Of a DNA stretch of 64,000 nucleotides, positions 1 through 64,000 are shown piece after piece. Source of the stretch: Spirosoma aerolatum (lineage in GTDB: Bacteria; Bacteroidota; Bacteroidia; Cytophagales; Spirosomataceae); contig NZ_CP020104.1 in the NCBI RefSeq assembly GCF_002056795.1, positions 3,669,001-3,733,000 of the forward strand, written 5' to 3'. The notes under the pieces are model-generated. The model saw only the letters and a list, made by a program, of their open reading frames with translations, was not told the DNA's origin and did no database searches. The position numbers and the translations under genes are program-made. Each line of letters starts with the position of its first letter. The stretch's first letter is position 1.

Positions 1-1
1 C

Positions 2-3000
2 ATCAATGCGGGGCAGAGTTCAGTGCTAACCTATACGGGTTGTTCGAATGGTACGGTGAGCTGGGACAACGGGCTGGGTACGGGTAATAGTAAAACGGTA
101 AGCCCAACCCTTACGACGACCTATAGTGCCACCTGTACGCCAACAGGTGGAGGGAATGTCTGCACGAACTCTGTGGTTGTTACGGTCAATTCCTGCAATT
201 TTACGCTATCCGCCAGCCCGTCGACCATCAATGCAGGGCAGAGTTCAGTGCTTTCGTACAGCGGTTGCAATGGAGGGACTGTAACGTGGAATAACGGCCT
301 GGGAACGGGAAACAGTAAAACTGTCACTCCGGTCATTACAACCACCTACAGCGCTACCTGTGCTCCTAACGGGGGAGGATCGTTCTGTACGAGTTTGGTT
401 ATCGTTACTGTAAATGCCTGTAGTATAGCGGTAAATGCCAGTCCGTCCACCATTAATGCGGGGCAGAGTTCAGTATTGACCTATACCGGATGCAGTAATG
501 GAACAGTGAGTTGGGATAACGGAATTGGTACGGGTAACAGCAAAACTGTTAGCCCATCCGCAACCACAACGTACACCGGCACATGCACACCAACGGGAGG
601 GGGGACACCTTGTACAAACTCGGTAACAATTACAGTCAATGCACTGCCGTGTAGTCTGACGACATCGGCCACGTCAACTACCATCAACACGGGAGTCAGT
701 ACGGTACTTTCCTATTCAGGCTGTACGGGGGGCACCGTCACCTGGAATAATGGTTTAGGGACGGGGAATACAAAAACCGTTAGTCCGTCGACAACGACCG
801 TTTACCAGGCCACCTGTGTACCAGCCGGTGGGGGTAGTTCCTGTACCAGTTCGTTGACTATCACCGTTCACGATTGTTCGTTCACCACCTCCGCCAGTTC
901 AGCAACGATCAATGCCGGACAAAGTGCCGTTCTGTCGTATACCGGCTGCACATACGGGCTTGTCAGCTGGGATCATGGCGTAGGTACCGGAAATGATAAG
1001 ATCGTCAGCCCATCCGTCACCACGACCTATCTGGCCGTTTGCGCGCCTAAAGAAGGTGGGTCGACCTGTACCGAATTCCTTACCGTCACGGTCATACCCT
1101 GTAATCTGAATGCATCAGCCAGTTCGGTCAATATCAATGCCGGACAAAGTTCAGTGCTGACCTACACGGGTTGTTCGAATGGTACGGTTACCTGGGATAA
1201 TGGGTTGGGTACGGGAAATAATAAAACCGTCACGCCTTCATCGACAACGACGTATCTGGCAACCTGCATACCTAATGGCGGTGGGGCTTCCTGCTCTAGT
1301 TCGGTAACCATCACGGTCAGTACCTGTAATTTCATTGTAGGAGCCAGCCCTGCTAACCTGAATGCAGGTCAAAGTTCGGTAGTATCGTATACGGGTTGCT
1401 CCAATGGCACCGTCAGCTGGGATAACGGGCTGGGCAGCGGCAATAGTAAAACCGTCAGTCCATCTGCCACCACGACCTATCAGGCGACCTGTACGCCAAC
1501 GGGTGGGGGAACACCCTGTACCAGTTCGATAACGGTAACGGTCAACACCTGTAATCTGACCCTATACGCCAGCCCGGCTACCATCAATGCGGGGCAGAGT
1601 TCAGCGCTGACCTACACGGGTTGTACCAATGGTACGGTGAGTTGGAGTGACGGACTAGGCAGTGGAAATACTAAATCCGTGACGCCTTCAAGCACTACCA
1701 CCTACAGCGTCACCTGTACTCCGTCGGGTGGGGGAAGTCCATGCACTAGCTCGGTGACGGTCAATGTTAACAGTTGTAACTTTAGCGTGGGAGCCAGCCC
1801 GTCCAGTATCAATACAGGCCAGAATTCGATTTTGTCATATAGTGGCTGTGCCAATGGGGCCGTTAGCTGGGATAACGGGGTAGGGAATGGTAATAACCTG
1901 ACTGTCAATCCCACGGTCACGACAACTTATCAGGCAACCTGCACTCCCAATAGCGGGGGAACGCCCTGTACCAGCTCGATAACCGTGACCGTGAATGGAT
2001 GCAGCTTAAGTGCGTCGGCCAGTCCGTCTGCCATCAACGCAGGTCAAAACGCCGTGCTTACCTACTCGGGTTGTAGTAATGGCACCGTCAGCTGGGATAA
2101 CGGCCTGGGAACGGGGAACAATAAACCGGTAAATCCGTCTGTCACAACGACCTATATCGCCACCTGTACCCCCAATGGCGGAGGAACGCCCTGTACCAGT
2201 TCAGTAACGATACAGGTAGACGGTTGTACCCTAAGTGCGTCGGCCAATCCATCAACCCTCAACGCGGGCCAACGTACGATACTGACGTACACGGGTTGTG
2301 CTAATGGAACGGTGAGCTGGGATAATGGACTCGGTACAGGTAGTACCCAAACCGTCAGTCCGTCGGTTACAACAACCTACAAAGCGACCTGTACGCCCAG
2401 TGGTGGCGGAACGCCCTGTACCAGTTTGGTAACGGTAACCGTGACGAGTTGTAATTTGACTACCTCGACCACGTTGTCCAGCCTAAATGCCGGTCAAAGC
2501 GCCCTGTTAACGTATACAGGCTGTGAAAATGGGACGGTCAGTTGGGACAATGGGGTAGGCAGTGGCAACAACAAGACGGTGAACCCATCTGCGACCACCA
2601 CCTATGTAGCTACCTGTACGCCAACAGGAGGGGGGAATGCCTGTACTAGTTCGATCACTATCAGTGTCAATCCATGTACCATTGGCAGCACCGCCAGCCC
2701 GGCTACCATCAATGCGGGGCAAAGCTCGATCCTGACCTATACAGGTTGCCCGAACGGAACGGTCAGTTGGGATAATGGAATAGGGGCTGGTAATGCCAAA
2801 ACGGTTAGCCCAACAGTTACAACTACCTATATCGCCAGTTGCACACCCGATGGTGGCGGTACGCCCTGCACTAGCCCGGTGACGGTGAATGTGATCCAAT
2901 GTTCGATCAGTAGTGCTGTCAGTCCGTCCCGAATAAACGTTGGGCAATCGGCTACTCTTTCCTACACGGGTTGCCCCAATGGCACGGTAAGCTGGGATAA

Positions 3001-3124
3001 TGGCCTGGGGAGTGGCAATACCAAAATGGTGATGCCAACGACCACGACGACCTATCGGGCGACCTGTATCCCTGCGGGTGGTGGCAATAGCTGTACGGAA
3101 GACGTTACGCTGACGGTTACGCCA
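2..3124 (+). repeat. Tandem 225-bp coding repeats (14 units)
   Basis: Units start at bases 194, 419, 650, 875, 1100, 1325, 1550, 1775, 2000, 2225, 2450, 2675 and 2900. The unit before 194 is cut by the window edge, and the unit at 419 is 231 bp. Segments such as CATCAATGCGGGGCAGAG recur nearly unchanged in several units, which suggests recent duplication or gene conversion inside the adhesin gene. Confidence 0.95.
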
Positions 3125-5443
3125 GCTCCCATTGCAATCAGTAGTAGCTCGGTTAAAAAACCGAGTTGTGTCGATGTCCAGAATGGGAGCCTGACCTTAA
3201 CGCTCGACCGACGGATCGTCACCGGAGAACGTATCATCCGACTCACCCTTTCCCGGAATAATTCCCTTGTTGAAACCTATCTGTTTGAAGGGCCATCCTT
3301 TACAACGCCCGAAACCTTAGGAGCAGGAACATATTCCGTATTAATCGAAACGCTGATCGGGTCCAGCCCATCAGCACAAACAACCGCCAGCATCACCATC
3401 GCCAACCCTGACCCGGTTACGTTCTCCCTGACTAAAACCGATGTGAACTGCTTTGGTGGGGCTGATGGAAAAGTCGAGATTCTGGCGGCAGGGGGTACGG
3501 GAGTCTATGCATATCAGCTAGCCGCTGCGGGTACGGCTGGATTTGCCAATGGCAACCGTCATCTACTCACGGATCGTTTGCCGGGTACGTATACCCTACA
3601 GGTGTTCGATAGTAATAACTGCTCCGCTGGTAGCCAGTCGATTACGGTTAGTCAGCCTACTGGTGCGGTTGTATTGACAAAAGTATCCCAGAAAGATCCA
3701 CGAGGGTTCGAGACCAAAGATGGACAGGCCGTAGTGCAGGTGGCTGGCGGCACGCCCGGATACACCTTTGAATGGCTGGATGAAACCGATAATTCGTATG
3801 GAACGGGTGTCACGACGGGCACAACGAATAAAAATAGTACCCTACGGGGAGGAACCTACCGGGTCAGGGTGTATGATGCCCGATATAGTCTGGCCACTCA
3901 GAAAGGAGGTTGCTCAAGTGTCGTGTCATTTTCGCTTACCGAACCGCCTATCATCGAAGCCCGTATTGACCTCACGTCGGCCGTCTCCTGCTTTGGTAAA
4001 AAAGACGGTGTGATTCTCGTGACGCCTAAGGGTGGGGTGCCTTTCACCAAAAGCACGGCGTATGCGCTTAGCTTACAAAGTCAAAGCAATCCGGCTATCC
4101 AGATCGCGCCCGTCCGAAATTCATTTGGAAGCCTTCCGGCTGGACTCTATACCCTAACGGTCACTGATTCAAACGAGGTTTCCCGAACCTTTTCGTATTC
4201 GCTGGCAGAGCCGCAGAAAGTGATCTCTAGTGTCGTATCAACTAAAGACCTGGCCTGTAACGGCGATAAAAATGGGAGCATTGAAATCGCAGCCATAGGG
4301 GGTAATGGAGGATATACCGCTAGCTGGAGTAATAATGCGAAAGGCTTGAAAATCAGTAACCTTTCGGCCGGTGTGTATACAGGCGTGGTGTCGGATGCCA
4401 AAGGGTGTCGATCCGATATTCTCTATGTGTCGATAAATGAACCGGTCAGGCTGGAGGCTGCCTTTAAAATAAAATCGCCTACCTGCTACAGTACGTGCGA
4501 CGGGACCATTGACGCTGGAATTTCTGGGGGCGTCAGGCCGTACAGCTTTGTATGGGACGGACGAGCGGAGAAGGCGACCCGACTGGAAAAATTATGCGGG
4601 GGAGAGTCGCTAAGCTTCAAGGTTGCTGACGCGAATGGCTGTCAACTGACCAAAACAGCACAGATTGTTCAGCCAACGAAAATTGACCTCAATCTGGGCA
4701 GTGAACGGAAGGTGTGCCAGGGGCAAACGGTGTTGCTCGATGCTACTAATGCACTGGCCCAGTCGTACCGATGGACGCTACCTGATAGCCAAACCGCTAA
4801 TACGCCTACCCTCGAAGCCAAACAACCTGGCACGTATAGCCTGTCGGTGTTTGATAAAACGAACTGCGAGTTCAAATCAACCGTAGCCGTTAAGCAGGTA
4901 CAGAATACCGGGAAAATACGGTTTGCAGCTACCTCGACAGGACCAGTCGATGAACCAATTGTGATCCTTAATCTGTCGGACCCTGCCCCGCTGACCACCG
5001 ACTGGATTACACCTGCTACAGCTACCATCCTAGAAAAAACAGCCGCACGTCTTCAATTTTCATTACCTACCCTGGGCGACTATACCATCGGCATTAAAGC
5101 GGCATTTGCTGAATGTGAGCTTTATCAGACCAAGAAAATCACTATTGTCGATGCCTTTCCGAAGCAGGTCCAGTTTGATCCGGGAGAACTGACCCTCTCC
5201 GTAAGCCCTAATCCAACGGTAGCGGATGTGGCGGTAAACCTGCTGTTTAAAATGCCCACCAGCTTTAGCATGAAGCTTTATGCGCTGAATACGCCCGATA
5301 CGCTTTTGTTTGAGATCCAGGAAACCGACAAAACTAACTATAGCACCACTATCAATGCGCTGCCACTTAATGCCGGGGTATATGTACTGTCGGTCGATGT
5401 TGCTGGGAAAATCTTCAGCAAACGGATTATTGTGGTCAAGTAG
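2..5443 (+). CDS. Giant T9SS-secreted repeat adhesin (3' part; start lies before the window)
   Basis: The frame is open from base 2, already inside a repeat, so the N-terminus is missing; 1813 residues are visible. Bases 2-3124 encode 14 tandem repeats of 75 residues (225 bp; the first is truncated and the third has two extra residues). Each full repeat has four conserved cysteines, an INAGQSSVLTYTGC-like core and a TWDNGLGTGN-like turn, as in Ig-like adhesin modules. About six SprB-like modules follow (CFGG..DG..., GTYTLQV.D.NNC), roughly 3125-4680. The last about 85 residues look like a type A T9SS sorting domain (LSVSPNP...GVYVLSV...F.KRIIVVK). By family it should be exported by the type IX system and anchored or released at the surface, possibly as a gliding or attachment adhesin. 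The PKD lipoprotein gene starts 30 bases downstream, so the two are probably co-transcribed. The adhesin role is inferred from architecture. Confidence 0.9.
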   Translation: MNAGQSSVLTYTGCSNGTVSWDNGLGTGNSKTVSPTLTTTYSATCTPTGGGNVCTNSVVVTVNSCNFTLSASPSTINAGQSSVLSYSGCNGGTVTWNNGLGTGNSKTVTPVITTTYSATCAPNGGGSFCTSLVIVTVNACSIAVNASPSTINAGQSSVLTYTGCSNGTVSWDNGIGTGNSKTVSPSATTTYTGTCTPTGGGTPCTNSVTITVNALPCSLTTSATSTTINTGVSTVLSYSGCTGGTVTWNNGLGTGNTKTVSPSTTTVYQATCVPAGGGSSCTSSLTITVHDCSFTTSASSATINAGQSAVLSYTGCTYGLVSWDHGVGTGNDKIVSPSVTTTYLAVCAPKEGGSTCTEFLTVTVIPCNLNASASSVNINAGQSSVLTYTGCSNGTVTWDNGLGTGNNKTVTPSSTTTYLATCIPNGGGASCSSSVTITVSTCNFIVGASPANLNAGQSSVVSYTGCSNGTVSWDNGLGSGNSKTVSPSATTTYQATCTPTGGGTPCTSSITVTVNTCNLTLYASPATINAGQSSALTYTGCTNGTVSWSDGLGSGNTKSVTPSSTTTYSVTCTPSGGGSPCTSSVTVNVNSCNFSVGASPSSINTGQNSILSYSGCANGAVSWDNGVGNGNNLTVNPTVTTTYQATCTPNSGGTPCTSSITVTVNGCSLSASASPSAINAGQNAVLTYSGCSNGTVSWDNGLGTGNNKPVNPSVTTTYIATCTPNGGGTPCTSSVTIQVDGCTLSASANPSTLNAGQRTILTYTGCANGTVSWDNGLGTGSTQTVSPSVTTTYKATCTPSGGGTPCTSLVTVTVTSCNLTTSTTLSSLNAGQSALLTYTGCENGTVSWDNGVGSGNNKTVNPSATTTYVATCTPTGGGNACTSSITISVNPCTIGSTASPATINAGQSSILTYTGCPNGTVSWDNGIGAGNAKTVSPTVTTTYIASCTPDGGGTPCTSPVTVNVIQCSISSAVSPSRINVGQSATLSYTGCPNGTVSWDNGLGSGNTKMVMPTTTTTYRATCIPAGGGNSCTEDVTLTVTPAPIAISSSSVKKPSCVDVQNGSLTLTLDRRIVTGERIIRLTLSRNNSLVETYLFEGPSFTTPETLGAGTYSVLIETLIGSSPSAQTTASITIANPDPVTFSLTKTDVNCFGGADGKVEILAAGGTGVYAYQLAAAGTAGFANGNRHLLTDRLPGTYTLQVFDSNNCSAGSQSITVSQPTGAVVLTKVSQKDPRGFETKDGQAVVQVAGGTPGYTFEWLDETDNSYGTGVTTGTTNKNSTLRGGTYRVRVYDARYSLATQKGGCSSVVSFSLTEPPIIEARIDLTSAVSCFGKKDGVILVTPKGGVPFTKSTAYALSLQSQSNPAIQIAPVRNSFGSLPAGLYTLTVTDSNEVSRTFSYSLAEPQKVISSVVSTKDLACNGDKNGSIEIAAIGGNGGYTASWSNNAKGLKISNLSAGVYTGVVSDAKGCRSDILYVSINEPVRLEAAFKIKSPTCYSTCDGTIDAGISGGVRPYSFVWDGRAEKATRLEKLCGGESLSFKVADANGCQLTKTAQIVQPTKIDLNLGSERKVCQGQTVLLDATNALAQSYRWTLPDSQTANTPTLEAKQPGTYSLSVFDKTNCEFKSTVAVKQVQNTGKIRFAATSTGPVDEPIVILNLSDPAPLTTDWITPATATILEKTAARLQFSLPTLGDYTIGIKAAFAECELYQTKKITIVDAFPKQVQFDPGELTLSVSPNPTVADVAVNLLFKMPTSFSMKLYALNTPDTLLFEIQETDKTNYSTTINALPLNAGVYVLSVDVAGKIFSKRIIVVK

Positions 5444-5473
5444 GCCTGTTCATCTTTTTTGATAAAGTAACCC

Positions 5474-6814
5474 ATGAACCAAAAAAGGCTTTTCAAGCTA
5501 TGCTCACTCCTGGCAGGATATACCTGCCTGGTAAGCGGATTAACGGGGTGTTATAAAGAAGTAGCTCTACCCGTTGCGGCTGATTTCACGTATCAGGTGT
5601 CCAATAATTTCGTCATACCGGCTACGGTAACCCTTACGAATGCCTCGCAGGGCGGTGAGTTGTTTACCTGGACGTTCGAAGGGGGCGAACCAGCTACCTC
5701 AACCCAGAAAACGCCCGGCGACATTGTTTACCGGAAGCCAGGTACGTATACAATCCGTCTGGAAGCCAGTAATCTTGATGGGGTGAAACAGGTGGTCGAG
5801 AAGAAAATTACCATCGATAATAAGTTGTCGGCCAGCTTTAGCTATTCGGTTGTTGGTGATTCATTTGCTCCGGCAATCGTCCGTTTTGCCAACCAGTCGG
5901 CTGGCTACGATCGGCTGGAATGGACGTTTGACGGTGGGGTTCCGGCTACCTCCGATCAGCCAGATCCGGTGGTCACGTTCGAGGTTGGCGGCTCACACAA
6001 AGTCAGTTTAAAACTCATCAACGCCCATTCAACTACCTTCAAAGACTCGGTCATTACACTGGAACCCGAATTGACAGCTGATTTCGATCTGGTCATTCCG
6101 GCTCAGTATGAAGAGCTGGAAGCGCCGGTTACGCTAAACCTTACCAATAAATCGGTGGGTAGCCTCAGTAGCGCCTGGACAATGGACGGAGCGGATGTTG
6201 CGCAAAGTCAGCAACCAGCGCCCACGGTTCGTTTTTCGAAAGCTGGCGTTTATACGATTACCCTGGAAACCAGCAACGGTAAGAAAATGAAGAAGCTAAG
6301 TAAATCCATTACTATAAAACCCAGCAAAGGGTATGCCTATATCCAGAATGTTGAACTTGGTATTTATTCCGCCCGCAATACCCAGGGAATTTATTACTCC
6401 ACACAACTTAGAAAAACCTTTACCGAAGCTGAATCGATACAGGCCAGTGATGCAGGTAGCATTGACATTTTGTTCTTTGGACTGGATGAATCCTTCGCGT
6501 ACAATCGCTTTCTGTCACCCAGCGAAGCGGCTTCGATCGGATTGACACCTGTTCCTGGTGTGGGCAAAACCCGTATACTCAATCCGGCTCAGGTAACTAC
6601 CCCGCTAGATTTCGATAAACTGGATGCAGACCAGTTAAAGGCTTTATCGATTGGCCCTCCCTCGTCGGATCAGGATGATTTCTTCGACGGAAGTAGTCCG
6701 AAGCTGATCCTTTTTGAAAATGCCCGCAAACAGAAGGGCGTGATTTTGATCCGGCAGTACCTGAGCGACGGAGCTAACTCCCGCATTCGTTGCGCTATCA
6801 AAGTACTGAAGTAG
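5474..6814 (+). CDS. PKD-domain surface lipoprotein
   Basis: 446 residues. The N-terminus is a lipoprotein signal: a basic start (MNQKRLFK), a hydrophobic stretch and the lipobox LTGC with Cys26 as the lipidated residue. Three PKD-type beta domains follow at roughly residues 34-115, 116-197 and 200-282; each has a WTFDGG-like strand and a GTYTIRL-like strand. The last about 160 residues (from YIQNVELGIY) form a domain I do not recognise. The gene starts 30 bases after the giant adhesin and probably shares its transcript, so it could be an outer-membrane partner or anchor for the adhesin. That partnership is inferred only from position. Confidence 0.8.
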   Translation: MNQKRLFKLCSLLAGYTCLVSGLTGCYKEVALPVAADFTYQVSNNFVIPATVTLTNASQGGELFTWTFEGGEPATSTQKTPGDIVYRKPGTYTIRLEASNLDGVKQVVEKKITIDNKLSASFSYSVVGDSFAPAIVRFANQSAGYDRLEWTFDGGVPATSDQPDPVVTFEVGGSHKVSLKLINAHSTTFKDSVITLEPELTADFDLVIPAQYEELEAPVTLNLTNKSVGSLSSAWTMDGADVAQSQQPAPTVRFSKAGVYTITLETSNGKKMKKLSKSITIKPSKGYAYIQNVELGIYSARNTQGIYYSTQLRKTFTEAESIQASDAGSIDILFFGLDESFAYNRFLSPSEAASIGLTPVPGVGKTRILNPAQVTTPLDFDKLDADQLKALSIGPPSSDQDDFFDGSSPKLILFENARKQKGVILIRQYLSDGANSRIRCAIKVLK

Positions 6815-6857
6815 TACCTGTAACAGAGCGATTTGGGTTGGGAATGGCTATAACGCG

Positions 6858-7634
6858 TTACAATCGTGCTCCGCTCTCCCGATCGATAAACAAGGTTGCG
6901 TTGCCATGTTGCCGTAAGATGGTCGAAGGGTACTGCTCCGAAATAGCATTAGCTAGGGTATGGTGAATCGCTTCGGCCTTATGCGCTGCGGGGACCATAC
7001 AAAAAATGGCGGGGGCCTTTATTAGCGCCGGAATGGTGAGGGTAAGTGCATACTCGGGCACATCTGATAAGGTAGCAAAACAGCCATCATGTACTTGCTG
7101 CCAGCGACTGGTTAAATCCAGACTTACTTTTTTAACCAGCACTGGGTCGTCGAAGTGGGCTACATGCGGGTCGTTGAACGCGATATGGCAATTTTCGCCG
7201 ATGCCCATACAAACAATATCGGTGGGATATTCCTGGAGGAGTTCGGCATACCGCTTACACTCTGTATCAGGATCGGTGTTGCCGTTGATGTAATAAACAG
7301 CTTTCAGGGGGACTTTGCTAAAGAGCCGATCCTTCAGGAAGTTACCGAATCGCTGGGGAGCATTGTCGGCCAGATTAACGTACTCATCCATGTGGAAGGC
7401 AAGGATACGGTCCCAGGCAATACCGGGTTGAATTGCCAGAGCGGCCAGAAATTCATTCTGCGAAGGAGCAGCCGCAAAGATGATATTGACTATTTCCTGT
7501 TTCTGGAGTAAGTGGCGAATGGCTTCAGCGGCCTGCCGGGCTGCCTCCTCGCCCAGACTTTGGCGGCTATCGAAGAGTTTGACCGTAAGCCTATCCACGG
7601 TGAATTCACGGACTATAGCAGGGATGGTACTCAT
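6858..7634 (-). CDS. nagB: Glucosamine-6-phosphate deaminase family protein
   Basis: 258 residues, the usual length of the NagB/6-phosphogluconolactonase fold. NagB converts glucosamine-6-phosphate to fructose-6-phosphate and ammonia in the cytoplasm. The HMDEY motif carries Asp83, the expected proton acceptor. The second active-site motif reads GIGENCHIAFNDP: His150 is present, while the positions of E. coli Asp141 and Glu148 are Asn148 and Asp155. The phosphate loop is AAAPSQNE rather than the TGGTP-like loop of E. coli NagB. These changes fit a divergent NagB subgroup. The gene lies 12 bases downstream of nagA in the same direction, after the transporter, which supports a role in N-acetylglucosamine use. 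A related sugar-phosphate isomerase activity is the main alternative. Confidence 0.85.
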   Translation of the reverse strand: MSTIPAIVREFTVDRLTVKLFDSRQSLGEEAARQAAEAIRHLLQKQEIVNIIFAAAPSQNEFLAALAIQPGIAWDRILAFHMDEYVNLADNAPQRFGNFLKDRLFSKVPLKAVYYINGNTDPDTECKRYAELLQEYPTDIVCMGIGENCHIAFNDPHVAHFDDPVLVKKVSLDLTSRWQQVHDGCFATLSDVPEYALTLTIPALIKAPAIFCMVPAAHKAEAIHHTLANAISEQYPSTILRQHGNATLFIDRESGARL

Positions 7635-7646
7635 TGTATCAGGTAA

Positions 7647-8837
7647 TTACGTTGCGTTAATGTAGGTTGAATAGATGATGTTACCCTGGATCATAGTCAG
7701 CCCAACGGTAAAAGTCTGGTCGAAAAATACCAGGTCGGCATCCTTCCCTTTGGTCAGCGAGCCTTTTTGATGGTCGACACCCATGATGCGGGCGGGGGTT
7801 GTGCTGGCCATCCGAACGGCTTCCAGCAAGGGTACATCGGCTAGCTGAACCATATGATGAACTAGTCGATTCATCGTGGCTACACTTCCCGCGAAGGCCG
7901 TCCGGTCGGGTAGTTTGGCAACGCCATCTTCTACAATCACGGCCAGTCCGTTTTTCAAGGAGCCTAGTATACTTTCGCCTTCGGGCATGCCAGCGGCCCG
8001 CATGGCATCGGTAATAAGGGCAGTACGGTCGGCCCCTTTGATCTTATAGACCAGTTTAAGCAAGGGGGGCGGCAGGTGGATACCATCGCCGATAATCTCC
8101 ACATCCAGGTCAAGCAGAAAAGCGCTTTCAATAACACCCGCATACCGAAAGGCATTCCGACGGGTAACGCCCGACATGGCCGAGTACAGATGCGTTACCA
8201 GCGAGTAGCCGTTTTCGTAGGCAGTAAGCACATCCTCATAGAGCGCATCGGTGTGGGCAATAGCTGCCAGAATGCCTTTCTGACGCAGCCGCTGCCCAAA
8301 CGTAATGGCCCCTTCCAGTTCTGGGGCCGCACTCCACCGGACAATCGACGAAGAATTATTGAGAATGTCTTCGTATTCGGCCGGATCGGGATTTCGGATA
8401 TACCGAGGATCCTGGGCTCCCCGCTGGCTTAGGGCAAAGTAAGGCCCTTCCAGGTGCATCCCCAGAAAAGCCGCTCCTTTCGAATTGTGTCGATGAGCGG
8501 TTTCGTAAACAGCCAGCGTTTGCAACAGGTCTTCCTTTTCAGCCGTTAACGTGGTTGGGACCAGTGCCGTTGTTCCGTACTGAGCATGCAGCTCGGCAAT
8601 TTTCAGAAACGCTTCTTCAGTGCCATCCATAAAGTCGAACCCACCTCCGCCATGCACATGAATATCGATAAAGCCAGGTGCCACAAATTGCCCTTTCGCG
8701 TCGATCACGAGAGCATCAGGCACCTCGATCGGCCTTTCGTGGACACCGATAATCTGCCCATCCTCAATCACCAATGTGCCGTTCGGTATCGTACGGAAGG
8801 GCGTTAAGAGGGTGCCGTTGACGATTTTTTGTTTCAT
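7647..8837 (-). CDS. nagA: N-acetylglucosamine-6-phosphate deacetylase
   Basis: 396 residues from the ATG at 8837. A longer reading from 8915 adds 26 unlike residues inside the upstream gene and is rejected. NagA removes acetate from GlcNAc-6-phosphate in the cytoplasm. It is an amidohydrolase with the metal-binding motif DIHVHGG (His60, His62), LEGPY, IAHTDA, THLYSAM and GDGIHL, plus the catalytic-Asp motif ALITDAM. The start overlaps the stop of the transporter gene by one base (TGATG), so translation is probably coupled. Together with nagB and the transporter it forms a complete uptake-to-glycolysis route if a GlcNAc kinase is supplied elsewhere. Confidence 0.93.
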   Translation of the reverse strand: MKQKIVNGTLLTPFRTIPNGTLVIEDGQIIGVHERPIEVPDALVIDAKGQFVAPGFIDIHVHGGGGFDFMDGTEEAFLKIAELHAQYGTTALVPTTLTAEKEDLLQTLAVYETAHRHNSKGAAFLGMHLEGPYFALSQRGAQDPRYIRNPDPAEYEDILNNSSSIVRWSAAPELEGAITFGQRLRQKGILAAIAHTDALYEDVLTAYENGYSLVTHLYSAMSGVTRRNAFRYAGVIESAFLLDLDVEIIGDGIHLPPPLLKLVYKIKGADRTALITDAMRAAGMPEGESILGSLKNGLAVIVEDGVAKLPDRTAFAGSVATMNRLVHHMVQLADVPLLEAVRMASTTPARIMGVDHQKGSLTKGKDADLVFFDQTFTVGLTMIQGNIIYSTYINAT

Positions 8838-10159
8838 CAGAATCCCCACCGTTTTACGGTATGACCATAGACAGCGTAGAAGACCAGGTACAGGTAGCAG
8901 GGGAAAAGTACCCAATAGGCGGTGTGTACCGAATATAGATCGGCAAAATAGCCATATACGAGAGGCATGATGGCATTACCACACAAACCCATAATTAAAA
9001 TGGACGCTCCGAGTTTTGTGAATCGCCCTAATCCATCCAGAGCCAGTGGCCATAAACCAGCCCAGACCAGCGAGTTCGCCAGGCCCAGCAACACAACGAA
9101 CCAGATGGATAGATCGGCTGTATGGCCCAGAAACCTTACCGTTCCGTGGGTGAAAAGAATGAGTAAGGTAAACGTTGTGCCCAGTAAGGTGCAGATGCGT
9201 AGAGCGTTTACCTGACTGATGAACCGGGGAATGGTTATGATGCCGATGATATAGCCGCAGATGGTACAGAACAGGGTATAGGAGGGGAATGTCTTGGCTT
9301 TCAGTAAATCGATACCCATTGAATTGGCATAGCTAATAATTGTGTCGATGGCGATGACCTGCGTGCCTACATGCAGAAAAATGGCGAATGCGCCCAGAAT
9401 CAGGTGTGGAAACTGGAGGATGCTGGTCTTGCCCGCATTGGCACTAGCCACATCGGGGGTTTCGTGTTCCGTGTCGATTTCGGGTAGGGGGGACCGATAG
9501 ACCAGATAGCCCAGCACAAATAGAAACGTACCCAATACGGCATAGGGCGGAATAACCCGCCGAACCAGTTCGTCAAGAGCCGCTCCGCGCTGGTCGGCAC
9601 TCATGGTGCTTAAGTGCGCAAACAAATCGGTATCCGTCGGTCGTAGGATGACCGCTGCAAACACCAGGGGCGACAGAATCCCGGCTGCCTTGTTGCAGAT
9701 ACCCATCATACTGATGCGTTGGGCAGCCCGCTCTTTAGGCCCCAGAATGGTGATGTAGGGATTGGTAGCCGTTTGCAGAATGGCCAGCCCAATGCCAATG
9801 GTAAACAAACCTATCAGAAACAGCGCGTAGGTTCGGGTCATAGCGGCCGGAATGAAGATAAATGCACCCAGTGCCATAGCCCAGAAACCGATCATCATGC
9901 CTTTTTTGAATCCAACGGCTTTTAATAAATACGAGGCCGGAACCGACATGATGAAGTAGGCAATATAGAACGCAAATGCCACCAGATAAGCCTGAAAGCT
10001 GGTTAGCTCGCAGGCAATCTTGAAATACGGAATCAGGATGGAGTTGACCCACGAAATGAACCCGAAGATGAAAAACATCAGCCCGACCAGAAAAATCGAG
10101 ATGGTCGTTTCCCGCTTACTCAGACTGTTGACGTCGATGGCTAGTGTGTTTGTTTCCAT
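8837..10159 (-). CDS. nagP: Sugar:proton symporter of the FucP/NagP (FHS) type
   Basis: 440 residues with about 12 hydrophobic segments, typical of the FHS branch of the major facilitator superfamily. Visible family features are FFIFGFISWVNSILIPYFK in the first membrane segment, the YFIMSVPASYLLK segment and the NPYITILGP loop. Members import L-fucose, glucose or N-acetylglucosamine with protons across the inner membrane. The one-base overlap with nagA, followed by nagB, points to GlcNAc as substrate, hence the NagP assignment. Substrate choice rests on context, not on residues. Confidence 0.82.
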   Translation of the reverse strand: METNTLAIDVNSLSKRETTISIFLVGLMFFIFGFISWVNSILIPYFKIACELTSFQAYLVAFAFYIAYFIMSVPASYLLKAVGFKKGMMIGFWAMALGAFIFIPAAMTRTYALFLIGLFTIGIGLAILQTATNPYITILGPKERAAQRISMMGICNKAAGILSPLVFAAVILRPTDTDLFAHLSTMSADQRGAALDELVRRVIPPYAVLGTFLFVLGYLVYRSPLPEIDTEHETPDVASANAGKTSILQFPHLILGAFAIFLHVGTQVIAIDTIISYANSMGIDLLKAKTFPSYTLFCTICGYIIGIITIPRFISQVNALRICTLLGTTFTLLILFTHGTVRFLGHTADLSIWFVVLLGLANSLVWAGLWPLALDGLGRFTKLGASILIMGLCGNAIMPLVYGYFADLYSVHTAYWVLFPCYLYLVFYAVYGHTVKRWGF

Positions 10160-10211
10160 TGGGTTAACGTTTGCTGGTAGTGATGTTGGGTAAGTGTGCG
10201 TGGCTGAAAAT

Positions 10212-10229
10212 CGCGGGTTTTCACCCGCG
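10212..10229 (-). repeat. Post-stop hairpin, GTAACGCGGGTG family, copy 1
   Basis: On the minus strand the perfect hairpin CGCGGGT-GAAA-ACCCGCG begins five bases after the stop codon of the oxidoreductase gene. The sequence around it, GTAACGCGGGTGAAAACCCGC, is nearly repeated at 59327-59347. There is no U-tract of the classic terminator type. Confidence 0.75.
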
Positions 10230-10234
10230 TTACA

Positions 10235-11602
10235 TTACAGCGTTGGCTCCCAGCCTTTTTCGTACTCGCGTTGCCAGAATTTCATCGCGTTTTTGTTGTT
10301 CAGAATATGGCCGTTGGTTGGGTCTATCGTCAGCGTATCGCCAGAGCGGAGGGCGATGTTGCCCAGTTGACACAGGAGTGTACTCTGGTGCCCTCCGACA
10401 ATACCCGATGCCAGTGGAGCGCCTGTTTTGATGGCGGCCACGAAATTTTGAAGGTGGGTAGCGTCCAGAGCCTGGGATGGGTTCATTTTGTTCCGTGGGT
10501 CGATGGGTAAATCGTTCTTTACATCCTTAATCAGTTTGTTGTCGAGGTCAAAGATTTTGTAGGCATTGCCACCGCCGTATTGGAGCGAGCCGGTTTCGCC
10601 ATAGAACGTAACCCCCACATCACTCCCTTCAACGGTTCGGCCATTGCAGCTTCGGCCTTCCCAGGTCATGGCCGTGTTGTTGTTGAATGTCAGGTTAATG
10701 ACTTGCGTATCAGGCGTTTCCCAGTCATCTTTATACCGATAGCGGCCACCCAGCGACGTCACTTTGTTGGGGTACTCTACATCCAGGCCCCAGCGCATCA
10801 GGTCGAGCATGTGGGTGCCGTTATTCAGGGCTTCGCCTGTGCCCCAATGCCAGAACCAGTGCCAGTTATAGTGAATAATATTGTCTTTGTAGGCGCGTCT
10901 TGGCGCAGGGCCCTGCCATAAGTCATAGTTCAGCCAGAGCGGTACGGGGGTCGATTTGCCGATGCCAATGGTGGCCCGGTTGTTGGTGTACCAGCCTTTG
11001 GCAAAATATGGCCGACCGATGGCTCCGTTTTTAATGTCCTCAATCGCCAGCTTTACATTAGGCCACGAACGGCGCTGGTTGCCCATCTGAATCACATTCT
11101 TATACTTAGCTGCTACGGCCACCAGCAGTTCGCCTTCGTGCGGGTTGTGGCTGCATGGCTTTTCGAGGTATACGTGTTTGCCTGCTTTCGAGGCCAAAAT
11201 AGCCGCTGGAGCGTGCCAGTGGTCGGGAGCGGCAATGACGAGAGCGTCCATGTCTTTGTCGTCAAGTGCCTTTCGGAAGTCGGGCTGATTTTTGGGCTTC
11301 GACTTCTGAATGCCGTCTACCGTGGCGATGCACTTCTCGGCCGCTCGCGTGTCGACATCGCAGATCGTGACTACTTCGCAGTTAGGCTGAAGGGCAAAAT
11401 TACTCGACAGAGCCAGGCCACGGCTGTTAACGCCCATAACGCCGACCTTTACCTTTTCGTTGGCACCCAGGATTCGCCCGTAACTTCTGGGGCTGAAACC
11501 GGGCAGAACGCCCCCAATCGACAATACTGCGGTGCTGATAAGCGTCTTTTTAACGAAATTCCGCCGGGAGTTTGCCGTTGGGTTATTGCTCGTGTTATTC
11601 AT
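10235..11602 (-). CDS. Tat-exported Gfo/Idh/MocA family oxidoreductase
   Basis: 455 residues. The start carries a twin-arginine signal (NSRRNFVKKT, then a hydrophobic stretch ending near residue 35), so the folded, cofactor-loaded protein is probably exported to the periplasm. A Rossmann domain begins near residue 51 (KVKVGVMGVNSRG), with the acidic CDVD strand end and the family EKP motif (YLEKPC, Lys148). The C-terminal domain has GTHMLDLMRW, the expected substrate-binding His and Asp. Family members oxidise or reduce sugars and inositols with NAD(P). Substrate is unknown. It is upstream of the GlcNAc genes on the same strand, separated by a short hairpin. Confidence 0.88.
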   Translation of the reverse strand: MNNTSNNPTANSRRNFVKKTLISTAVLSIGGVLPGFSPRSYGRILGANEKVKVGVMGVNSRGLALSSNFALQPNCEVVTICDVDTRAAEKCIATVDGIQKSKPKNQPDFRKALDDKDMDALVIAAPDHWHAPAAILASKAGKHVYLEKPCSHNPHEGELLVAVAAKYKNVIQMGNQRRSWPNVKLAIEDIKNGAIGRPYFAKGWYTNNRATIGIGKSTPVPLWLNYDLWQGPAPRRAYKDNIIHYNWHWFWHWGTGEALNNGTHMLDLMRWGLDVEYPNKVTSLGGRYRYKDDWETPDTQVINLTFNNNTAMTWEGRSCNGRTVEGSDVGVTFYGETGSLQYGGGNAYKIFDLDNKLIKDVKNDLPIDPRNKMNPSQALDATHLQNFVAAIKTGAPLASGIVGGHQSTLLCQLGNIALRSGDTLTIDPTNGHILNNKNAMKFWQREYEKGWEPTL

Positions 11603-11629
11603 AATACTGGTTTTAGGAATGATCAGTCG

Positions 11630-11977
11630 CTAGTTGACTTGAGGAGCCTAGCAGGTACAATAATCCGTTGTGTAAACTAGGCCTTTGAACACCAAACACG
11701 AACCACACCCCAGGCCCTCTTTAGGGAGCAACCATAAATTACAGTTGCCGAACTTCGATTCGGGCAGGGGAGACTGGTTTACATACCCCCGTTTTTTTCG
11801 TGTTTTCACATCGGCCTCATTGATACGCGAAAAGTCATTACAGGGGTCAATAACAGCTTTTTTGTCTTCTGAAGGCGTTTTGGATTGACACCTACTCAGT
11901 AGCAGCGAGAAACCCAAAGCCGCTGAACCCGAAATAATGGATTTATTAATAATTTGTTGTCGGGCGTAATGTGAGGG
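11630..11977 (-). pseudogene. Decayed high-potential iron-sulfur protein (HiPIP) gene
   Basis: The minus-strand frame from 11977 reads a signal-like N-terminus (ARQQIINKSIISGSAALGF, then LLLSRCQS), DPCNDFSRINEADV, RGYVNQSPLPES, then a HiPIP-like cluster region: NCNLWLLPKEGLGCGSC, FKGLVYTTDYCTC. HiPIPs are small exported [4Fe-4S] electron carriers with CxxC, about 14 residues, C, about 12-13 residues, C. Here the first Cys of CxxC is Phe (TTC, one base from TGC). The spacing of 14 and 12 residues to the other ligands is kept. The frame ends at TAG 11648-11650, where the family usually has Trp (TGG). Beyond it, APQVN and a second stop (11630-11632) follow in frame, like a normal HiPIP tail. No ATG or GTG opens the frame; only TTG at 11917 is available. 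HiPIP identity is from memory of the family pattern. Confidence 0.62.
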
Positions 11978-12073
11978 TTACTAGCTGAATTTATTCGTCT
12001 GGTCAATGTGTCGATGAATCGTGGGTTTCTCGATTTAGGCTTCCTTTAACTGCTTATTCCAATTGACCGTTGA

Positions 12074-13381
12074 TTACGAAAACACCGCCGGAATTTTAAT
12101 CAGATCCTGAAATTCGTGTCCGTCGTGTTCAGATCGGGCCAGTGTGTAAACCGATCCATCGGCACCAATCGCAAGGGAATTAACGTAGGTAGGGCGGGAG
12201 CCGTCGGCATAAAAAATAGGTCCGTGATCCGTATACATCTGACTCGGAATATGAAACGTGATCAAGTGCAGGTTTTCGAGCCCTTTGGCGGCTCCCTTCG
12301 CTAGTTGATCGACACCTTTCAGACGTTTGCCGTCGACGTAGATTGGCCCACCTGTGAGGTAGTATATAGTTTTCTGATCCGGTCCTAACTGAAAGCCCAG
12401 GTAACCATAGCTAAACTGATCGAACATGCCACTCTTCCGCGATGGCTCCGAGGTTAACCGTTCTACGAGTTCAATCCCTTGCTGGCGGGGATCGAACCTG
12501 AACAAATACCCCGAATTGCCGTGTATGCCATAGGCGACTTCTTCGGGAGCGTACCAGAAGATTTTTCGCCAGTTATAGCCCATGCTACCGGGGTGCGCTG
12601 GATCATACTGCCCAAAATAATCGAGCCGCAGATCGACATTCGCAAGTTTGTTAAACTGCTCGTTATCAGGTTGATAACTGGAAATATCACCTTCCGATGT
12701 CGAGAAATAGACCGCACCATTGTGGGGGTCAACAAATATGGAGCGGCACAATACCCGGTAATCATTGCCCGGAATTCCGGCTTCGCCCATTGCGGAAACA
12801 AGGCCGATGGTTTTGAGCGTACTGGTCTTGAGGTTGTACTGAATAAAATAGCCCAGCGGCCAGGTAATGCCATACAAATAGCCGCGCTCTTTGTCGATGG
12901 TCATGGTTAGAATTCCTTCACCATTCGGCGCAATGGCCAGATTTTCAAACGCACCGGTTGTCAGGTCATAGGAAATAAAATGGCCACCAGGATAAAGGGC
13001 TTTCCCATCTGGAGCGCTTTGGGGTAGTCGTTCCATCCCATCGATCAGTTCATAGACGCCAATATGGGTTGCGAAATAGAGTTTGCCGTTACTTTCATAG
13101 AATCGAACGTGGCTCTTGCCCTGCGGAATGGCATTGGCGGAGGTTTCGCCACAGATTTCGGTTAGGTCGGCCAGCCATTCTGTCTTGTCTGTTCCCGGAT
13201 TATAAACATAAAGCTGGCCACCCTGTTCGTAGGATTCGGAGCAAAGCACGTAATAAACGTTGCCGTTGCTGGCAGTGGTAATAGCATTGTATGTGTCATG
13301 CGCCAGCGGAAAGCCTGAATAGTATGGGGTTGCTATTAGCGTAGAAGCGGTAGCTACGTGGGTTTTGTTGGCTGAATTCAT
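12074..13381 (-). CDS. Beta-propeller protein of unknown function
   Basis: 435 residues with no signal peptide. Repeating blade-like strands are visible: TASNGNVYYVL, SNGKLYFATH.GVYEL, DKERGYLYGITWPLGYFIQY, DPHNGAVYFSTSEGDISSY, DQKTIYYLTGG and GADGSVYTLARSE. They suggest a six- or seven-bladed propeller of the SMP-30/NHL/PQQ-like kind. I recognise no catalytic signature and do not assign a reaction. It sits between exported sugar-type oxidoreductases and a ceramidase-like hydrolase on the same strand, but a 20-bp perfect hairpin separates it from the upstream gene. Confidence 0.7.
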   Translation of the reverse strand: MNSANKTHVATASTLIATPYYSGFPLAHDTYNAITTASNGNVYYVLCSESYEQGGQLYVYNPGTDKTEWLADLTEICGETSANAIPQGKSHVRFYESNGKLYFATHIGVYELIDGMERLPQSAPDGKALYPGGHFISYDLTTGAFENLAIAPNGEGILTMTIDKERGYLYGITWPLGYFIQYNLKTSTLKTIGLVSAMGEAGIPGNDYRVLCRSIFVDPHNGAVYFSTSEGDISSYQPDNEQFNKLANVDLRLDYFGQYDPAHPGSMGYNWRKIFWYAPEEVAYGIHGNSGYLFRFDPRQQGIELVERLTSEPSRKSGMFDQFSYGYLGFQLGPDQKTIYYLTGGPIYVDGKRLKGVDQLAKGAAKGLENLHLITFHIPSQMYTDHGPIFYADGSRPTYVNSLAIGADGSVYTLARSEHDGHEFQDLIKIPAVFS

Positions 13382-13435
13382 AGTCGTTTTAGTAGTGGAG
13401 CTGGCGTTCAGAAGCCCTACCTTTCTGTATTTTCG

Positions 13436-13482
13436 GCCGTATCTGTGGAGTCGGATTCTTGGTCCGACTCCACAGATACGGC
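13436..13482 (-). terminator. Perfect 20-bp hairpin after the ceramidase-like gene
   Basis: Arms 13436-13455 and 13463-13482 (GCCGTATCTGTGGAGTCGGA and its exact complement) flank a 7-base loop and begin six bases past the stop codon. The transcript after the stem is GAAAAUAC rather than a U-run, so it is either a weak terminator or an RNA-processing or 3'-end-stabilising element. Confidence 0.7.
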
Positions 13483-13488
13483 TGGGAA

Positions 13489-14850
13489 TTACTTTAATTT
13501 GGGTACACCAACCTGGTCGGCCAATCGGTTAATTTCCTGGTAGATCAAAGCAGGGGCTTCGGGTGCCCAGGTGGCTGGTAACCCATAAACCATTTGCGAT
13601 GTAGCCCCTTCGTAACCACCTTCCTGCAAAATGGTGGTTGAGGGAATGTAGCCCATCACGTCGTTTGAATAGCCCATTACAAAAATGTGGGGGCCAAATC
13701 GTTTCTTGCAGTCGATCGTATACTGGACTACGAGTTCGCCACCAAAGCTTAAAATGGGTTGATTCCCCAATTGCCATACCTGTACCGGATAAGGATAGTG
13801 ACTGATAAAGGTTTTACCCTGCCTCTTTTCGGCCAGCATACGGGTTGCCCAGCGTTTAAGATAGCCTTCGCTTTCCTGGATGGTCTTCGTTAAGTCCGCT
13901 TCGGAGGGTGGAGCCGAAAGCGGTAGCTGAATTTCGGAGTATGCCGTTCGCAGCTGTGGTGTCAGGTTCTGCATGGGCTCATTGAGAACCCGTTCTACGG
14001 CTGCGGCCAGTTCCTGCCCATACTGACGGGCCAGCGGGATCGTCCTACGAGGGAGTGGGTTCTGGTCACCGGCCGCCCCCTGAAAAAATAGGGCCGTTAC
14101 ACCCGGATGTGTTTTTTCCAGTTCCAATTGCGCAAAGCCCGCGTAATCGCCCGACCATTGATACAGGTCCAGCACTGTAGGGTGACAAGCGTACCCAAAC
14201 ACAATGGCTTTGAGCTGTCCGCTGGCGTTGGCAATTTTAATGACCGGAACGGCATAATCGTTGGGGCCTTTCAGCTCCGTTTGTTCCAGCAGGGCCCCTT
14301 CTTTGTTGTTTCGTCGGTTCACCTGAAATCGTGTGACACCATTCTGGGCGGATAAGACAGCGGGTTCCAGCTTCTGGAATGCCTGCTCCACCAGCGTCAC
14401 GATCTGGGCTTCCAGCCATCGGGAATACCGATCGATTGTTTCCTGCTCCCTGGCGTCGAGGGGGTAAATGTCCTGGAGAGCGTTGTCCAGAACAGGGCCC
14501 GAATGGGTATGCGAACTGTTGAGAATGATCTGCGCTTTGGTTAGGTGGAACTGGCTGTTCAGTCGTTCGCGAATCCGGTCCGACATAACTTTCGGAAAGC
14601 CCAGCATATCGGTAGTCACCAGAACCGCCCGATGGCCTGTTTCATCTTCCAGCGCCAGGGCTTTGGCCCATAAATCGTGAAGGGTGCCATCGGCAGCGTG
14701 GGTACGAGAGGCATAACCTGCCTGCCACTGCGATTCTTTAGGGGTAATAAGCACGCTGGCAGCACCCGCTTTCCAGCCATCGGCCGAAGCTGTGTGCTGA
14801 AGGCATACCCCAAACCAGATTAGCCAGACAAACCCTGCTACGTACCTCAT
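13489..14850 (-). CDS. Neutral/alkaline ceramidase-like secreted hydrolase
   Basis: 453 residues starting with a Sec-type signal peptide (MRYVAGFVWLIWFGVCLQ, ending near TASA). Family marks of the neutral ceramidase N-terminal domain are GAASVLITPKE.QWQAGY.SR, the VTTDMLG strand, and NSSHTHSGPVLD with the zinc-type His residues; VFGYACHPTVLD and FFQGAAGDQNP follow. True ceramidases cleave the N-acyl bond of ceramide, but many bacterial proteins with this domain in sugar loci have no known substrate. The stop overlaps the next gene upstream in the classic ATGA fashion (14847-14850). It is shorter than full ceramidases (about 650-700 residues) and lacks their C-terminal Ig-like domain. Confidence 0.82.
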   Translation of the reverse strand: MRYVAGFVWLIWFGVCLQHTASADGWKAGAASVLITPKESQWQAGYASRTHAADGTLHDLWAKALALEDETGHRAVLVTTDMLGFPKVMSDRIRERLNSQFHLTKAQIILNSSHTHSGPVLDNALQDIYPLDAREQETIDRYSRWLEAQIVTLVEQAFQKLEPAVLSAQNGVTRFQVNRRNNKEGALLEQTELKGPNDYAVPVIKIANASGQLKAIVFGYACHPTVLDLYQWSGDYAGFAQLELEKTHPGVTALFFQGAAGDQNPLPRRTIPLARQYGQELAAAVERVLNEPMQNLTPQLRTAYSEIQLPLSAPPSEADLTKTIQESEGYLKRWATRMLAEKRQGKTFISHYPYPVQVWQLGNQPILSFGGELVVQYTIDCKKRFGPHIFVMGYSNDVMGYIPSTTILQEGGYEGATSQMVYGLPATWAPEAPALIYQEINRLADQVGVPKLK

Positions 14851-16262
14851 TTCTGACTCAGAAGTTTATCGGCGTGGGTGTGAATTTTCTCAATGGCATT
14901 CGCAATGCTATCCATGTCGGTCTGAGTCCCCAGTAGCATATTCTGGGTGAACCAGACGGCTTCTTCGTTACACAGCCGGTCGTTTTGCGGGCAGTGATTC
15001 CGCTCGACGTAGCTGTTGAAATTCAGCATGGCCTTTGGATACATTTTCTGAAAGTTTTTCGACTGGAAGGCGTCGTTAAGGTACGGCATGTTGTTCAGTG
15101 TGGCGTAACCTTTCGAACAGGGAATCCCCTCGGCTGTGAGTGCCTTCAGAAATACCTCCCGCGACAGCCCTTTGAAGGCTTCTTTTTGGTACCGAAAAGG
15201 AAAGAGGTGGAAAGCAGCCCGCGTGACATCGTCGTACAGTTTATAGGGAACAATACCCGGAATAAGCCTGATCTTGGCTTTCAGGTATGCCGCATTTGTG
15301 TTTCGAGTGGTTGTTTCGGCATCGAGTCGTTTTAACTGCGCCAGTCCAATAGCCGCCTGATACTCGGTCAGTCGGAGTTTCGTACCCTGAATAACGGTGC
15401 CAGCGCCAATCACTCCTGAAAGCATACCGTATGGATTACCGTAGTTGTGGTACGAGAAACAGCGGTCCATAAAGGCATCATCGTTACTAACAATGGCACC
15501 TCCTTCGCCAATGGCTAAGTTCTTGGAATTCTGAAAGCTAAAACAACCTGCATGACCAAACGTTCCCACTTTCTGGTGATTGATTTCGGCCAGATGCGCC
15601 TGACAGGCATCTTCTATGACGACCAGATTGTGTTTTTTGGCGATGGCCAGAATCTGAGGCATATTGGCTGGTAACCCCAGAATATGTACCGGAATAATCG
15701 CCTTTGTGCGAGGGGTAATCTTCGCTTCAATCTTTGCCGGGTCGATCTGAAACGTTTCAGGGTCTACATCCACGAATATGGGCATAGCTCCCGTTGCCAG
15801 AACGGGAGCCACCGTTCCGATAAACGTATAGGGCGGTACCAGCACTTCATCGCCCCCACGAATATTCAGTTGATCCAGCGAAGCCATGATGGCATTGGTG
15901 CCATTCACGACGGCCAGCGACCGCTTTGCGCCTAAGGTAGCGGCCCATTTGGCTTCAAATTCGCTCACAACATTCGCCCTTGACCAGATGCCGCTACGAA
16001 TTACGTCCAGCAACTGTTTTTCATCCTGTTCCGGTTTCCACAGGGGCCAGCTGGGCCAGTCGGCTGTTCGAACGGGTTTACCACCTAGCAGGGCAGGCGG
16101 CTCCGCCAGGGAAAAGGGTGTTGCTTTTTGAGTGGCTTTAACTGAGGGACTGACAGAGAGCGCCGACGCATCAGTGAGTAAGGATGCCGGTAGCATGGCC
16201 CCCAGACCAGTTAATGAGTTTCGCTTTAAAAACTCTCTTCTTGAGACGTTAGACTGCGACAT
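14847..16262 (-). CDS. Tat-exported DegT/DnrJ/EryC1/StrS-type PLP aminotransferase
   Basis: 471 residues. A twin-arginine signal (VSRREFLKRNSLTGLGAML) precedes a complete sugar-aminotransferase fold: VVNGTNAI, PPYTFIGTV, IEDACQAH (Asp218) and the PLP-lysine motif FSFQNSKNLAIGEGG (Lys247). Family members usually transfer amino groups to keto-sugars in the cytoplasm. A Tat signal implies action in the periplasm after folding with PLP. Export of this fold is unusual. The ATGA overlap with the ceramidase-like gene and an 18-base gap from the next Gfo/Idh gene mark one operon, which suggests a shared exported pathway. An alternative is that the N-terminal segment is not cleaved and anchors the protein. 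Confidence 0.87.
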   Translation of the reverse strand: MSQSNVSRREFLKRNSLTGLGAMLPASLLTDASALSVSPSVKATQKATPFSLAEPPALLGGKPVRTADWPSWPLWKPEQDEKQLLDVIRSGIWSRANVVSEFEAKWAATLGAKRSLAVVNGTNAIMASLDQLNIRGGDEVLVPPYTFIGTVAPVLATGAMPIFVDVDPETFQIDPAKIEAKITPRTKAIIPVHILGLPANMPQILAIAKKHNLVVIEDACQAHLAEINHQKVGTFGHAGCFSFQNSKNLAIGEGGAIVSNDDAFMDRCFSYHNYGNPYGMLSGVIGAGTVIQGTKLRLTEYQAAIGLAQLKRLDAETTTRNTNAAYLKAKIRLIPGIVPYKLYDDVTRAAFHLFPFRYQKEAFKGLSREVFLKALTAEGIPCSKGYATLNNMPYLNDAFQSKNFQKMYPKAMLNFNSYVERNHCPQNDRLCNEEAVWFTQNMLLGTQTDMDSIANAIEKIHTHADKLLSQK

Positions 16263-16280
16263 GGGTTTGGATGATTGCGG

Positions 16281-17291
16281 TTATTTCTTTGCTTTAGCCA
16301 GGACACTTTCGAGGGTAACGGCAGTTCCCCCACGTCGTTTGCTTTCGTCGGCGGCTTCCATGAAGGCAAACATTTCAATGGTTTCTTCGGGCGTAACGGG
16401 AACCTCACCCGTCTCGAAATAGTGAATAATATCTTGCAGGAGCGGTTCATATCCGCCATAAGGCCCCAGTACCAGATTGCCTGTTTGGGTGAAAACAGTA
16501 CCCCCATAGTCGTGTTTGCCCGTCCGGGTTCCGCGAACGGTACCCACGCGCCCATCAGCCCAGGTGCCTACAATGATGTCGGTGCCATTGGTATGCACGC
16601 GAACTACCTGACGGCAACCCGTACCCATAACCGTGTATAACGTTTCTACCCCATGAATGCCATACCAGTAAAAATCCGGGTGGGTCTTTTCGAGGACAGC
16701 CGGACTAAAGGTGTCGGCCCCCACCACCTTGTTTTTGTCGACTTTTTCAATGCCTTTGATATGCCGGAGTGACGAGGCCGAAAAAAGTGGAATGTTGTAG
16801 TGTTTAGAAGCCTCATAAATGGCAATGGTATCGGCTAATGAAGCCGCAACAGGTTTGTCGATAAACACCCGCTTTCCTGCTTTTAATACCTGCAGGGCTT
16901 GTTCAAGGTGCAATCGACCATCGTTTGTTTCCAGCAGTACCACATCAATTTTTTTGAGTAAGTCGCTGATCGAGTCGACGATTTCGACGCCCTGCTTTTT
17001 TACTTCTTCGGTATAGGCCGGAACGCGCGAGGTGCTGCTTTCGATGTCTTTGCTCCCCTGCGGATAAGCCGCCACAACTTTGTAGCCCAGAAAACTGGCA
17101 TTAGCATCGGGGTTGTTGAGTGCTTTGACAAAGGCGGTACTGTGCGATGTATCCAGCCCAATGATCCCCACACGCTTGCCAGTTGCCAAAGTGTGTGGGG
17201 CCTGGAACCGTGTGGGCGCCAGTAGCAAAGCCGCACAGCTCTGTGATGTCTGTTTTAAAAAGAGTCTTCGACTGGATACTGATGGGGCCAT
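16281..17291 (-). CDS. Tat-exported Gfo/Idh/MocA family oxidoreductase
   Basis: 336 residues. Twin-arginine signal SSRRLFLKQTSQSCAALLL, then a Rossmann start KRVGIIGLDTSHSTAF and the EKP-like motif FIDKPVA. The C-terminal domain has YGIHGVETLYTVMG, with the conserved His of this subfamily. It is first in the minus-strand run with the PLP aminotransferase and ceramidase-like genes. The likely role is an NAD(P)-linked redox step on a sugar or sugar-like compound in the periplasm. The substrate is unknown. Confidence 0.86.
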   Translation of the reverse strand: MAPSVSSRRLFLKQTSQSCAALLLAPTRFQAPHTLATGKRVGIIGLDTSHSTAFVKALNNPDANASFLGYKVVAAYPQGSKDIESSTSRVPAYTEEVKKQGVEIVDSISDLLKKIDVVLLETNDGRLHLEQALQVLKAGKRVFIDKPVAASLADTIAIYEASKHYNIPLFSASSLRHIKGIEKVDKNKVVGADTFSPAVLEKTHPDFYWYGIHGVETLYTVMGTGCRQVVRVHTNGTDIIVGTWADGRVGTVRGTRTGKHDYGGTVFTQTGNLVLGPYGGYEPLLQDIIHYFETGEVPVTPEETIEMFAFMEAADESKRRGGTAVTLESVLAKAKK

Positions 17292-17470
17292 GGATTTAGG
17301 ATTTTAAATGGTATAAGCGACTATATGAGTTTTTTTAACCCGAGATGTGAGGTTTATTGAACCTTGCGAATTAGAGCGAGCAGTCGATGGTACACTAGCT
17401 GATGGAAGAGTTCAGCAAATGACGTCGCCGGTACTGACGTGATTATGTAGTCGGAGCTAGTATGAAAACA
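17292..17470. other. Intergenic stretch with no recognised feature
   Basis: Between the start of the oxidoreductase gene and the tRNA-Glu terminator I see no open frame, no clear TAnnTTTG promoter and no repeat. The minus-strand promoter for the operon should lie here. Confidence 0.5.
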
Positions 17471-17499
17471 AAAAACCAGCCGGTTGAGGGCTGGTTTTT
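17471..17499 (-). terminator. Intrinsic terminator of tRNA-Glu
   Basis: AACCAGCC and GGCTGGTT pair across a 7-base loop, flanked by A and T runs on both sides. On the minus strand it lies 23 bases past the tRNA and ends in a U-run. Confidence 0.85.
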
Positions 17500-17521
17500 T
17501 TGGATTAGTCAGTGGACTAAG

Positions 17522-17593
17522 TGACCGATACGGGAATCGAACCCGTGTTACCGCCGTGAAAGGGCGATGTCCTAACCGCTAGACGAATCGGCC
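17522..17593 (-). tRNA. tRNA-Glu (anticodon TTC)
   Basis: 72 bases. The acceptor arms GGCCGAT and ATCGGTC pair (one G-U) and the discriminator base is A. The D-arm region TCTAGCGGTTAGGA, anticodon loop CTTTCAC and T-arm CGGGTTCGATTCCCG are all standard. CCA is not encoded. Confidence 0.97.
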
Positions 17594-17653
17594 GTCTTGT
17601 GTACAAGACCTAACGTTTTGGCTTGTTTGCCGCTGCGTTAGCGAAACGTGGTG

Positions 17654-17685
17654 CAAAGGTAAGGCGATGTTTTTATAATGCAATA
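17654..17685 (-). promoter_or_regulatory. Bacteroidota-type promoter for tRNA-Glu
   Basis: On the minus strand TACCTTTG (17654-17661) matches the -7 consensus TAnnTTTG exactly. TATTG lies about 20 bases upstream at the -33 position. It is about 60 bases before the mature tRNA. Confidence 0.7.
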
Positions 17686-17734
17686 CCTCACTGTAAAATT
17701 TTTTCAAAAAAAGGGTTTCTGCACGTTTTACTGC

Positions 17735-17742
17735 TATTTTTG
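17735..17742 (+). promoter_or_regulatory. -7 element of the M14 peptidase gene
   Basis: TATTTTTG fits TAnnTTTG and is 32 bases before the ATG. The -33 position reads GTTTCTG, a weak match to TTTG. Confidence 0.5.
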
Positions 17743-17774
17743 AGGAGGTTAGCTTTTAAATTTTTACAGCCTAC

Positions 17775-20330
17775 ATGAAACACGTTTTATTACTGGCAGG
17801 CCTGGCCGCTATGTCGCTGATGAGCTTCGCCCAGTCAACTCCTTCTTCGTCAACGAGTCTGTTAACGCCTGATCAATTTCTTGGCTACCGAATTGGTAGC
17901 CGATTTACTCCCCACCATCGTGTACTGGCCTACGCCGAACAGGTAGCCCGCCAATTGCCAAACCGGGTTAAACTAATTCCGTATGGAACAACCTATGAAG
18001 GTCGTCAATTAATGGTGATCGCGATTGCTTCCGAAGCCAATATGGCTCGTTTGGAAGAGATTCGGACCAACAATCTGAAACGTACCGGCCTCATGGAAGG
18101 CACACCCACATCGGCAGCACAGCCGCCCATTGCCTGGTTGAGTTACAATGTACACGGCAATGAAGCTGTCAGTTCTGAAGCCTTTATGGAAGTATTGTAC
18201 CGACTGCTGAATACAACCGATGCGGTTTCTCAGAAAATTATGAATACAACCGTCGTGCTACTCGATCCGGGTTTGAACCCGGATGGGCACGATCGGTATG
18301 TAAACTGGTATAACCAGATGCTGGGCCGTACACCCAATCCTTCCCCCAATGCCCGGGAGCATAATGAACCCTGGCCTGGTGGTCGATATACCCATTACCT
18401 GTTCGATCCAAACCGTGACTGGGCCTGGCAGACACAGGAGATTACGCAACAACGTATGGCGCTTTATCAGCAATGGATGCCGCAATTACACGGTGATTTT
18501 CACGAAATGGGTGTTGAAAGTCCATATTATTTTGCCCCTTCTGCTAAGCCCTATCACGAAGATATTACACCATACCAGCGGCAGTTTCAGCAGATTATCG
18601 GTCAGTATTGCAGCCGCTACTTCGACCGAAATGGCTGGTTATACTATACACGTGAACGGTTCGATCTGTTTTATCCCAGCTATGGCGACACCTATCCAAC
18701 TTATAATGGGGCTATTGGTATGACCTACGAGCAGGGAGGAAGTGGTCGGGCTGGGCTGGCCATTACAAAAGCGGATGGTGATACGCTTACCCTTCGCCAG
18801 CGCATCGACCACCACTATACGGCGAGCATGGCTACCTTAGAATCGGTAGCTGACCGACCAGCCGAAATTGTGAAGGAGTTCGGACAGTTTTTCGATAAAT
18901 CCCGGAATACACCCATTGGCCCCTACAAAAGCTATGTAATTAAAGCGAATGGTGATTCTGGGAGGCTCAAGGCATTACAGCAACTGCTGGACCGGAATAA
19001 AATCAGTTTTGGGGTAGCCGGGAAAGCTCAGACGGTAGCGAATGGTTTCAATTACACATCCCAGAAAACCGATAAAAACATCGCTATTGCGGCCGACGAT
19101 ATTGTTATTAGTGCCTATCAGCCCAAATCGACGTTATTGAAAATTCTGTTTGAGCAGAATTCAGCCCTGGAAGACTCGGCTACCTACGATATTACGGCCT
19201 GGTCGTTGCCCTACGCCTTTGGTCTGCAAACCTACGGCCTGACGTCCCGGATTGACCCCAAACCGCTATCGGTTTCTACACCGACGACCAGCACGGTTCC
19301 GGCTGCGTATGCCTACCTGATTCGCTGGCAATCGCTCCCTGCCGTACAAACCCTGGCGGCTCTATTGAAACAGAAAATACGGGTACGGGCTGCTGAGAAA
19401 CCGTTTGAACTGGAAGGGAAAACCTATGCGTCGGGAACGCTCATCGTGGCCCGCACGGGTAACGAGAATCTGGGGGATCGGTTGGGCACTGTAGTTGCTC
19501 AGGCCGCTGCACAGACGGGGGCAGAGGTAATTCCTGTCCAGACTGGTTTCGTAACGTCAGGCTCCGATTTCGGTTCTGATTTTGTGACGGGTATGAAAGC
19601 ACCGCGTGTGGGATTGGTACTGGGTGATGGGACACCCCCGCCATCGGCAGGGGAAGTCTGGCATTTCTTCGATCAGGAACTGAATTACCCCGTAACGTTG
19701 CTGGATGGCAATACGCTGGGTACTGTAGAATGGAATAAGCTGGACGTACTGGTGTTGCCTACGAATTACAATTATGGCCGGATCCTGAATGAGCGGACCC
19801 TGACGGCGATGAAAGAATGGATTCGGGCAGGCGGTAAGCTGATTGCTATGGAGCGGGCAGCCGCCTTCCTGGCAGGTAAAGAAGGGTTCGACCTGAAGGA
19901 GAAGTCTGAAAAAGAGGACGGGAAAAAGGAGAAAAAGGGAAATCCGGTCGATTCGCTGAAAACGTATATCAATCGTGAACGGGCCGCTATATCAGACGAT
20001 ATTCCGGGTAGTATTTACCGGGTCAATGTCGATACGAGTCATCCGCTGGGCTTTGGTCTGACGGGGGGCTATTATACCCTCGTGCAAAATGCCTTCAACT
20101 TCGATTTCCTGAAAGACGGCTGGAATGTAGGCTACCTGAAAAGCGACAATTACGTAGCTGGTTTTTCGGGGCGTAACGCAAAAGAAAAATTGAAAAACAC
20201 CCTGCTGATGGGCGTTCAGGAAATGGGACGGGGTAGTGTGGTGTATCTGGCTGATGATCCGCTCTTCCGCGGATTCTGGTACAACGGTAAACTGCTGTTC
20301 AGCAATGCAGTCTTTATGGTTGGAAACTAA
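17775..20330 (+). CDS. Secreted M14-family zinc metallopeptidase
   Basis: 851 residues with a signal peptide (MKHVLLLAGLAAMSLMSFAQ). The M14 carboxypeptidase domain covers about residues 35-360: NVHGNEAVSSEAF gives zinc ligands His127 and Glu130, LLDPGLNPDGHDRY and FDPNRDWAW are typical of this branch, LHGDFHEMG carries a further histidine, and MTYEQGG holds the expected catalytic glutamate. The C-terminal half (from about residue 380) contains a glutamine-amidotransferase-like region usual in this Bacteroidota subgroup. It probably trims peptides in the periplasm or outside the cell. A KEKSEKEDGKKEKKG stretch near residue 710 is a charged linker. Confidence 0.88.
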   Translation: MKHVLLLAGLAAMSLMSFAQSTPSSSTSLLTPDQFLGYRIGSRFTPHHRVLAYAEQVARQLPNRVKLIPYGTTYEGRQLMVIAIASEANMARLEEIRTNNLKRTGLMEGTPTSAAQPPIAWLSYNVHGNEAVSSEAFMEVLYRLLNTTDAVSQKIMNTTVVLLDPGLNPDGHDRYVNWYNQMLGRTPNPSPNAREHNEPWPGGRYTHYLFDPNRDWAWQTQEITQQRMALYQQWMPQLHGDFHEMGVESPYYFAPSAKPYHEDITPYQRQFQQIIGQYCSRYFDRNGWLYYTRERFDLFYPSYGDTYPTYNGAIGMTYEQGGSGRAGLAITKADGDTLTLRQRIDHHYTASMATLESVADRPAEIVKEFGQFFDKSRNTPIGPYKSYVIKANGDSGRLKALQQLLDRNKISFGVAGKAQTVANGFNYTSQKTDKNIAIAADDIVISAYQPKSTLLKILFEQNSALEDSATYDITAWSLPYAFGLQTYGLTSRIDPKPLSVSTPTTSTVPAAYAYLIRWQSLPAVQTLAALLKQKIRVRAAEKPFELEGKTYASGTLIVARTGNENLGDRLGTVVAQAAAQTGAEVIPVQTGFVTSGSDFGSDFVTGMKAPRVGLVLGDGTPPPSAGEVWHFFDQELNYPVTLLDGNTLGTVEWNKLDVLVLPTNYNYGRILNERTLTAMKEWIRAGGKLIAMERAAAFLAGKEGFDLKEKSEKEDGKKEKKGNPVDSLKTYINRERAAISDDIPGSIYRVNVDTSHPLGFGLTGGYYTLVQNAFNFDFLKDGWNVGYLKSDNYVAGFSGRNAKEKLKNTLLMGVQEMGRGSVVYLADDPLFRGFWYNGKLLFSNAVFMVGN

Positions 20331-20343
20331 TTTGTTTAAGCTA

Positions 20344-20431
20344 TAACACAGAGATACACGAAGAAGGCTGAGACACGCAGAGAATAGTAAAACGTTGTGT
20401 GTCTCAGCCTTCTTCGCGTATCTCTGTGTTA
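20344..20431. repeat. Long intergenic palindrome, 33-bp arms
   Basis: Arms 20344-20376 and 20399-20431 match at 32 of 33 positions (TAACACAGAGATACACGAAG... and its complement) around a 22-base loop. It lies 13 bases after the peptidase stop and ends 16 bases before the next ATG, without a U-run. Confidence 0.85.
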
Positions 20432-20447
20432 GAAACATCCTTTACGT

Positions 20448-21425
20448 ATGAAAGCGATTCTTTGTAAGGACTACGGGCTTCCTGATACGCTGGTATTGGA
20501 AGACATTCCTTCGCCTACACCTGGCCCTGGTGAGGTAGTGATTCAGGTGAAAGCCTGTAGCCTGAATTTCCCCGATACCCTGACCATTCGGAACATGTAT
20601 CAGTTTAAACCTCCCTTGCCTTTTTCGCCGGGAAGTGAGGCCTCGGGAGTGGTCAAAGTGGTCGGCCAGGGCGTCAAACACCTTAAGCCGGGGGATCGCG
20701 TGTTTACCTACGGTACGCATGGGGGGCTGGCCGAAGAGCGTCTGGTAGATGCCCGTACCACTATTCCACTGCCCGATGGTATGGACTTTATAACTGGTGC
20801 TTCAACCCTGTATGCGTTTGGAACATCGTATCATGCTCTGAAGGATCGGGCGAATCTGCAACCGGGCGAAACGCTCCTTGTCCTGGGGGCTGCCGGTGGC
20901 GTTGGTTTAGCGGCCGTTGAGTTAGGAAAACGGATGGGAGCGACTGTTATCGCAGCCGCATCGACCAATGAAAAACTGGCCGTTTGTCAGGAAAAAGGTG
21001 CTACGTATACCATCAATTACGCTACTGAGGATCTCCGTGACCGAATCAAGGAGATTATGCAGGGGCGGGGTGTCGATGTGGTGTATGACCCGGTGGGTGA
21101 TCGATGGGCGGAGCCTGCCATTCGGTCGCTGGCCTGGGGAGGACGGTATCTGGTCGTTGGGTTTGCTGGTGGCGAAATTCCAAAAATTCCGCTTAACCTG
21201 GCCTTGCTGAAAGGAAGTTCGTTAGTGGGAGTGTTCTGGGGCATGTTTGCGCAGAAAGAAGCCGCCCATAACGGGAAAAATTTGCAGGAAATTGCCACCT
21301 GGGTTGTGCAGGGTAAGCTAGCGCCATATGTGTCCAAACGCTACTCGCTGGCCGAAGCACCACAGGCTCTGACGGATATGATGGAGCGCCGGGTGATCGG
21401 CAAAGCTGTTGTGGTTATAGACTAG
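20448..21425 (+). CDS. Quinone oxidoreductase-like (NADPH-dependent MDR family) enzyme
   Basis: 325 residues, the normal length. A GroES-like N-terminal domain (SPGSEASGVVKVVGQGV, PGDRVF) is followed by a Rossmann domain with LGAAGGVGLAAVELGK for NADPH, then VDVVYDPVGD and GGRYLVVGFAGG. There are no zinc ligands of classical alcohol dehydrogenases, which supports the zinc-free quinone reductase (Qor) branch. It probably reduces quinones or enoyl-type compounds in the cytoplasm; the substrate cannot be told. Confidence 0.88.
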   Translation: MKAILCKDYGLPDTLVLEDIPSPTPGPGEVVIQVKACSLNFPDTLTIRNMYQFKPPLPFSPGSEASGVVKVVGQGVKHLKPGDRVFTYGTHGGLAEERLVDARTTIPLPDGMDFITGASTLYAFGTSYHALKDRANLQPGETLLVLGAAGGVGLAAVELGKRMGATVIAAASTNEKLAVCQEKGATYTINYATEDLRDRIKEIMQGRGVDVVYDPVGDRWAEPAIRSLAWGGRYLVVGFAGGEIPKIPLNLALLKGSSLVGVFWGMFAQKEAAHNGKNLQEIATWVVQGKLAPYVSKRYSLAEAPQALTDMMERRVIGKAVVVID

Positions 21426-21473
21426 TTGCTGGGTTGGCTTCAGCAACCTTGAAGGGTCAGCCATCCAAACGTT

Positions 21474-22124
21474 CTAATCTTCCGACAACGTCTTCAGCAG
21501 ATCCCACGAAAAAGGAACCCAAAGCCCGTTGTGGATATCCAACAGTTCGGTGGCTGCTTCGCAGGGAAAAATCTTGTAATCGAACTTGGTGTAGTTGTAG
21601 GCGATATAACCCGGATAATAGTAGATTTTCCGCTGACGACGGGCGTGGTTTATTTTTTGCAGCATCAGAAACTTGCCCAGGCTATGCTTGCGATAGGCGG
21701 GGTGGTAAAAATTCATAATCCCGGCAATGCTCTGAAAACCATCATCAAAAATACCGGCTGCGATCAACTGACCCCGGTCGCGAACCTCCACAACATAGGT
21801 ATCGAACACGTTATCGATAGCCCCATCGAGCAGGCACGATTCGACCGAGTCGGGCGCGTCGAAATTGATGGCACTTCGATAGAGCGTGTATAGATTTTCC
21901 AACTCGTCGGATAACGCGAAAGGTTTGACGGCTACTGTAAATTGGTCGTTGGTTCGAAGCAGACGAAGTTGTTTGGTTCCGTAGGTCACATCGGCCAGCA
22001 CAATGCGCAGCCAGTAAACAGGACAAAGCTTGTTTTCAAACAGAACATACTGACATGTAAAAATGTCCTGCTGCATCCGAAAATAGCCCATATTCAGGCA
22101 TAAGTCCAGTTTACTTCCTTTCAT
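21474..22124 (-). CDS. Arginyl-tRNA--protein transferase-like (ATE/Bpt) protein
   Basis: 216 residues. The C-terminal part has the acyltransferase pattern of aminoacyl-tRNA--protein transferases: AGIFDDGFQSIAGIMNFYHP, HSLGKFLMLQKINHAR and YYYPGYIAYNYTKFDYK. Bacterial Bpt and eukaryotic ATE1 add an amino acid to exposed N-terminal residues and mark proteins for ClpAP/N-degron decay. Here the N-terminal Cys-rich half is short, so activity is uncertain; a GNAT-type acyltransferase of other function is possible. It is a single gene convergent with the oxidoreductase gene. Confidence 0.65.
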   Translation of the reverse strand: MKGSKLDLCLNMGYFRMQQDIFTCQYVLFENKLCPVYWLRIVLADVTYGTKQLRLLRTNDQFTVAVKPFALSDELENLYTLYRSAINFDAPDSVESCLLDGAIDNVFDTYVVEVRDRGQLIAAGIFDDGFQSIAGIMNFYHPAYRKHSLGKFLMLQKINHARRQRKIYYYPGYIAYNYTKFDYKIFPCEAATELLDIHNGLWVPFSWDLLKTLSED

Positions 22125-22217
22125 GTGTGGGTTAGATTATTATTCTGTCTTAGCCTTAAAAGTACATAAAATAGCCCATTTCTAGGAGCACTATCATTCG
22201 AATAACGGGTATTCTGA

Positions 22218-24503
22218 CTATTTCTTCATGGGTTTTGCCGACATATAAAACGTTAGCTTACCGCCTTTAATAATATCGGAATGGGTAATGGTCAGCTGCG
22301 AGAGGGGCTTTCCGTTCAACAGTACTTTTTGCACATATACATTCTTATCGCTCTGATTGACAGCTTCGACGATAAATGTCTGGCCATTTTCGAGTTGCAA
22401 TCGGGCACTTTTGACTGATGGGCTGCCTAAAGCATATTCCTCCGAACCGGGTGCTACGGGGTAAAAACCCATCGACGAAAACATATACCAGGCACTCATT
22501 TGACCGCAATCGTCATTTCCACCTAATCCGTCGGGGGTTGGTTTGTATTGCATGGTCAGAATCATACGAATGCGCTCCTGCGTTTTCCACGGCTGACCCG
22601 CCCAGTTGTACAGATACGCGACGTGGTGGGCGGGTTCGTTGCCGTGGATGTAGCCGCCAATGATGCCTTCGCGGGTGATGTCTTCGGTTTCGGCAAAGAA
22701 CTTATCGGGTAAATTCATGGAGAAAAGGCTATCGAGCCGGGCGGCAAATTTCTTCGAGCCACCCATGTACTCGACCAACGTAGCGGGGTCCTGCGGGACG
22801 AAAAAGGTGAAATTCCACGAGTTCCCTTCAATAAAGCCCTGTCCGTGCGTACTGAGCACGTCAAACTCCTTTTTAAACGACCCATCGGCCAGTCGGGGAC
22901 GCATGAAATTGATCGATTTGTCGTAAACGTTCTTCCAGTTTTCGGAGCGTTTTCGGTAGGTTTCGTATACCTCCTGCCGATTTAGTTTTTTTGCCAGTTG
23001 GGCAATGCACCAGTCGTCGTAGGCGTATTCGAGCGTGTGCGAAACCGAGTTGCTGCTGGCCGTAGCAGGTACATACCCTCTGTCCATGTACTCGCCAATA
23101 CCCTCGTAACTGCGATGGGTAGCTGTAGCGATACAAGCATCCAGTGCTTTCTGGGCGTCGCCTTTGTACACGCCTTTGATAATGGCATCGGCCAGTACCG
23201 ATACGCTGTGATAACCGCTCATGCACCAGTTGTCGTTGGCGTAGTGCGACCAGATAGGCAGCATCTTTAGCGTACTCTGGTCGTAATGCTTCATCATCGA
23301 CTGCACCATATCGTTGTTGCGGGAGGGTTGCATGAGGTTGAAAAACGGATGCAATGCGCGGTAGGTATCCCAGAGCGAAAACGTGGTGTAATTGGTGAAA
23401 CCGTTGGCCTGATGTACGTCCTGATCCAGCCCTTTATATTGGCCGTTGACATCCATGTAGGTTGTCGGATTCACAAAAGCGTGGTACATAGCGGTATAGA
23501 AGTTCACCTTGTCGTTCTCAGATGCGTCGATCTGGATTTTAGCTAATTCCCGGTTCCAGGCTGCCTGTGCATCTGATTTCACCCGGTCAAAATTCCAGTG
23601 GGGAACCTCAGCCTGCATATTGGCCAGTGCATTTTCCTGGCTCACCGGCGACAGGGCCATTTTGAGTTTAATTTTCTCCCCATCCTTCGTGTCGAAATCG
23701 AAATACATGCGAATGCGCTTCCCGGCTATCTCAGGAAAGTTGTGGTTCTGATCGAATTTTCCCCAGAAGCCCTTATAAACCTGTGGCTTATCCAGGCTCT
23801 GGCGACCGTATGACTTGAACGGTTTTGAGAAGGAGAGGGCAAAATAGACCGTCCGGGTGCGAGCCCAGCCAGCCGTTTGCCGATAGCCCGTAATCAACGT
23901 ATCATTCACGACGCGTACGAACGTCCAGACTACCTTATCGTCGTAATTGTAAATGCCGTGGGTTAAATCCAGAATAATGTGCGACTGATCGGTCTTGGGA
24001 AAGGTGTACTGATGAATCCCAACCCGGTTAGAGGCCGTGAGTTCGGCCAGAATGTTGTGGTCGTCCAGTTTAACTTTATAATAGCCAGCTTCGGCCACTT
24101 CATTGGCGTGTGAAAAGGCGGATCGGTAGCCGGATTTCGGATTGGAGGCCACGCCCGGATTCAGTTGCAGAGGCCCTTGCGTAGGCATAATCAGAAAATC
24201 GCCCAGATCGGAATGGCCTGTACCGCTGAAGTGGGTATGACTAAAGCCAACAATCGTTTTGTCCTCGTATTTGTAGCCAGCACAGTATCGGTACACGTCG
24301 CCATTGTATTTGCCATTGAACTCATACGACAACGTATCGGAGTCGGGGCTAAGCTGGACGGCACCAAACGGCACAGTGGCACCCGGAAAGGTATGCCCCA
24401 TTTTTTCGGTGCCAATCAGTGGATGCACATACGGAACAAGGTTTTGTTGGGCGAAGGAAGCTAAGCAGAGAAATTGAAGAAGGATGATCTGGCGAACAGT
24501 CAT
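22218..24503 (-). CDS. GH92 family alpha-mannosidase
   Basis: 761 residues with a signal peptide (MTVRQIILLQFLCLASFAQ). The GH92 architecture is complete: the N-terminal beta domain with VHPLIGTEKMGHTFPGATVPFG and FSHTHFSGTGHSD, then the (alpha/alpha)6 domain with SLWDTYRALHPFF, GNEPAHHVAYLYN and the signature GGNDDCGQMSAWYMFSSMG. GH92 enzymes are calcium-dependent exo-mannosidases acting on alpha-1,2/1,3-mannosides of glycans in the periplasm or at the surface. No SusC/SusD pair is next to it, so it is not part of a full polysaccharide locus here. Confidence 0.93.
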   Translation of the reverse strand: MTVRQIILLQFLCLASFAQQNLVPYVHPLIGTEKMGHTFPGATVPFGAVQLSPDSDTLSYEFNGKYNGDVYRYCAGYKYEDKTIVGFSHTHFSGTGHSDLGDFLIMPTQGPLQLNPGVASNPKSGYRSAFSHANEVAEAGYYKVKLDDHNILAELTASNRVGIHQYTFPKTDQSHIILDLTHGIYNYDDKVVWTFVRVVNDTLITGYRQTAGWARTRTVYFALSFSKPFKSYGRQSLDKPQVYKGFWGKFDQNHNFPEIAGKRIRMYFDFDTKDGEKIKLKMALSPVSQENALANMQAEVPHWNFDRVKSDAQAAWNRELAKIQIDASENDKVNFYTAMYHAFVNPTTYMDVNGQYKGLDQDVHQANGFTNYTTFSLWDTYRALHPFFNLMQPSRNNDMVQSMMKHYDQSTLKMLPIWSHYANDNWCMSGYHSVSVLADAIIKGVYKGDAQKALDACIATATHRSYEGIGEYMDRGYVPATASSNSVSHTLEYAYDDWCIAQLAKKLNRQEVYETYRKRSENWKNVYDKSINFMRPRLADGSFKKEFDVLSTHGQGFIEGNSWNFTFFVPQDPATLVEYMGGSKKFAARLDSLFSMNLPDKFFAETEDITREGIIGGYIHGNEPAHHVAYLYNWAGQPWKTQERIRMILTMQYKPTPDGLGGNDDCGQMSAWYMFSSMGFYPVAPGSEEYALGSPSVKSARLQLENGQTFIVEAVNQSDKNVYVQKVLLNGKPLSQLTITHSDIIKGGKLTFYMSAKPMKK

Positions 24504-24659
24504 TTACGAACCATATTTTTTTCGAAGATAGGCTCATTTTTGTCTGAAAAGCCGGCCTGGCCCTAAAAAATGGTCTGTAACGAGTGTATTGATACCAAAT
24601 TGAAAGGATTGGGGGACTTGATTGTTGAGAAATTTTCTTTTTGCAACAATAATTATCAA

Positions 24660-25109
24660 ATGCGTGTTATATTGCCATCAAATGAGTCTAATCAACTACC
24701 TGCAATAAACAGGAAAGTTATGACTGTCAATCCATCCATTACGCCACTGCAACTGATCGACCGTTCGCGGCACGGGCTGGCAGGCACTGAAGCAGGCCGG
24801 GTAGCTGCACTGCTTGGGATTACCGATAAGGAGATGGCTCGATTGCTGAACCAATCCGTAGCTACCTTCCATCGGCAGGTTAAAGCGACCCATCTCGACG
24901 CCCCAACGTCCGAACGGTTGTTGTTGCTCACCCGGCTTGCTACGTATGGTGAAGCTGTTTTTCAGGACAAGGGTAAGTTTATGCGCTGGCTACAACGGCC
25001 ACTGCGGCTTCTGGATGACCGTTCACCGCTGGATTTACTGGATAGCTCTACAGGTGTTCAACTAGTCGAGGATATTCTGGGTCGAATTGATTACGGCGTT
25101 TTTAGTTAA
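24660..25109 (+). CDS. Antitoxin of the Xre/MbcA/ParS type (RES/Xre system)
   Basis: 149 residues from the ATG at 24660. The frame stays open up to 24570, and a later ATG at 24720 is also possible. The central part (AALLGITDKEMARLLNQSVATFHR) is the degenerate helix-turn-helix of Xre-type antitoxins. The C-terminal part (LATYGEAVFQDKGKFMRWLQRPLRLLDDRSPLDLLDSSTGVQLVEDILGRI, given in pieces: DKGKFMRWLQRPL, SPLDLL, VEDILGRIDYG) is the toxin-binding DUF2384 domain. It should neutralise the RES toxin and repress its own promoter. The stop overlaps the toxin start by one base (TAATG), a typical coupled pair. Confidence 0.88.
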   Translation: MRVILPSNESNQLPAINRKVMTVNPSITPLQLIDRSRHGLAGTEAGRVAALLGITDKEMARLLNQSVATFHRQVKATHLDAPTSERLLLLTRLATYGEAVFQDKGKFMRWLQRPLRLLDDRSPLDLLDSSTGVQLVEDILGRIDYGVFS

Positions 25110-25603
25110 TGCCAGCAACGGTCTATAGGTTTCAGACGGACAGCCATCGGGATACAATTCTAGATGGCATAGGCGCTCAGCTACGCGGAGGTCGGTGGAA
25201 TGTTCGTGGGCGCCCTTTGATCTATACGGCGACCACGCCCGAACTCTGTTTTCTGGAATACATAGTTCATCTAGAAGGAACTCCGCTTTCCGATCTGCCA
25301 CCTTTGATCCTATGTGAAATAGAAATTCCTGACGATGCCATTACGTGGCTGGATGCCGCCGATTTGCCATCCGGCTGGAACAATACACAGGTTAGCCCGG
25401 CAGGCTTACCGCAGTTTATGGACGCTCAATTCCGACAGCATGGCACGTTAGGAATCGCATTGCCATCGGTCGTTGTGCCCTTATCGCCATCTCGGAATGT
25501 GCTGATTGATCCGCTCCATCCAACGAGCGTACAGTGCCGGGTTTTACGGATTGAACCATACCCAATTGATCCTCGCTTGCCAACGGCAACTTTGTTGGCA
25601 TGA
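25109..25603 (+). CDS. RES-domain toxin (NAD+ phosphorylase)
   Basis: 164 residues. RES toxins degrade NAD+ by phosphorolysis and stop growth. The family residues are in place: GGRWN with Arg29, LIYTA with Tyr39, CFLEYIVHL with Glu50, and LPSVVVP with Ser120, followed by NVLIDPLHP. The reading frame is intact, so the toxin should be active when its antitoxin is lost. It is translationally coupled to the antitoxin gene. Confidence 0.9.
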   Translation: MPATVYRFQTDSHRDTILDGIGAQLRGGRWNVRGRPLIYTATTPELCFLEYIVHLEGTPLSDLPPLILCEIEIPDDAITWLDAADLPSGWNNTQVSPAGLPQFMDAQFRQHGTLGIALPSVVVPLSPSRNVLIDPLHPTSVQCRVLRIEPYPIDPRLPTATLLA

Positions 25604-25663
25604 AAACGCTGATCGGTAGCCAATTGTGGGTAGTAGCTTATCATTATTTTATCTGCCGATTGT

Positions 25664-26359
25664 ATGAATACGGGCCAGAATGCACAGTTGTTAGTGGTTG
25701 AAGACGAGCCTAAAGTGGCCACGTTCATCAAAAAAGGGCTTCAGACCCAGGCGTATTCTGTGTCGATTGCGCCGACCGGGGAAGAGGCCAAAAGCCTGCT
25801 GGCCCGGACCCGTTTCGACCTGATTATTCTCGATGTCAATCTGCCCGATATAACGGGTCTGGAACTGGCCGAATACATCCGAAACCAACCCAGTCAGGTG
25901 CCTATTCTGATGCTGACGGCCCTCGATACCGTTGCCGATAAATTACTCGGTTTTGAAGCCGGTGCCGATGATTATCTGGCCAAACCATTCGATTTTATGG
26001 AATTGCTGGCGCGGGTGAAAGTGCTCCTGCGTCGGGCACCCACGGTCGACGAGCCGGGACGACTCTTGCGGGTATCTGATCTGGAGCTTGATCTGCATGA
26101 ACGCGTAGCTCGCCGAAATGGACAAACCATCGATCTGACGGCCCGTGAGTATGCCTTACTGGAGTATCTGATGAGGAATGCGGGCCGGGTGGTTTCGCGG
26201 GTCGATATTGCGGAGCACGTCTGGGATATCGGATTCGATACCGGAACCAATGTGATTGATGTGTATGTCAGTTATTTACGGGCGAAAATTGATAAGGATT
26301 CACCCAATAAGCTCATACATACGCTAATTGGTATGGGGTACGTACTGAAAGAAAAATGA
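25664..26359 (+). CDS. OmpR/PhoB-family response regulator
   Basis: 231 residues. The receiver domain shows VVEDE near the start, the phospho-acceptor Asp57 (LIILDVNLPD), the LTA switch residue region and KPFDF. The C-terminal winged helix (LTAREYALLEYLMRNAGRVVSR...VSYLRAKID) binds DNA, usually at direct repeats spaced 11 bp. The kinase gene overlaps its stop (ATGA). Four direct repeats with exactly 11-bp spacing downstream of the pair (27754-27791) are a likely target. Confidence 0.93.
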   Translation: MNTGQNAQLLVVEDEPKVATFIKKGLQTQAYSVSIAPTGEEAKSLLARTRFDLIILDVNLPDITGLELAEYIRNQPSQVPILMLTALDTVADKLLGFEAGADDYLAKPFDFMELLARVKVLLRRAPTVDEPGRLLRVSDLELDLHERVARRNGQTIDLTAREYALLEYLMRNAGRVVSRVDIAEHVWDIGFDTGTNVIDVYVSYLRAKIDKDSPNKLIHTLIGMGYVLKEK

Positions 26360-27711
26360 GCCTGCGCAATCGACTAACGCTGTTTTTTACGACCATCGTT
26401 TCGGTGGCGCTGGCCTTGTTTTGTCTGCTGCTCTACCTGGTCGCTGAGCGGTATCGGGAAACCGAATTTCAGAATCGGTTACGGGCTGAAGCTCTGACGG
26501 CAGGCCATTTGCTGGTCGGACGGGAACGGATCGGGCCATCGCTTTACAAGTTGATGGATAAAAATCAACTGACCGTGCTACCCGATGAGGAAATTATTAT
26601 CTACAATGGAAAGAACCAATTAGCCTATGAAAGTGGCACGGATTACCTGACGCTGACTGAAGCTATGTTAAGTCAGATTCGGAAGAAGAAACAGGTGAAC
26701 TGGAAAAAAGGCGACCGCCAAATCGTGGGGCTCCTCTTTATCGACGACCAGATTCCGTTTGTCATCATTGCCTCGGCTGTCGATACGTACAATCTGCGCA
26801 CAATCCAGAATTTCGCTAAACTGCTGGGGTTGGGCTGGTTTCTGATGACGGGCCTGATGGTCGTGGCCGGTCGTCTGTTCGCCGGAAGAACTTTACAGCC
26901 GATCAGTCAGATCAATCGGCAGATAGACGATATCACCGCCCTTAATCTGTCGCATCGCTTGCCCGAGGGCGATCAGGCCGACGAACTGGCTCAGTTGGCA
27001 CATCGCTTCAATCGCATGTTGAATCGGCTGGAAGACGCGTTCCGACTACAACGCCTGTTTGTATCGCATGCTTCGCACGAATTACGAACACCCCTTACGG
27101 CCATAACGGGCCAACTGGAAGTTTCTTTACTGGCCGATGATGACCCCGACGAACTGAGGGCTACGATTCGTTCCGTTCTGGACGATGTTCGTGGTCTTAA
27201 CCGGATGACCAACGGGTTGCTGGCCTTGACCAATGCGAGTATGGATTCCTCGACCGTACCGATGGGGACTGTTCATATCGATACGCTATTTGAACAGATT
27301 CGGCAGGAGTTTCAACGGCTTCACCCAGATTATACACTTCAGATAAGCCTGGCCGACGTGACAAAGACGCATTGGCAGGTACTGGGTAATGAGAGCCTAT
27401 TACGAACGGCTTTTGTCAACCTGCTCGACAATGCAGGGAAATTTTCAGACAATCATTCCGTATCGGTTAGCCTACTGTCCGAGGTGGCTTCTGTGCAGGT
27501 GAAGGTGCATAATACGGGTTCTGTGATTCCGGCCGATCAGCTTACAGCGATCTTTGTGCCGTTCCAGCGAGGGCGTAATGCAGGCGGTCAACCCGGTTAT
27601 GGAATAGGCTTGCCCCTTACCGAACGGATCATTCAGATTCATAAGGGAACAATTGAGGTTGAATCGTCTACTGAGTCCGGCACGACATTTACCGTTACGC
27701 TTCCGCATTGA
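26356..27711 (+). CDS. Membrane sensor histidine kinase (HAMP-HisKA-HATPase)
   Basis: 451 residues. Two membrane segments (about 10-30 and 153-173) enclose a periplasmic sensor of about 120 residues. HAMP follows (QPISQINRQIDDITALNLSHRL), then the H-box SHASHELRTPLTA with His241, and the HATPase domain with FVNLLDNAGKFS and PGYGIGLPLTERI. It shares an ATGA overlap with the response regulator and is its cognate kinase. The signal is unknown. Confidence 0.93.
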   Translation: MSLRNRLTLFFTTIVSVALALFCLLLYLVAERYRETEFQNRLRAEALTAGHLLVGRERIGPSLYKLMDKNQLTVLPDEEIIIYNGKNQLAYESGTDYLTLTEAMLSQIRKKKQVNWKKGDRQIVGLLFIDDQIPFVIIASAVDTYNLRTIQNFAKLLGLGWFLMTGLMVVAGRLFAGRTLQPISQINRQIDDITALNLSHRLPEGDQADELAQLAHRFNRMLNRLEDAFRLQRLFVSHASHELRTPLTAITGQLEVSLLADDDPDELRATIRSVLDDVRGLNRMTNGLLALTNASMDSSTVPMGTVHIDTLFEQIRQEFQRLHPDYTLQISLADVTKTHWQVLGNESLLRTAFVNLLDNAGKFSDNHSVSVSLLSEVASVQVKVHNTGSVIPADQLTAIFVPFQRGRNAGGQPGYGIGLPLTERIIQIHKGTIEVESSTESGTTFTVTLPH

Positions 27712-27753
27712 TCGATCGTGGGATGGGGTGGGGTAAATAGCCCAATTAAATTT

Positions 27754-27791
27754 CTAATCCCGTTCTAATGTGGCTCTAACACGAGGCTAAC
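27754..27791 (+). promoter_or_regulatory. Four direct repeats CTAAY at 11-bp spacing (likely response-regulator operator)
   Basis: CTAAT at 27754 and 27765 and CTAAC at 27776 and 27787 lie exactly 11 bp apart. OmpR-family regulators bind such head-to-tail sites. A near-consensus -7 element (GACCTTTG, 27802-27809) follows. Confidence 0.65.
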
Positions 27792-27879
27792 GCCCGTTCA
27801 TGACCTTTGTACTGTCAATCAGGCGCGGCTTGCTAAAGGCCGTTTTTGACCGGATTGACCATTTGTAACAGACAAAGCC

Positions 27880-28272
27880 ATGAAAACATATCTTGTTATT
27901 GCCGCTCTAAGTACCTTTACAATCCTCAACGCTTCGGCTCAGGATGATTCAAAATTACGTCGCGACGTGACGTATTCGACGCATAATTATAAACACCCAA
28001 ATAAAGCCGCAACGGCACATCAATGGGCTGATAAAAAGGGGGTAACGGTTAACGCCCCCGCATTGAATCAGGGACCCATGCTTAGTTACAAGCACCAGGC
28101 TCCAGGCATTGAGCCGGTGGGTGGTGTCGTAACAGCGCACACCCCTGAAATGAACCTGGCCGTTCGAAACTATAAAATCCAGCGCGTGAGTGAGCCGCGT
28201 GCGGCTACAACGCCTGACGCAGAAGTAGCATCCCGTTTACAACAAAACCAGAGCAATGCCGGAGGTAACTAA
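27880..28272 (+). CDS. Small secreted protein of unknown function
   Basis: 130 residues with a signal peptide (MKTYLVIAALSTFTILNASAQ). The mature part is polar and rich in His, Asn and Ala (TYSTHNYKHPNKAATAHQWADKK is given here as TYSTHNYKHPNK plus AHQWADKK; later AVRNYKIQRVSEPRA). No domain is recognised. It is immediately downstream of the kinase gene, and its upstream region holds four 11-bp-spaced repeats, so it is probably a target of that two-component system. A metal- or envelope-related role would be a guess. Confidence 0.7.
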   Translation: MKTYLVIAALSTFTILNASAQDDSKLRRDVTYSTHNYKHPNKAATAHQWADKKGVTVNAPALNQGPMLSYKHQAPGIEPVGGVVTAHTPEMNLAVRNYKIQRVSEPRAATTPDAEVASRLQQNQSNAGGN

Positions 28273-28310
28273 CGGGAATCGACGCTAAGCGTCGCCCGAT
28301 AGTTGCCCAC

Positions 28311-28364
28311 GTTTACAGGTTAGCCCACATGGTGGTCATCCTCCATATGGGCTGGCCTGTAAAC
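28311..28364. repeat. Imperfect palindrome after the small secreted protein gene
   Basis: Arms 28311-28335 and 28340-28364 match at about 21 of 25 positions (GTTTACAGGTTAGCCCACATGG and its complement). A smaller palindrome, CGACGCTAAGCGTCG, lies at 28280-28294, right after the stop. Either could end transcription. Confidence 0.6.
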
Positions 28365-28512
28365 ATGCACCGACTCGACGGACTGTTAAATTTTTCTTTT
28401 CGCTTTTTAAATAGAAACATGACCTGAACCTGCTTAGAGTACGGCATCAGGTTGCGAGCCTTTGGATTCCACCCGATTATCTGGGTGTTCTACTATCAAT
28501 TTCCCATCAATC

Positions 28513-28866
28513 ATGTATTCACCCGATATAGCATTAGGCTTAGGCAGCCTCGTTTATGCCCTGTCTACGTTAGACGGGCGACCCCATCAGGAAGAAATGC
28601 AAACCGCCAAAGCGCTATTGGGCAGAGAGCCCTATGGTTCAGTGGCCCTCAATGGCTTTTTTTTGCGGGAAGATGTAAGAGAATCAACCGAAGAAGCGTA
28701 TGCCTTTGGGATGCGTCGGTTGATGAGCAGACGCACCGAATTAACGGATACCCTAAAACGCCGATTCGTCACAACCCTGTTGCGCGTTGCCCGGTCGCAT
28801 AAAGGTGTTTCAGCCAATGAATGGCGTTTTATCCGTCGATTCTGGCGCGAAATCCGGCACCTCTAA
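28513..28866 (+). CDS. TerB-like small protein
   Basis: 117 residues from the ATG at 28513; a longer frame from 28462 adds 17 residues without family character. The helical sequence (ALGLGSLVYALSTLDGRPHQEE, in parts LGSLVYALSTLDGR and EEMQTAKALL) and the later VSANEWRFIRRFWREI resemble tellurite-resistance TerB-like domains, which are all-alpha and may bind metal. The function in such stand-alone proteins is unknown. A strong terminator follows. Confidence 0.55.
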   Translation: MYSPDIALGLGSLVYALSTLDGRPHQEEMQTAKALLGREPYGSVALNGFFLREDVRESTEEAYAFGMRRLMSRRTELTDTLKRRFVTTLLRVARSHKGVSANEWRFIRRFWREIRHL

Positions 28867-28924
28867 CGAGGCTTTCTGGTAATTAAATGAAGTAATTGTG
28901 TTCAGAGAGGAAGGTAGGATGTGC

Positions 28925-28970
28925 GCATCCGTAACAATCTGTGCGAAATCGCACAGATTGTTACGGATGC
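28925..28970 (+). terminator. Perfect 22-bp terminator hairpin
   Basis: GCATCCGTAACAATCTGTGC plus GA pairs fully with its complement across a two-base loop, and TTTTT follows. It separates the TerB-like gene from the efflux operon. Position alone would also allow an enhancer role for the sigma-54-like promoter about 40 bases downstream. Confidence 0.85.
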
Positions 28971-29008
28971 TTTTTATTTAGTAGTCTGATTAATAGGGCT
29001 TTACGGGT

Positions 29009-29024
29009 TGGCATGTTGTTTGGC
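29009..29024 (+). promoter_or_regulatory. Sigma-54-like promoter of the efflux operon
   Basis: TGGCATG-N4-TTGG matches 9 of 11 positions of TGGCACG-N4-TTGC, with GG and G at -24/-12. The operon itself encodes an NtrC-type activator. The expected start point is near 29034, only 4 bases before the first ATG, so translation may begin at the second ATG (29053). Confidence 0.5.
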
Positions 29025-29037
29025 TAGTTATCTGTAG

Positions 29038-30312
29038 ATGACAACACAGAAAATGGACAGAGAATTAGCCCCGGAAGTAGTGACCCGAAGCCGTAACAAA
29101 AGCCTGCTTGTCGGTGTAGTGGTGGTTGTGGGGCTGGCCATAGCCCTGACCTGGGCGCGTGATGCACTAAAGACCTCCGTCGAAGCAGAGAAAATACGAT
29201 TAGCTACGGCTGAGATCGGACCCGTTGAGAATACGCTCGATGCAACAGGTGAAGTGATTCCGGCCTTCGAACAGGTGATCACCAGCCCCATCCGGGCCAG
29301 CATCCGGCGTGTACTGCTTACACCCGGTACATCCGTAAAACCCGGTCAGCCCATCCTCGATCTTGACAAATCGCTGACGGAAATTGAACTGGAAAAAATA
29401 AAGGACCAACTCGAACTCAAACGGAACGGTATCGACCAGTTGCGGATGAAACTTACGAAAAGCCTGTACGATGCCGAGGTGAATGACCAGATCAAGCAAC
29501 TCAATATCAGCAAGCTAAGAGCCGAACTCGAAGGCATCCGCCGTTTGCAGAAGGTAGGCGGGAATACGGCAGAAGATGTTACCCGCTCCGAAAATGCCCT
29601 GCGTGTCGCTGAACTGGAAAAGAAGCAACTGGAGAATGATCTGAACTACAACCGGCAGTCGATGGGGGCAAGCCTGCGCGAAACGACGATACAGGCGCAG
29701 ATTGAAGAAAAAAATGTTAGGGAGCTTCAGCACAAATTAAAACAGGCCGACATTGTCGCCGACCGACCCGGTGTGCTGACCTGGGTAAACGAGAACATTG
29801 GTTCGGCTGTCAATGAAGGGGAAATGCTGGCGAAACTGGCCGATCTGGCCAGCTTTCGGGTCGAAGGTTCCTGCTCGGATGTGTACGCCGATCTGGTGAA
29901 AGTAGGGCTACCCGTCATCGTAAAAGTAAATGAGACATCGCTTCGGGGGCAGATTACACAGGTTAAACCCGCCGTTAAGAATGGCATTGTTCAGTTTGTG
30001 ATTCAGTTGGATGATAACCATCATACCTCGTTGAGGCCCAACATGAAAGCCGATGTGTTTGTGGTAACCAACCGTACCGCCAATGCCGTTCGGGTAGCGA
30101 ATGGACCCGCGTTTAAAGGAAAGCGGAAACAGTTTGTCTATGTGTTACCGAAAGGGGAGAAGGTGGCGCATCGACGAGAAGTGACCATCGGCCTCACCAA
30201 CTTCAATTTCGTAGAAATCAAGCAGGGACTTCAGCCGGGAGAACAGATCATTCTGACGGACCTGAGCGAGTATGAGCATCTGGAAGATATTACGATTGCC
30301 CCGAAACGTTAG
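29038..30312 (+). CDS. Periplasmic adaptor (HlyD/MacA type) of an ABC efflux system
   Basis: 424 residues from 29038; if the sigma-54-like start point is right, the ATG at 29053 gives 419. One N-terminal membrane anchor (LLVGVVVVVGLAIALTW), a lipoyl half (VIPAFEQVITSPIRASIRRVL, seen as TSPIRASIRRV and GTSVKPGQPIL), a long coiled coil (about 115-235) and beta-barrel parts (RPNMKADVFV, LQPGEQIILTD). It links an inner-membrane ABC exporter to a TolC channel. TolC, ATPase, two permeases and a two-component pair follow on the same strand. Confidence 0.88.
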   Translation: MTTQKMDRELAPEVVTRSRNKSLLVGVVVVVGLAIALTWARDALKTSVEAEKIRLATAEIGPVENTLDATGEVIPAFEQVITSPIRASIRRVLLTPGTSVKPGQPILDLDKSLTEIELEKIKDQLELKRNGIDQLRMKLTKSLYDAEVNDQIKQLNISKLRAELEGIRRLQKVGGNTAEDVTRSENALRVAELEKKQLENDLNYNRQSMGASLRETTIQAQIEEKNVRELQHKLKQADIVADRPGVLTWVNENIGSAVNEGEMLAKLADLASFRVEGSCSDVYADLVKVGLPVIVKVNETSLRGQITQVKPAVKNGIVQFVIQLDDNHHTSLRPNMKADVFVVTNRTANAVRVANGPAFKGKRKQFVYVLPKGEKVAHRREVTIGLTNFNFVEIKQGLQPGEQIILTDLSEYEHLEDITIAPKR

Positions 30313-30316
30313 CCTC

Positions 30317-31762
30317 ATGAACCGTCTCTACATCCTTCTTTTCGGCTTACTGGCAATGGTGGGGCAAACCTTCGGACAGGCGCAGGTGATGACGCTGAAC
30401 GAGGTGTTGCAACTGGCGCACGGGCAGTCGGTAGCGTCGAAACGGGCCGCTACGCAGCAGCGGACCAATGTCTGGTCGTATCGCTCGTTTCTGGCCCAGT
30501 TCAAACCCCAGCTTAGCCTGGACGGAACCTTGCCGAATTTCACACGCTCGTATGTTCAGGTAGTGCAGCCCGATGGGAATATTCGATTTGAACCTGTTTC
30601 GTACAACAACTCGACGCTGAATTTATCGCTTAGCCAGACGATTGCCCCTACGGGTGGGACTATTTTTATCCAGAAACAGATCCAGCGATTCGATAATTTT
30701 ATCCAGAACAATACCCTCTATAATGGTGTCCCGTTTGGTATTGGGCTGACCCAGCCACTATTTCAGTTCAATGTCATGCGTTGGGATCGTCGGATTCAGC
30801 CGTTGCTGTATGCCGAAGGGAATCAGCAGCTTATCGAAAATCTAGAGCAGGTTTCATTATCGGCCACGACCCTGTATTTTGATTTGCTGGTGGCTCAGGT
30901 CAATCTGCAAATAGCAGAAACGAACCGGGCCAACAACGATACCCTGTACCGAATTGCGCTGCATAAACTGGATCTGGGCCGGATTTCGCAGAACGACCTG
31001 TTGCAGTTGAAAATGAGTGTGCTCAGTGCCGAAAAAGACCTGGCTTCGGCTCAGCAGACGGCGGCAGTAGCGTCGCTAAAACTCAAAACGTTTATTGGGG
31101 CGCGTGATGATCGTCCATTCGAACTGGTTATACCAAGTCAACTGCCTGTACTGAATGTCGATGTGAAGCGGGCACTCGATGAAGCCACGGCCAACCGGTC
31201 GGCTGCCATTGCTTTCCGTCGACGGCAACTAGAAGCCGACCGTGACCTGGACAAGGCCCGCAAAAATAACGGCCTGAATGCCTTGTTAACGGCAGGATAT
31301 GGGTTGTCGAACCAGGGGCCAAATCTGGGCGATATTTATGTGAAACCCCAGAACCGCGAATACATTTCGTTGCAGTTTACCCTACCCATTATGACCTGGG
31401 GCCGGGCACAGGCGACGGTCGAAACCGCAAAAGCGAATCGTGAACTGACCCAGCAGACGGTGGAGCAGGATAAGCTGACGTTTGAACAGGAAATTTTTAC
31501 GCAGGTGACGCTCCTCCAGATGCTTCGGCAGCAGGTAACGCTCACGGCGCAGGCCGACCAGATTGGGCAGAACCGCTACCAGATTGCGCAGGATCGTTTT
31601 CGACTCAGTGATCTGAGTGTGACCGATTTAAGTATTGCCACGCAGGAAAAAGACCGCGCCCGTCGGGATGCCATTATCGCCCTGCGCGATTTCTGGCAGG
31701 CGCATTACACCCTGCGTTTATTGACCTTATACGATTTTGAAACAAACCAGAAAATAAACTAG
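30317..31762 (+). CDS. TolC-family outer membrane efflux protein
   Basis: 481 residues from the ATG at 30317, which opens a clear signal peptide (MNRLYILLFGLLAMVGQTFG); the frame reaches back to 30272 inside the adaptor gene and is rejected there. Two similar halves of long helices with outer-membrane beta strands are visible, e.g. LNEVLQLAHGQSVASKRA, NTLYNGVPFGIGLTQPLF, and GYGLSNQGPNLGDIY with YISLQFTLPI. It forms the exit duct for the adaptor and ABC exporter. Four bases separate it from the adaptor stop. Confidence 0.87.
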   Translation: MNRLYILLFGLLAMVGQTFGQAQVMTLNEVLQLAHGQSVASKRAATQQRTNVWSYRSFLAQFKPQLSLDGTLPNFTRSYVQVVQPDGNIRFEPVSYNNSTLNLSLSQTIAPTGGTIFIQKQIQRFDNFIQNNTLYNGVPFGIGLTQPLFQFNVMRWDRRIQPLLYAEGNQQLIENLEQVSLSATTLYFDLLVAQVNLQIAETNRANNDTLYRIALHKLDLGRISQNDLLQLKMSVLSAEKDLASAQQTAAVASLKLKTFIGARDDRPFELVIPSQLPVLNVDVKRALDEATANRSAAIAFRRRQLEADRDLDKARKNNGLNALLTAGYGLSNQGPNLGDIYVKPQNREYISLQFTLPIMTWGRAQATVETAKANRELTQQTVEQDKLTFEQEIFTQVTLLQMLRQQVTLTAQADQIGQNRYQIAQDRFRLSDLSVTDLSIATQEKDRARRDAIIALRDFWQAHYTLRLLTLYDFETNQKIN

Positions 31763-31770
31763 CATCGGTC

Positions 31771-31839
31771 AAAGGGGTAGGGGTATAGAGTGATTTAATT
31801 ACAACTCTTATCCCCATGCCCCCAGCACCATGCCCCTAG
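31771..31839. repeat. Imperfect palindrome between tolC-like and ATPase genes
   Basis: GGGGTAGGGGTATAGAGT pairs imperfectly with ACTCTTATCCCCATGCCCC. It starts just after the tolC-like stop and ends four bases before the ATPase start. The right arm also carries CAGCACCATGCCCC, reminiscent of the arm at 36657-36681. Confidence 0.5.
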
Positions 31840-31842
31840 CCA

Positions 31843-32505
31843 ATGATACACCTCCAAAACATCGAAAAAGTGTACCGCACCAGCACCATCGAGACGCTGG
31901 CACTGAACAACATCAACCTGAATATCCGAAAAGGCGAGTTTGTCTCCATCATGGGGCCGTCGGGTTGTGGAAAAAGTACGCTCCTGAACGTGATGGGCCT
32001 GCTGGATGAACCCTCAAATGGAACCGTCGAGATTGATGGACAGGCTGTTACGCAGTACCGTGATAAAGAACTGGCACAGCTTCGGAATCAGAAGATTGGC
32101 TTCATTTTTCAGAGCTTTCACCTGATCAACGATTTGTCGGTACTCGACAACGTAGAGATCCCACTGTTGTATCGTTCGGCCAACGGGCGCCCCCGTCAGG
32201 AATACGCAAAAGATGCTCTGATGAAGGTGGGCTTAAGCAACCGGATGAAGCATTTTCCCAAGCAATTGTCGGGTGGGCAGAAACAGCGTGTGGCCATTGC
32301 CCGTGCCATCGTCGGAAATCCTGATATCATTCTGGCCGATGAGCCAACGGGTAACCTCGACAGTGCGATGGGGAACGAAATCATGAATATTCTCCAGCAA
32401 CTCAACAGCGATGGAGCTACCATTGTGATGGTTACGCACGATGAACAAATGGCCAAACGCACTCATCGGCTGGTACGACTCTTCGACGGAACGCAAGTAC
32501 TGTAA
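31843..32505 (+). CDS. ABC transporter ATPase (MacB/LolD type)
   Basis: 220 residues, a single nucleotide-binding domain: Walker A GPSGCGKST, Q-loop FIFQSFHL, signature LSGGQKQRVAIARA, Walker B IILADEPTGNLD and the switch His in VMVTHDE. The pattern is of the MacB/LolD/FtsE group that powers mechanotransmission-type exporters. It works with the two permeases that follow and the adaptor and TolC before it. Substrate unknown (lipid, peptide or antibiotic are all possible). Confidence 0.94.
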   Translation: MIHLQNIEKVYRTSTIETLALNNINLNIRKGEFVSIMGPSGCGKSTLLNVMGLLDEPSNGTVEIDGQAVTQYRDKELAQLRNQKIGFIFQSFHLINDLSVLDNVEIPLLYRSANGRPRQEYAKDALMKVGLSNRMKHFPKQLSGGQKQRVAIARAIVGNPDIILADEPTGNLDSAMGNEIMNILQQLNSDGATIVMVTHDEQMAKRTHRLVRLFDGTQVL

Positions 32506-32608
32506 AGAGCGAAAGAGTGAATGAGTGAAAGAGCGCCAAGTAACGGTTCACAATTTTCCTCCTCACTCTGCCCTCCGCTCTTTCACTCATTCACTCTTTC
32601 GCTCTTTA
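32503..32608. repeat. Perfect 33-bp palindrome, GAGYGAAA family, copy 1
   Basis: Arms 32503-32535 and 32576-32608 are exact complements (33 of 33), built of GAGCGAAA/GAGTGAAT/GAGTGAAA units. The left arm starts at the TAA of the ATPase gene; the right arm ends three bases before the permease ATG. Confidence 0.92.
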
Positions 32609-32611
32609 ATC

Positions 32612-33859
32612 ATGCTAACAAACTACATAAAAATCGCCTGGAAGGTTTTGCTCCGGCATCCGTTTTATACCTTCATTACGCTCTTCGGTATCAGTCTGAC
32701 CCTGACGGTGCTGATGGTGCTGACTTCGTTTCTCGACCATATTTTCGGAAGCCATTACCCCGAAACGAAGCGGGATCGGTCGGCCTACATCATGCAGGTG
32801 GTACAACGCGATTCGGCTAGTTCGGGGCGGAGTACGGGGCCTATGAGCTTCAAATTCCTGACTAACTTTGTTAAAACGCTGAAAACACCCGAACGAGTAA
32901 CCATCTGTTCGTTCGTCAATAGCTCTAATGCGTACGTGGGCTCGCAGAAAATCAAGCTCAATACCAAATTCACGGATGCTGATTTCTGGCGCATTATGGA
33001 CTTCGATTTTCTCGAAGGGAAACCTTACAATGAGCAGAATATTGCCAATGGTGAGTATGTAGTCGTGATCAACGATGATCTGAAAAAGCAGTATTTTGAC
33101 AATTCGGAGGAGTCGGTCATTGGAAAAACAATCGATATTGAAAGCATTAATTACAAAATCATCGGTGTTGTGAAAGGTAGCCCGGTGACACGTCCGTTTT
33201 CTTATGCCGATGTGTATTTTCCGTACACGGCTCCCAAGAGTAATTACCAGCAGAGCGGCATGCGGGGAGGCTTTGTCAGTGTCATATTGGCCAAACAGAA
33301 ATCGGATATTCCGGCTATCCAGGAAGAGTTTCAGAGTCGGGTCAGTACGATTCCCCTGCCAGGGGTCGAAAATGGGTGGAAGTATCATACTGTAGAAATT
33401 AAAGCGGAACCATATGCTGAGAACTTCATCGGAACGATACTGGATGCAGGCCCTGGACTGAAGACTGTTTTTTTCGGCATTCTCTTCTTTGTTCTGTTTA
33501 TGCTGCTGGGCTTACCGGCCATCAACCTGGTCAATGTGAACGTTAGCCGCATCATGGAACGGGGTTCTGAAATTGGCATCCGTAAGGCCTTCGGGGCACC
33601 CGTTCGCACACTGGTCTGGCAGTTTATCATCGAGAATATTTTCATTACGTTCATAGGCGGAGCCATTGCCCTCTTGCTGACTAGCATCGTGATTTATTTC
33701 ATCAATAGCAGCGGCTGGATTGCCTACGCCGATCTGACTATTAACCTGAGCGTCTTTCTAATCAGTATTCTGGTTTGTCTGATTTTCGGTTTCCTGTCGG
33801 GCGTACTCCCCGCCCTGCGCATGTCGAAACTTACCATTGCCGAAGCACTAAAATCTTAA
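32612..33859 (+). CDS. ABC transporter permease (MacB/FtsX family) 1
   Basis: 415 residues from the ATG at 32612; the frame back to 32525 is made of palindrome sequence and is rejected. Four membrane segments in the FtsX layout: one near residues 22-42, a large periplasmic domain (about 45-270), then three near 285-305, 338-360 and 375-400. NVNVSRIMERGSEIGIRKAFGA is the coupling-helix region typical of MacB-like permeases. It should pair with permease 2 under the shared ATPase. Confidence 0.88.
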   Translation: MLTNYIKIAWKVLLRHPFYTFITLFGISLTLTVLMVLTSFLDHIFGSHYPETKRDRSAYIMQVVQRDSASSGRSTGPMSFKFLTNFVKTLKTPERVTICSFVNSSNAYVGSQKIKLNTKFTDADFWRIMDFDFLEGKPYNEQNIANGEYVVVINDDLKKQYFDNSEESVIGKTIDIESINYKIIGVVKGSPVTRPFSYADVYFPYTAPKSNYQQSGMRGGFVSVILAKQKSDIPAIQEEFQSRVSTIPLPGVENGWKYHTVEIKAEPYAENFIGTILDAGPGLKTVFFGILFFVLFMLLGLPAINLVNVNVSRIMERGSEIGIRKAFGAPVRTLVWQFIIENIFITFIGGAIALLLTSIVIYFINSSGWIAYADLTINLSVFLISILVCLIFGFLSGVLPALRMSKLTIAEALKS

Positions 33860-33954
33860 AGAGCGAAAGAGTGAATGAGTGAAAGAGCGAACTGTTCGCT
33901 ATCCATTATTTTTCACCCATCCGCTCTTTCGCTCATTCACTCTTTCACCCTTTA
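33857..33954. repeat. 33-bp palindrome, GAGYGAAA family, copy 2
   Basis: Left arm 33857-33889 is identical to the left arm of copy 1, and again its first three bases are the TAA stop. Right arm 33922-33954 pairs at 30 of 33 positions and ends two bases before the next ATG. Confidence 0.9.
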
Positions 33955-33956
33955 TC

Positions 33957-35114
33957 ATGATGCTACAACATCTCTTTAAACTCATCTGGAATAAGAAGAA
34001 GACCCATATGCTGCTGATTGTCGAAATCTGGGCTTCGTTTATGGTGTTATTTGGTCTGGCCACGCTGATCGTTGTGAACGTTGGCAATTACCGCGAACCG
34101 CTGGGCTTTTCGTACGAACGGGTTTGGGCAATTGGCCTGAATACGAATCAGGATACGACCGAGCTGGCTGATAAAGTCCAGCGGATTGCCCAGCGATTAA
34201 ACGCTTACCCGGAAGTGGAATCGGTTTCGCGCATGAGCAGTAATTTTCCATTTTCAGCCAACCAAATGAATAATGGTATCGAATACAACAAGCGTAATGT
34301 ACTGGCTGATCATTACGTGACCGATGAAAATTTTGCCAAAACACTCGAAATGCCCGTTGTAGCGGGTAAGTGGTATCGGCATACAGATAGCGTGGGTAAA
34401 TATTGGCCCATCGTTATCAATCAGAAGGCAAAAGAAGGGCTTTTTGGCGACGAAAATGCGCTGGGTAAAGTGGTTGGCGAACGGCTTAAGGTGGTGGGGG
34501 TCGTTGATAATTTCAAAGCCAAAGGCGAATTTATGTCAAATAAACCCGCCTACTTTGAATTAGTAAACGCGAAGGATTCCTGGAACAACACCATGCTGAT
34601 TAGGGTGAAGCCGGGAACCGATGCCGTATTCGAAGCTAAAGTGGTAAAGGATATTGCTACGATGGTGAAAGGCTGGAGCGTGGAGGTCGACTATCTGACC
34701 GATTCCCGAAAGAATCAACATAACCTGGTGCTGGTGCCTGTTATCATTGCGTCTATTATATCCGGGTTTTTGCTGATCAATGTAGCGTTGGGATTATTCG
34801 GTGTCCTGAACCTGAGCATCGCCAAACGACGGGGCGAAATTGGCTTACGTCGGGCCATTGGGGCTACGGGCAGTGGGATTGCGTCGCAGTTCATCGGTGA
34901 AATCTGGGTATTGGCTACCTTTGCTATGCTCATTGGTTTGCTCTTTGCGGCTCAGTTTCCGATTTTGAATGTGTTCGATTTACAGGCTGGAGTATATATT
35001 TCGGCCATCCTGATCGCCATCGCCGTCATTTACGGTATTGTAACAATCTGCGCCTTATTTCCCAGCCGTCAGGCAGCCTTAATTCAACCCGCTGTGGCCT
35101 TGCATGAAGAGTAG
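33957..35114 (+). CDS. ABC transporter permease (MacB/FtsX family) 2
   Basis: 385 residues from the ATG at 33957 (a second ATG follows at once). One N-terminal membrane segment, a periplasmic domain of about 230 residues and three C-terminal segments; the cytoplasmic loop LSIAKRRGEIGLRRAIGAT is the MacB-type coupling motif. The sequence differs from permease 1, so the exporter is probably a heterodimer. The upstream palindrome is excluded from the reading frame. Confidence 0.86.
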   Translation: MMLQHLFKLIWNKKKTHMLLIVEIWASFMVLFGLATLIVVNVGNYREPLGFSYERVWAIGLNTNQDTTELADKVQRIAQRLNAYPEVESVSRMSSNFPFSANQMNNGIEYNKRNVLADHYVTDENFAKTLEMPVVAGKWYRHTDSVGKYWPIVINQKAKEGLFGDENALGKVVGERLKVVGVVDNFKAKGEFMSNKPAYFELVNAKDSWNNTMLIRVKPGTDAVFEAKVVKDIATMVKGWSVEVDYLTDSRKNQHNLVLVPVIIASIISGFLLINVALGLFGVLNLSIAKRRGEIGLRRAIGATGSGIASQFIGEIWVLATFAMLIGLLFAAQFPILNVFDLQAGVYISAILIAIAVIYGIVTICALFPSRQAALIQPAVALHEE

Positions 35115-35228
35115 AGACGCAATACCTTGCGTCTCTTTTGCATCAGCAACGGGGTCGTCGCCCTTAAATCTTTAAAAAACGGCTGCAAACGCCATACGGT
35201 CGGGAGACGCCAGGTATGTCGTCTCTAC
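35111..35228. repeat. Nested palindromes, GAGACGC family
   Basis: The left unit 35111-35137 contains its own hairpin (AGAGACGCAA-TACC-TTGCGTCTCT then TTTT, a plausible terminator). The right unit 35202-35228 is its inverted copy (22 of 27). The left unit covers the permease stop, and the right unit ends 14 bases before the regulator ATG. Confidence 0.78.
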
Positions 35229-35242
35229 AGATTTTTACCATC

Positions 35243-36616
35243 ATGCTGCTCATCATCGACGACGATATAGCTATTCAAACGTCTCTTTCGCTCCTATTTC
35301 GGAAAGAAGGCTTTCCAGTTAGGCTGGCTGATGGGCCGTTCGAGACGTTTGAGGTCTTGGATCAGGAAACACCTGAAGCCATTCTGCTGGACATGAATTT
35401 CTCCGTCGATACGTCGGGCGATGACGGACTGCGGTTGCTACGCCGGATTCGGGAGCGGTTGCCTAATGTGCCGGTGATTCTGATAACGGGCTGGGGGAGT
35501 ATCGATCTGGCTGTAGAAGGCATGAAGGCAGGCGCTAAAGACTTTATCACGAAGCCCTGGCAAAACGACCACCTTGTCCAGTCGGTGCGGACGGCATTGA
35601 ATCTGGCCCAGACGGCTCCAGCTTCACCCAACCGACGTAAACTCGACCAACAGTTTCAGTTTGAGAATATCGTTGGGGAGGACCCTAACCTGCTGGATAT
35701 TCTGACAACCATTGGACGGGTAGCGCCAACCGATGCGCCCGTTTTGATTACGGGCGAAAGTGGAACAGGTAAAGAACTGATTGCCGAAGCTATTCACCAA
35801 AATAGTCGCCGGAAGCGGCAGGCATTTGTAAAAGTCAACCTGGGCGGTATTTCGTCGACGCTTTTTGAGAGTGAACTCTTTGGGCATGTGCGGGGGGCAT
35901 TCACCGATGCTAAAGCAGACCGCGTTGGCCGGTTTGAACTGGCTAACAAGGGGTCGATTTTTCTGGACGAAATTGGCGATCTCGACCCGGCCAGTCAGGT
36001 GAAGTTGCTGCGGGTATTGCAGGACCGTACATTTGAGCCGCTGGGGAGCAGTAAATCCCGAACGGTCGATGTACGGGTTATCTGCGCCACCAACCGAAAT
36101 CTGGAAGAGATGGTTAGCAAAGGACAATTTCGCGAAGACCTGTTTTACCGTATCAACCTGATTACCGTTCGACTGCCTGCCCTGCGGGAACGTCCCGGCG
36201 ACATTCCGTTACTGGTCAATTACTTTGTCAATAACCTGAAAATCATTTATAATCGGCCCGATTTGATGGTAAGCGTTACCGCTCAGAAGTGGCTCAAAAA
36301 CCTGCCGTTGCCGGGCAATATTCGTCAGCTTAAAAATGTGGTGGAGCGGACCGTTCTGCTTTCACCCAACGACGAGCTACAACCCGACGATTTCGAACGC
36401 AACCTCCCCCAAATGACCAGCGCCCAGCATCTGGCACCTCGCTCTCTGCCCGATGTTGGCACGATGACCCTGGAAGAAATGGAATACCAGATGATTCAGC
36501 GGGCAATGGCCTTTCACCAGAACCGGGTAGCGAAAGTAGCGCGGGCGTTGGGCATTACCCGTTTTGCACTCTACCGCCGATTGGAGAAATTTGGTATTCC
36601 GTACGCTGAAGATTAG
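35243..36616 (+). CDS. NtrC-family sigma-54-dependent response regulator
   Basis: 457 residues from the ATG at 35243 (a frame back to 35216 lies in the repeat). Receiver domain: LIIDDD and phospho-acceptor Asp50 (AILLDMNF). AAA+ domain: Walker A GESGTGKE, Walker B FLDEIGDL, and the sigma-54 contact loop reads GAFTDA where GAFTGA is standard. C-terminal Fis-type helix-turn-helix RVAKVARALGITRFALYRRL. It should activate sigma-54 promoters; the one upstream of the efflux genes is the natural candidate. The kinase gene follows after a perfect palindrome. Confidence 0.92.
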   Translation: MLLIIDDDIAIQTSLSLLFRKEGFPVRLADGPFETFEVLDQETPEAILLDMNFSVDTSGDDGLRLLRRIRERLPNVPVILITGWGSIDLAVEGMKAGAKDFITKPWQNDHLVQSVRTALNLAQTAPASPNRRKLDQQFQFENIVGEDPNLLDILTTIGRVAPTDAPVLITGESGTGKELIAEAIHQNSRRKRQAFVKVNLGGISSTLFESELFGHVRGAFTDAKADRVGRFELANKGSIFLDEIGDLDPASQVKLLRVLQDRTFEPLGSSKSRTVDVRVICATNRNLEEMVSKGQFREDLFYRINLITVRLPALRERPGDIPLLVNYFVNNLKIIYNRPDLMVSVTAQKWLKNLPLPGNIRQLKNVVERTVLLSPNDELQPDDFERNLPQMTSAQHLAPRSLPDVGTMTLEEMEYQMIQRAMAFHQNRVAKVARALGITRFALYRRLEKFGIPYAED

Positions 36617-36619
36617 CGT

Positions 36620-36681
36620 GGTGCGTGGTGCTGGGAGCGAGGTGACTTCCTCCCTGCACCTCGCTCCCAGCACCACGCACC
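36620..36681. repeat. Perfect 25-bp palindrome between regulator and kinase genes
   Basis: Arms 36620-36644 and 36657-36681 are exact complements (GGTGCGTGGTGCTGGGAGCG plus AGGTG) with a 12-base loop. The element starts four bases after the stop and ends seven bases before the kinase ATG. Confidence 0.92.
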
Positions 36682-36688
36682 CTGCCCT

Positions 36689-37969
36689 ATGCACATTAGC
36701 TTTCGAACCCGATACTTGCTGTATATCATTGTTGTTCATCTGGCCATTGGTGGACTGTTGTTCCTGGTTTTACAGCAGAATAAGCCCCTGTTTATCGCCA
36801 GTGAGCTGGGACTGTTGCTGTCTATCTATATGGCCGTCAGCATCTACCGCCAGTTTCAGCAGCCGTCCGAATTTATTGCGTCAGGAATAGAAGCCATTCG
36901 GGATAAGGATTTTACGGTCAAATTCGTACCGACCGGAAATCGGGAAGTGGATGAACTCATAACTGTGTATAACCTGATGATCGACCAGCTTCGTCAGGAG
37001 CGTACCCGGCAGATCGAGCAGCAGTTTTTTCTGGAAAAGCTGATCGAAGCGGCTCCGATTGCCATCCTGATATTCGATTTCGACGGGCAGATTGCGTCCA
37101 TCAATCCGAGAGCCTGCCAATTGCTGTCGGTACAGCCCGACGACGTGGTAGGCAAACCACTGGATCAGATCGGATTCTCGTTGCTGGCCCAAATGGCCGA
37201 CATGACCGATGGCGACTCACGCGTAATGAAGCCCAACGGGATCGAAACCTACAAAGTACAACGGTCGAATTTTATGGATCGGGGGTTCCGACGTTCGTTC
37301 CTGATTATTGAAGAGTTAACGCCGGAGATTCTGGCAACCGAAAAAAGCGCCTATAGCAAGGTGATTCGGATGATGGCGCACGAAGTAAACAACTCCATTG
37401 GCGCGGTGAACTCTATCCTGGGGGTTACTCAGTCGTATGTCGATGAACCGGATGTACAGCATGCCTTGCGTGTGGCCGTGGAACGAAACGACCGCCTGAA
37501 CCACTTTATGCGTCGGTTTGCCGATGTGGTCCGACTTCCTCAACCCCAGCGCCAGTCTGCCGATGTCAATGACATTGCCCGAAATGTTGTGCGGCTGATG
37601 CAACAGCAGGCCGAAGAAAAACAGGTCAGTCTTACCTTCAAAGCAGAGGGGACGAACACCCGATCAGTGGATGTTGAACAGCTTGAACAGGTATTGGTGA
37701 ATATTATTAAAAATGCCCTGGAAGCCTGTAAGCCAGGCGATCAGGTCGAAGTACTTGGAGCGGCTAATGCTTTACTGATTCGCGATAACGGCCACCCGAT
37801 TCCCGAATCGGCAGCAACTAATCTGTTCAATCCGTTTTTTAGCACCAAACCCGATGGGCAGGGAATCGGCCTGACTGTAAGCCGCGAAATTCTCCTGAAT
37901 CACCATGTCCAATTCTCTCTCCAGACCAAACCCGACGGCTGGACCGAGTTCATGATTGAGTTTCCCTGA
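36689..37969 (+). CDS. Sensor histidine kinase of the NtrB/NtrY type with PAS domain
   Basis: 426 residues. Two adjacent membrane segments at the start (YLLYIIVVHLAIGGLLFLVL and FIASELGLLLSIYMAVSIY), a HAMP-like linker, a PAS domain (AAPIAILIFDFDGQIASINPRA, about 118-140 onward), the H-box MMAHEVNNSIGAV with His231, and an ATPase domain with NIIKNALEA and GQGIGLTVSREIL. The HEVNN variant is typical of NtrY-like kinases paired with NtrC regulators. With little periplasmic sequence it probably senses a membrane or cytoplasmic signal. Confidence 0.9.
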   Translation: MHISFRTRYLLYIIVVHLAIGGLLFLVLQQNKPLFIASELGLLLSIYMAVSIYRQFQQPSEFIASGIEAIRDKDFTVKFVPTGNREVDELITVYNLMIDQLRQERTRQIEQQFFLEKLIEAAPIAILIFDFDGQIASINPRACQLLSVQPDDVVGKPLDQIGFSLLAQMADMTDGDSRVMKPNGIETYKVQRSNFMDRGFRRSFLIIEELTPEILATEKSAYSKVIRMMAHEVNNSIGAVNSILGVTQSYVDEPDVQHALRVAVERNDRLNHFMRRFADVVRLPQPQRQSADVNDIARNVVRLMQQQAEEKQVSLTFKAEGTNTRSVDVEQLEQVLVNIIKNALEACKPGDQVEVLGAANALLIRDNGHPIPESAATNLFNPFFSTKPDGQGIGLTVSREILLNHHVQFSLQTKPDGWTEFMIEFP

Positions 37970-38000
37970 TTGATAGTCAGTTTTTTGCGAATGCATATGT

Positions 38001-38570
38001 TTATCGAAAAAGCCATTTTGCTACCAGTCGGACGTAGCGAGGCATAATAACGAACGTCATCAACCCAACAATGACGGCGCTGGTTAACAAGGCTCTGACC
38101 GATAGTATTGACAAAAAAGGGACTGCTGAAAAAACAGGCGAAAGAAGCCACGGAACAACCATCGAAAGCGGGTAAATTGCCGACACAGTAATCAGAAATT
38201 GTTTGTAAGAGGGAGCCGTTTTGCCACTGGGCTTAGGTGGCGTGAACCAGAATTCCAGCCCCGTTTTGACTTCGATCGTTTCGTCCATGTTGAGCAGAGG
38301 TCGTACCTGCTCAATTAGCCGTCGGCGGGTATCACTGTCCAGCCAGTTGCGCAAATTCGTTTCCGACGAAAAGTGTAGTACAATGGTGTATTCATCACTC
38401 GTGCCGTGTGGTCGGATGATATTTACACCCCGATGGCCTGGTGCTGACTGAGCCAGCGGTACAATCTCTCGTAGCCAGTTCTCATAAGCCTCCACCTGAT
38501 GTTTGTTAGGGCGTTGAATAATAATGGTTGTAACAGCGCTATCTAGTTCGATGGGTATACCGGATGACAT
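38001..38570 (-). CDS. Antibiotic-biosynthesis-monooxygenase domain protein with membrane tail
   Basis: 189 residues. The N-terminal about 95 residues form a ferredoxin-like ABM domain (AVTTIIIQRPNKHQVEAYENWL, seen as RPNKHQVEAYENWL; HRGVNIIRP, DEYTIVLHFSSETNLRNWLDS). The C-terminal part has two hydrophobic segments (near 128-150 and 152-175). This ABM-plus-membrane form is widespread in bacteria with no proven substrate. It is convergent with the kinase gene and divergent from the P-type ATPase gene. Confidence 0.8.
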   Translation of the reverse strand: MSSGIPIELDSAVTTIIIQRPNKHQVEAYENWLREIVPLAQSAPGHRGVNIIRPHGTSDEYTIVLHFSSETNLRNWLDSDTRRRLIEQVRPLLNMDETIEVKTGLEFWFTPPKPSGKTAPSYKQFLITVSAIYPLSMVVPWLLSPVFSAVPFLSILSVRALLTSAVIVGLMTFVIMPRYVRLVAKWLFR

Positions 38571-38743
38571 GACAGAACACTTTTTCGTGAATCACTTTTG
38601 ACTTTGTACTTAAAAATAAGCTAAATAAGCCGTAGGCCACCTATTCATAGTCGGTAGAGTAATAATGAACGTAGGCTTATTTGTCCAATAGGGTTTTCTT
38701 AGGGTTGCGCATAACGAATCGAGGAAAGGCGAGTGTGATGATA

Positions 38744-38770
38744 TTAAAACGAGGTTAAAATGGTACTTTG
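38744..38770 (+). promoter_or_regulatory. Two 11-bp-spaced repeats and a -7-like element before the P-type ATPase
   Basis: TTAAAA occurs at 38744 and 38755, joined as TTAAAACGAGGTTAAA, which resembles CTAACACGAGGCTAAC at 27776-27791. TACTTTG follows at 38764-38770, one base short of TAnnTTTG. Confidence 0.4.
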
Positions 38771-38794
38771 CTGCTCCGTTCCAAATGCTCAGTT

Positions 38795-41458
38795 ATGCCA
38801 AACCTTACCATTCCCGATCAGCCTCATTTGGTTGAAGTTAATAAACTTTTCCAGGACTTAGCCACCGACTCCAGAAAGGGGTTGTCGGCCGAAGAAGCCC
38901 ACGCCCGACTGGACGAATTTGGACCTAATGCCCTGCAGGAAGCCAAGCGGGAAAGCGCATTGACGATTCTGCTGCGCCAATTTACGGGTGTGATTGTCTA
39001 CATACTGGTGGTGGCGGCTGGGATCTCCTTTTTTCTGGGCGATACCGTCGAGGGCATTGCGATACTGGCAGTACTATTGATCAATGCCGTGACGGGTTTT
39101 GTGCTGGAATGGAACGCCCGGCAGTCGATGGACGCGCTCCGAAAGCTGGATAGCACGCCAGCCCGGGTGTTGCGGGATGGGCGTGTGCGCGAAATTGCTT
39201 CCGAAGACGTAACTCTTGGCGATATATTGGTAGTTGAAGCGGGAGATTTGGTGGCTGCCGATGCGAATCTGTTTCAGGTCAATCAGTTGCAGGTCGATGA
39301 ATCGGCACTGACGGGAGAGTCGCTACCCGTTGATAAACGTACAGAGCGATCGACCGAAGACGCACCATTGGGCGACCAGCTCAATCGGCTGTTCAAAGGG
39401 ACAGCGGTAACGGCCGGAAATGGGCGGGCCATCGTAACAGGTATTGGCCAGCAGACTGAGTTAGGGAAAATTGCCACGATGGTCGAAGAGGCTAAACGGT
39501 CGGCCACACCGCTCGAAGAAAAGCTGGACGCACTGGCCAACGTACTGATCTGGGTGACGGTAGGGTTGGCTACGTTGTTTTTAATTGTCGGTCTGATTCG
39601 CGAAGAAGAACCCCTCCGGCTTATCGAAACGGCACTGGCTTTGGCGATTGCTGCTATTCCTGAAGGCATGTCGGTGGTAGCTACCATTGCACTGGCTTAT
39701 GGTATGCTTCGACTGGCTACCAAGAAAGTCATCGTCAAACGGTTGTCGGCGGTCGAAACGCTGGGCGGGACAAACGTGATATTTACGGATAAAACCGGCA
39801 CACTGACCCAGAATCGCATTGAGGTCAACACCATACAGTTGCCTGACCTGTCGGCTGAAGTACAGGGCGGAGCCCAAACGCTTCAGATTCTATCGGGCAA
39901 CAACGATATTGTGGAGTCGGACGTGTTTAAGAAGCTGGTATTGGTCAGTGTGCTTTGCAACAATGCCGACTATGATATTGTGGATGGAGAAGCCAGGGAA
40001 GTGGGCGATCCGGTGGAAGTGTCCCTACTGAAATTTGCGATGGCGGCTGGCCAGAATCCTGACGAAATCAACCGGGATTATCCACGCAGGGCCGAAAAAG
40101 CGTTCAGTTCCGATACCCGCATCATGGGCACGCTACACGAGCACGAAAGCCGATTCGTGATTGCTGTGAAAGGGGCCGCTGAAGAAATTCTAAAACGCTC
40201 AATAGCCATTGACGAAAACACCCGAAAAGCGCAGTACGAGCTTTCGGAAAAGATGGCGGCAGAGGGGCTACGTACACTGGCTTTTGCCTATCGCGATACT
40301 GATAAAACGGCTGTACCCGGCGATGATTTTGCGGATGATGACCTGACGTATCTGGGGCTGATCGGCTTTCTGGACCCACCCCGAACCGAGGTGACCCCTT
40401 CGCTCGAATCGTGTCGGCGAGCGGGCATCAAGGTGATTATGGTTACCGGCGACCATCCTGCCACAGCCCTCACGATTGCCTCGAAAGTGAAATTGATCGA
40501 ACCCGGCGAAGAAATCGTTCTGACCGGAAAAGATCTCAAACCAATTGACCAGCTTACGGCCGACGAAACCGAAAAACTGCTTAACTGCCGGGTGTTTGCC
40601 CGCGTTAGTCCAGCGCAGAAACTCGATATGATCGAGTTGTATCAGCAAAAGGGCCATATTGTAGGCATGACAGGCGATGGCGTGAACGATGCCCCCGCTC
40701 TCAAGAAATCTGACATTGGCATTGCGATGGGGTTGCGGGGTACACAGGTTGCCGCCGAAACCGCCGATATGGTGCTGAAAGATGATTCCTTTTCGTCAAT
40801 TGTGGCCGCTATCGCACAGGGACGGGTAATTTTTGAGAATATCCGCAAATTCGTGCTGTTTCTGCTGTCGTGTAACCTGAGCGAAATATTCGTGGTTACG
40901 TTTGCCGGTTTCCTGAATGTCGGAACGCCCTTATTGCCGTTACAAATTCTGTTTATCAACATCGTAACCGACGTTTTTCCGGCGTTGGCACTGGGTGTTG
41001 GTCGCGAAAATGCCAGCCTGATGGAGCGGCCTCCCCGTGATCCGAAAACACCCATTATGGACACCCGCGACTGGCGGACTTTGGTTCTGTATGCCCTGGC
41101 AATGACGGCTGCGGTGCTCGGAACGTACGTGATCGGGACCCGGCTGTTGGGCTTGAATCCGGATGAAGGCAACAATCTGACGTTTTATGCCTTATCGTTT
41201 GCGCAACTCATGCATGTGTTCAATCTGCATTCTGAGCGGTCGTTTTTTGTCAACGAGATCACGCGAAATCGCTATATCTGGTACGCCCTGATACTTTGTC
41301 TGGCCATTCTGGCATTCACCTATTTCGTACCGGTGCTGCACGTTGTACTCAATATTCAGCCCATGACTACCACCGAATTCGGCTTGATTCTGGCGTCTGG
41401 GATTGTTCCTGTCATATTGATCCAGCTTGTGCGGCTTATTGGCAGCGCTATGAAATGA
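38795..41458 (+). CDS. P-type cation-transporting ATPase (P2, calcium-pump-like)
   Basis: 887 residues from the ATG at 38795; the nine extra residues from 38768 lack family character. The N-terminal cation-ATPase domain is followed by TGES (actuator), the phosphorylation site DKTGTLT (Asp332), MVTGDHPATA and MTGDGVNDAP. About ten membrane segments are present. The fourth reads AIAAIPEGMSVVATIALAYG; calcium pumps normally have PEGLP, so the ion may be calcium, manganese or another cation. It would export the ion across the inner membrane using ATP. Confidence 0.9.
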   Translation: MPNLTIPDQPHLVEVNKLFQDLATDSRKGLSAEEAHARLDEFGPNALQEAKRESALTILLRQFTGVIVYILVVAAGISFFLGDTVEGIAILAVLLINAVTGFVLEWNARQSMDALRKLDSTPARVLRDGRVREIASEDVTLGDILVVEAGDLVAADANLFQVNQLQVDESALTGESLPVDKRTERSTEDAPLGDQLNRLFKGTAVTAGNGRAIVTGIGQQTELGKIATMVEEAKRSATPLEEKLDALANVLIWVTVGLATLFLIVGLIREEEPLRLIETALALAIAAIPEGMSVVATIALAYGMLRLATKKVIVKRLSAVETLGGTNVIFTDKTGTLTQNRIEVNTIQLPDLSAEVQGGAQTLQILSGNNDIVESDVFKKLVLVSVLCNNADYDIVDGEAREVGDPVEVSLLKFAMAAGQNPDEINRDYPRRAEKAFSSDTRIMGTLHEHESRFVIAVKGAAEEILKRSIAIDENTRKAQYELSEKMAAEGLRTLAFAYRDTDKTAVPGDDFADDDLTYLGLIGFLDPPRTEVTPSLESCRRAGIKVIMVTGDHPATALTIASKVKLIEPGEEIVLTGKDLKPIDQLTADETEKLLNCRVFARVSPAQKLDMIELYQQKGHIVGMTGDGVNDAPALKKSDIGIAMGLRGTQVAAETADMVLKDDSFSSIVAAIAQGRVIFENIRKFVLFLLSCNLSEIFVVTFAGFLNVGTPLLPLQILFINIVTDVFPALALGVGRENASLMERPPRDPKTPIMDTRDWRTLVLYALAMTAAVLGTYVIGTRLLGLNPDEGNNLTFYALSFAQLMHVFNLHSERSFFVNEITRNRYIWYALILCLAILAFTYFVPVLHVVLNIQPMTTTEFGLILASGIVPVILIQLVRLIGSAMK

Positions 41459-41469
41459 GTCAAAGCGTT

Positions 41470-42432
41470 TCAGTGAACCAAAGGGTTCCTGTACTTCCGA
41501 CCTTCTTTCTTGACGGTTGACCAGGCCGTTTTTCGAAGTTGGCGGGCAAAATCTTTGTCGACTTCGGCAGGAGTGAAGGTCAGGCCGACGGGTGATTCAC
41601 CAAACAGAAAGCCATACCAGACCAGTCCGCCGAGGTAGCAGCCAGCCGCATTGGCATGGTGCGAATCAAACGACAGCTTGCCATTGTCCCAGCTATAGCC
41701 CACATGCAATGAGTGCGTTTGGTTGGGCAGAGTGGACGGCTGGGCCAGAGAAGCATTGAACGTATTGTCGGGATGATACCCCCATTTTTTGCTGGAACTG
41801 ATTTGCCAGAATGCATCACCATTTGGGATGATGGAAATACCCAGTTCGTCGGCAACGGTGTGATAGGCCGCTCTCGATTTTTCCCACATCTGCCGGGCAT
41901 TTTTCGCAGAGTCACCTTTGGCAATGCGGCTAAAGTCCTTCGAATCGGATCGGTAGGCCCAGGTTTGATGAAAAACAACCGCTGCGTTGGGTTGTAGTTG
42001 TTTAACGTAGTCGTACAGCTTTCGAGCGTAGGGTTGATAGGTGGTTACATCGCCTGAGAGGATTGAAGCTTGCTGAATCGTGATTACATCCCAAGTTCCG
42101 TCCGCCAACAGCATTTTCAGCGATTTGCCGCCATACGGTTTGCCGTTCGGATCACCAGGGTCTCGCTCAGCGGCCTCCGCGTGTTCCCAATGCCGTTGCA
42201 ACGGTGCTCCACCCAGTTCTGCCCGACCGATGATAAGCGTATGACCGCCTTCTTTACTTAATTCGGGCAGGTACTTCGATGCATTCTGTGAAAAACTGTT
42301 ACCGATCATGAATAAGCGTAGTGGCTTTTCGCTACGGTTCCCATCCCGTGATTGTGATAAGGCCGTATTGACGCATAGAAAAAAGATAAAAACAATGAAA
42401 ACGGATGTGCCGTACCGATTGAGTGAAGTCAT
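41470..42432 (-). CDS. Secreted DUF4886 (SGNH-hydrolase-like) protein
   Basis: 320 residues from the ATG at 42432, which opens a signal peptide (SVFIVFIFFLCVNTALSQ); the 35 residues added by a start at 42537 are rejected. The mature start RLFMIGNSFSQNASKYLPEL carries the GNSFS block of DUF4886, with ELGGAPLQRHW and VITIQQAS as further blocks and HANAAGCYLGGLVWY near the end, where an SGNH catalytic His would be expected. A serine esterase acting on acetylated glycans is likely by fold, but unproven. It lies downstream of two membrane protein genes on the same strand. Confidence 0.8.
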   Translation of the reverse strand: MTSLNRYGTSVFIVFIFFLCVNTALSQSRDGNRSEKPLRLFMIGNSFSQNASKYLPELSKEGGHTLIIGRAELGGAPLQRHWEHAEAAERDPGDPNGKPYGGKSLKMLLADGTWDVITIQQASILSGDVTTYQPYARKLYDYVKQLQPNAAVVFHQTWAYRSDSKDFSRIAKGDSAKNARQMWEKSRAAYHTVADELGISIIPNGDAFWQISSSKKWGYHPDNTFNASLAQPSTLPNQTHSLHVGYSWDNGKLSFDSHHANAAGCYLGGLVWYGFLFGESPVGLTFTPAEVDKDFARQLRKTAWSTVKKEGRKYRNPLVH

Positions 42433-42540
42433 ACGTGAGGAGCCAGTAAGTGTATAGTAAACCGGTTTTATGGTTTCTCTACCCGTGTTGATGCAACAAA
42501 TCAATGAACATTGTCCGAAAAACTGGAATTCCAGCACCGA

Positions 42541-43944
42541 TTAGTGTGCTGGTTTTAGCGATCGTTCTTCCCAGTGATACAACCAACCCGACAACCGTTG
42601 AAACAATGAACTCGACCCTAAATAGACGTACATGAGCAGGAGAAGTTTGAAAAATCCACGCCGGAATGTATAGGGAATATTGGCACCGTCGACATGCAGG
42701 ATAAGCAGGCCGAAAAGGATATACATGCCGAAAATCCAGAATAAAGTAGAAAGCCCTCGTGTGTCCCGAAAGAAGAGCAGGTTCAGCAATGTGATGGTGA
42801 AAAAGGCATAAACGGCATAGTTCCAGTACGTATCGTGAAAAACAACCTGCTCGTTCATACTTTGATAGATGGCCAGCAGGTTTCCAACATAGGGAGCTGG
42901 TGCGGTATGAACGCTACCCAAATGGGTGTGGGGAGGTAATGGAACGTAGCCCCGTAGAAAGCCGTAGTTCCAGAATAACACTGGAATCGAGCAGGCTAGC
43001 AGGAGGAGCGCTGCGTCACGTATCGCCAGTATTTTACGGGCAGATAATGTTTGGCTAACGATCAGTAGGGAGCCGATCGGGATAAAGAGAATCGTTTCGG
43101 TACGTGTCCAGCAGGCCAGCGCCAGGAAAAGCATACCTGCGGTAAAAGCCCCTCGCTGTTGATCATTCAGATACGTTTGTAAAAGCATAACCCCTGCCAC
43201 AAAGAAAGCTGCATTGGCCCAGTCGGTCTGTACAAGAAAGGTATAGGCAAATAATTCGGGGCTACAGGCGAGCAGGGTGATGAGCAAACCCGCCAGCAAG
43301 GGATGGATCTGCGTTCGTAACTCGGCATACATAAACAGCCCAAATGAAATGACCAGTACGGTAAGCCAGATTTTTCCGAACGCATATGGGCCAACGCCAT
43401 CCGCTGCCAATAGGTACAGAACTTGTTGCATCGCCGTAAACGGGGCGTAAAAAGGCTGGTTGCTGTACACCGATACCGACGGCAGGTGACTGGTAAAAAC
43501 GGATGATACGAGGGTATGTTCTTTAACGGCAAACGTAGCTACCAGGTCGGGCCCCACGATGGTATCGAACGGAAGGTTGGGGTACCAGGCGCATTTCCAG
43601 GCGCTGATAAACAGGAGGTATCCCCAGAACACCAGAAACGGTAACTCGCCTAACCGAATCGTAAGCTTTGATCGGGTGAATAGGCTTCGCAGATAGGCCC
43701 CACGATGTCGTGCCTCTATGAGCAACAGACAGGCTAGTAGAACCAGCCCGATAAATACGGGGGCTCGGGCAATGGGTAGGTGGAGAAATTCCAGTACAAA
43801 CGGCAAACCCGAACTGATCCCTAAACCCATAAGCATGGACAGCCCTAGTAGACTATACCCGTTGGCGACTGGGCGTAGGCGAGTTATCACTCCGAAACCA
43901 ATGAGAAACTGCGCGATGAGTAAGAAAAAAATGGAAAAACTCAT
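42541..43944 (-). CDS. Polytopic membrane protein, GT-C glycosyltransferase-like
   Basis: 467 residues with about 11-12 hydrophobic segments and short polar loops. The first large loop (AWKCAWYPNLPFDTIVGPDL) has an Asp in the place where GT-C enzymes have their catalytic acidic residue, and LACWTRTETILFIPIG resembles polyprenyl-phosphate sugar transferases. No signature is strong enough to name a substrate. The start overlaps the end of the upstream gene by four bases (43941-43944), so the pair likely acts together in envelope glycan assembly. Confidence 0.6.
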   Translation of the reverse strand: MSFSIFFLLIAQFLIGFGVITRLRPVANGYSLLGLSMLMGLGISSGLPFVLEFLHLPIARAPVFIGLVLLACLLLIEARHRGAYLRSLFTRSKLTIRLGELPFLVFWGYLLFISAWKCAWYPNLPFDTIVGPDLVATFAVKEHTLVSSVFTSHLPSVSVYSNQPFYAPFTAMQQVLYLLAADGVGPYAFGKIWLTVLVISFGLFMYAELRTQIHPLLAGLLITLLACSPELFAYTFLVQTDWANAAFFVAGVMLLQTYLNDQQRGAFTAGMLFLALACWTRTETILFIPIGSLLIVSQTLSARKILAIRDAALLLLACSIPVLFWNYGFLRGYVPLPPHTHLGSVHTAPAPYVGNLLAIYQSMNEQVVFHDTYWNYAVYAFFTITLLNLLFFRDTRGLSTLFWIFGMYILFGLLILHVDGANIPYTFRRGFFKLLLLMYVYLGSSSLFQRLSGWLYHWEERSLKPAH

Positions 43945-44504
43945 GGTTTAGAATGATAATATCGACGAGCCTGATCGGGCGTGTAGGCGAAGAAATGCGG
44001 ATCGTATTTGCGAAACTCGCTGATAACCAGTGGCCGATTGTGAGGCTTGAAAGTCAGTAAAAAAAGTTTTTTGTCGTAGGCCCAAAAGGTGTGAGTCGCC
44101 CGCTGGAGTAACGAGTCCGGAGCGGTCATATCAATCAGGTGAACCGATTTGCCCAGGTGATAATACAGCACACTTGGATAGAGCCAGACATACCCCGTTT
44201 CTTTCCCCTGTGGCCAGGCATTACGGATTAGGTACTGCTGGGGTGGAATTAGAAAATAATCGTCTGGTCCGCAGCGCTGCTGGATCAGTAACGTAAACGT
44301 ATAGGCATCGCCATACCCTTCCTGTAGCCGTGTCGAAAGACTAGTCTGACCGGCCAACCGCTGTCGTTGGTCATAAAATCGCTCCACGGTCGACGTGAGC
44401 CATTCCTGATTTTTCGGAAGCCAGAGCAGCAGGGCCAAACACAGACAGCTACCTGCCAGGTAGACAAATTGGATTTGCCAGTAATAACGACTTTTTTGAC
44501 TCAT
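43941..44504 (-). CDS. Single-pass membrane protein of unknown function
   Basis: 187 residues. One N-terminal membrane segment (FVYLAGSCLCLALLLWL), then an extracytoplasmic domain with GYGDAYTFTLLIQQRCGPDDYFLIPPQ (in parts GYGDAYTFTLLIQQ and CGPDDYFLIPP). This phrase resembles the soluble part of some GT-C mannosyltransferase-like proteins, where dolichol-type enzymes carry a periplasmic domain. It overlaps the GT-C-like gene (ATGA), so it may be the detached periplasmic half of that enzyme. This is inference. Confidence 0.55.
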   Translation of the reverse strand: MSQKSRYYWQIQFVYLAGSCLCLALLLWLPKNQEWLTSTVERFYDQRQRLAGQTSLSTRLQEGYGDAYTFTLLIQQRCGPDDYFLIPPQQYLIRNAWPQGKETGYVWLYPSVLYYHLGKSVHLIDMTAPDSLLQRATHTFWAYDKKLFLLTFKPHNRPLVISEFRKYDPHFFAYTPDQARRYYHSKP

Positions 44505-44622
44505 TACCCGAAATACATAACTGCTTTATGAACCCGACACCAGCGCCTAGAATGCGATGGGGAACTTTGTTTGGCTAAGTTAAACGCCAAAATTGACACA
44601 GTGCCCCGAATCCTACCAAAAC

Positions 44623-44652
44623 AATCGTTATATTTGTGTGAATATAGCGATT
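44623..44652 (+). promoter_or_regulatory. ModE-type molybdate box over the mod operon promoter
   Basis: AATCGTTATAT-N8-ATATAGCGATT (half sites 44623-44633 and 44642-44652, matching 10 of 11) fits the known ModE pattern CGnTATAT...ATATAnCG. The -7 element TATATTTG (44629-44636, an exact TAnnTTTG) lies inside it, so a bound repressor would block transcription. Confidence 0.75.
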
Positions 44653-44666
44653 GATAAACAAGCCGA

Positions 44667-45173
44667 ATGAATCAGCTACGTTTACGAAACAGCATGGGTA
44701 AGATGCTGGCTGCCGCAGTACTGGTTATTGTATGCCTCAGTAGTCAGGCTCAAACCGTTCTGACAATCTCCGGCGACGTTACGAAGCCGTTAGCCTGGCA
44801 GGCGACTGATTTACAGGCGATGTGGCATACAACCGTAACGGCTAAAGACCACGACGAAAAGGAGCATCAGTATTCGGGAGTACCTGTGTCGGAACTGCTC
44901 AGGCAGGCAGGCGTTACCTTAGGTGGGCAATTACGAGGGAAAAACCTGCGAAAATATGTGATCGTCAAAGCGGCTGATGACTATGAAGTCGTATTTGCTC
45001 TGCCCGAACTCGACCCGGAATTTGTTAGTCGGTCTATTCTATTGGTCGATCGTGTCGATGGGGAGCCCTTAAGTAAGGACGTCGGCCCCTACCGGATCGT
45101 TGTACCAGGCGAGAAAAAAATGGCCCGCTGGGTTCGGCAGGTGAAAAGGCTTGAGGTAAAGGTTGCGAACTGA
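44667..45173 (+). CDS. Stand-alone molybdopterin-binding-fold (sulfite-oxidase-like) secreted protein
   Basis: 168 residues with a signal peptide (AAAVLVIVCLSSQAQ). The mature part (LTISGDVTKPLAWQATDLQAM, in parts ISGDVTKPLAW; YSGVPVSELLRQAGV; ADDYEVVFALPELDP; GPYRIVVPGEKKMARWVRQVKRLEV) is the small form of the oxidoreductase molybdopterin-binding domain. It lacks an evident cofactor-ligating Cys. It is the first gene of the molybdate operon, five bases before modA, under the ModE-type box. A role in molybdate or cofactor handling is inferred from context. Confidence 0.8.
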   Translation: MNQLRLRNSMGKMLAAAVLVIVCLSSQAQTVLTISGDVTKPLAWQATDLQAMWHTTVTAKDHDEKEHQYSGVPVSELLRQAGVTLGGQLRGKNLRKYVIVKAADDYEVVFALPELDPEFVSRSILLVDRVDGEPLSKDVGPYRIVVPGEKKMARWVRQVKRLEVKVAN

Positions 45174-45178
45174 CTTAA

Positions 45179-45919
45179 ATGAAAAAACTCGTATTGTTTC
45201 TTTTGCTGTGCCCACTTTTTCTTCGGGCTCAGCCACTTCGGGTAGCCGTGGCAGCTAATGCTCAGTTTGTCATGGAAGAACTGAAGACCGCTTTTCAGAA
45301 AAAAACGGGCGTTACGGTCGAAACGATTGTTAGCTCATCAGGTAAACTAACCACCCAGATTCAGCAGGGGGCGCCGTACGATGTGTTTCTATCAGCCGAT
45401 ATGACATATCCCCAAACGCTCCACAAAGCAGGCTTGACCACAGCGGCTCCGGTTGTGTATGCGTATGGCTCACTAGTGCTCTGGACTATGGGCGAACTAC
45501 CGGTGTCCGCCAACCTGAACGTATTATCTGATCCTTCAGTGCGCCATATAGCCATCGCGAATCCGGCTACAGCGCCCTACGGCGAAGCCGCTATTGGCTT
45601 TCTGAAAGCGAAAAAACTGCTGGTTGCCGTACAGGCCAAAATCGTTTATGGGGAGAGCATTTCGCAGGTAAATCAATACATCCTGTCGGGAGCGGCTGAA
45701 GTTGGGTTTACGGCTAAATCGGTCGTGCTTGATCCAACCCTTGCCAAACGGGGCCACTGGGTCGATTTGCCACAAACGGGGTATGCGCCTATCGCTCAGG
45801 GGGTAGTGGTTCTGAAACGAACATCACAGCCAAAAGCCGCCGAGCAGTTTCTGGTATTTTTGCGTAGCCCGGATGCCCGACGTATTTTGCAGAAATTTGG
45901 TTATCAATTAAAGCCGTAA
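45179..45919 (+). CDS. modA: Molybdate ABC transporter substrate-binding protein
   Basis: 246 residues with a signal peptide (MKKLVLFLLLCPLFLRAQ). Family blocks: RVAVAANAQFVMEELKTAFQ, GVTVETIVSSSGKLTTQIQQGAPYD (in parts SSGKLTTQIQQGAPYDVFLSA) and ANPATAPYGEAAIGFL. ModA captures molybdate or tungstate in the periplasm, with the oxyanion held by backbone and Ser residues such as those in SSSGK. modB follows after 43 bases. Confidence 0.94.
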   Translation: MKKLVLFLLLCPLFLRAQPLRVAVAANAQFVMEELKTAFQKKTGVTVETIVSSSGKLTTQIQQGAPYDVFLSADMTYPQTLHKAGLTTAAPVVYAYGSLVLWTMGELPVSANLNVLSDPSVRHIAIANPATAPYGEAAIGFLKAKKLLVAVQAKIVYGESISQVNQYILSGAAEVGFTAKSVVLDPTLAKRGHWVDLPQTGYAPIAQGVVVLKRTSQPKAAEQFLVFLRSPDARRILQKFGYQLKP

Positions 45920-45962
45920 CGAACAGTCTCTTTTTGATTACGGCATTTTCTTCTGTTCTCCT

Positions 45963-46628
45963 ATGCCCATCGATTGGGAACCTATATGGCTGACGTTACG
46001 CCTTGCCAGCATCACGACCCTATTGCTGTTGCTGATTGGTGTGCCGCTGGCCAGTTGGCTGGCTTTGAGCCAGTTCCGGCTTAAGCCAGTGGTAGAATCC
46101 ATCATCAGCCTACCACTGGTATTGCCACCGTCTGTCGTTGGTTTTTATTTATTGCTGGCCTTTAGCCCGACGAGTGGGTTCGGGGCCTGGTTACTGCATC
46201 ACCTGAACCTACAACTTGTTTTTTCGTTCGAAGGCCTGGTCGTAGCCTCGCTGCTTTATAGTTTGCCGTTTATGGTGCACCCAATTCAGGCTGGACTCGA
46301 AAATCTGCCTGTATCCTGGCGCGAAGCGGCCTACACACTGGGTCAGTCACCGAGCCGGACGTTGTGGCGAGTGCTATTGCCTAATTGTAAACCCGCCTTA
46401 CTGACAGGAATCGTTCTGACCTTTGCTCATACAATAGGGGAGTTTGGGCTTGTCCTGATGATTGGCGGCAACCTACCGGGTCAAACGCGCGTTGCGTCGA
46501 TAGCCATTTATGATGAGGTCGAGTTACTGCATTTCCAAACGGCCCACGCGTATGCTGCGCTGTTGTTAGCGCTATCGTTTGCTATTTTATTACTGGTCTA
46601 TTTCGTAAATAAACGGGTAACTGTATGA
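45963..46628 (+). CDS. modB: Molybdate ABC transporter permease
   Basis: 221 residues with five to six membrane segments. The permease loop that contacts the ATPase is LPVSWREAAYTLGQSPSRTLWRVLLP, containing the EAA...G motif (EAAYTLG). GEFGLVLMIGGNLPGQTRV is a strong ModB family mark. The stop overlaps the modC start (ATGA, 46625-46628). Confidence 0.94.
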   Translation: MPIDWEPIWLTLRLASITTLLLLLIGVPLASWLALSQFRLKPVVESIISLPLVLPPSVVGFYLLLAFSPTSGFGAWLLHHLNLQLVFSFEGLVVASLLYSLPFMVHPIQAGLENLPVSWREAAYTLGQSPSRTLWRVLLPNCKPALLTGIVLTFAHTIGEFGLVLMIGGNLPGQTRVASIAIYDEVELLHFQTAHAYAALLLALSFAILLLVYFVNKRVTV

Positions 46629-47443
46629 TCGAAATCGACCTAACGATGCCGCGTTTGTTTACCGAAGGGCCTGGTGAGTTAAAAGTACGAATTGCCTTAG
46701 AATCAGGTAGTCTAACAGTGTTAACCGGGCCTTCGGGCGCTGGCAAGACTACCTTACTTCGACTGCTTGCTGGTTTGGAAATTCCTCATAACGGACGGAT
46801 TGCTGTTGATGGTCGAGTTTGGCTGGATACGCAGCAACGAGTTAACCTTCCTCCACAAAAACGGTCCATTGGCTATGTGTTTCAAGACACGGCTCTTTTC
46901 CCAAACATGACCGTACAGGAAGCCATTCTGTTTGCAGCCCCGAATGGAGATCAGGACTTTGTGAATCAATTGATCGATATAACCGGGCTCCGTGCGTTTA
47001 TGAATCAGAAGCCAGCTCTGTTGTCGGGCGGGCAACGGCAGCGGGTGGCACTAGCTCGTGCCCTGGTTCGGCGACCACATGTACTTTTGCTCGATGAACC
47101 CTTTGCCGCTCTCGATTCACAGTCCAGTCAGACGCTCCGGCAGGTCCTGTTAGAACTTCATAAGCTTTGGAAAACTACAACGCTACTAGTTAGTCATCAT
47201 ACGCAGGATACACGGGTATTGGCCAATCGACTCATTCAGATCGTACAGGGTCAGGTAGAGCGGGATGAGCAATGCCTCAATGATGAATTACCGCCTATTG
47301 TGGAACCTATAACGCACATCTTATATCAGGAGGAGCACAGGCAATGGATTATTCAGACGGCCACCTCCCAACTTCGATCAACTAATCCAGCCTGGGGGCA
47401 ACGGCGGGCTGGGGATCTTATACTGGTTAATCGCTCCATCTAG
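46625..47443 (+). CDS. modC: Molybdate ABC transporter ATPase (short form)
   Basis: 272 residues. Walker A GPSGAGKTTLL, signature LSGGQRQRVALARAL, Walker B VLLLDEPFAALD and the switch His in LLVSHHTQD. E. coli ModC is about 350 residues with a C-terminal molybdate-binding TOBE domain; here only about 60 residues follow the ATPase domain, so that domain is absent or reduced. It powers the ModB channel. Confidence 0.93.
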   Translation: MIEIDLTMPRLFTEGPGELKVRIALESGSLTVLTGPSGAGKTTLLRLLAGLEIPHNGRIAVDGRVWLDTQQRVNLPPQKRSIGYVFQDTALFPNMTVQEAILFAAPNGDQDFVNQLIDITGLRAFMNQKPALLSGGQRQRVALARALVRRPHVLLLDEPFAALDSQSSQTLRQVLLELHKLWKTTTLLVSHHTQDTRVLANRLIQIVQGQVERDEQCLNDELPPIVEPITHILYQEEHRQWIIQTATSQLRSTNPAWGQRRAGDLILVNRSI

Positions 47444-47589
47444 ATCAATACCGGCAGGAAGTCGGGAAGTCTGTTTTTAAGAATAAATTCTTGTATTAAC
47501 CTTCTGATAGTTAGCGTGTTGCCGATTCTTTGGTAGTGAACTTAGCAACTTCTGAAAGCGTTTAATGTATATACCCTCAACGTATCTTC

Positions 47590-48642
47590 ATGCCCGATTT
47601 CAAACCGTCGCTAATCTTATATACTGCCGATGCCCTTAACAGTCGGGGCGAAGCTGTGCTGGCAAAATTTCCCGAAGCTGAGGCACTGGAAGTAAAGCAG
47701 CATAATCGGTTACCTGATCTGGGCCTGAATCATTTCAAGGTTAAATCGAATGTACTGGTCTTGGGGCGGCTGAAAACCCAGGACATTAAATGGAGCGGTC
47801 GAAGTGCTGATTACATTGCCCCGAGTTTGGCAAACGGCTGTTTTGGCGGGTGTACCTACTGCTATGTAGATCGTCATAAAACGGTGAATCCGATTACGCT
47901 TTTCACCAATGTTGAGGAAAACATAGCCACGGTCAATGAGCAGATTAGTACGCTGCCCTGGCCTAAAGTGCCTAACCAGACTGATGACCAGTTTTATACC
48001 TACGATATTGGCTGTAATTCGGATATTTCGGTTGACTACGGTTTAACGGATGGCATTCGGCAGGTATTTGATTTTTATCGGACGCACCCTCGCGCCAAGG
48101 CAACGTTTGCGACGAAGTATGTGAATCGGGATATGCTAAATTTCGATCCTGAACGAAAAGTGAGGATACGGTTCAGTTTAATGCCAGCTCACGTGAGTAA
48201 ACTGGTCGATGTACGTACCGATAGTATAGAGAAACGACTGGCGGCTATCAATGATTTTTATGATGCCGGTTATGAAGTACACGTCAATTTTTCGCCGGTT
48301 ATCGTCTATACCGGACCCGATGGCGACCGAAAAGCCTGGCGAAACGATTACCGCGATTTATTCCGTCAGTTAGATGCTGCCCTACGGCCAGAAGTTCGCC
48401 AACAGCTTAAATGCGAGGTGATTTTTCTAACCCATAACCAGTGGCAGCATCAAGCTAATCTGGCTATCAATCCCAAAGCTGAAGAACTGCTGTGGGTGCC
48501 TGAATTACAGGAGAGTAAGGTAAGCCAGTTTGGCGGCTGGAATATTCGATACCAGCATCAGTTAAAGCGTAAAATGATCGAGATTTTTGAGCGGCTCGTT
48601 CAGGAAGAAATCCCTTGGTGCCAGATCCGGTATATATTCTGA
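47590..48642 (+). CDS. Radical SAM protein of the spore-photoproduct-lyase family
   Basis: 350 residues. The [4Fe-4S]/SAM motif is CFGGCTYC (CX3CX2C) near residue 84, embedded in LANGCFGGCTYCYVDRHK. TYDIGCNSDISVD and FATKYVNRDMLN match SplB-type proteins. True SplB repairs spore DNA lesions, but this organism type does not sporulate, so DNA repair or another radical chemistry is possible. A long palindrome covers its stop codon and that of the convergent DoxX gene. Confidence 0.85.
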   Translation: MPDFKPSLILYTADALNSRGEAVLAKFPEAEALEVKQHNRLPDLGLNHFKVKSNVLVLGRLKTQDIKWSGRSADYIAPSLANGCFGGCTYCYVDRHKTVNPITLFTNVEENIATVNEQISTLPWPKVPNQTDDQFYTYDIGCNSDISVDYGLTDGIRQVFDFYRTHPRAKATFATKYVNRDMLNFDPERKVRIRFSLMPAHVSKLVDVRTDSIEKRLAAINDFYDAGYEVHVNFSPVIVYTGPDGDRKAWRNDYRDLFRQLDAALRPEVRQQLKCEVIFLTHNQWQHQANLAINPKAEELLWVPELQESKVSQFGGWNIRYQHQLKRKMIEIFERLVQEEIPWCQIRYIF

Positions 48643-48749
48643 ACCGGGATTTATGTGATTTCACTGACTAACTTTGATTAGGCCTTCTTCGAAGGCTTTT
48701 AGAACAATCAAATTCGGTCAGTAAAATCACATAAATCCCGGTTCAGAAT
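48636..48749. repeat. 114-bp palindrome between convergent genes
   Basis: Arms 48636-48668 and 48717-48749 match at 32 of 33 positions (ATTCTGAACCGGGATTTATG...). The loop adds a weaker stem and a GCCTTC/GAAGGC tip. The left arm contains the TGA of the radical SAM gene; the last base of the right arm is the first base of the TGA complement of the opposite gene. It can act as a bidirectional terminator. Confidence 0.9.
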
Positions 48750-49183
48750 CAGTGAGCATGTTGTTTGACGTACTCGTCCATCGAAAAACGTCCGGAGCCC
48801 AGAACCGTAAATGTCAGTAAAAGGCCCAATACCATAAGCGATAACCACAGCTCCGAATTCAGGGGCGAAAATCCCTGACGGATGTTTACGAAGAAAACGG
48901 CCGCAACTAGAATGGGCAGTTGAAGGATGCACATCAGACGGGTTAAACACCCCAGCATAATCAGGAATCCCCCCATCAGATGCGCAAAGGCAACATAATG
49001 AACGGCCATAACCGGAAAAAGCCCAAAATGAACTCCTCCGACCAATTGGTTCAGATACGCAGTGTCACTAATGAAACTGATTCCCTTCAGAATCAGGATA
49101 ATGCCCAGCATAATCCGTAGGGCGTCGGTCCAGGCGGGGTGATGCGTGTCGCCCCAGTGTTCGATGCGCGTTAGTAGGTTCAT
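48749..49183 (-). CDS. DoxX-family membrane protein
   Basis: 144 residues with four membrane segments in the DoxX layout (ALRIMLGIILILKGISFI, the YVAFAHLMGGFLIMLGCLTR segment, PILVAAVFFVNI and LWLSLMVLGLLLTFTVLGSG). DoxX proteins are small quinone- or redox-associated membrane proteins; the exact role here is unknown. Its stop codon forms the end of the 114-bp palindrome. Confidence 0.82.
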   Translation of the reverse strand: MNLLTRIEHWGDTHHPAWTDALRIMLGIILILKGISFISDTAYLNQLVGGVHFGLFPVMAVHYVAFAHLMGGFLIMLGCLTRLMCILQLPILVAAVFFVNIRQGFSPLNSELWLSLMVLGLLLTFTVLGSGRFSMDEYVKQHAH

Positions 49184-49331
49184 ATCTGTAAGCGGTTAGT
49201 GAATCTCAATCGAATCTACAGATAGAATACCGTTAAAGCAAGTTGATTGACAGTCTATTAATTATATTTTTTGGCGGTTTAATCTAATTTTACTTTGTGG
49301 CTGGAAGTAGATCGTTCGTCATGAATAAATC

Positions 49332-49715
49332 TTAACGTATTTCTTCAAAGGGGCCGATTTGTACTGGTGTGAGGTGGGGCATCTCATTAGGTTCGAACAG
49401 ACGCGAGCGAATCATGAACCGGACACCCAGTGGAATTTCCAATGAAAAACTGGCGCCACGGCCAGGTGTCACATCGATGGTCAGGTGGGTATGCTGCCAG
49501 TATTCGAACTGATCCTGCGACATCCAGAAGTCACACTCATGAATCTGACCTAGCCAAACGTCCGACGAACCGATAATAAAATCACCAACCGGGTAGCACA
49601 TGGGCGAGGAACCATCACAACAGCCACCGCTCTGGTGAAACATAAGTGGGCCGTGTTGGGCTCTTAACTTGTCTATAACTTGGGCCGCAGCCGCTGTACA
49701 GTCTATACGATTCAT
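49332..49715 (-). CDS. DUF779 protein
   Basis: 127 residues, full length for the family. The conserved pattern HGPLMFHQSGGCCDGSSPMC and FWMSQDQFEYWQHTHL is intact, including the CC pair and nearby Cys that could hold a metal. Family members often sit beside aldehyde dehydrogenases; none is present here. Function unknown. Confidence 0.85.
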   Translation of the reverse strand: MNRIDCTAAAAQVIDKLRAQHGPLMFHQSGGCCDGSSPMCYPVGDFIIGSSDVWLGQIHECDFWMSQDQFEYWQHTHLTIDVTPGRGASFSLEIPLGVRFMIRSRLFEPNEMPHLTPVQIGPFEEIR

Positions 49716-49918
49716 GAGGTTGCGCTAAGATTTGCAACAAATTTTGCCGGTATCTTACAAAAATGCCAGTAGTATTCTCTTAAATACATGCATAATCCTA
49801 TCAATACGAAAAACAGGTAGATATGGACCGTCAACTTGATTGATAAATCAAGACGTATCAATGTGTTTTAAGTAAAACATAATCTGCTATAACTATCACA
49901 AAAACCAGTGTTCTATTG

Positions 49919-49926
49919 TACCTTTG
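49919..49926 (+). promoter_or_regulatory. -7 element directly before the DUF2461 gene
   Basis: TACCTTTG is an exact TAnnTTTG match, seven bases before the ATG at 49934. The transcript would have almost no leader. Confidence 0.55.
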
Positions 49927-49933
49927 GGGAGTT

Positions 49934-50644
49934 ATGGCAAAACAATCGGCTTCAAAATCTACGTTTACAACGGCTACACTAGAGTTCATGCGTGAACTCG
50001 TTCAAAACAACAATCGGGACTGGTTTCAGGCAAACCGTAGCCGCTATGATGCGGCTAAAGCAGAGCTGGTGGGCGTTACCGAGCGGGTTCTGGCAGAGCT
50101 GAGTCCATTTGAACCACTGGCTAATACGTCGGCCAAAGATTGTATATTTCGAATCAACCGCGACATCCGCTTTTCAAAGGACAAAGCTCCCTACAAATCG
50201 AATCTGGCGTTTGCCATTGGGCCTGGTGGACGACATTCGGGCCGTATCGATTATTATGTGCATATCCAGCCTGATAACCAGTCGTTTCTAGGGGCGGGCA
50301 TGTGGCAGCCAACCCCGGCCAATCTGGCTAAATTTCGGCAGGAAGTTGATTATAATGCCCAGGAACTAAAAGACATCATCGAAGCCGATGAATTCAAAGC
50401 CTACTTTCCCGAAGCGCACGGCGAAACGCTAAAAGTAATGCCGAAAGGCTACCCGGCCGATCACCCCGAAATCGATCTATTGCGCCGAAAAGAGTTGTTC
50501 TTTATGCATCGCTATACCGATAAAGAAGTGCTGAAACCGAATTTCGTCGATGAAATTGTAAAGGGATGCCGCATCATCAAACCCTACTGCGATCTGCTGA
50601 ATTATCTGTTCTACGACGAGAAAGAAGAGTCAATTACGTTATAA
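49934..50644 (+). CDS. DUF2461 protein
   Basis: 236 residues from the ATG at 49934; a TTG at 49916 lies inside the promoter element and is rejected. Family blocks: LEFMRELVQNNNRDWFQANR, FRINRDIRFSKDKAPYKSNLA (in parts FRINRDIRFSKDK and PYKSNLAF), HIQPDNQSFLGAGMWQP and the C-terminal FMHRYTD. It is a common bacterial single-domain protein of unknown function, also known as the TIGR02453 family. Confidence 0.88.
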   Translation: MAKQSASKSTFTTATLEFMRELVQNNNRDWFQANRSRYDAAKAELVGVTERVLAELSPFEPLANTSAKDCIFRINRDIRFSKDKAPYKSNLAFAIGPGGRHSGRIDYYVHIQPDNQSFLGAGMWQPTPANLAKFRQEVDYNAQELKDIIEADEFKAYFPEAHGETLKVMPKGYPADHPEIDLLRRKELFFMHRYTDKEVLKPNFVDEIVKGCRIIKPYCDLLNYLFYDEKEESITL

Positions 50645-50650
50645 GCCGTT

Positions 50651-50960
50651 TCAGGGTTTCAGGAAAATACCGTTTTTGGGGTAACTGGTAACGTTTTCGG
50701 CATAGTACGTACAGTTTTTCCCACAGGATTCCAGCCAGCCCACGGAACTGGAACCATTCTGGCATTTTGTGAACTAGCGGGGTTGCTGGCGGTCGTAGAA
50801 GCGATAGACCTTACAGCCATCAACATTAAAAAGCAATTCAACTTTACTGTTTGGATTACTTCGCTGTAGATGCATCTGGGCGGGAGCCAGGCAGGAAAAG
50901 AAGTTTGAGCTGATCTGACAACAGCAAATCAGCGAAAGCTTAGCGGTTTAGTTTTCGCAT
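50651..50960 (-). pseudogene. Remnant of a small secreted Cys-containing protein gene
   Basis: The minus-strand frame ending at TGA 50651-50653 reads, upstream to downstream, a signal-like stretch (LSLICCCQISSNFFSCLAPAQ), KVELLFNVDGCKVYRFYDR, then an in-frame TAG (50774-50776), then FTKCQNGSSSVGWLESCGKNCTY (in parts FTKCQNG and WLESCGKNCTYY) and a tail. The best ATG (50958-50960, MRKLNR) is in another frame. So at least one stop and one frameshift separate it from a working gene. The pattern CKVYRF...C...ESCGKNCT looks like a small secreted family, but I cannot name it. Confidence 0.45.
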
Positions 50961-51067
50961 GAATCTAAACGCGGCCGATGAATAGTCAACGAAATATTGA
51001 TTAAGTGTTTATAAAAAAGGCTCACCACTAAACTGGCGAGCCTTTTTTAATTTGTATAGGTTCTACT

Positions 51068-52558
51068 TTACTCAACAGCAATGAGTGATACTGCTTTCGC
51101 TTCGAGTTGAGTGTCACCCATGAGGTATAGGTCGGCATACCGAGCCGCTTCGCGGCCTTCAGAAATAGCCCAAACCACCAAAGATTGACCACGGCGCATA
51201 TCACCAGCCGCAAATACTTTAGGGTTTGTCGTTGTCTGGTAATTCTGCGCTTTTACGTTGCCACGCTCATCGTATTCAAGGCCGAGATCGTCCAGTAAAC
51301 CATTGTGCTGTGGGTGCAGGAAGCCAGCCGCCAACAACGCCAGTTCGCAGGGAATGTCGCGCTCTGAACCCGGCAGTTCCACCATTTGCATCCGACCATT
51401 TTCATTTTTCCAGGTCAGGTCGACAATACGCAGTGCTTTCAGGTTTCCGTTCTCGTCACCGATAAATTCTTTGGTATTGATTGACCAATGCCGGTCGCAG
51501 CCTTCCTCATGTGAGGTACTGGTCCGCAGCATCATTGGCCAGTTTGGCCAGGGCGTGCTTTCGGCCCGCTCTTTCGGAGGCATCGGCATCAGCTCAATTT
51601 GCGTAACGCTTTTGGCGCCGTGACGGTTTGAGGTACCGACACAGTCGGAACCTGTATCGCCACCGCCAATAACCACTACATTTTTATCAGCGGCAAAGAG
51701 GTCACCATTACCATATTTTACACCACGGTGGTCCACTTCGACCGGGCGGCCAGCAACCCGTTTGTTTTGCTGGCTCAGGAATTCCATCGCCGGGTAAATA
51801 CCTTTCAGATCACGTCCTTTGATCGGGAGGTCACGCGGAACGGTTGAGCCACCGGTGAGCATGATCAGGTCAAAGTCGTTCAGAAGGTCTTTGGCTTTCA
51901 GGTCAACGCCTACATCAACACTGGTTTTGAAGGTAACTCCTTCGGCTTCCATAACCGCCAACCGACGGTCGATGGTCCATTTTTCGAGTTTGAAATCCGG
52001 GATGCCGTATCGTAACAGCCCGCCAATCTGATCAGCGCGTTCAAAAACAGTTACTGTATGACCCGCTTTATTCAACTGAGCGGCAGCTGCCAAACCGGCA
52101 GGACCAGAGCCAACAACGGCAACCCGTTTGCCCGTCCGTTCTTTGGGTACTTTGGGAGTGATGTACCCACGCTCAAAAGCAACTTCGGCTATCGACTTTT
52201 CAATGAACTCGATAGCAACGGGCGGTTTGTTAATGCCTAATACACAAGACGCTTCGCATGGAGCAGGGCAGATACGGCCTGTAAACTCCGGGAAATTGTT
52301 GGTTGAGCTTAAAATTTCGTAGGCGTAGGCCCAGTTCTGCTCGTAAACTGCGTCGTTGAATTCGGGAATGATGTTACCCAGCGGACAGCCGCTATGGCAA
52401 AAGGGCGTGCCACAATCCATACAGCGAGCGGCCTGCCGCTGCGAATCCTGTTCGGAATGAGGAACTTCAATTTCCTTGTAATCGTGAATGCGATCCTGTG
52501 CAGCGCGCTTTTTGGGTAATTCACGCGCAAACTCTAAAAATCCGGTAGGTTTTCCCAT
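51068..52558 (-). CDS. gltD: Glutamate synthase (NADPH) small subunit
   Basis: 496 residues. N-terminal Cys clusters for [4Fe-4S] centres (CMDCGTPFCHSGCP and CPAPCEASC), then the FAD site VAVVGSGPAGLAAAAQLNKAGH and NADPH site VVVIGGGDTGSDCVGT. GltD passes electrons from NADPH to GltB for making glutamate from glutamine and 2-oxoglutarate. It lies 12 bases after gltB on the same strand, so they form one operon. Confidence 0.96.
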   Translation of the reverse strand: MGKPTGFLEFARELPKKRAAQDRIHDYKEIEVPHSEQDSQRQAARCMDCGTPFCHSGCPLGNIIPEFNDAVYEQNWAYAYEILSSTNNFPEFTGRICPAPCEASCVLGINKPPVAIEFIEKSIAEVAFERGYITPKVPKERTGKRVAVVGSGPAGLAAAAQLNKAGHTVTVFERADQIGGLLRYGIPDFKLEKWTIDRRLAVMEAEGVTFKTSVDVGVDLKAKDLLNDFDLIMLTGGSTVPRDLPIKGRDLKGIYPAMEFLSQQNKRVAGRPVEVDHRGVKYGNGDLFAADKNVVVIGGGDTGSDCVGTSNRHGAKSVTQIELMPMPPKERAESTPWPNWPMMLRTSTSHEEGCDRHWSINTKEFIGDENGNLKALRIVDLTWKNENGRMQMVELPGSERDIPCELALLAAGFLHPQHNGLLDDLGLEYDERGNVKAQNYQTTTNPKVFAAGDMRRGQSLVVWAISEGREAARYADLYLMGDTQLEAKAVSLIAVE

Positions 52559-52570
52559 TTTACTTCGTTC

Positions 52571-55500
52571 TTATCCCTGCGTCACATCGACGGTAATATC
52601 CTGATAAACAACATTTTTGTCGCGGATTTGGTCGGCCAGCGAGATGCCACGTCCAGCCAGCGCCTGACGGAAATCGCCGGGCATCACCTTCACAAATTGA
52701 CCAATCAGGTTGTCCCAATCCTGAATCAGGTTCAGGGCTACATTACTGGTCGTGTACTGGAAGTGTTTGTCGACGTATTCCCGAACGATGCCCAGATCTT
52801 CTTCGGTCAGGCTTTCCAGGTTTACCATCTCACCGTTTACTTTCGAGGCAAACGTGCCGTCCTGATCCCAGACATACGCCACGCCACCCGACATACCCGC
52901 AGCAAAGTTGCGTCCTGTTTTGCCTAGAATGATGGCCAGACCACCCGTCATGTATTCCAGACCATGGTCGCCAACGCCTTCGACCACAACTTTGGCCCCT
53001 GAGTTACGCACGCAGAAGCGTTCGCCCGCCATACCCCGGATGAAGGCTTCGCCAGACGTAGCGCCGTAGAACGAAACGTTACCGACAATGCTGTTTTCTT
53101 CCGGTTTAAACTGAGCCGTTCGGTCAGGATATACAATCAGTTGAGCGCCACAAAGACCCTTGCCAAAATAGTCGTTGGCATCACCTTCGAGTTCGAGTTT
53201 AATACCGCTTGTGCTGAAGGCACCAAAGCTCTGACCTGCCGTACCGCGAAGTTTGATATGAATCGTACTTTCGGGAAGACCGGGGCCACCATATACTTTC
53301 GAAATTTCGTTCGACAACATCGTACCAATGCTTCGGTCGATGTTTTGTACCGTAAATTCTCCATACACCGATTCTGCCGATGTCAACGCTGGTTGAGCCA
53401 GCTTTATCAATTTCCGGTCGAGTACTTCGTCCAGATGGTGATTTTGCTCTTCCTGCTTATACTGAGCGACTTCAAGTGTCGTTGGTTCTTTGTACAGCAG
53501 CGCATCCAAGTTGATTTTTTTGTACTTCCAGTGCGCCATATTGTCACGAAGTTCCAGCATCTGCGCCTGACCAACCATTTCATTGACCGTACGGAATCCC
53601 AGCTCTGCCATGATTTCGCGCAGTTCCATTGCCAGGAATGTGAACATATTCACGACATGTTCGGGCTTCCCGGTAAACAGCGCCCGAAGTTCTTTATTCT
53701 GCGTAGCAACGCCGACCGGACAGGTGTTGAGGTGGCATTTCCGCATCATTATACAACCCGTAGCGACCAGAGCAGCCGTGGCTACACCAAATTCTTCAGC
53801 ACCGAGCAGAGCTGCTACGGCCAAGTCACGACCCGTACGAATCTGCCCATCGGTCTGTACAGTTACGCGCCCACGCAGTTTGTTTTTCACCAATGTCTGA
53901 TGCGCTTCGGCCAGACCCAATTCCCAGGGTAGACCCGCATGGCGAATTGATGAAAGGGGAGAGGCACCCGTGCCCCCATCATGGCCCGAAATCAGGATAT
54001 GGTCGGCATGGGCTTTGGCAACGCCAGCAGCAATGGTGCCTACACCCGCTTCGGATACCAGTTTGACGCTGATACGGGCGGCCTGGTTGGCGTTTTTAAG
54101 ATCTGAGATGAGCTGGGCTAAGTCCTCAATCGAATAAATATCATGGTGAGGGGGGGGCGAAATCAGCCCAACGCCAGGCGTTGAGTGGCGGGTCCGGCCA
54201 ATCCAGTCATCGACTTTAAAGCCGGGTAACTGACCCCCTTCACCCGGTTTGGCACCCTGCGCCATTTTAATCTGTAACTCCTGCGCATTGGTCAGGTAAT
54301 AGCTGGTTACCCCAAATCGTCCTGAAGCAACCTGCTTGATGGCCGAGTTCATACTATCGCCATTTTCGAGCGGCTTGTAGCGGAGCTCGTCTTCACCACC
54401 TTCACCAGAGTTGCTTTTACCGCCAATGCGGTTCATGGCAATGGCCAGGGTTGTGTGCGCTTCCCACGAAATCGACCCGAACGACATGGCGCCCGTAGCG
54501 AACCGTTTGAAAATACTTTCGATGGGTTCAACCTCGTCCAGTGGAACAGGGGTGCCTTTCTTGAACTTCAGCAAACCGCGAATGGTGATCGCTTTCTGGG
54601 TTTGATCGTCGATGAGCTTCGAGTATTTCTTGAAGATCGAGTAATCATTCTTGCGGGTTGCCTGTTGCAGCAGGTGAATCGTATCGGGGTTGAATATGTG
54701 CTTTTCGCCCCGTTGCTTCCACTGATAAATACCACCTACTTCCAGACGAGGGGTTACCATTGGGGTCGATGGGAACGCAACGGAGTGGCGCACCTGAATC
54801 TCACGAGCGATTTCCTCAAGGCCCATCCCGCCAATCCGCGATACAGTTCCGGTGAAGTAACGACTTACGACATCCTGATTCAGCCCCAGACATTCGAAGA
54901 TCATAGCGCCCTGGTACGATTGCAGGGTCGAAATGCCCATCTTCGAGAAGATTTTCAGGAGTTCGCCATTGACCGCCTTCACGTAGTTTTTGTACAACTT
55001 GTCGAGGTCGTAATCCACACCCAGCAGTCCTTTTTCTTTCATGCTGGCAATGGTTTCGAAAGCCATGTAGGGGTTTACGCCCGAGGCTCCGTACCCAATG
55101 AGGGTAGCAATGTGGTGCGTTTCCCAAACATCGCCTGCTTCAACTACAATACCAACTTTACCTCGAAGTCCCTGACGAATCAGGTGGTGGTGGATCGCCG
55201 AAGTCGCTAAGAGAGACGGGATCGGGGCGTGATTGGAGTCGATAGCCCGATCCGAAAGAACCAGAATCGAATACCCATCCTGAATGGCATCTTCAGCATA
55301 CCGGCAGATACGCTCCAGTGCCCGTTCGAGGGATTTACCCAGGCCGTCGACCGTAAACAGGCAGTTGATGGTTTTCGCCTGAAACTTCGGTTGGTCGATA
55401 AACCGAAGTTTATCAAACTCTTTGGTGGTCAGAACCGGCTGTTCCAGTTCAACCTGATGGCAGTGTTCGGGTGACTCACTCAGAAGGTTATACGTTGCGC

Positions 55501-57145
55501 CGACAAAGGAGATAAGCGACATAATCGCCCGTTCCCGGATTGAGTCAATGGGCGGGTTGGTCACTTGCGCGAACAACTGCTTAAAGTAATGACTCATGTG
55601 CTGGCTCTGCTCCGAAAGAACAGCCAGCGGCACATCAACACCCATCGATCCCAAGGCTTCTTTGCCCGTTTCGACCATGGGTGCCAGAATCATCCGCAGA
55701 TCTTCGGACGTAAAACCGAACGCCTGCTGCATCCGAAGCAGTTTGGCCGGGTCATACGGATTGTACGACCGGATCGGTGCTTCGAGATCCTGAATTTTAA
55801 TCTTATTATCAGCCAGCCATTGCTGATACGGCTGTCGGGAGCAGATGTCGGCTTTGATTTCTTCGTCGGATACAATCCGGCCCTGTTCCATGTCGACCAG
55901 GAACATTTTACCAGGCTGCAAACGACCTTTGGATACAACGGTAGCCGGGTCGATGTCGAGTACGCCCACTTCCGACGCCATAATGACGACATCTTCATTG
56001 GTCACCCAGAAGCGCGAAGGGCGGAGACCATTCCGGTCGAGGGTAGCCCCAACGATGCGCCCATCTGTAAACGAAATTGACGCTGGACCATCCCAGGGCT
56101 CGATCAGAGCAGCATGGAACTCGTAGAACGCCTTCCGAACGGGGTCCATGTGTTCGTTGCCATCCCAGGCTTCGGGAACAAGCATCATCATCACATGAGG
56201 GAGCGAACGGCCGCTCATCACCAGCAGTTCAATGGCATTGTCAAGATTGGCCGAGTCCGACTGTTTAGGATCGCAGATGGGCAGTAGCATGTCCATCTCT
56301 TCCTTCGTAAACTTGGACGATTCGAGCAAGCCTTCGGCTGCTTTCATCCAGTTGACGTTGCCTTTAACCGTATTGATTTCTCCGTTGTGCGCAATATAGC
56401 GGAACGGCTGGGCCAGTTTCCAGGAAGGGAATGTGTTGGTCGAGAAACGGGAGTGAACAACACCGATAGCCGATACGACCTCCTCGTTCTGTAAATCCGG
56501 GAAGTAAGGTTCAAGTTGCAGCGTGGTTAGCTGACCTTTATACGTAATAGTCCGACAGGAAAGTGACGAAAAATAGAAATGGTCGACACCCGCAATGGTT
56601 TCATTAATGATCCGGGTACTATAATTCCGCAGAATATACAGTTTACGCTCGAAATCATCAGCGTTGGTTATATCGGAAGGGCGTTTGATAAACACCTGTT
56701 CCATTTGGGGTTCGGCCGAGCGTGATCCATTGCCTAAATCACTGTTGTTGACCGGTACGACCCGATAGCAGAGAAGCTCCAGGCCGAGTCGTTTCATTTT
56801 CCGATTCAGGATCGCACGACATTCTTCGCGAAGCCACACGTCTTTCGGGAAATACACCATACCTACACCATATTCTAGAGCAGGTGGAAGATGTACACCC
56901 AGTTTGCGGGCTTCATCGACGAAAAATTCATGCGGAATCTGGATCAGCAATCCAGCTCCATCTCCTGAATTGGGCTCAGAACCTACTGCGCCCCGGTGTT
57001 CCATGCGCCGAAGCATCTGGAGAGCATCCGAAACAATCTGGTGTGATTTGCGGCCTTTAATATGGGCCACAAAGCCGATACCGCAGTTGTCGTGTTCAAA
57101 CTCGGGGCGGTACAGTCCCGCCAGTTGGTCAACCTGATCAGACAT
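52571..57145 (-). CDS. gltB: Glutamate synthase large subunit
   Basis: 1524 residues, normal length. The glutaminase domain starts after a 20-residue propeptide with the catalytic Cys21 (EHDNCGIGFVAHIKG). The central and FMN-binding domains carry SGHDGGTGASPLSSIRHAG, and the [3Fe-4S] motif is CIMMRKCHLNTCPVG (CX5CX4C). The C-terminal GXGXG beta-helix domain includes GGPGLPESTIHI and NSGAKVVVEGVGDHG. Operon with gltD, a core ammonia-assimilation step. The operon promoter should lie in 57146-57240; TTATTTTTTG there is only an approximate -7 element. Confidence 0.97.
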   Translation of the reverse strand: MSDQVDQLAGLYRPEFEHDNCGIGFVAHIKGRKSHQIVSDALQMLRRMEHRGAVGSEPNSGDGAGLLIQIPHEFFVDEARKLGVHLPPALEYGVGMVYFPKDVWLREECRAILNRKMKRLGLELLCYRVVPVNNSDLGNGSRSAEPQMEQVFIKRPSDITNADDFERKLYILRNYSTRIINETIAGVDHFYFSSLSCRTITYKGQLTTLQLEPYFPDLQNEEVVSAIGVVHSRFSTNTFPSWKLAQPFRYIAHNGEINTVKGNVNWMKAAEGLLESSKFTKEEMDMLLPICDPKQSDSANLDNAIELLVMSGRSLPHVMMMLVPEAWDGNEHMDPVRKAFYEFHAALIEPWDGPASISFTDGRIVGATLDRNGLRPSRFWVTNEDVVIMASEVGVLDIDPATVVSKGRLQPGKMFLVDMEQGRIVSDEEIKADICSRQPYQQWLADNKIKIQDLEAPIRSYNPYDPAKLLRMQQAFGFTSEDLRMILAPMVETGKEALGSMGVDVPLAVLSEQSQHMSHYFKQLFAQVTNPPIDSIRERAIMSLISFVGATYNLLSESPEHCHQVELEQPVLTTKEFDKLRFIDQPKFQAKTINCLFTVDGLGKSLERALERICRYAEDAIQDGYSILVLSDRAIDSNHAPIPSLLATSAIHHHLIRQGLRGKVGIVVEAGDVWETHHIATLIGYGASGVNPYMAFETIASMKEKGLLGVDYDLDKLYKNYVKAVNGELLKIFSKMGISTLQSYQGAMIFECLGLNQDVVSRYFTGTVSRIGGMGLEEIAREIQVRHSVAFPSTPMVTPRLEVGGIYQWKQRGEKHIFNPDTIHLLQQATRKNDYSIFKKYSKLIDDQTQKAITIRGLLKFKKGTPVPLDEVEPIESIFKRFATGAMSFGSISWEAHTTLAIAMNRIGGKSNSGEGGEDELRYKPLENGDSMNSAIKQVASGRFGVTSYYLTNAQELQIKMAQGAKPGEGGQLPGFKVDDWIGRTRHSTPGVGLISPPPHHDIYSIEDLAQLISDLKNANQAARISVKLVSEAGVGTIAAGVAKAHADHILISGHDGGTGASPLSSIRHAGLPWELGLAEAHQTLVKNKLRGRVTVQTDGQIRTGRDLAVAALLGAEEFGVATAALVATGCIMMRKCHLNTCPVGVATQNKELRALFTGKPEHVVNMFTFLAMELREIMAELGFRTVNEMVGQAQMLELRDNMAHWKYKKINLDALLYKEPTTLEVAQYKQEEQNHHLDEVLDRKLIKLAQPALTSAESVYGEFTVQNIDRSIGTMLSNEISKVYGGPGLPESTIHIKLRGTAGQSFGAFSTSGIKLELEGDANDYFGKGLCGAQLIVYPDRTAQFKPEENSIVGNVSFYGATSGEAFIRGMAGERFCVRNSGAKVVVEGVGDHGLEYMTGGLAIILGKTGRNFAAGMSGGVAYVWDQDGTFASKVNGEMVNLESLTEEDLGIVREYVDKHFQYTTSNVALNLIQDWDNLIGQFVKVMPGDFRQALAGRGISLADQIRDKNVVYQDITVDVTQG

Positions 57146-57594
57146 GGTCGTAACAGCGTTGGATATGCCTTTTTTTGAAATACTGATTAACAGAATCGCA
57201 AAAAATAAGGCCGTTTATTAAGAAAATCTAAATTAACAGGATGCCCGGCCTGTGAATTAATCAAGGAGAAGGCAATCGAATTGAAGGGCGTTTGTGACAA
57301 AGTCACGCAATATACTACTAAAAAAATTTGGCAAAAACAGCTTTTGTCGGAATTTAATAGTAAATGGGCTGAATTGTGAATTTGATTATAAATCTTCTTG
57401 AAAAGTGAATATGTTCTGTTTGCAAATGAACGCTCAGTAACCTGTTAAATCGATTGCTGACACCATTTACATACAACTTCACTGTGGTTTCGTACTAAAA
57501 TTATTGAAAACAGATCATCGACTAAGCGTAGGGTTTGGCGCTATCCCAGTTACCTGACAAGGCGAGCTGATCGGTAACGCCAGTAAAGTGTTAA
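57146..57594. other. Intergenic stretch upstream of gltB
   Basis: I see no open frame and no repeat in this 450-base AT-rich stretch. It must hold the gltB promoter on the minus strand. Confidence 0.5.
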
Positions 57595-57626
57595 CATGAA
57601 AAAAGCCGCTTACTTGAGCGGCTTTT
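57595..57626 (-). terminator. Intrinsic terminator of tRNA-Lys
   Basis: AAAAGCCGCT and AGCGGCTTTT (57601-57626) form a stem. On the minus strand the stem ends in a U-run (57595-57600) and starts 11 bases after the tRNA. Confidence 0.88.
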
Positions 57627-57636
57627 GGTGTTTTTG

Positions 57637-57709
57637 TGATTCGGCTGGGATTCGAACCCAGGACCCATACATTAAAAGTGTATTGCTCTACCAGCTGAGC
57701 TACCGAATC
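57637..57709 (-). tRNA. tRNA-Lys (anticodon TTT)
   Basis: 73 bases. Acceptor arms GATTCGG and CCGAATC pair fully with discriminator A. D-arm GCTCAGCTGGTAGAGC, anticodon loop CTTTTAA and T-arm CTGGGTTCGAATCCCAG are standard. CCA is not encoded. Confidence 0.97.
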
Positions 57710-57750
57710 GATTCCCGTTGAAGAAACAGGGGTGTCGTCGTTTGGGATTG

Positions 57751-57758
57751 CAAAAGTA
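57751..57758 (-). promoter_or_regulatory. -7 element of tRNA-Lys
   Basis: On the minus strand TACTTTTG is an exact TAnnTTTG match, about 42 bases before the mature tRNA. Confidence 0.6.
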
Positions 57759-57789
57759 TGACTTTGTTTTTCTAAACGCAAGCGAAACG

Positions 57790-58659
57790 TTAAAAAAAAG
57801 TTAATCGCTGTGTTAACTGCACCGCTTCAACGGCTTCCCGGACGTCGTGGACGCGCAGAATGGATGCGCCTTTGAGCAGGGCTGCCGTATGTAGTACCGT
57901 TGTGCCATTCAAGGATTTATCCGGGCTGATATTCAGTGTTTTCCAGATCGTTGTTTTACGAGAAAGCCCCACCAGAATAGGCTCGTCGAATAGGCTGAAA
58001 GCATCCAGTTGATTGAGTAGCTCAAAATTTTGTGCTGGTGTCTTGGCAAACCCGAATCCTGGGTCCAGAAGAACATCTTTTTGGCCTAGTGCTTTTAATT
58101 CAGCTAGCCGAATGGTCAGTTCATCAATAACCTCTGTTGTAACATGCTTATAGGTAGCCAGCGACTGCATGGTTTGGGGAGTACCGCGAATGTGCATTAG
58201 TATATAAGGTATCGACTGCGAACGACTCAATTCGGCGGCCGTGCTGAACATGTCGGGGTCGAGGCTGCCACCAGATACATCATTAATGAGCGATGCACCG
58301 GCTTCCACCGCTTGCCGGGCTACCGACGCCCGAAAGGTATCGATAGAAATGAGGGCATCAGGAAATTTAGCCAGGATTGCTTCGATAATGGGTATAACGC
58401 GGTCAGCCTCTTCGGTAGGGCTAACCACGGCAGCGCCTGGACGGGTAGAATACCCGCCTACATCCAGAAAGGTGGCCCCATCGTCGAGCATCTGCTGAGC
58501 GAGCTCAATAGCTTTGGCGGAAGGATTATTATCGGTTGTAAGGCGACTGCCCGAGAAAAAAGAATCAGGAGTGGCATTGAGTATTCCCATTACGGTGGGT
58601 TGGGTCAAATCGACCAGTTGGCCCCGGCAGTTCAGTGTTTTTTTCGTAACTTTCGGCAT
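57790..58659 (-). CDS. folP: Dihydropteroate synthase
   Basis: 289 residues from the ATG at 58659; an earlier ATG at 58680 falls in a short inverted repeat and adds only seven residues. FolP joins dihydropterin pyrophosphate and p-aminobenzoate in folate synthesis. Signature blocks: MGILNATPDSFFSG, GATFLDVGGYSTRPGA, ISIDTFRASVA, NDVSGG, LLDPGFGFAKT and the final RVHDVRE. It is divergent from the DUF1599 gene. Confidence 0.95.
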   Translation of the reverse strand: MPKVTKKTLNCRGQLVDLTQPTVMGILNATPDSFFSGSRLTTDNNPSAKAIELAQQMLDDGATFLDVGGYSTRPGAAVVSPTEEADRVIPIIEAILAKFPDALISIDTFRASVARQAVEAGASLINDVSGGSLDPDMFSTAAELSRSQSIPYILMHIRGTPQTMQSLATYKHVTTEVIDELTIRLAELKALGQKDVLLDPGFGFAKTPAQNFELLNQLDAFSLFDEPILVGLSRKTTIWKTLNISPDKSLNGTTVLHTAALLKGASILRVHDVREAVEAVQLTQRLTFF

Positions 58660-58664
58660 GAAAA

Positions 58665-58752
58665 TGTCATTCCTTGTCATTGATAGTTATTCTTTGTTAT
58701 TGACTGTCAATCTCGTTTGTACGACAAAGGGCCAGTAATGACAGCGAATGAC
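58665..58752. repeat. Short inverted repeat in the folP/DUF1599 divergent gap
   Basis: GTCATTCCTTGTCATT (58666-58681) pairs with AATGACAGCGAATGAC (58737-58752) at 14 of 16 positions. Related GTTATT...GTCAAT words lie between them. It ends 11 bases before the ATG at 58764. Confidence 0.5.
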
Positions 58753-58763
58753 TATTACTACTT

Positions 58764-59315
58764 ATGTCCACTACGGAAATCGAATATCGGCAGGTTATTC
58801 AACGCTGCCAAGACCTATTCCTGAAAAAAAATAAAGACTATGGAACTGCCTGGCGAATCTTGCGGCTTTCCAGTATTACCGATCAGATTTATATTAAGGC
58901 TCAACGAATTCGCACCTTACAGGAAACCGGTGTGAGTCGTGTGGGTGAGGGTATAGAGCCCGAATTCATCGGTATCATCAATTACTGCGTTATGGCCCTG
59001 ATTCAGTTGAAGTTAGCTGGTGATAAGCGTACAGATATACCTGCTGATGAACTTGAAATGCTTTACACCGAACAGATTGGCCGGGTTATTGATCTGCTTT
59101 TTGCCAAAAATCATGATTACGGCGAAGCCTGGCGCGACATGCGCGTGAGTTCCATGACCGATATTATCCTGATGAAATTGCTCCGAACCAAGCAAATCGA
59201 GGATAATCAGGGTAACACGATCGTTTCTGAAGGTGTTGAAGCCAATTATATGGATATGATCAACTACGCCGTTTTTTGTCTGATTAAACTAAGTAATCCG
59301 GGTGGAAACCCATAG
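58764..59315 (+). CDS. DUF1599 protein (tandem nucleotide-modification-associated domains)
   Basis: 183 residues made of two similar halves: FLKKNKDYGTAWRILR...SSITDQIYIKAQRI and LFAKNHDYGEAWRDMR...SSMTDIILMKLLR. The family is widespread in Bacteroidota, normally between folP and a DoxX-type gene, as here. Function unknown. The last six codons (NPGGNP) and the stop lie in the left arm of a palindrome or next to it. Confidence 0.9.
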   Translation: MSTTEIEYRQVIQRCQDLFLKKNKDYGTAWRILRLSSITDQIYIKAQRIRTLQETGVSRVGEGIEPEFIGIINYCVMALIQLKLAGDKRTDIPADELEMLYTEQIGRVIDLLFAKNHDYGEAWRDMRVSSMTDIILMKLLRTKQIEDNQGNTIVSEGVEANYMDMINYAVFCLIKLSNPGGNP

Positions 59316-59347
59316 TAAAACGAATAGCGGGTTTCCACCCGCGTTAC
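59293..59347. repeat. Palindrome of the GTAACGCGGGTG family, copy 2
   Basis: Arms 59293-59312 and 59328-59347 match at 17 of 20 positions. The left arm encodes the C-terminal residues of the DUF1599 protein and ends just before its stop; the right arm ends four bases before the next ATG. The right arm, read on the minus strand, repeats the sequence after the oxidoreductase stop at 10212-10234. Confidence 0.75.
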
Positions 59348-59351
59348 GTGT

Positions 59352-60497
59352 ATGAATATAGCAACGACCCAGCCTAAAGTGAAAACCGGTACCCCACCGA
59401 TGTTGATTGCCGCCCGCATTGCCCGGATTCTGGTCGGAATCGTTTTTATTTTTTCGGGCTTAATTAAGTTAAACGACCCGGTCGGTACGCAGATCAAGTT
59501 CGAAGAATATTTCGAAGTTTTTGCCCAGGATGTGCCGTTTCTGCACGATTTCTTTATGGGTTTAGTGCCATTTACCCTGGTTATGTCGGTATTATTCTGT
59601 GCTGCCGAGGTAATTTTGGGGGTTGCCCTACTGGCTTCCTATAAGCCTAAGGTAACGGTTTGGCTGCTGTTTTTCCTGATCATTTTTTTTACGTTCCTGA
59701 CGTTTTATTCGGCCTATTTTAATCGGGTAACCGACTGCGGCTGCTTTGGGGATGCCATTAAACTCAAACCCTGGACTTCATTCGGGAAAGATGTCGTTCT
59801 GACCGTACTGATTCTGTTCATTATGGGGCACCGGAACCGGTTGCGTTCCAGAAATACGGGCTGGTTGGTTGCGCTAACAATCGTATTTACGCTAGGGCTG
59901 GGTATGTATGCGGTTCAATTCCTGCCTCCCATCGATATGCTGCCGTATGCTGTTGGCAAAAGTATTCCGGATCAGATGAAACCATCGGAGCCATTGCGGT
60001 ATAAATACTTGATGGAGAAAAACGGTGACGTGACCGAATTTGACAAATATCCGACCGACCCGAGCTACAAATTCAAGGAGATGGTACTGGTCAATGAAAA
60101 GGCAAAACCGAAAATTACGGATTACCGCGTCTGGAATGATGAAAGTGATTTCACGCAGCAAACCTTTGAAGGGGAAAAACTTTTCATCATCATCAAGAAT
60201 ACAAAAGACATTGATGCCGGTAGCCTGCCCGCTATTCGGGCATTGGTTGAAGGATTAAAGGGATCGGCTGTGTCGCCATTTATTCTGACATCGACCAGCG
60301 ACGATGAGATTAAAGCATTTCGGAAAGAGTTTCAGTTAGAGAACGTACCTTATTATAAAGCCGATGCGACCGTGTTGAAAACCATCATGCGGTCTAATCC
60401 GGGTACATGGCTCCTGAAAAATGGTGTTGTCCGGGGTAAATGGCACTACAATTCAACGCCCGATGCGGCTGAAGTGAAACAACTTGTGATTGAGTGA
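59352..60497 (+). CDS. BT_3928-type DoxX/MauE-like membrane protein
   Basis: 381 residues. The N-terminal half has four to five membrane segments in the DoxX/MauE layout (IARILVGIVFIFSGLIKL, the VILGVALLASY segment, LFFLIIFFTFLTFYS) with a CGCFGDA motif (Cys pair). The C-terminal half (from about 190) is a soluble thioredoxin-like domain (LFIIIKNTKDIDAGSLPAI, NVPYYKADATVLK). This combination is found beside DUF1599 genes across Bacteroidota. A redox or thiol role in the membrane is likely by fold, not proven. Confidence 0.85.
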   Translation: MNIATTQPKVKTGTPPMLIAARIARILVGIVFIFSGLIKLNDPVGTQIKFEEYFEVFAQDVPFLHDFFMGLVPFTLVMSVLFCAAEVILGVALLASYKPKVTVWLLFFLIIFFTFLTFYSAYFNRVTDCGCFGDAIKLKPWTSFGKDVVLTVLILFIMGHRNRLRSRNTGWLVALTIVFTLGLGMYAVQFLPPIDMLPYAVGKSIPDQMKPSEPLRYKYLMEKNGDVTEFDKYPTDPSYKFKEMVLVNEKAKPKITDYRVWNDESDFTQQTFEGEKLFIIIKNTKDIDAGSLPAIRALVEGLKGSAVSPFILTSTSDDEIKAFRKEFQLENVPYYKADATVLKTIMRSNPGTWLLKNGVVRGKWHYNSTPDAAEVKQLVIE

Positions 60498-60502
60498 AAA
60501 TT

Positions 60503-60589
60503 AATGAGTGAAAGAGTGAAGGAGCGAAAGAGTGAAAAGCTGACGCAAGCAAGTTTCACCCTTTCGCTCTTTCACTCTTTCACTCTTTA
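60503..60589. repeat. Palindrome of the GAGYGAAA family, copy 3
   Basis: The left arm (60503-60537) and right arm (60554-60589) are GAGTGAAA/GAGCGAAA tracts matching at about 31 of 34 positions. The element begins six bases after the stop and ends seven bases before the aroK ATG. Confidence 0.85.
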
Positions 60590-60595
60590 CATTTG

Positions 60596-61102
60596 ATGAA
60601 AAACATCTTCCTGATAGGCATGCCGTCGTCCGGCAAGAGTACGCTGGGGAAACGCATTGCCGATGCCCTGCATTACCGTTTTGTAGATACCGATAAAGTG
60701 ATTGTTCGGGAAGAAGGACGATCAATTGCCGATATTTTTGCCCAGTCGGGAGAAGCGTATTTTCGGGAGATTGAACGACGTGTTTTGCGCACCATACATC
60801 CCGGTAGTAGTAAAGTGGTATCGACGGGTGGTGGGATGCCCTGCTTTCATGATAATATGGCTTATATCAATGCCACAGGCATATCGATCTTTCTGGATGT
60901 GCCCATAACCATTCTGGTCAATCGGATAAGGGCGCATGCCCAGGATGACCGACCGCTTAATAATCCCAGCAATCCTGAACTGCCACTAATTCTGGAGAAA
61001 CGCTACGAATCGAGGCTTCCTATCTATAGCCAGGCTACCATCACGATAACGGGCGAGACAACGGAAGAGGAGGTGCTCAGACGACTGGGCGAATGGCTTT
61101 AA
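60596..61102 (+). CDS. aroK: Shikimate kinase
   Basis: 168 residues from the ATG at 60596 (a TTG at 60593 adds one residue). Walker A IGMPSSGKSTLG, the shikimate-binding FVDTDKVI and GGGMP motifs, and the lid Arg region (RAHAQDDRPLL-like, here HAQDDRPLNN). It phosphorylates shikimate at the 3-position in aromatic amino acid synthesis. It is separated from the upstream gene by a palindrome. Confidence 0.93.
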   Translation: MKNIFLIGMPSSGKSTLGKRIADALHYRFVDTDKVIVREEGRSIADIFAQSGEAYFREIERRVLRTIHPGSSKVVSTGGGMPCFHDNMAYINATGISIFLDVPITILVNRIRAHAQDDRPLNNPSNPELPLILEKRYESRLPIYSQATITITGETTEEEVLRRLGEWL

Positions 61103-61225
61103 ATGGTTACAATTTCTGGGATAATTATATGAATTGAGGGAATAGAGGATAATTGGTTTTCAGTAAGTTTATTTTTTGTATACTGGTATATTTTTTTTGC
61201 CAATTTTAGAGGAAATTCGCTCAGT

Positions 61226-64000
61226 ATGCGTTTCTTCGTTATTTGTCAACTTCTTCTTTTTATAATTAAATCTGATTGGTTAATGGCTCAGCCCAAAGGC
61301 TGGCAGGAATTGACCATCTCCAATGGGTTGTCGCAGGGAATGATTTTTGATCTGAAACAGGATCAGAAAGGGTTCATCTGGATTGCAACTAAAGATGGCT
61401 TGAATCGCTACGACGGGTACAACTTCAAGGTTTTTACCCACGACCCCTACGATGCATTCAGCATTTCCGATAACGCCTGTTCTGCTTTATTGATTGATCG
61501 GAATCATCGGCTCTGGATCGGTACACTAAACAAAGGCCTTAATCTTTATGACGACCATACCCGGCGATTTTATCACGTAGCTATTCGGGATCGGACGCTG
61601 GCGAACGGAACAAATTACGAAATCAGAGGACTGGCCGAAGATCCAGAAGGAAACATATGGGTAGGGACGAATGCCGGTAAACCCTTTAAAGTCAGTTTGC
61701 CCGCTTCACTACGAGCAAAGTTCCCTGATCAGGCCGATTTTACAAACCAGGTACAGATCAGTGCGCTGTCCATCGTTAAGGAACTAACGAATCACCCCAA
61801 TCTCGCTTTTAGTTTTAAATCGTCGGGTGAGGCACTTACGGCATTGGATAACGGTGTATATGCGTTTAACTGGAAAAAGCCTTCTGCGCTTGCCAGGCTA
61901 ACGCTTTCCGCTGACACATCGGATATTTTTGATTTATACGAAGATGCAGATCAGGGTATTCTGTTTGTTAGTACCAAACATCGGATCGACTGCTGGTATA
62001 AAGGTAATCGGAAGGCAATTGCCCTGTCCGATATAAGCGATATGGGGGTACAGATTGAACCTATTGCTAAAAGCCTGTTGGCCATCAGTACCGTTAGTCA
62101 TCTCTGGTTATTATCGCCAGGTGCCCTGTTTCAGAAAGATAGTCTGACCGTACAGGATGCATTCATGACATTTCCTCCAAATTTGTATGCGGTTACGCAG
62201 GTGCTTAACGATCACACCGGTAACATTTGGGTAGGTACTAGTGGCTATGGAATCCGTAAGTTTAATCCTAAGGTCAATCAGTTTCATTCGTATCTGCCCC
62301 ATACATCACTGTCCTATCTCTATGTCGATCAACAGGGGAGGACTTATGCTCGTTACCAGTTTTCATATGGATTAGTAGATCGAAAGTCGAATCAGTTAGT
62401 CCCCTTTCTGGACCCTAAACTGTCGGAAGCCGATCGGCGGCAGCGGTATTTTATGCAGGATCGGCAGGGAACTTTCTGGATGTCGAATGCAAATTTTCAG
62501 ACGCATGCACAGAGTCTATTCAAGTTTTCCAGTTCATGGCAATTGCTGAAGAAATTCCCCTTGCCATCAGGGGTTGATTTTGGTTTATGGGGCAATCAAA
62601 CGTTGGAAGACCCGTCCGGTTGTTTATGGATTGGGGCTACGAATGGCAAATTGCTTCGTTTTGACCCAAGTACAGAAACGTTTCAGACATTTCAATACTT
62701 ATCGAAAAGTGGTCCTGAAACAGAAACATATGCCCTCCTTCGTGAGCCAGATGGTACCTTCTGGATTGGCACCCAACAAGGACTGATCAAAGCCGCGCAT
62801 CTTCCTGAAAAGCCGGTATATACTCATTTCAGAAACTCGATCACAAATCGGCAGAGCCTGAGCAATGATTTTGTATTGAGCCTGGCTAGTGACCCCTATG
62901 AACCCCAGCGGTATCTCTGGGTTGGGACAAAAGGGGGCGGACTGGAACGGCTGGACAAACAAACGGGCCAATTCAGGCACTATACCGAAACGGACGGGCT
63001 CCCTAACAAAGTAGTATACGGTTTGTTGACCGATTCGTTCCGTAACCTGTGGCTTAGTACCAACCGGGGGGTATCACAATTCAATCCCCGATCAGGCCAT
63101 TTTCGGAACTACACCCAGGCTAACGGACTACAGGATGATGAGTTTAACACGGGTTCTTTTTTTAAGTCACCTTCCGGTGAATTGCTGTTTGGCGGAGTCA
63201 ACGGCCTGACTGCGTTCGATCCGGCGGCATTGTTGAAGGATAGTCAGAAAATTCCGACTGTAAATATCCTTGAACTGCGGATCAATAATAAGCCGATTGA
63301 AGTAGGCCGAAGCGAACATATCCTGCAACAGAGTATTGATTACACGCACCAGCTTGACTTACGACACGATCAGAACCTGCTCACGTTTGAGTTTGGTGTG
63401 ATGGACTATACAAATTCGGCCAATAATCGATACCGATATCGCCTAATCGGTATTGACGACGACTGGGTTGAGGCAGGTAACAATCGGTTTGCTAATTACG
63501 CTCAATTGCCTGATGGGAGTTACCAGCTTCAGATGATGGGATCAGTGGATGGAGAGCATTGGAGCAAACCTCTTGAATTGCAAATTCGTATTGCTCCGCC
63601 TTTTTACCGAACCTGGTGGGCCTATCTGGTCTATTTGATAGGGTTGGTGCTGGCGGTCTGGCAACTTAACAGGTTCCAAACGCAACGGCTATTATTGCAG
63701 CAGCAGGTGGCTTATGAACAAAAAGAAGCGGGTCGACTGGCTGATCTGGATGCCCTCAAAACCCGCTTTTTTACCAACATATCGCATGAATTTCGGACGC
63801 CCCTTACCCTGTTGCTTGGACCAATCAACGACCTGCGGCAACGGTATCCGACCGATACACTCTATCAGATCATGCATCGGAATGCCAATCGGCTCCAAGT
63901 GCTGATCGGTCAACTGCTCGATCTGGCTAAACTCGATGCGGGTCAGTTACAGTTGGATCGGCAACCGGGCAACCTGGTCGACGACATTCGGATATGGATC
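61226..64000 (+). CDS. Hybrid two-component system sensor (3' end beyond the window)
   Basis: 925 codons are open from the ATG at 61226 to the window edge, without a stop. A signal peptide (MRFFVICQLLLFIIKSDWLMAQ) precedes a two-component-regulator propeller domain with repeats such as DQKGFIWIATKDGLNRYDG, DPEGNIWVGT, DHTGNIWVGTSGYGI, DSFRNLWLSTNRGVSQ. A Y_Y_Y domain follows (LTFEFGVMDYTNSANNRYRYRL, seen as FEFGVMDYTN), then a membrane segment (WWAYLVYLIGLVLAVWQL) and HisKA with FFTNISHEFRTPL (phospho-acceptor His854). HTCS proteins usually sense glycans in the periplasm and carry their own receiver and AraC output, expected beyond the window. Confidence 0.9.
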   Translation, partial: MRFFVICQLLLFIIKSDWLMAQPKGWQELTISNGLSQGMIFDLKQDQKGFIWIATKDGLNRYDGYNFKVFTHDPYDAFSISDNACSALLIDRNHRLWIGTLNKGLNLYDDHTRRFYHVAIRDRTLANGTNYEIRGLAEDPEGNIWVGTNAGKPFKVSLPASLRAKFPDQADFTNQVQISALSIVKELTNHPNLAFSFKSSGEALTALDNGVYAFNWKKPSALARLTLSADTSDIFDLYEDADQGILFVSTKHRIDCWYKGNRKAIALSDISDMGVQIEPIAKSLLAISTVSHLWLLSPGALFQKDSLTVQDAFMTFPPNLYAVTQVLNDHTGNIWVGTSGYGIRKFNPKVNQFHSYLPHTSLSYLYVDQQGRTYARYQFSYGLVDRKSNQLVPFLDPKLSEADRRQRYFMQDRQGTFWMSNANFQTHAQSLFKFSSSWQLLKKFPLPSGVDFGLWGNQTLEDPSGCLWIGATNGKLLRFDPSTETFQTFQYLSKSGPETETYALLREPDGTFWIGTQQGLIKAAHLPEKPVYTHFRNSITNRQSLSNDFVLSLASDPYEPQRYLWVGTKGGGLERLDKQTGQFRHYTETDGLPNKVVYGLLTDSFRNLWLSTNRGVSQFNPRSGHFRNYTQANGLQDDEFNTGSFFKSPSGELLFGGVNGLTAFDPAALLKDSQKIPTVNILELRINNKPIEVGRSEHILQQSIDYTHQLDLRHDQNLLTFEFGVMDYTNSANNRYRYRLIGIDDDWVEAGNNRFANYAQLPDGSYQLQMMGSVDGEHWSKPLELQIRIAPPFYRTWWAYLVYLIGLVLAVWQLNRFQTQRLLLQQQVAYEQKEAGRLADLDALKTRFFTNISHEFRTPLTLLLGPINDLRQRYPTDTLYQIMHRNANRLQVLIGQLLDLAKLDAGQLQLDRQPGNLVDDIRIWI

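What the first reader, a model, noticed from the sequence alone, without database searches (positions are those of the whole stretch)
10212..60589. Gene junctions are filled by long palindromes that begin at the stop codon
At least ten spaces hold palindromes with arms of 7-33 bp (13436-13482, 20344-20431, 32503-32608, 33857-33954, 35111-35228, 36620-36681, 48636-48749, 59293-59347, 60503-60589, 10212-10229). Several are perfect or nearly so. They start at, or within a few to about 13 bases of, the stop codon and most end 2-16 bases before the next start. Some sit inside what should be operons, so a plain terminator role does not fit. Sequences differ between junctions while the geometry is kept, which suggests selection or an active process for making or spreading them. 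They could uncouple translation, guide RNase III processing, set expression ratios, or be mobile REP-like elements needing a transposase in trans.
Basis: partly seen in the sequence, partly recalled or inferred. Interest (0 to 1): 0.75.

Follow-up and report, generated by a model that had tools for sequence, protein, structure and literature searches.

The report
Fast-changing hairpins at gene seams
In this bacterium (nearest named relatives: Spirosoma) many gaps between neighbouring genes are filled by long DNA palindromes, which are often kept in place between sister species while their letters are inverted, re-edited or replaced by unrelated palindromes.

Summary
The palindromes are real and genome-wide. 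In 864 kb of this genome, inverted repeats (arms of at least 14 bp) sit in 84 of 339 co-directional and 38 of 75 convergent gene gaps (gaps of at least 40 bp) but in 10 of 101 divergent ones; shuffled gaps give 0-1. They crowd the stop codon, not the next start, and few have a terminator T-tract. The surprise comes from a sister species about 92% identical in DNA. Of 214 orthologous seams, 41 are palindromic in both, 19 in one, 154 in neither. Yet 7 of 39 shared palindromic seams hold unrelated sequence, against 1 of 87 ordinary seams. Five of 33 shared loops are inverted, four clearly, and arm changes are often compensated. Many word families occupy the seams. Best reading: a mixed class of REP/MITE-like hairpin elements, tolerated at 3' ends, kept palindromic by template switching between arms, and repeatedly overwritten. 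No reverse transcriptase match was found in this genome, and no Y1 transposase match in two relatives that carry a main family. What writes them is unknown; RNA effects are inferred. The turnover contrast is significant only in the closest pair.

The parts
10212..10229 (.). short hairpin (7-bp arms, 4-nt loop) 5 bp after the stop of the minus-strand gene 10235-11602
   Evidence: read directly; too short for the repeat finder
13429..13489 (.). palindrome with 20-bp perfect inner arms (13436-13482), 6 bp after the stop of the minus-strand gene ending at 13489; no relative found in the DNA held
   Evidence: RNA fold z -8.1
20344..20431 (.). palindrome with CACAGAG-type words, 13 bp after a stop and 16 bp before a start; an AATGGATAATG-type palindrome stands in its place in the 92% identical sister species
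32503..32608 (.). perfect 33-bp arms of GAGTGAAA/GAGCGAAA octads, from inside the stop codon (TAA) to 3 bp before ATG; ABC ATPase / MacB-FtsX permease seam
   Evidence: RNA fold -57.7 kcal/mol
33857..33954 (.). 33-bp arms whose 5' arm is letter-for-letter that of 32503-32535; permease / permease seam
   Evidence: RNA fold -45.9 kcal/mol
35111..35228 (.). GTAGAGACGC-family palindrome with a 68-nt loop; its TAG is the stop codon of the permease gene
36620..36681 (.). perfect 25-bp arms (GGTGCGTGGTGC words) in a seam that is a 4-bp ATGA overlap in four of the twelve relatives read
   Evidence: RNA fold -61.8 kcal/mol
48636..48749 (.). 44-bp arms between convergent genes; TTCTGAACCGGGATTT family with five similar places elsewhere in the genome, two of which pass the inverted-repeat cut
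59293..59347 (.). 19-bp arms (GGGTGGAAACCC words) beginning about 22 bases inside the upstream ORF and ending 4 bp before the next ATG
60497..60594 (.). GAGTGAAA-octad palindrome with the recurring apex GCTGACGC; in the sister species the arms are GAGGAGCGAGG words while the apex is GCTGGCGCAAGC
   Evidence: RNA fold -58.7 kcal/mol
28925..28970 (+). contrast: terminator-like perfect 22-bp hairpin followed by T-rich DNA, its arms unchanged in relative G029
51012..51049 (.). contrast: terminator-like hairpin (A-rich / T-rich ends) between convergent genes

Best explanation
The palindromes are a mixed class of short (42-118 bp over the inverted repeat, median 76), non-coding hairpin elements of many unrelated word families that settle in the seam just behind a stop codon. 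Step 1 (shown as presence/absence; direction inferred): an element enters, or is lost from, a seam that otherwise often has almost no spacer. Step 2 (inferred from distribution): purifying selection removes insertions in coding regions and promoters, which leaves 3' ends; some words carry a stop and supply the stop codon. Step 3 (shown as signatures, mechanism inferred): polymerase template switching between the arms re-edits each element, which copies changes to the other arm and flips the loop. Step 4 (pattern shown in one species pair, mechanism unknown): occupied seams are overwritten by other families faster than point mutation changes ordinary spacers, by element exchange, gene conversion between dispersed copies, or loss and re-entry. 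Step 5 (inferred only): once transcribed they form very stable hairpins directly after the upstream cistron, which may protect its 3' end and separate it from the next gene; this would explain why a hairpin is kept while its letters are not.
For: Excess and placement. Same seam, different palindrome in relatives: in five seams of a conserved efflux/ABC/two-component block, 32 of 81 seam readings over up to 18 relatives are palindromic, with many word families; 20 of the 49 non-palindromic readings are gaps under 20 bp or overlaps. Sister species G032: 214 seams, both 41, one 19, neither 154; 7 of 39 against 1 of 87 unrelated, Fisher p=0.0011. Gain/loss: gaps of 0 versus 99 bp and 199 versus 43 bp with alignable flanks, and 30 versus 109 bp with diverged flanks. 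Loop inversion in the same pair: of 33 elements with loops of at least 8 nt in both, 18 direct, 5 inverted (4 clear), 1 ambiguous, 9 unrelated. Arms: of 345 compared arm pairs (13 elements, own-G032), 14 compensated double changes plus 3 other doubles, against 3.9 doubles expected if independent. Families: 32 of 80 elements with arms of at least 20 bp match another place (E up to 0.001) in the 13.7% of the genome sampled, against 5 of 160 non-palindromic control pieces; at E up to 0.1 it is 44 of 80 against 32 of 160. RNA folds: z -8 to -11.5 for six seams.
Against: No donor, enzyme or target-site duplication was found. Single changes that break a pair (32) outnumber compensated doubles (14) in the closest pair, and over all three pairs it is 78 against 26, so decay is common. 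At larger divergence the turnover contrast vanishes: own-G029 6 of 11 palindromic against 10 of 28 ordinary seams unrelated; G033-G024 3 of 9 against 2 of 9. Outside the closest pair only 1 of 20 loops was called inverted (weak), 4 direct, 15 unrelated. Four of the seven unrelated seams are convergent, where terminators are expected, and one of these (48642) is arguably a strongly edited member of the same family. 27 of 80 elements matched nothing in 2.3 Mb of own and related DNA. No expression data exist here.
Confidence: 0.55

Rival explanations
1. They are intrinsic transcription terminators, possibly bidirectional and of an unusual length.
For: Enrichment at 3' ends and in convergent gaps (38 of 75); IRs just after stop codons are a general bacterial pattern that a census attributes to rho-independent termination (PMC13155455, passages seen). 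Two window hairpins (28925, 51012) do look like terminators.
Against: Only 14 of 87 co-directional repeats (7 of 53 with arms of at least 20 bp) have a T-rich tail; several lie in a compact conserved gene block; a terminator-like hairpin in the window keeps its letters in G029 while seam palindromes change.
Confidence: 0.15
2. They are REP/REPIN elements moved by RAYT (Y1) transposases.
For: Dispersed extragenic palindromes; this genome has 5 Y1_Tnp matches; one family starts with GTAG, and GTAG REPs often supply the TAG stop (PMC3733652, passage), as at 35111.
Against: Of 80 elements with arms of at least 20 bp, 4 have GTAG and none CGTC within the first 8 nt of the 5' arm, and the median span is 76 bp rather than 20-40 bp; many unrelated families against five Y1 matches; G001 and G003 have no Y1_Tnp match but carry the GAGTGAA family; the one Y1 locus of this genome that I read (L002) has no GAGTGAA-type palindrome.
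Confidence: 0.12
3. Purely mutational: slippage and template switching create and perfect palindromes locally from whatever spacer is present, without any element moving.
For: Loop inversion, compensated arms, near-repeats of 7-9 bp within arms, elements without relatives in the DNA held, an apex kept while the arms change at 60497.
Against: Word families recur in the genome and in a high-GC genome of another family of the order; members of the TTCTGAACCGGG family resemble each other in the loop too (two of five fetched copies); a 0-bp against a 99-bp gap.
Confidence: 0.13
4. Retro-copying or diversity-generating reverse transcription.
For: Family copies at many places.
Against: No PF00078 (RVT_1) match in this genome or in six others of the eleven tested; four had one.
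Confidence: 0.03

Closest known systems
REP / GTAG- and CGTC-tagged palindromic repeats (PMC3733652; passages seen, abstract start)
   Same: extragenic palindromes in many copies, close to or overlapping coding ends; GTAG termini can provide the stop codon
   Different: median 76 bp rather than 20-40 bp, many unrelated word families, mostly no tag, seam kept while the family changes, no Y1 match in some carriers
Small mobile repeats and MITE-like elements of bacteria (PMC2229807; abstract start only)
   Same: short non-coding, intergenic, with presence/absence between relatives
   Different: no terminal repeat or target duplication established; the whole element is one hairpin; arms of different families share an apex word
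Template switching at inverted repeats: arm homogenisation and spacer inversion (PMC8604942, yeast; passages)
   Same: compensated arm changes and inverted loops between sister species
   Different: here in bacterial intergenic elements, with clearly inverted loops of about 12-42 nt, and together with replacement by other families
Rho-independent terminators downstream of stop codons (PMC13155455; passages)
   Same: inverted repeats after the stop
   Different: long arms and loops, few T-tracts, often co-directional compact seams, fast sequence change
Over-represented inverted repeats in prokaryotic intergenic DNA (PMC4060949; passages)
   Same: general excess of intergenic inverted repeats
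   Different: the pattern-table lines seen use arms of 8-12 nt; the passages seen report no seam-specific turnover, and Spirosoma is not named in the text

Membership tests
REP/REPIN mobilised by RAYT | GTAG or CGTC tag at one end | tested here: not met
   4 of 80 elements (arms of at least 20 bp) have GTAG and 0 of 80 CGTC in the first 8 nt of the 5' arm; in the window the family at 35111 has GTAG
REP/REPIN mobilised by RAYT | Y1/RAYT gene in the carrier genome | tested here: inconclusive
   5 matches in G000, none in G001 and G003, which carry GAGTGAA elements
REP/REPIN mobilised by RAYT | extragenic, many copies | tested here: met
   139 of 159 repeats intergenic; AGAGTGAAWGAGTGAA 69 matches in the genome (some overlapping), reversed control 0
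Intrinsic terminator | GC-rich stem followed by a T-tract | tested here: not met
   7 of 53 co-directional repeats with arms of at least 20 bp have at least 5 T in the next 8
MITE | clean insertion with target-site duplication | tested here: inconclusive
   presence/absence in G032, but no duplication could be assigned
MITE | terminal repeats shared with an autonomous transposon | not tested
   only L002 (a Y1 locus) was inspected
Inverted repeats under template switching | arm homogenisation | tested here: met
   17 double changes (14 compensated) against 3.9 expected, own-G032, 13 elements; uncompensated single changes are commoner (32)
Inverted repeats under template switching | spacer inversion | tested here: met
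   5 of 33 elements own-G032 called inverted, 4 clear; 1 of 20 in the two other pairs
Retroelement / DGR | reverse transcriptase in the genome | tested here: not met
   no PF00078 match in G000; 7 of 11 genomes without, 4 with
mRNA 3'-end protecting hairpin | altered decay or processing of the upstream cistron | not testable with these tools
   no RNA data; only folds

The most novel reading that the evidence does not exclude
An unidentified process, independent of reverse transcriptase and not requiring a Y1 transposase, writes and overwrites palindromes at gene seams: a seam once occupied stays a hairpin slot whose content is swapped between many word families that share only geometry and sometimes an apex word (GCTGACGC), so that structure is inherited and sequence is not.
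Probability: 0.25. Interest if true: 0.85.

Novelty: new variant of a known kind. Interest (0 to 1): 0.6.

Why it matters
It is a natural case in which a hairpin at a defined place appears to be kept while its letters are replaced, between species that differ by only about 8% in DNA. If selection keeps the hairpin, it shows how gene seams are insulated in bacteria that rarely use Shine-Dalgarno sequences (recalled, not tested here). If mutation makes it, it is an unusually fast editing process in a bacterial chromosome. Either way it would confuse comparisons of spacers, small-RNA searches and terminator predictions in these bacteria.

Tried and rejected
Rfam at gathering cut-offs: only two tRNAs in the window. 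Plasmid collection: no match for the CACAGAG element, one match for an octad element, in a Spirosoma sp. plasmid. SbcCD loss as the cause of long palindromes: SbcD (TIGR00619) is missing above cut-off in G000, G001, G003 and G024 but present in G032, G033, G010 and G207, which also carry palindromes or their words, so its loss is not required; SbcC was not searched. Reverse transcriptase: no match in this genome. Purine-rich 5' arms (61 above and 20 below one half, of 87 co-directional repeats) looked like an orientation effect but are a property of the words, since an inverted repeat reads alike on both strands. The phylum-wide word search shows patchiness only: GAGTGAATGAGTGAA in 6 of 296 genomes, 26 matches in G000, 13 in G010, 48 in G207, one each in three others, none in G113 of the same genus as G207. 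The turnover test is significant in one pair and not in two more divergent pairs. Gene starts were called by my own script and some are wrong (for example 35216 instead of 35243; and the seam b4 5123, where the own genome looked empty only because of a start called inside its palindrome), so start distances are rough. A first family count used a database with two overlapping stretches and twenty stretches picked for their palindromes, and its added relatives may include orthologous copies; the recount without all of these is. Papers: passages only of PMC13155455, PMC3733652, PMC8604942 and PMC4060949; search listings for the rest. The listings shown held no paper describing these seam elements in Spirosoma or its order (aimed at this); subscription journals and preprints are mostly not in the library.
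Full report
Where it lies. The window is 64 kb of a single-contig 7.96-Mb genome. The nearest named relatives by an ABC ATPase are Spirosoma and Larkinella (that these belong to Cytophagales, Bacteroidota, is recalled). The genus set holds 36 genomes including this one; the closest, G032, is 92% identical over 3.7 kb and G029 83%.

The observation. Nine of the ten palindromes were returned by the repeat finder and the tenth was read directly. Corrections are in the observation check. The genes of the densest block (29038-37969) are an HlyD-type adaptor, an outer-membrane efflux protein, an ABC ATPase, two MacB/FtsX permeases, a sigma-54 response regulator and a histidine kinase, with called palindromes in four of the six seams.

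Genome-wide test. With my own gene caller (47 genes in the window, 91% coding), 864 kb gave 756 genes and 139 intergenic inverted repeats of arm at least 14 bp; 20 more were coding or at edges. Gaps of at least 40 bp holding one: 84/339 co-directional, 38/75 convergent, 10/101 divergent; with arms of at least 20 bp 53/339, 21/75 and 6/101; shuffled gaps 0-1. Starts cluster at stops (48 of 87 within 15 bp; random mean 33.7, maximum 46) but ends do not cluster at starts (27 of 87 within 16 bp; random mean 31.3). In co-directional gaps of 40-150 bp with arms of at least 16 bp (n=39) the element covers a median 75% of the gap, with medians of 5 bp from the stop and 16 bp from the start.

Words and families. 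Arms are built of short near-repeats of several families: GAGTGAAA octads, AATGGATAATG, GGATTTACAGGATT, GTCATTCCGACGNAGG, TGATTGAATGA, GTAGAGACGC, TTCTGAACCGGGATTT, GTATGATGTA and others. AGAGTGAAWGAGTGAA has 69 matches in the genome (some overlapping) and its reversed control 0. In fifteen fetched octad elements, loops are individual while arms share words; of five fetched places similar to the TTCTGAACCGGG element, two pass the inverted-repeat cut, and one of them keeps much of the window element's loop. Of 80 elements with arms of at least 20 bp, 32 match another place at E up to 0.001 in 1.09 Mb of own DNA, against 5 of 160 non-palindromic control pieces (44 against 32 at E up to 0.1). The share rises as more of the genome is searched, so it is a lower bound; 27 of 80 matched nothing in 2.3 Mb of own and related DNA. 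GCTGACGC heads the list of enriched apex 8-mers (13 of 326 elements against 0.42 expected) and is shared by several unrelated arm families; 10 of its 12 intergenic occurrences in the 864-kb sample lie in an apex.

Same seam, other palindrome. Across up to 18 relatives, five seams of the block were palindromic in 32 of 81 readings (BC 5/18, CD 9/18, DE 7/17, EF 8/16, FG 3/12; looser cut of 12 bp and 80%). At the ATPase/permease seam alone, different relatives show GAGTGAA octads, GGAGGAGAGGGAAG, GTACCCGACAGCA, TTGAATGATAGAATG, TGATTGAGCGAATG and ACACGGATTTAACAGATCG words. Of the 49 non-palindromic readings 20 are gaps under 20 bp or overlaps; 26 are spacers of 51-165 bp and three are longer.

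The close pair. Four blocks gave 214 orthologous seams with G032 (median protein identity 96.4%). Presence is strongly shared (41 both, 8 and 11 in one, 154 neither). Using the 95% level of non-orthologous seam pairs as the limit, 7 of 39 shared palindromic seams (up to 300 bp) are unrelated, against 1 of 87 ordinary seams of 30-300 bp (Fisher p=0.0011). Three are co-directional (20330, b2 66355, 60497) and four convergent (48642, 75190, b4 323, b3 60639); in 48642 both versions begin ACC-GGATTT, so it may be heavy editing rather than exchange. Two further seams counted as 'one only' by my cut also hold different palindromic words in the two species (31762, b4 22853). Clear presence/absence: b3 39835 and b4 8731; b2 69837 also, but with diverged flanks. 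Another apparent case (b4 5123) is a gene-start error, and several other 'one only' seams are threshold effects or start errors on reading. At 60497 the apex GCTGACGCAAGC / GCTGGCGCAAGC is kept while the arms differ.

Editing signatures. In the first block, 13 shared elements gave 345 arm pairs: 14 compensated doubles, 3 other doubles, 32 single changes that break a pair, 7 that restore one, 284 same and paired, 5 unpaired in both; doubles expected if independent, 3.9. The other pairs gave 9 compensated and 6 other doubles against 30 breaks (own-G029) and 3 and 1 against 16 (G033-G024). Over all four blocks 33 shared own-G032 elements had loops of at least 8 nt: 18 in the same direction, 5 inverted (four clear: b2 15313, b3 35817, b3 39221, b3 71421), 1 ambiguous, 9 unrelated; in the other two pairs 4 direct, 1 weakly inverted, 15 unrelated of 20. 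Arm homogenisation plus spacer inversion is what template switching between inverted repeats leaves in yeast (PMC8604942, passages).

Against. In two more divergent pairs the unrelated share does not differ between palindromic and ordinary seams (own-G029 6/11 against 10/28; G033-G024 3/9 against 2/9). That is expected once ordinary spacers have also diverged, but it leaves the turnover claim resting on one pair. Decay by single changes is common.

Spread. Inverted repeats (arm 18 bp, 90%) per 100 kb in the loci: Larkinella 26.6 (22 in 83 kb), Fibrella 24.2 (5 in 21 kb), Xanthocytophaga 19.4 (4 in 21 kb), Spirosoma 13.6 (18 in 132 kb), Dyadobacter 3.5 (11 in 318 kb), Mucilaginibacter 2.1 (4 in 188 kb), Pedobacter 0.9 (3 in 321 kb); these loci all surround one gene, so they are not random samples, and single-locus genera are weak. 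In other genomes: G207 (64% GC, another family of the order; three of six stretches were chosen around word hits) 10.8 with GTAGAGACGC and GTCATTCCGA members, its congener G113 7.2 with mostly short-loop terminator-like repeats, G231 0 in 80 kb, G007 6.7 in 60 kb. GAGTGAATGAGTGAA was found in 6 of 296 genomes of the phylum.

Machinery. No PF00078 match in G000. Y1 transposases: 5 matches in G000, none in G001 or G003, both of which have matches to the octad palindrome. SbcD is absent above cut-off in G000 but present in other carriers.

Function. Six window seams fold as RNA at -46 to -66 kcal/mol, 8 to 11.5 standard deviations below shuffles. What this does to mRNA decay or to translation of the next gene is not tested. 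The most economical view is that hairpins are at least harmless, and perhaps useful, directly after a stop codon; the shared slots favour usefulness but do not prove it.

Verdict. Real, non-random, and mostly not plain terminators; closest in kind to REP/MITE-like intergenic palindromes, but multi-family, seam-bound and edited or overwritten within a few percent of divergence. A new variant of a known kind, with a bolder reading (a palindrome-writing process of unknown nature) left open.

Noticed in passing
window 32506-33956; G032 C42: The two seams 32505-32612 and 33859-33957 are identical to G032 over 106 and 97 bp although the two species are about 92% identical, while the permease between them is only 84.8% identical in protein: a mosaic that suggests recent exchange.
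   Followed up: no
G000, G001, G003, G024 (whole genomes): SbcD (TIGR00619) is missing above cut-off in four of eight genomes of the genus tested, while the other four have it: patchy loss of a hairpin nuclease subunit.
   Followed up: partly
L002 (G000:C1:4651919-4655278): Two Y1_Tnp matches lie about 1.6 kb apart, with one 19-bp perfect inverted repeat upstream.
   Followed up: no
window 28308-28367: An imperfect 28-bp palindrome in a 240-bp co-directional gap where G032 has a version with three restored pairs and two compensated changes.
   Followed up: partly
NZ_CP087141.1 (Spirosoma sp. KNUC1025 plasmid) 75694-75794: An octad-type element also sits on a 350-kb plasmid, with features named DMT family transporter and ROK family protein under the match.
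   Followed up: no
G207 against G113 (one genus, another family of the order): 48 matches of GAGTGAATGAGTGAA in one species and none in a congener.
   Followed up: partly
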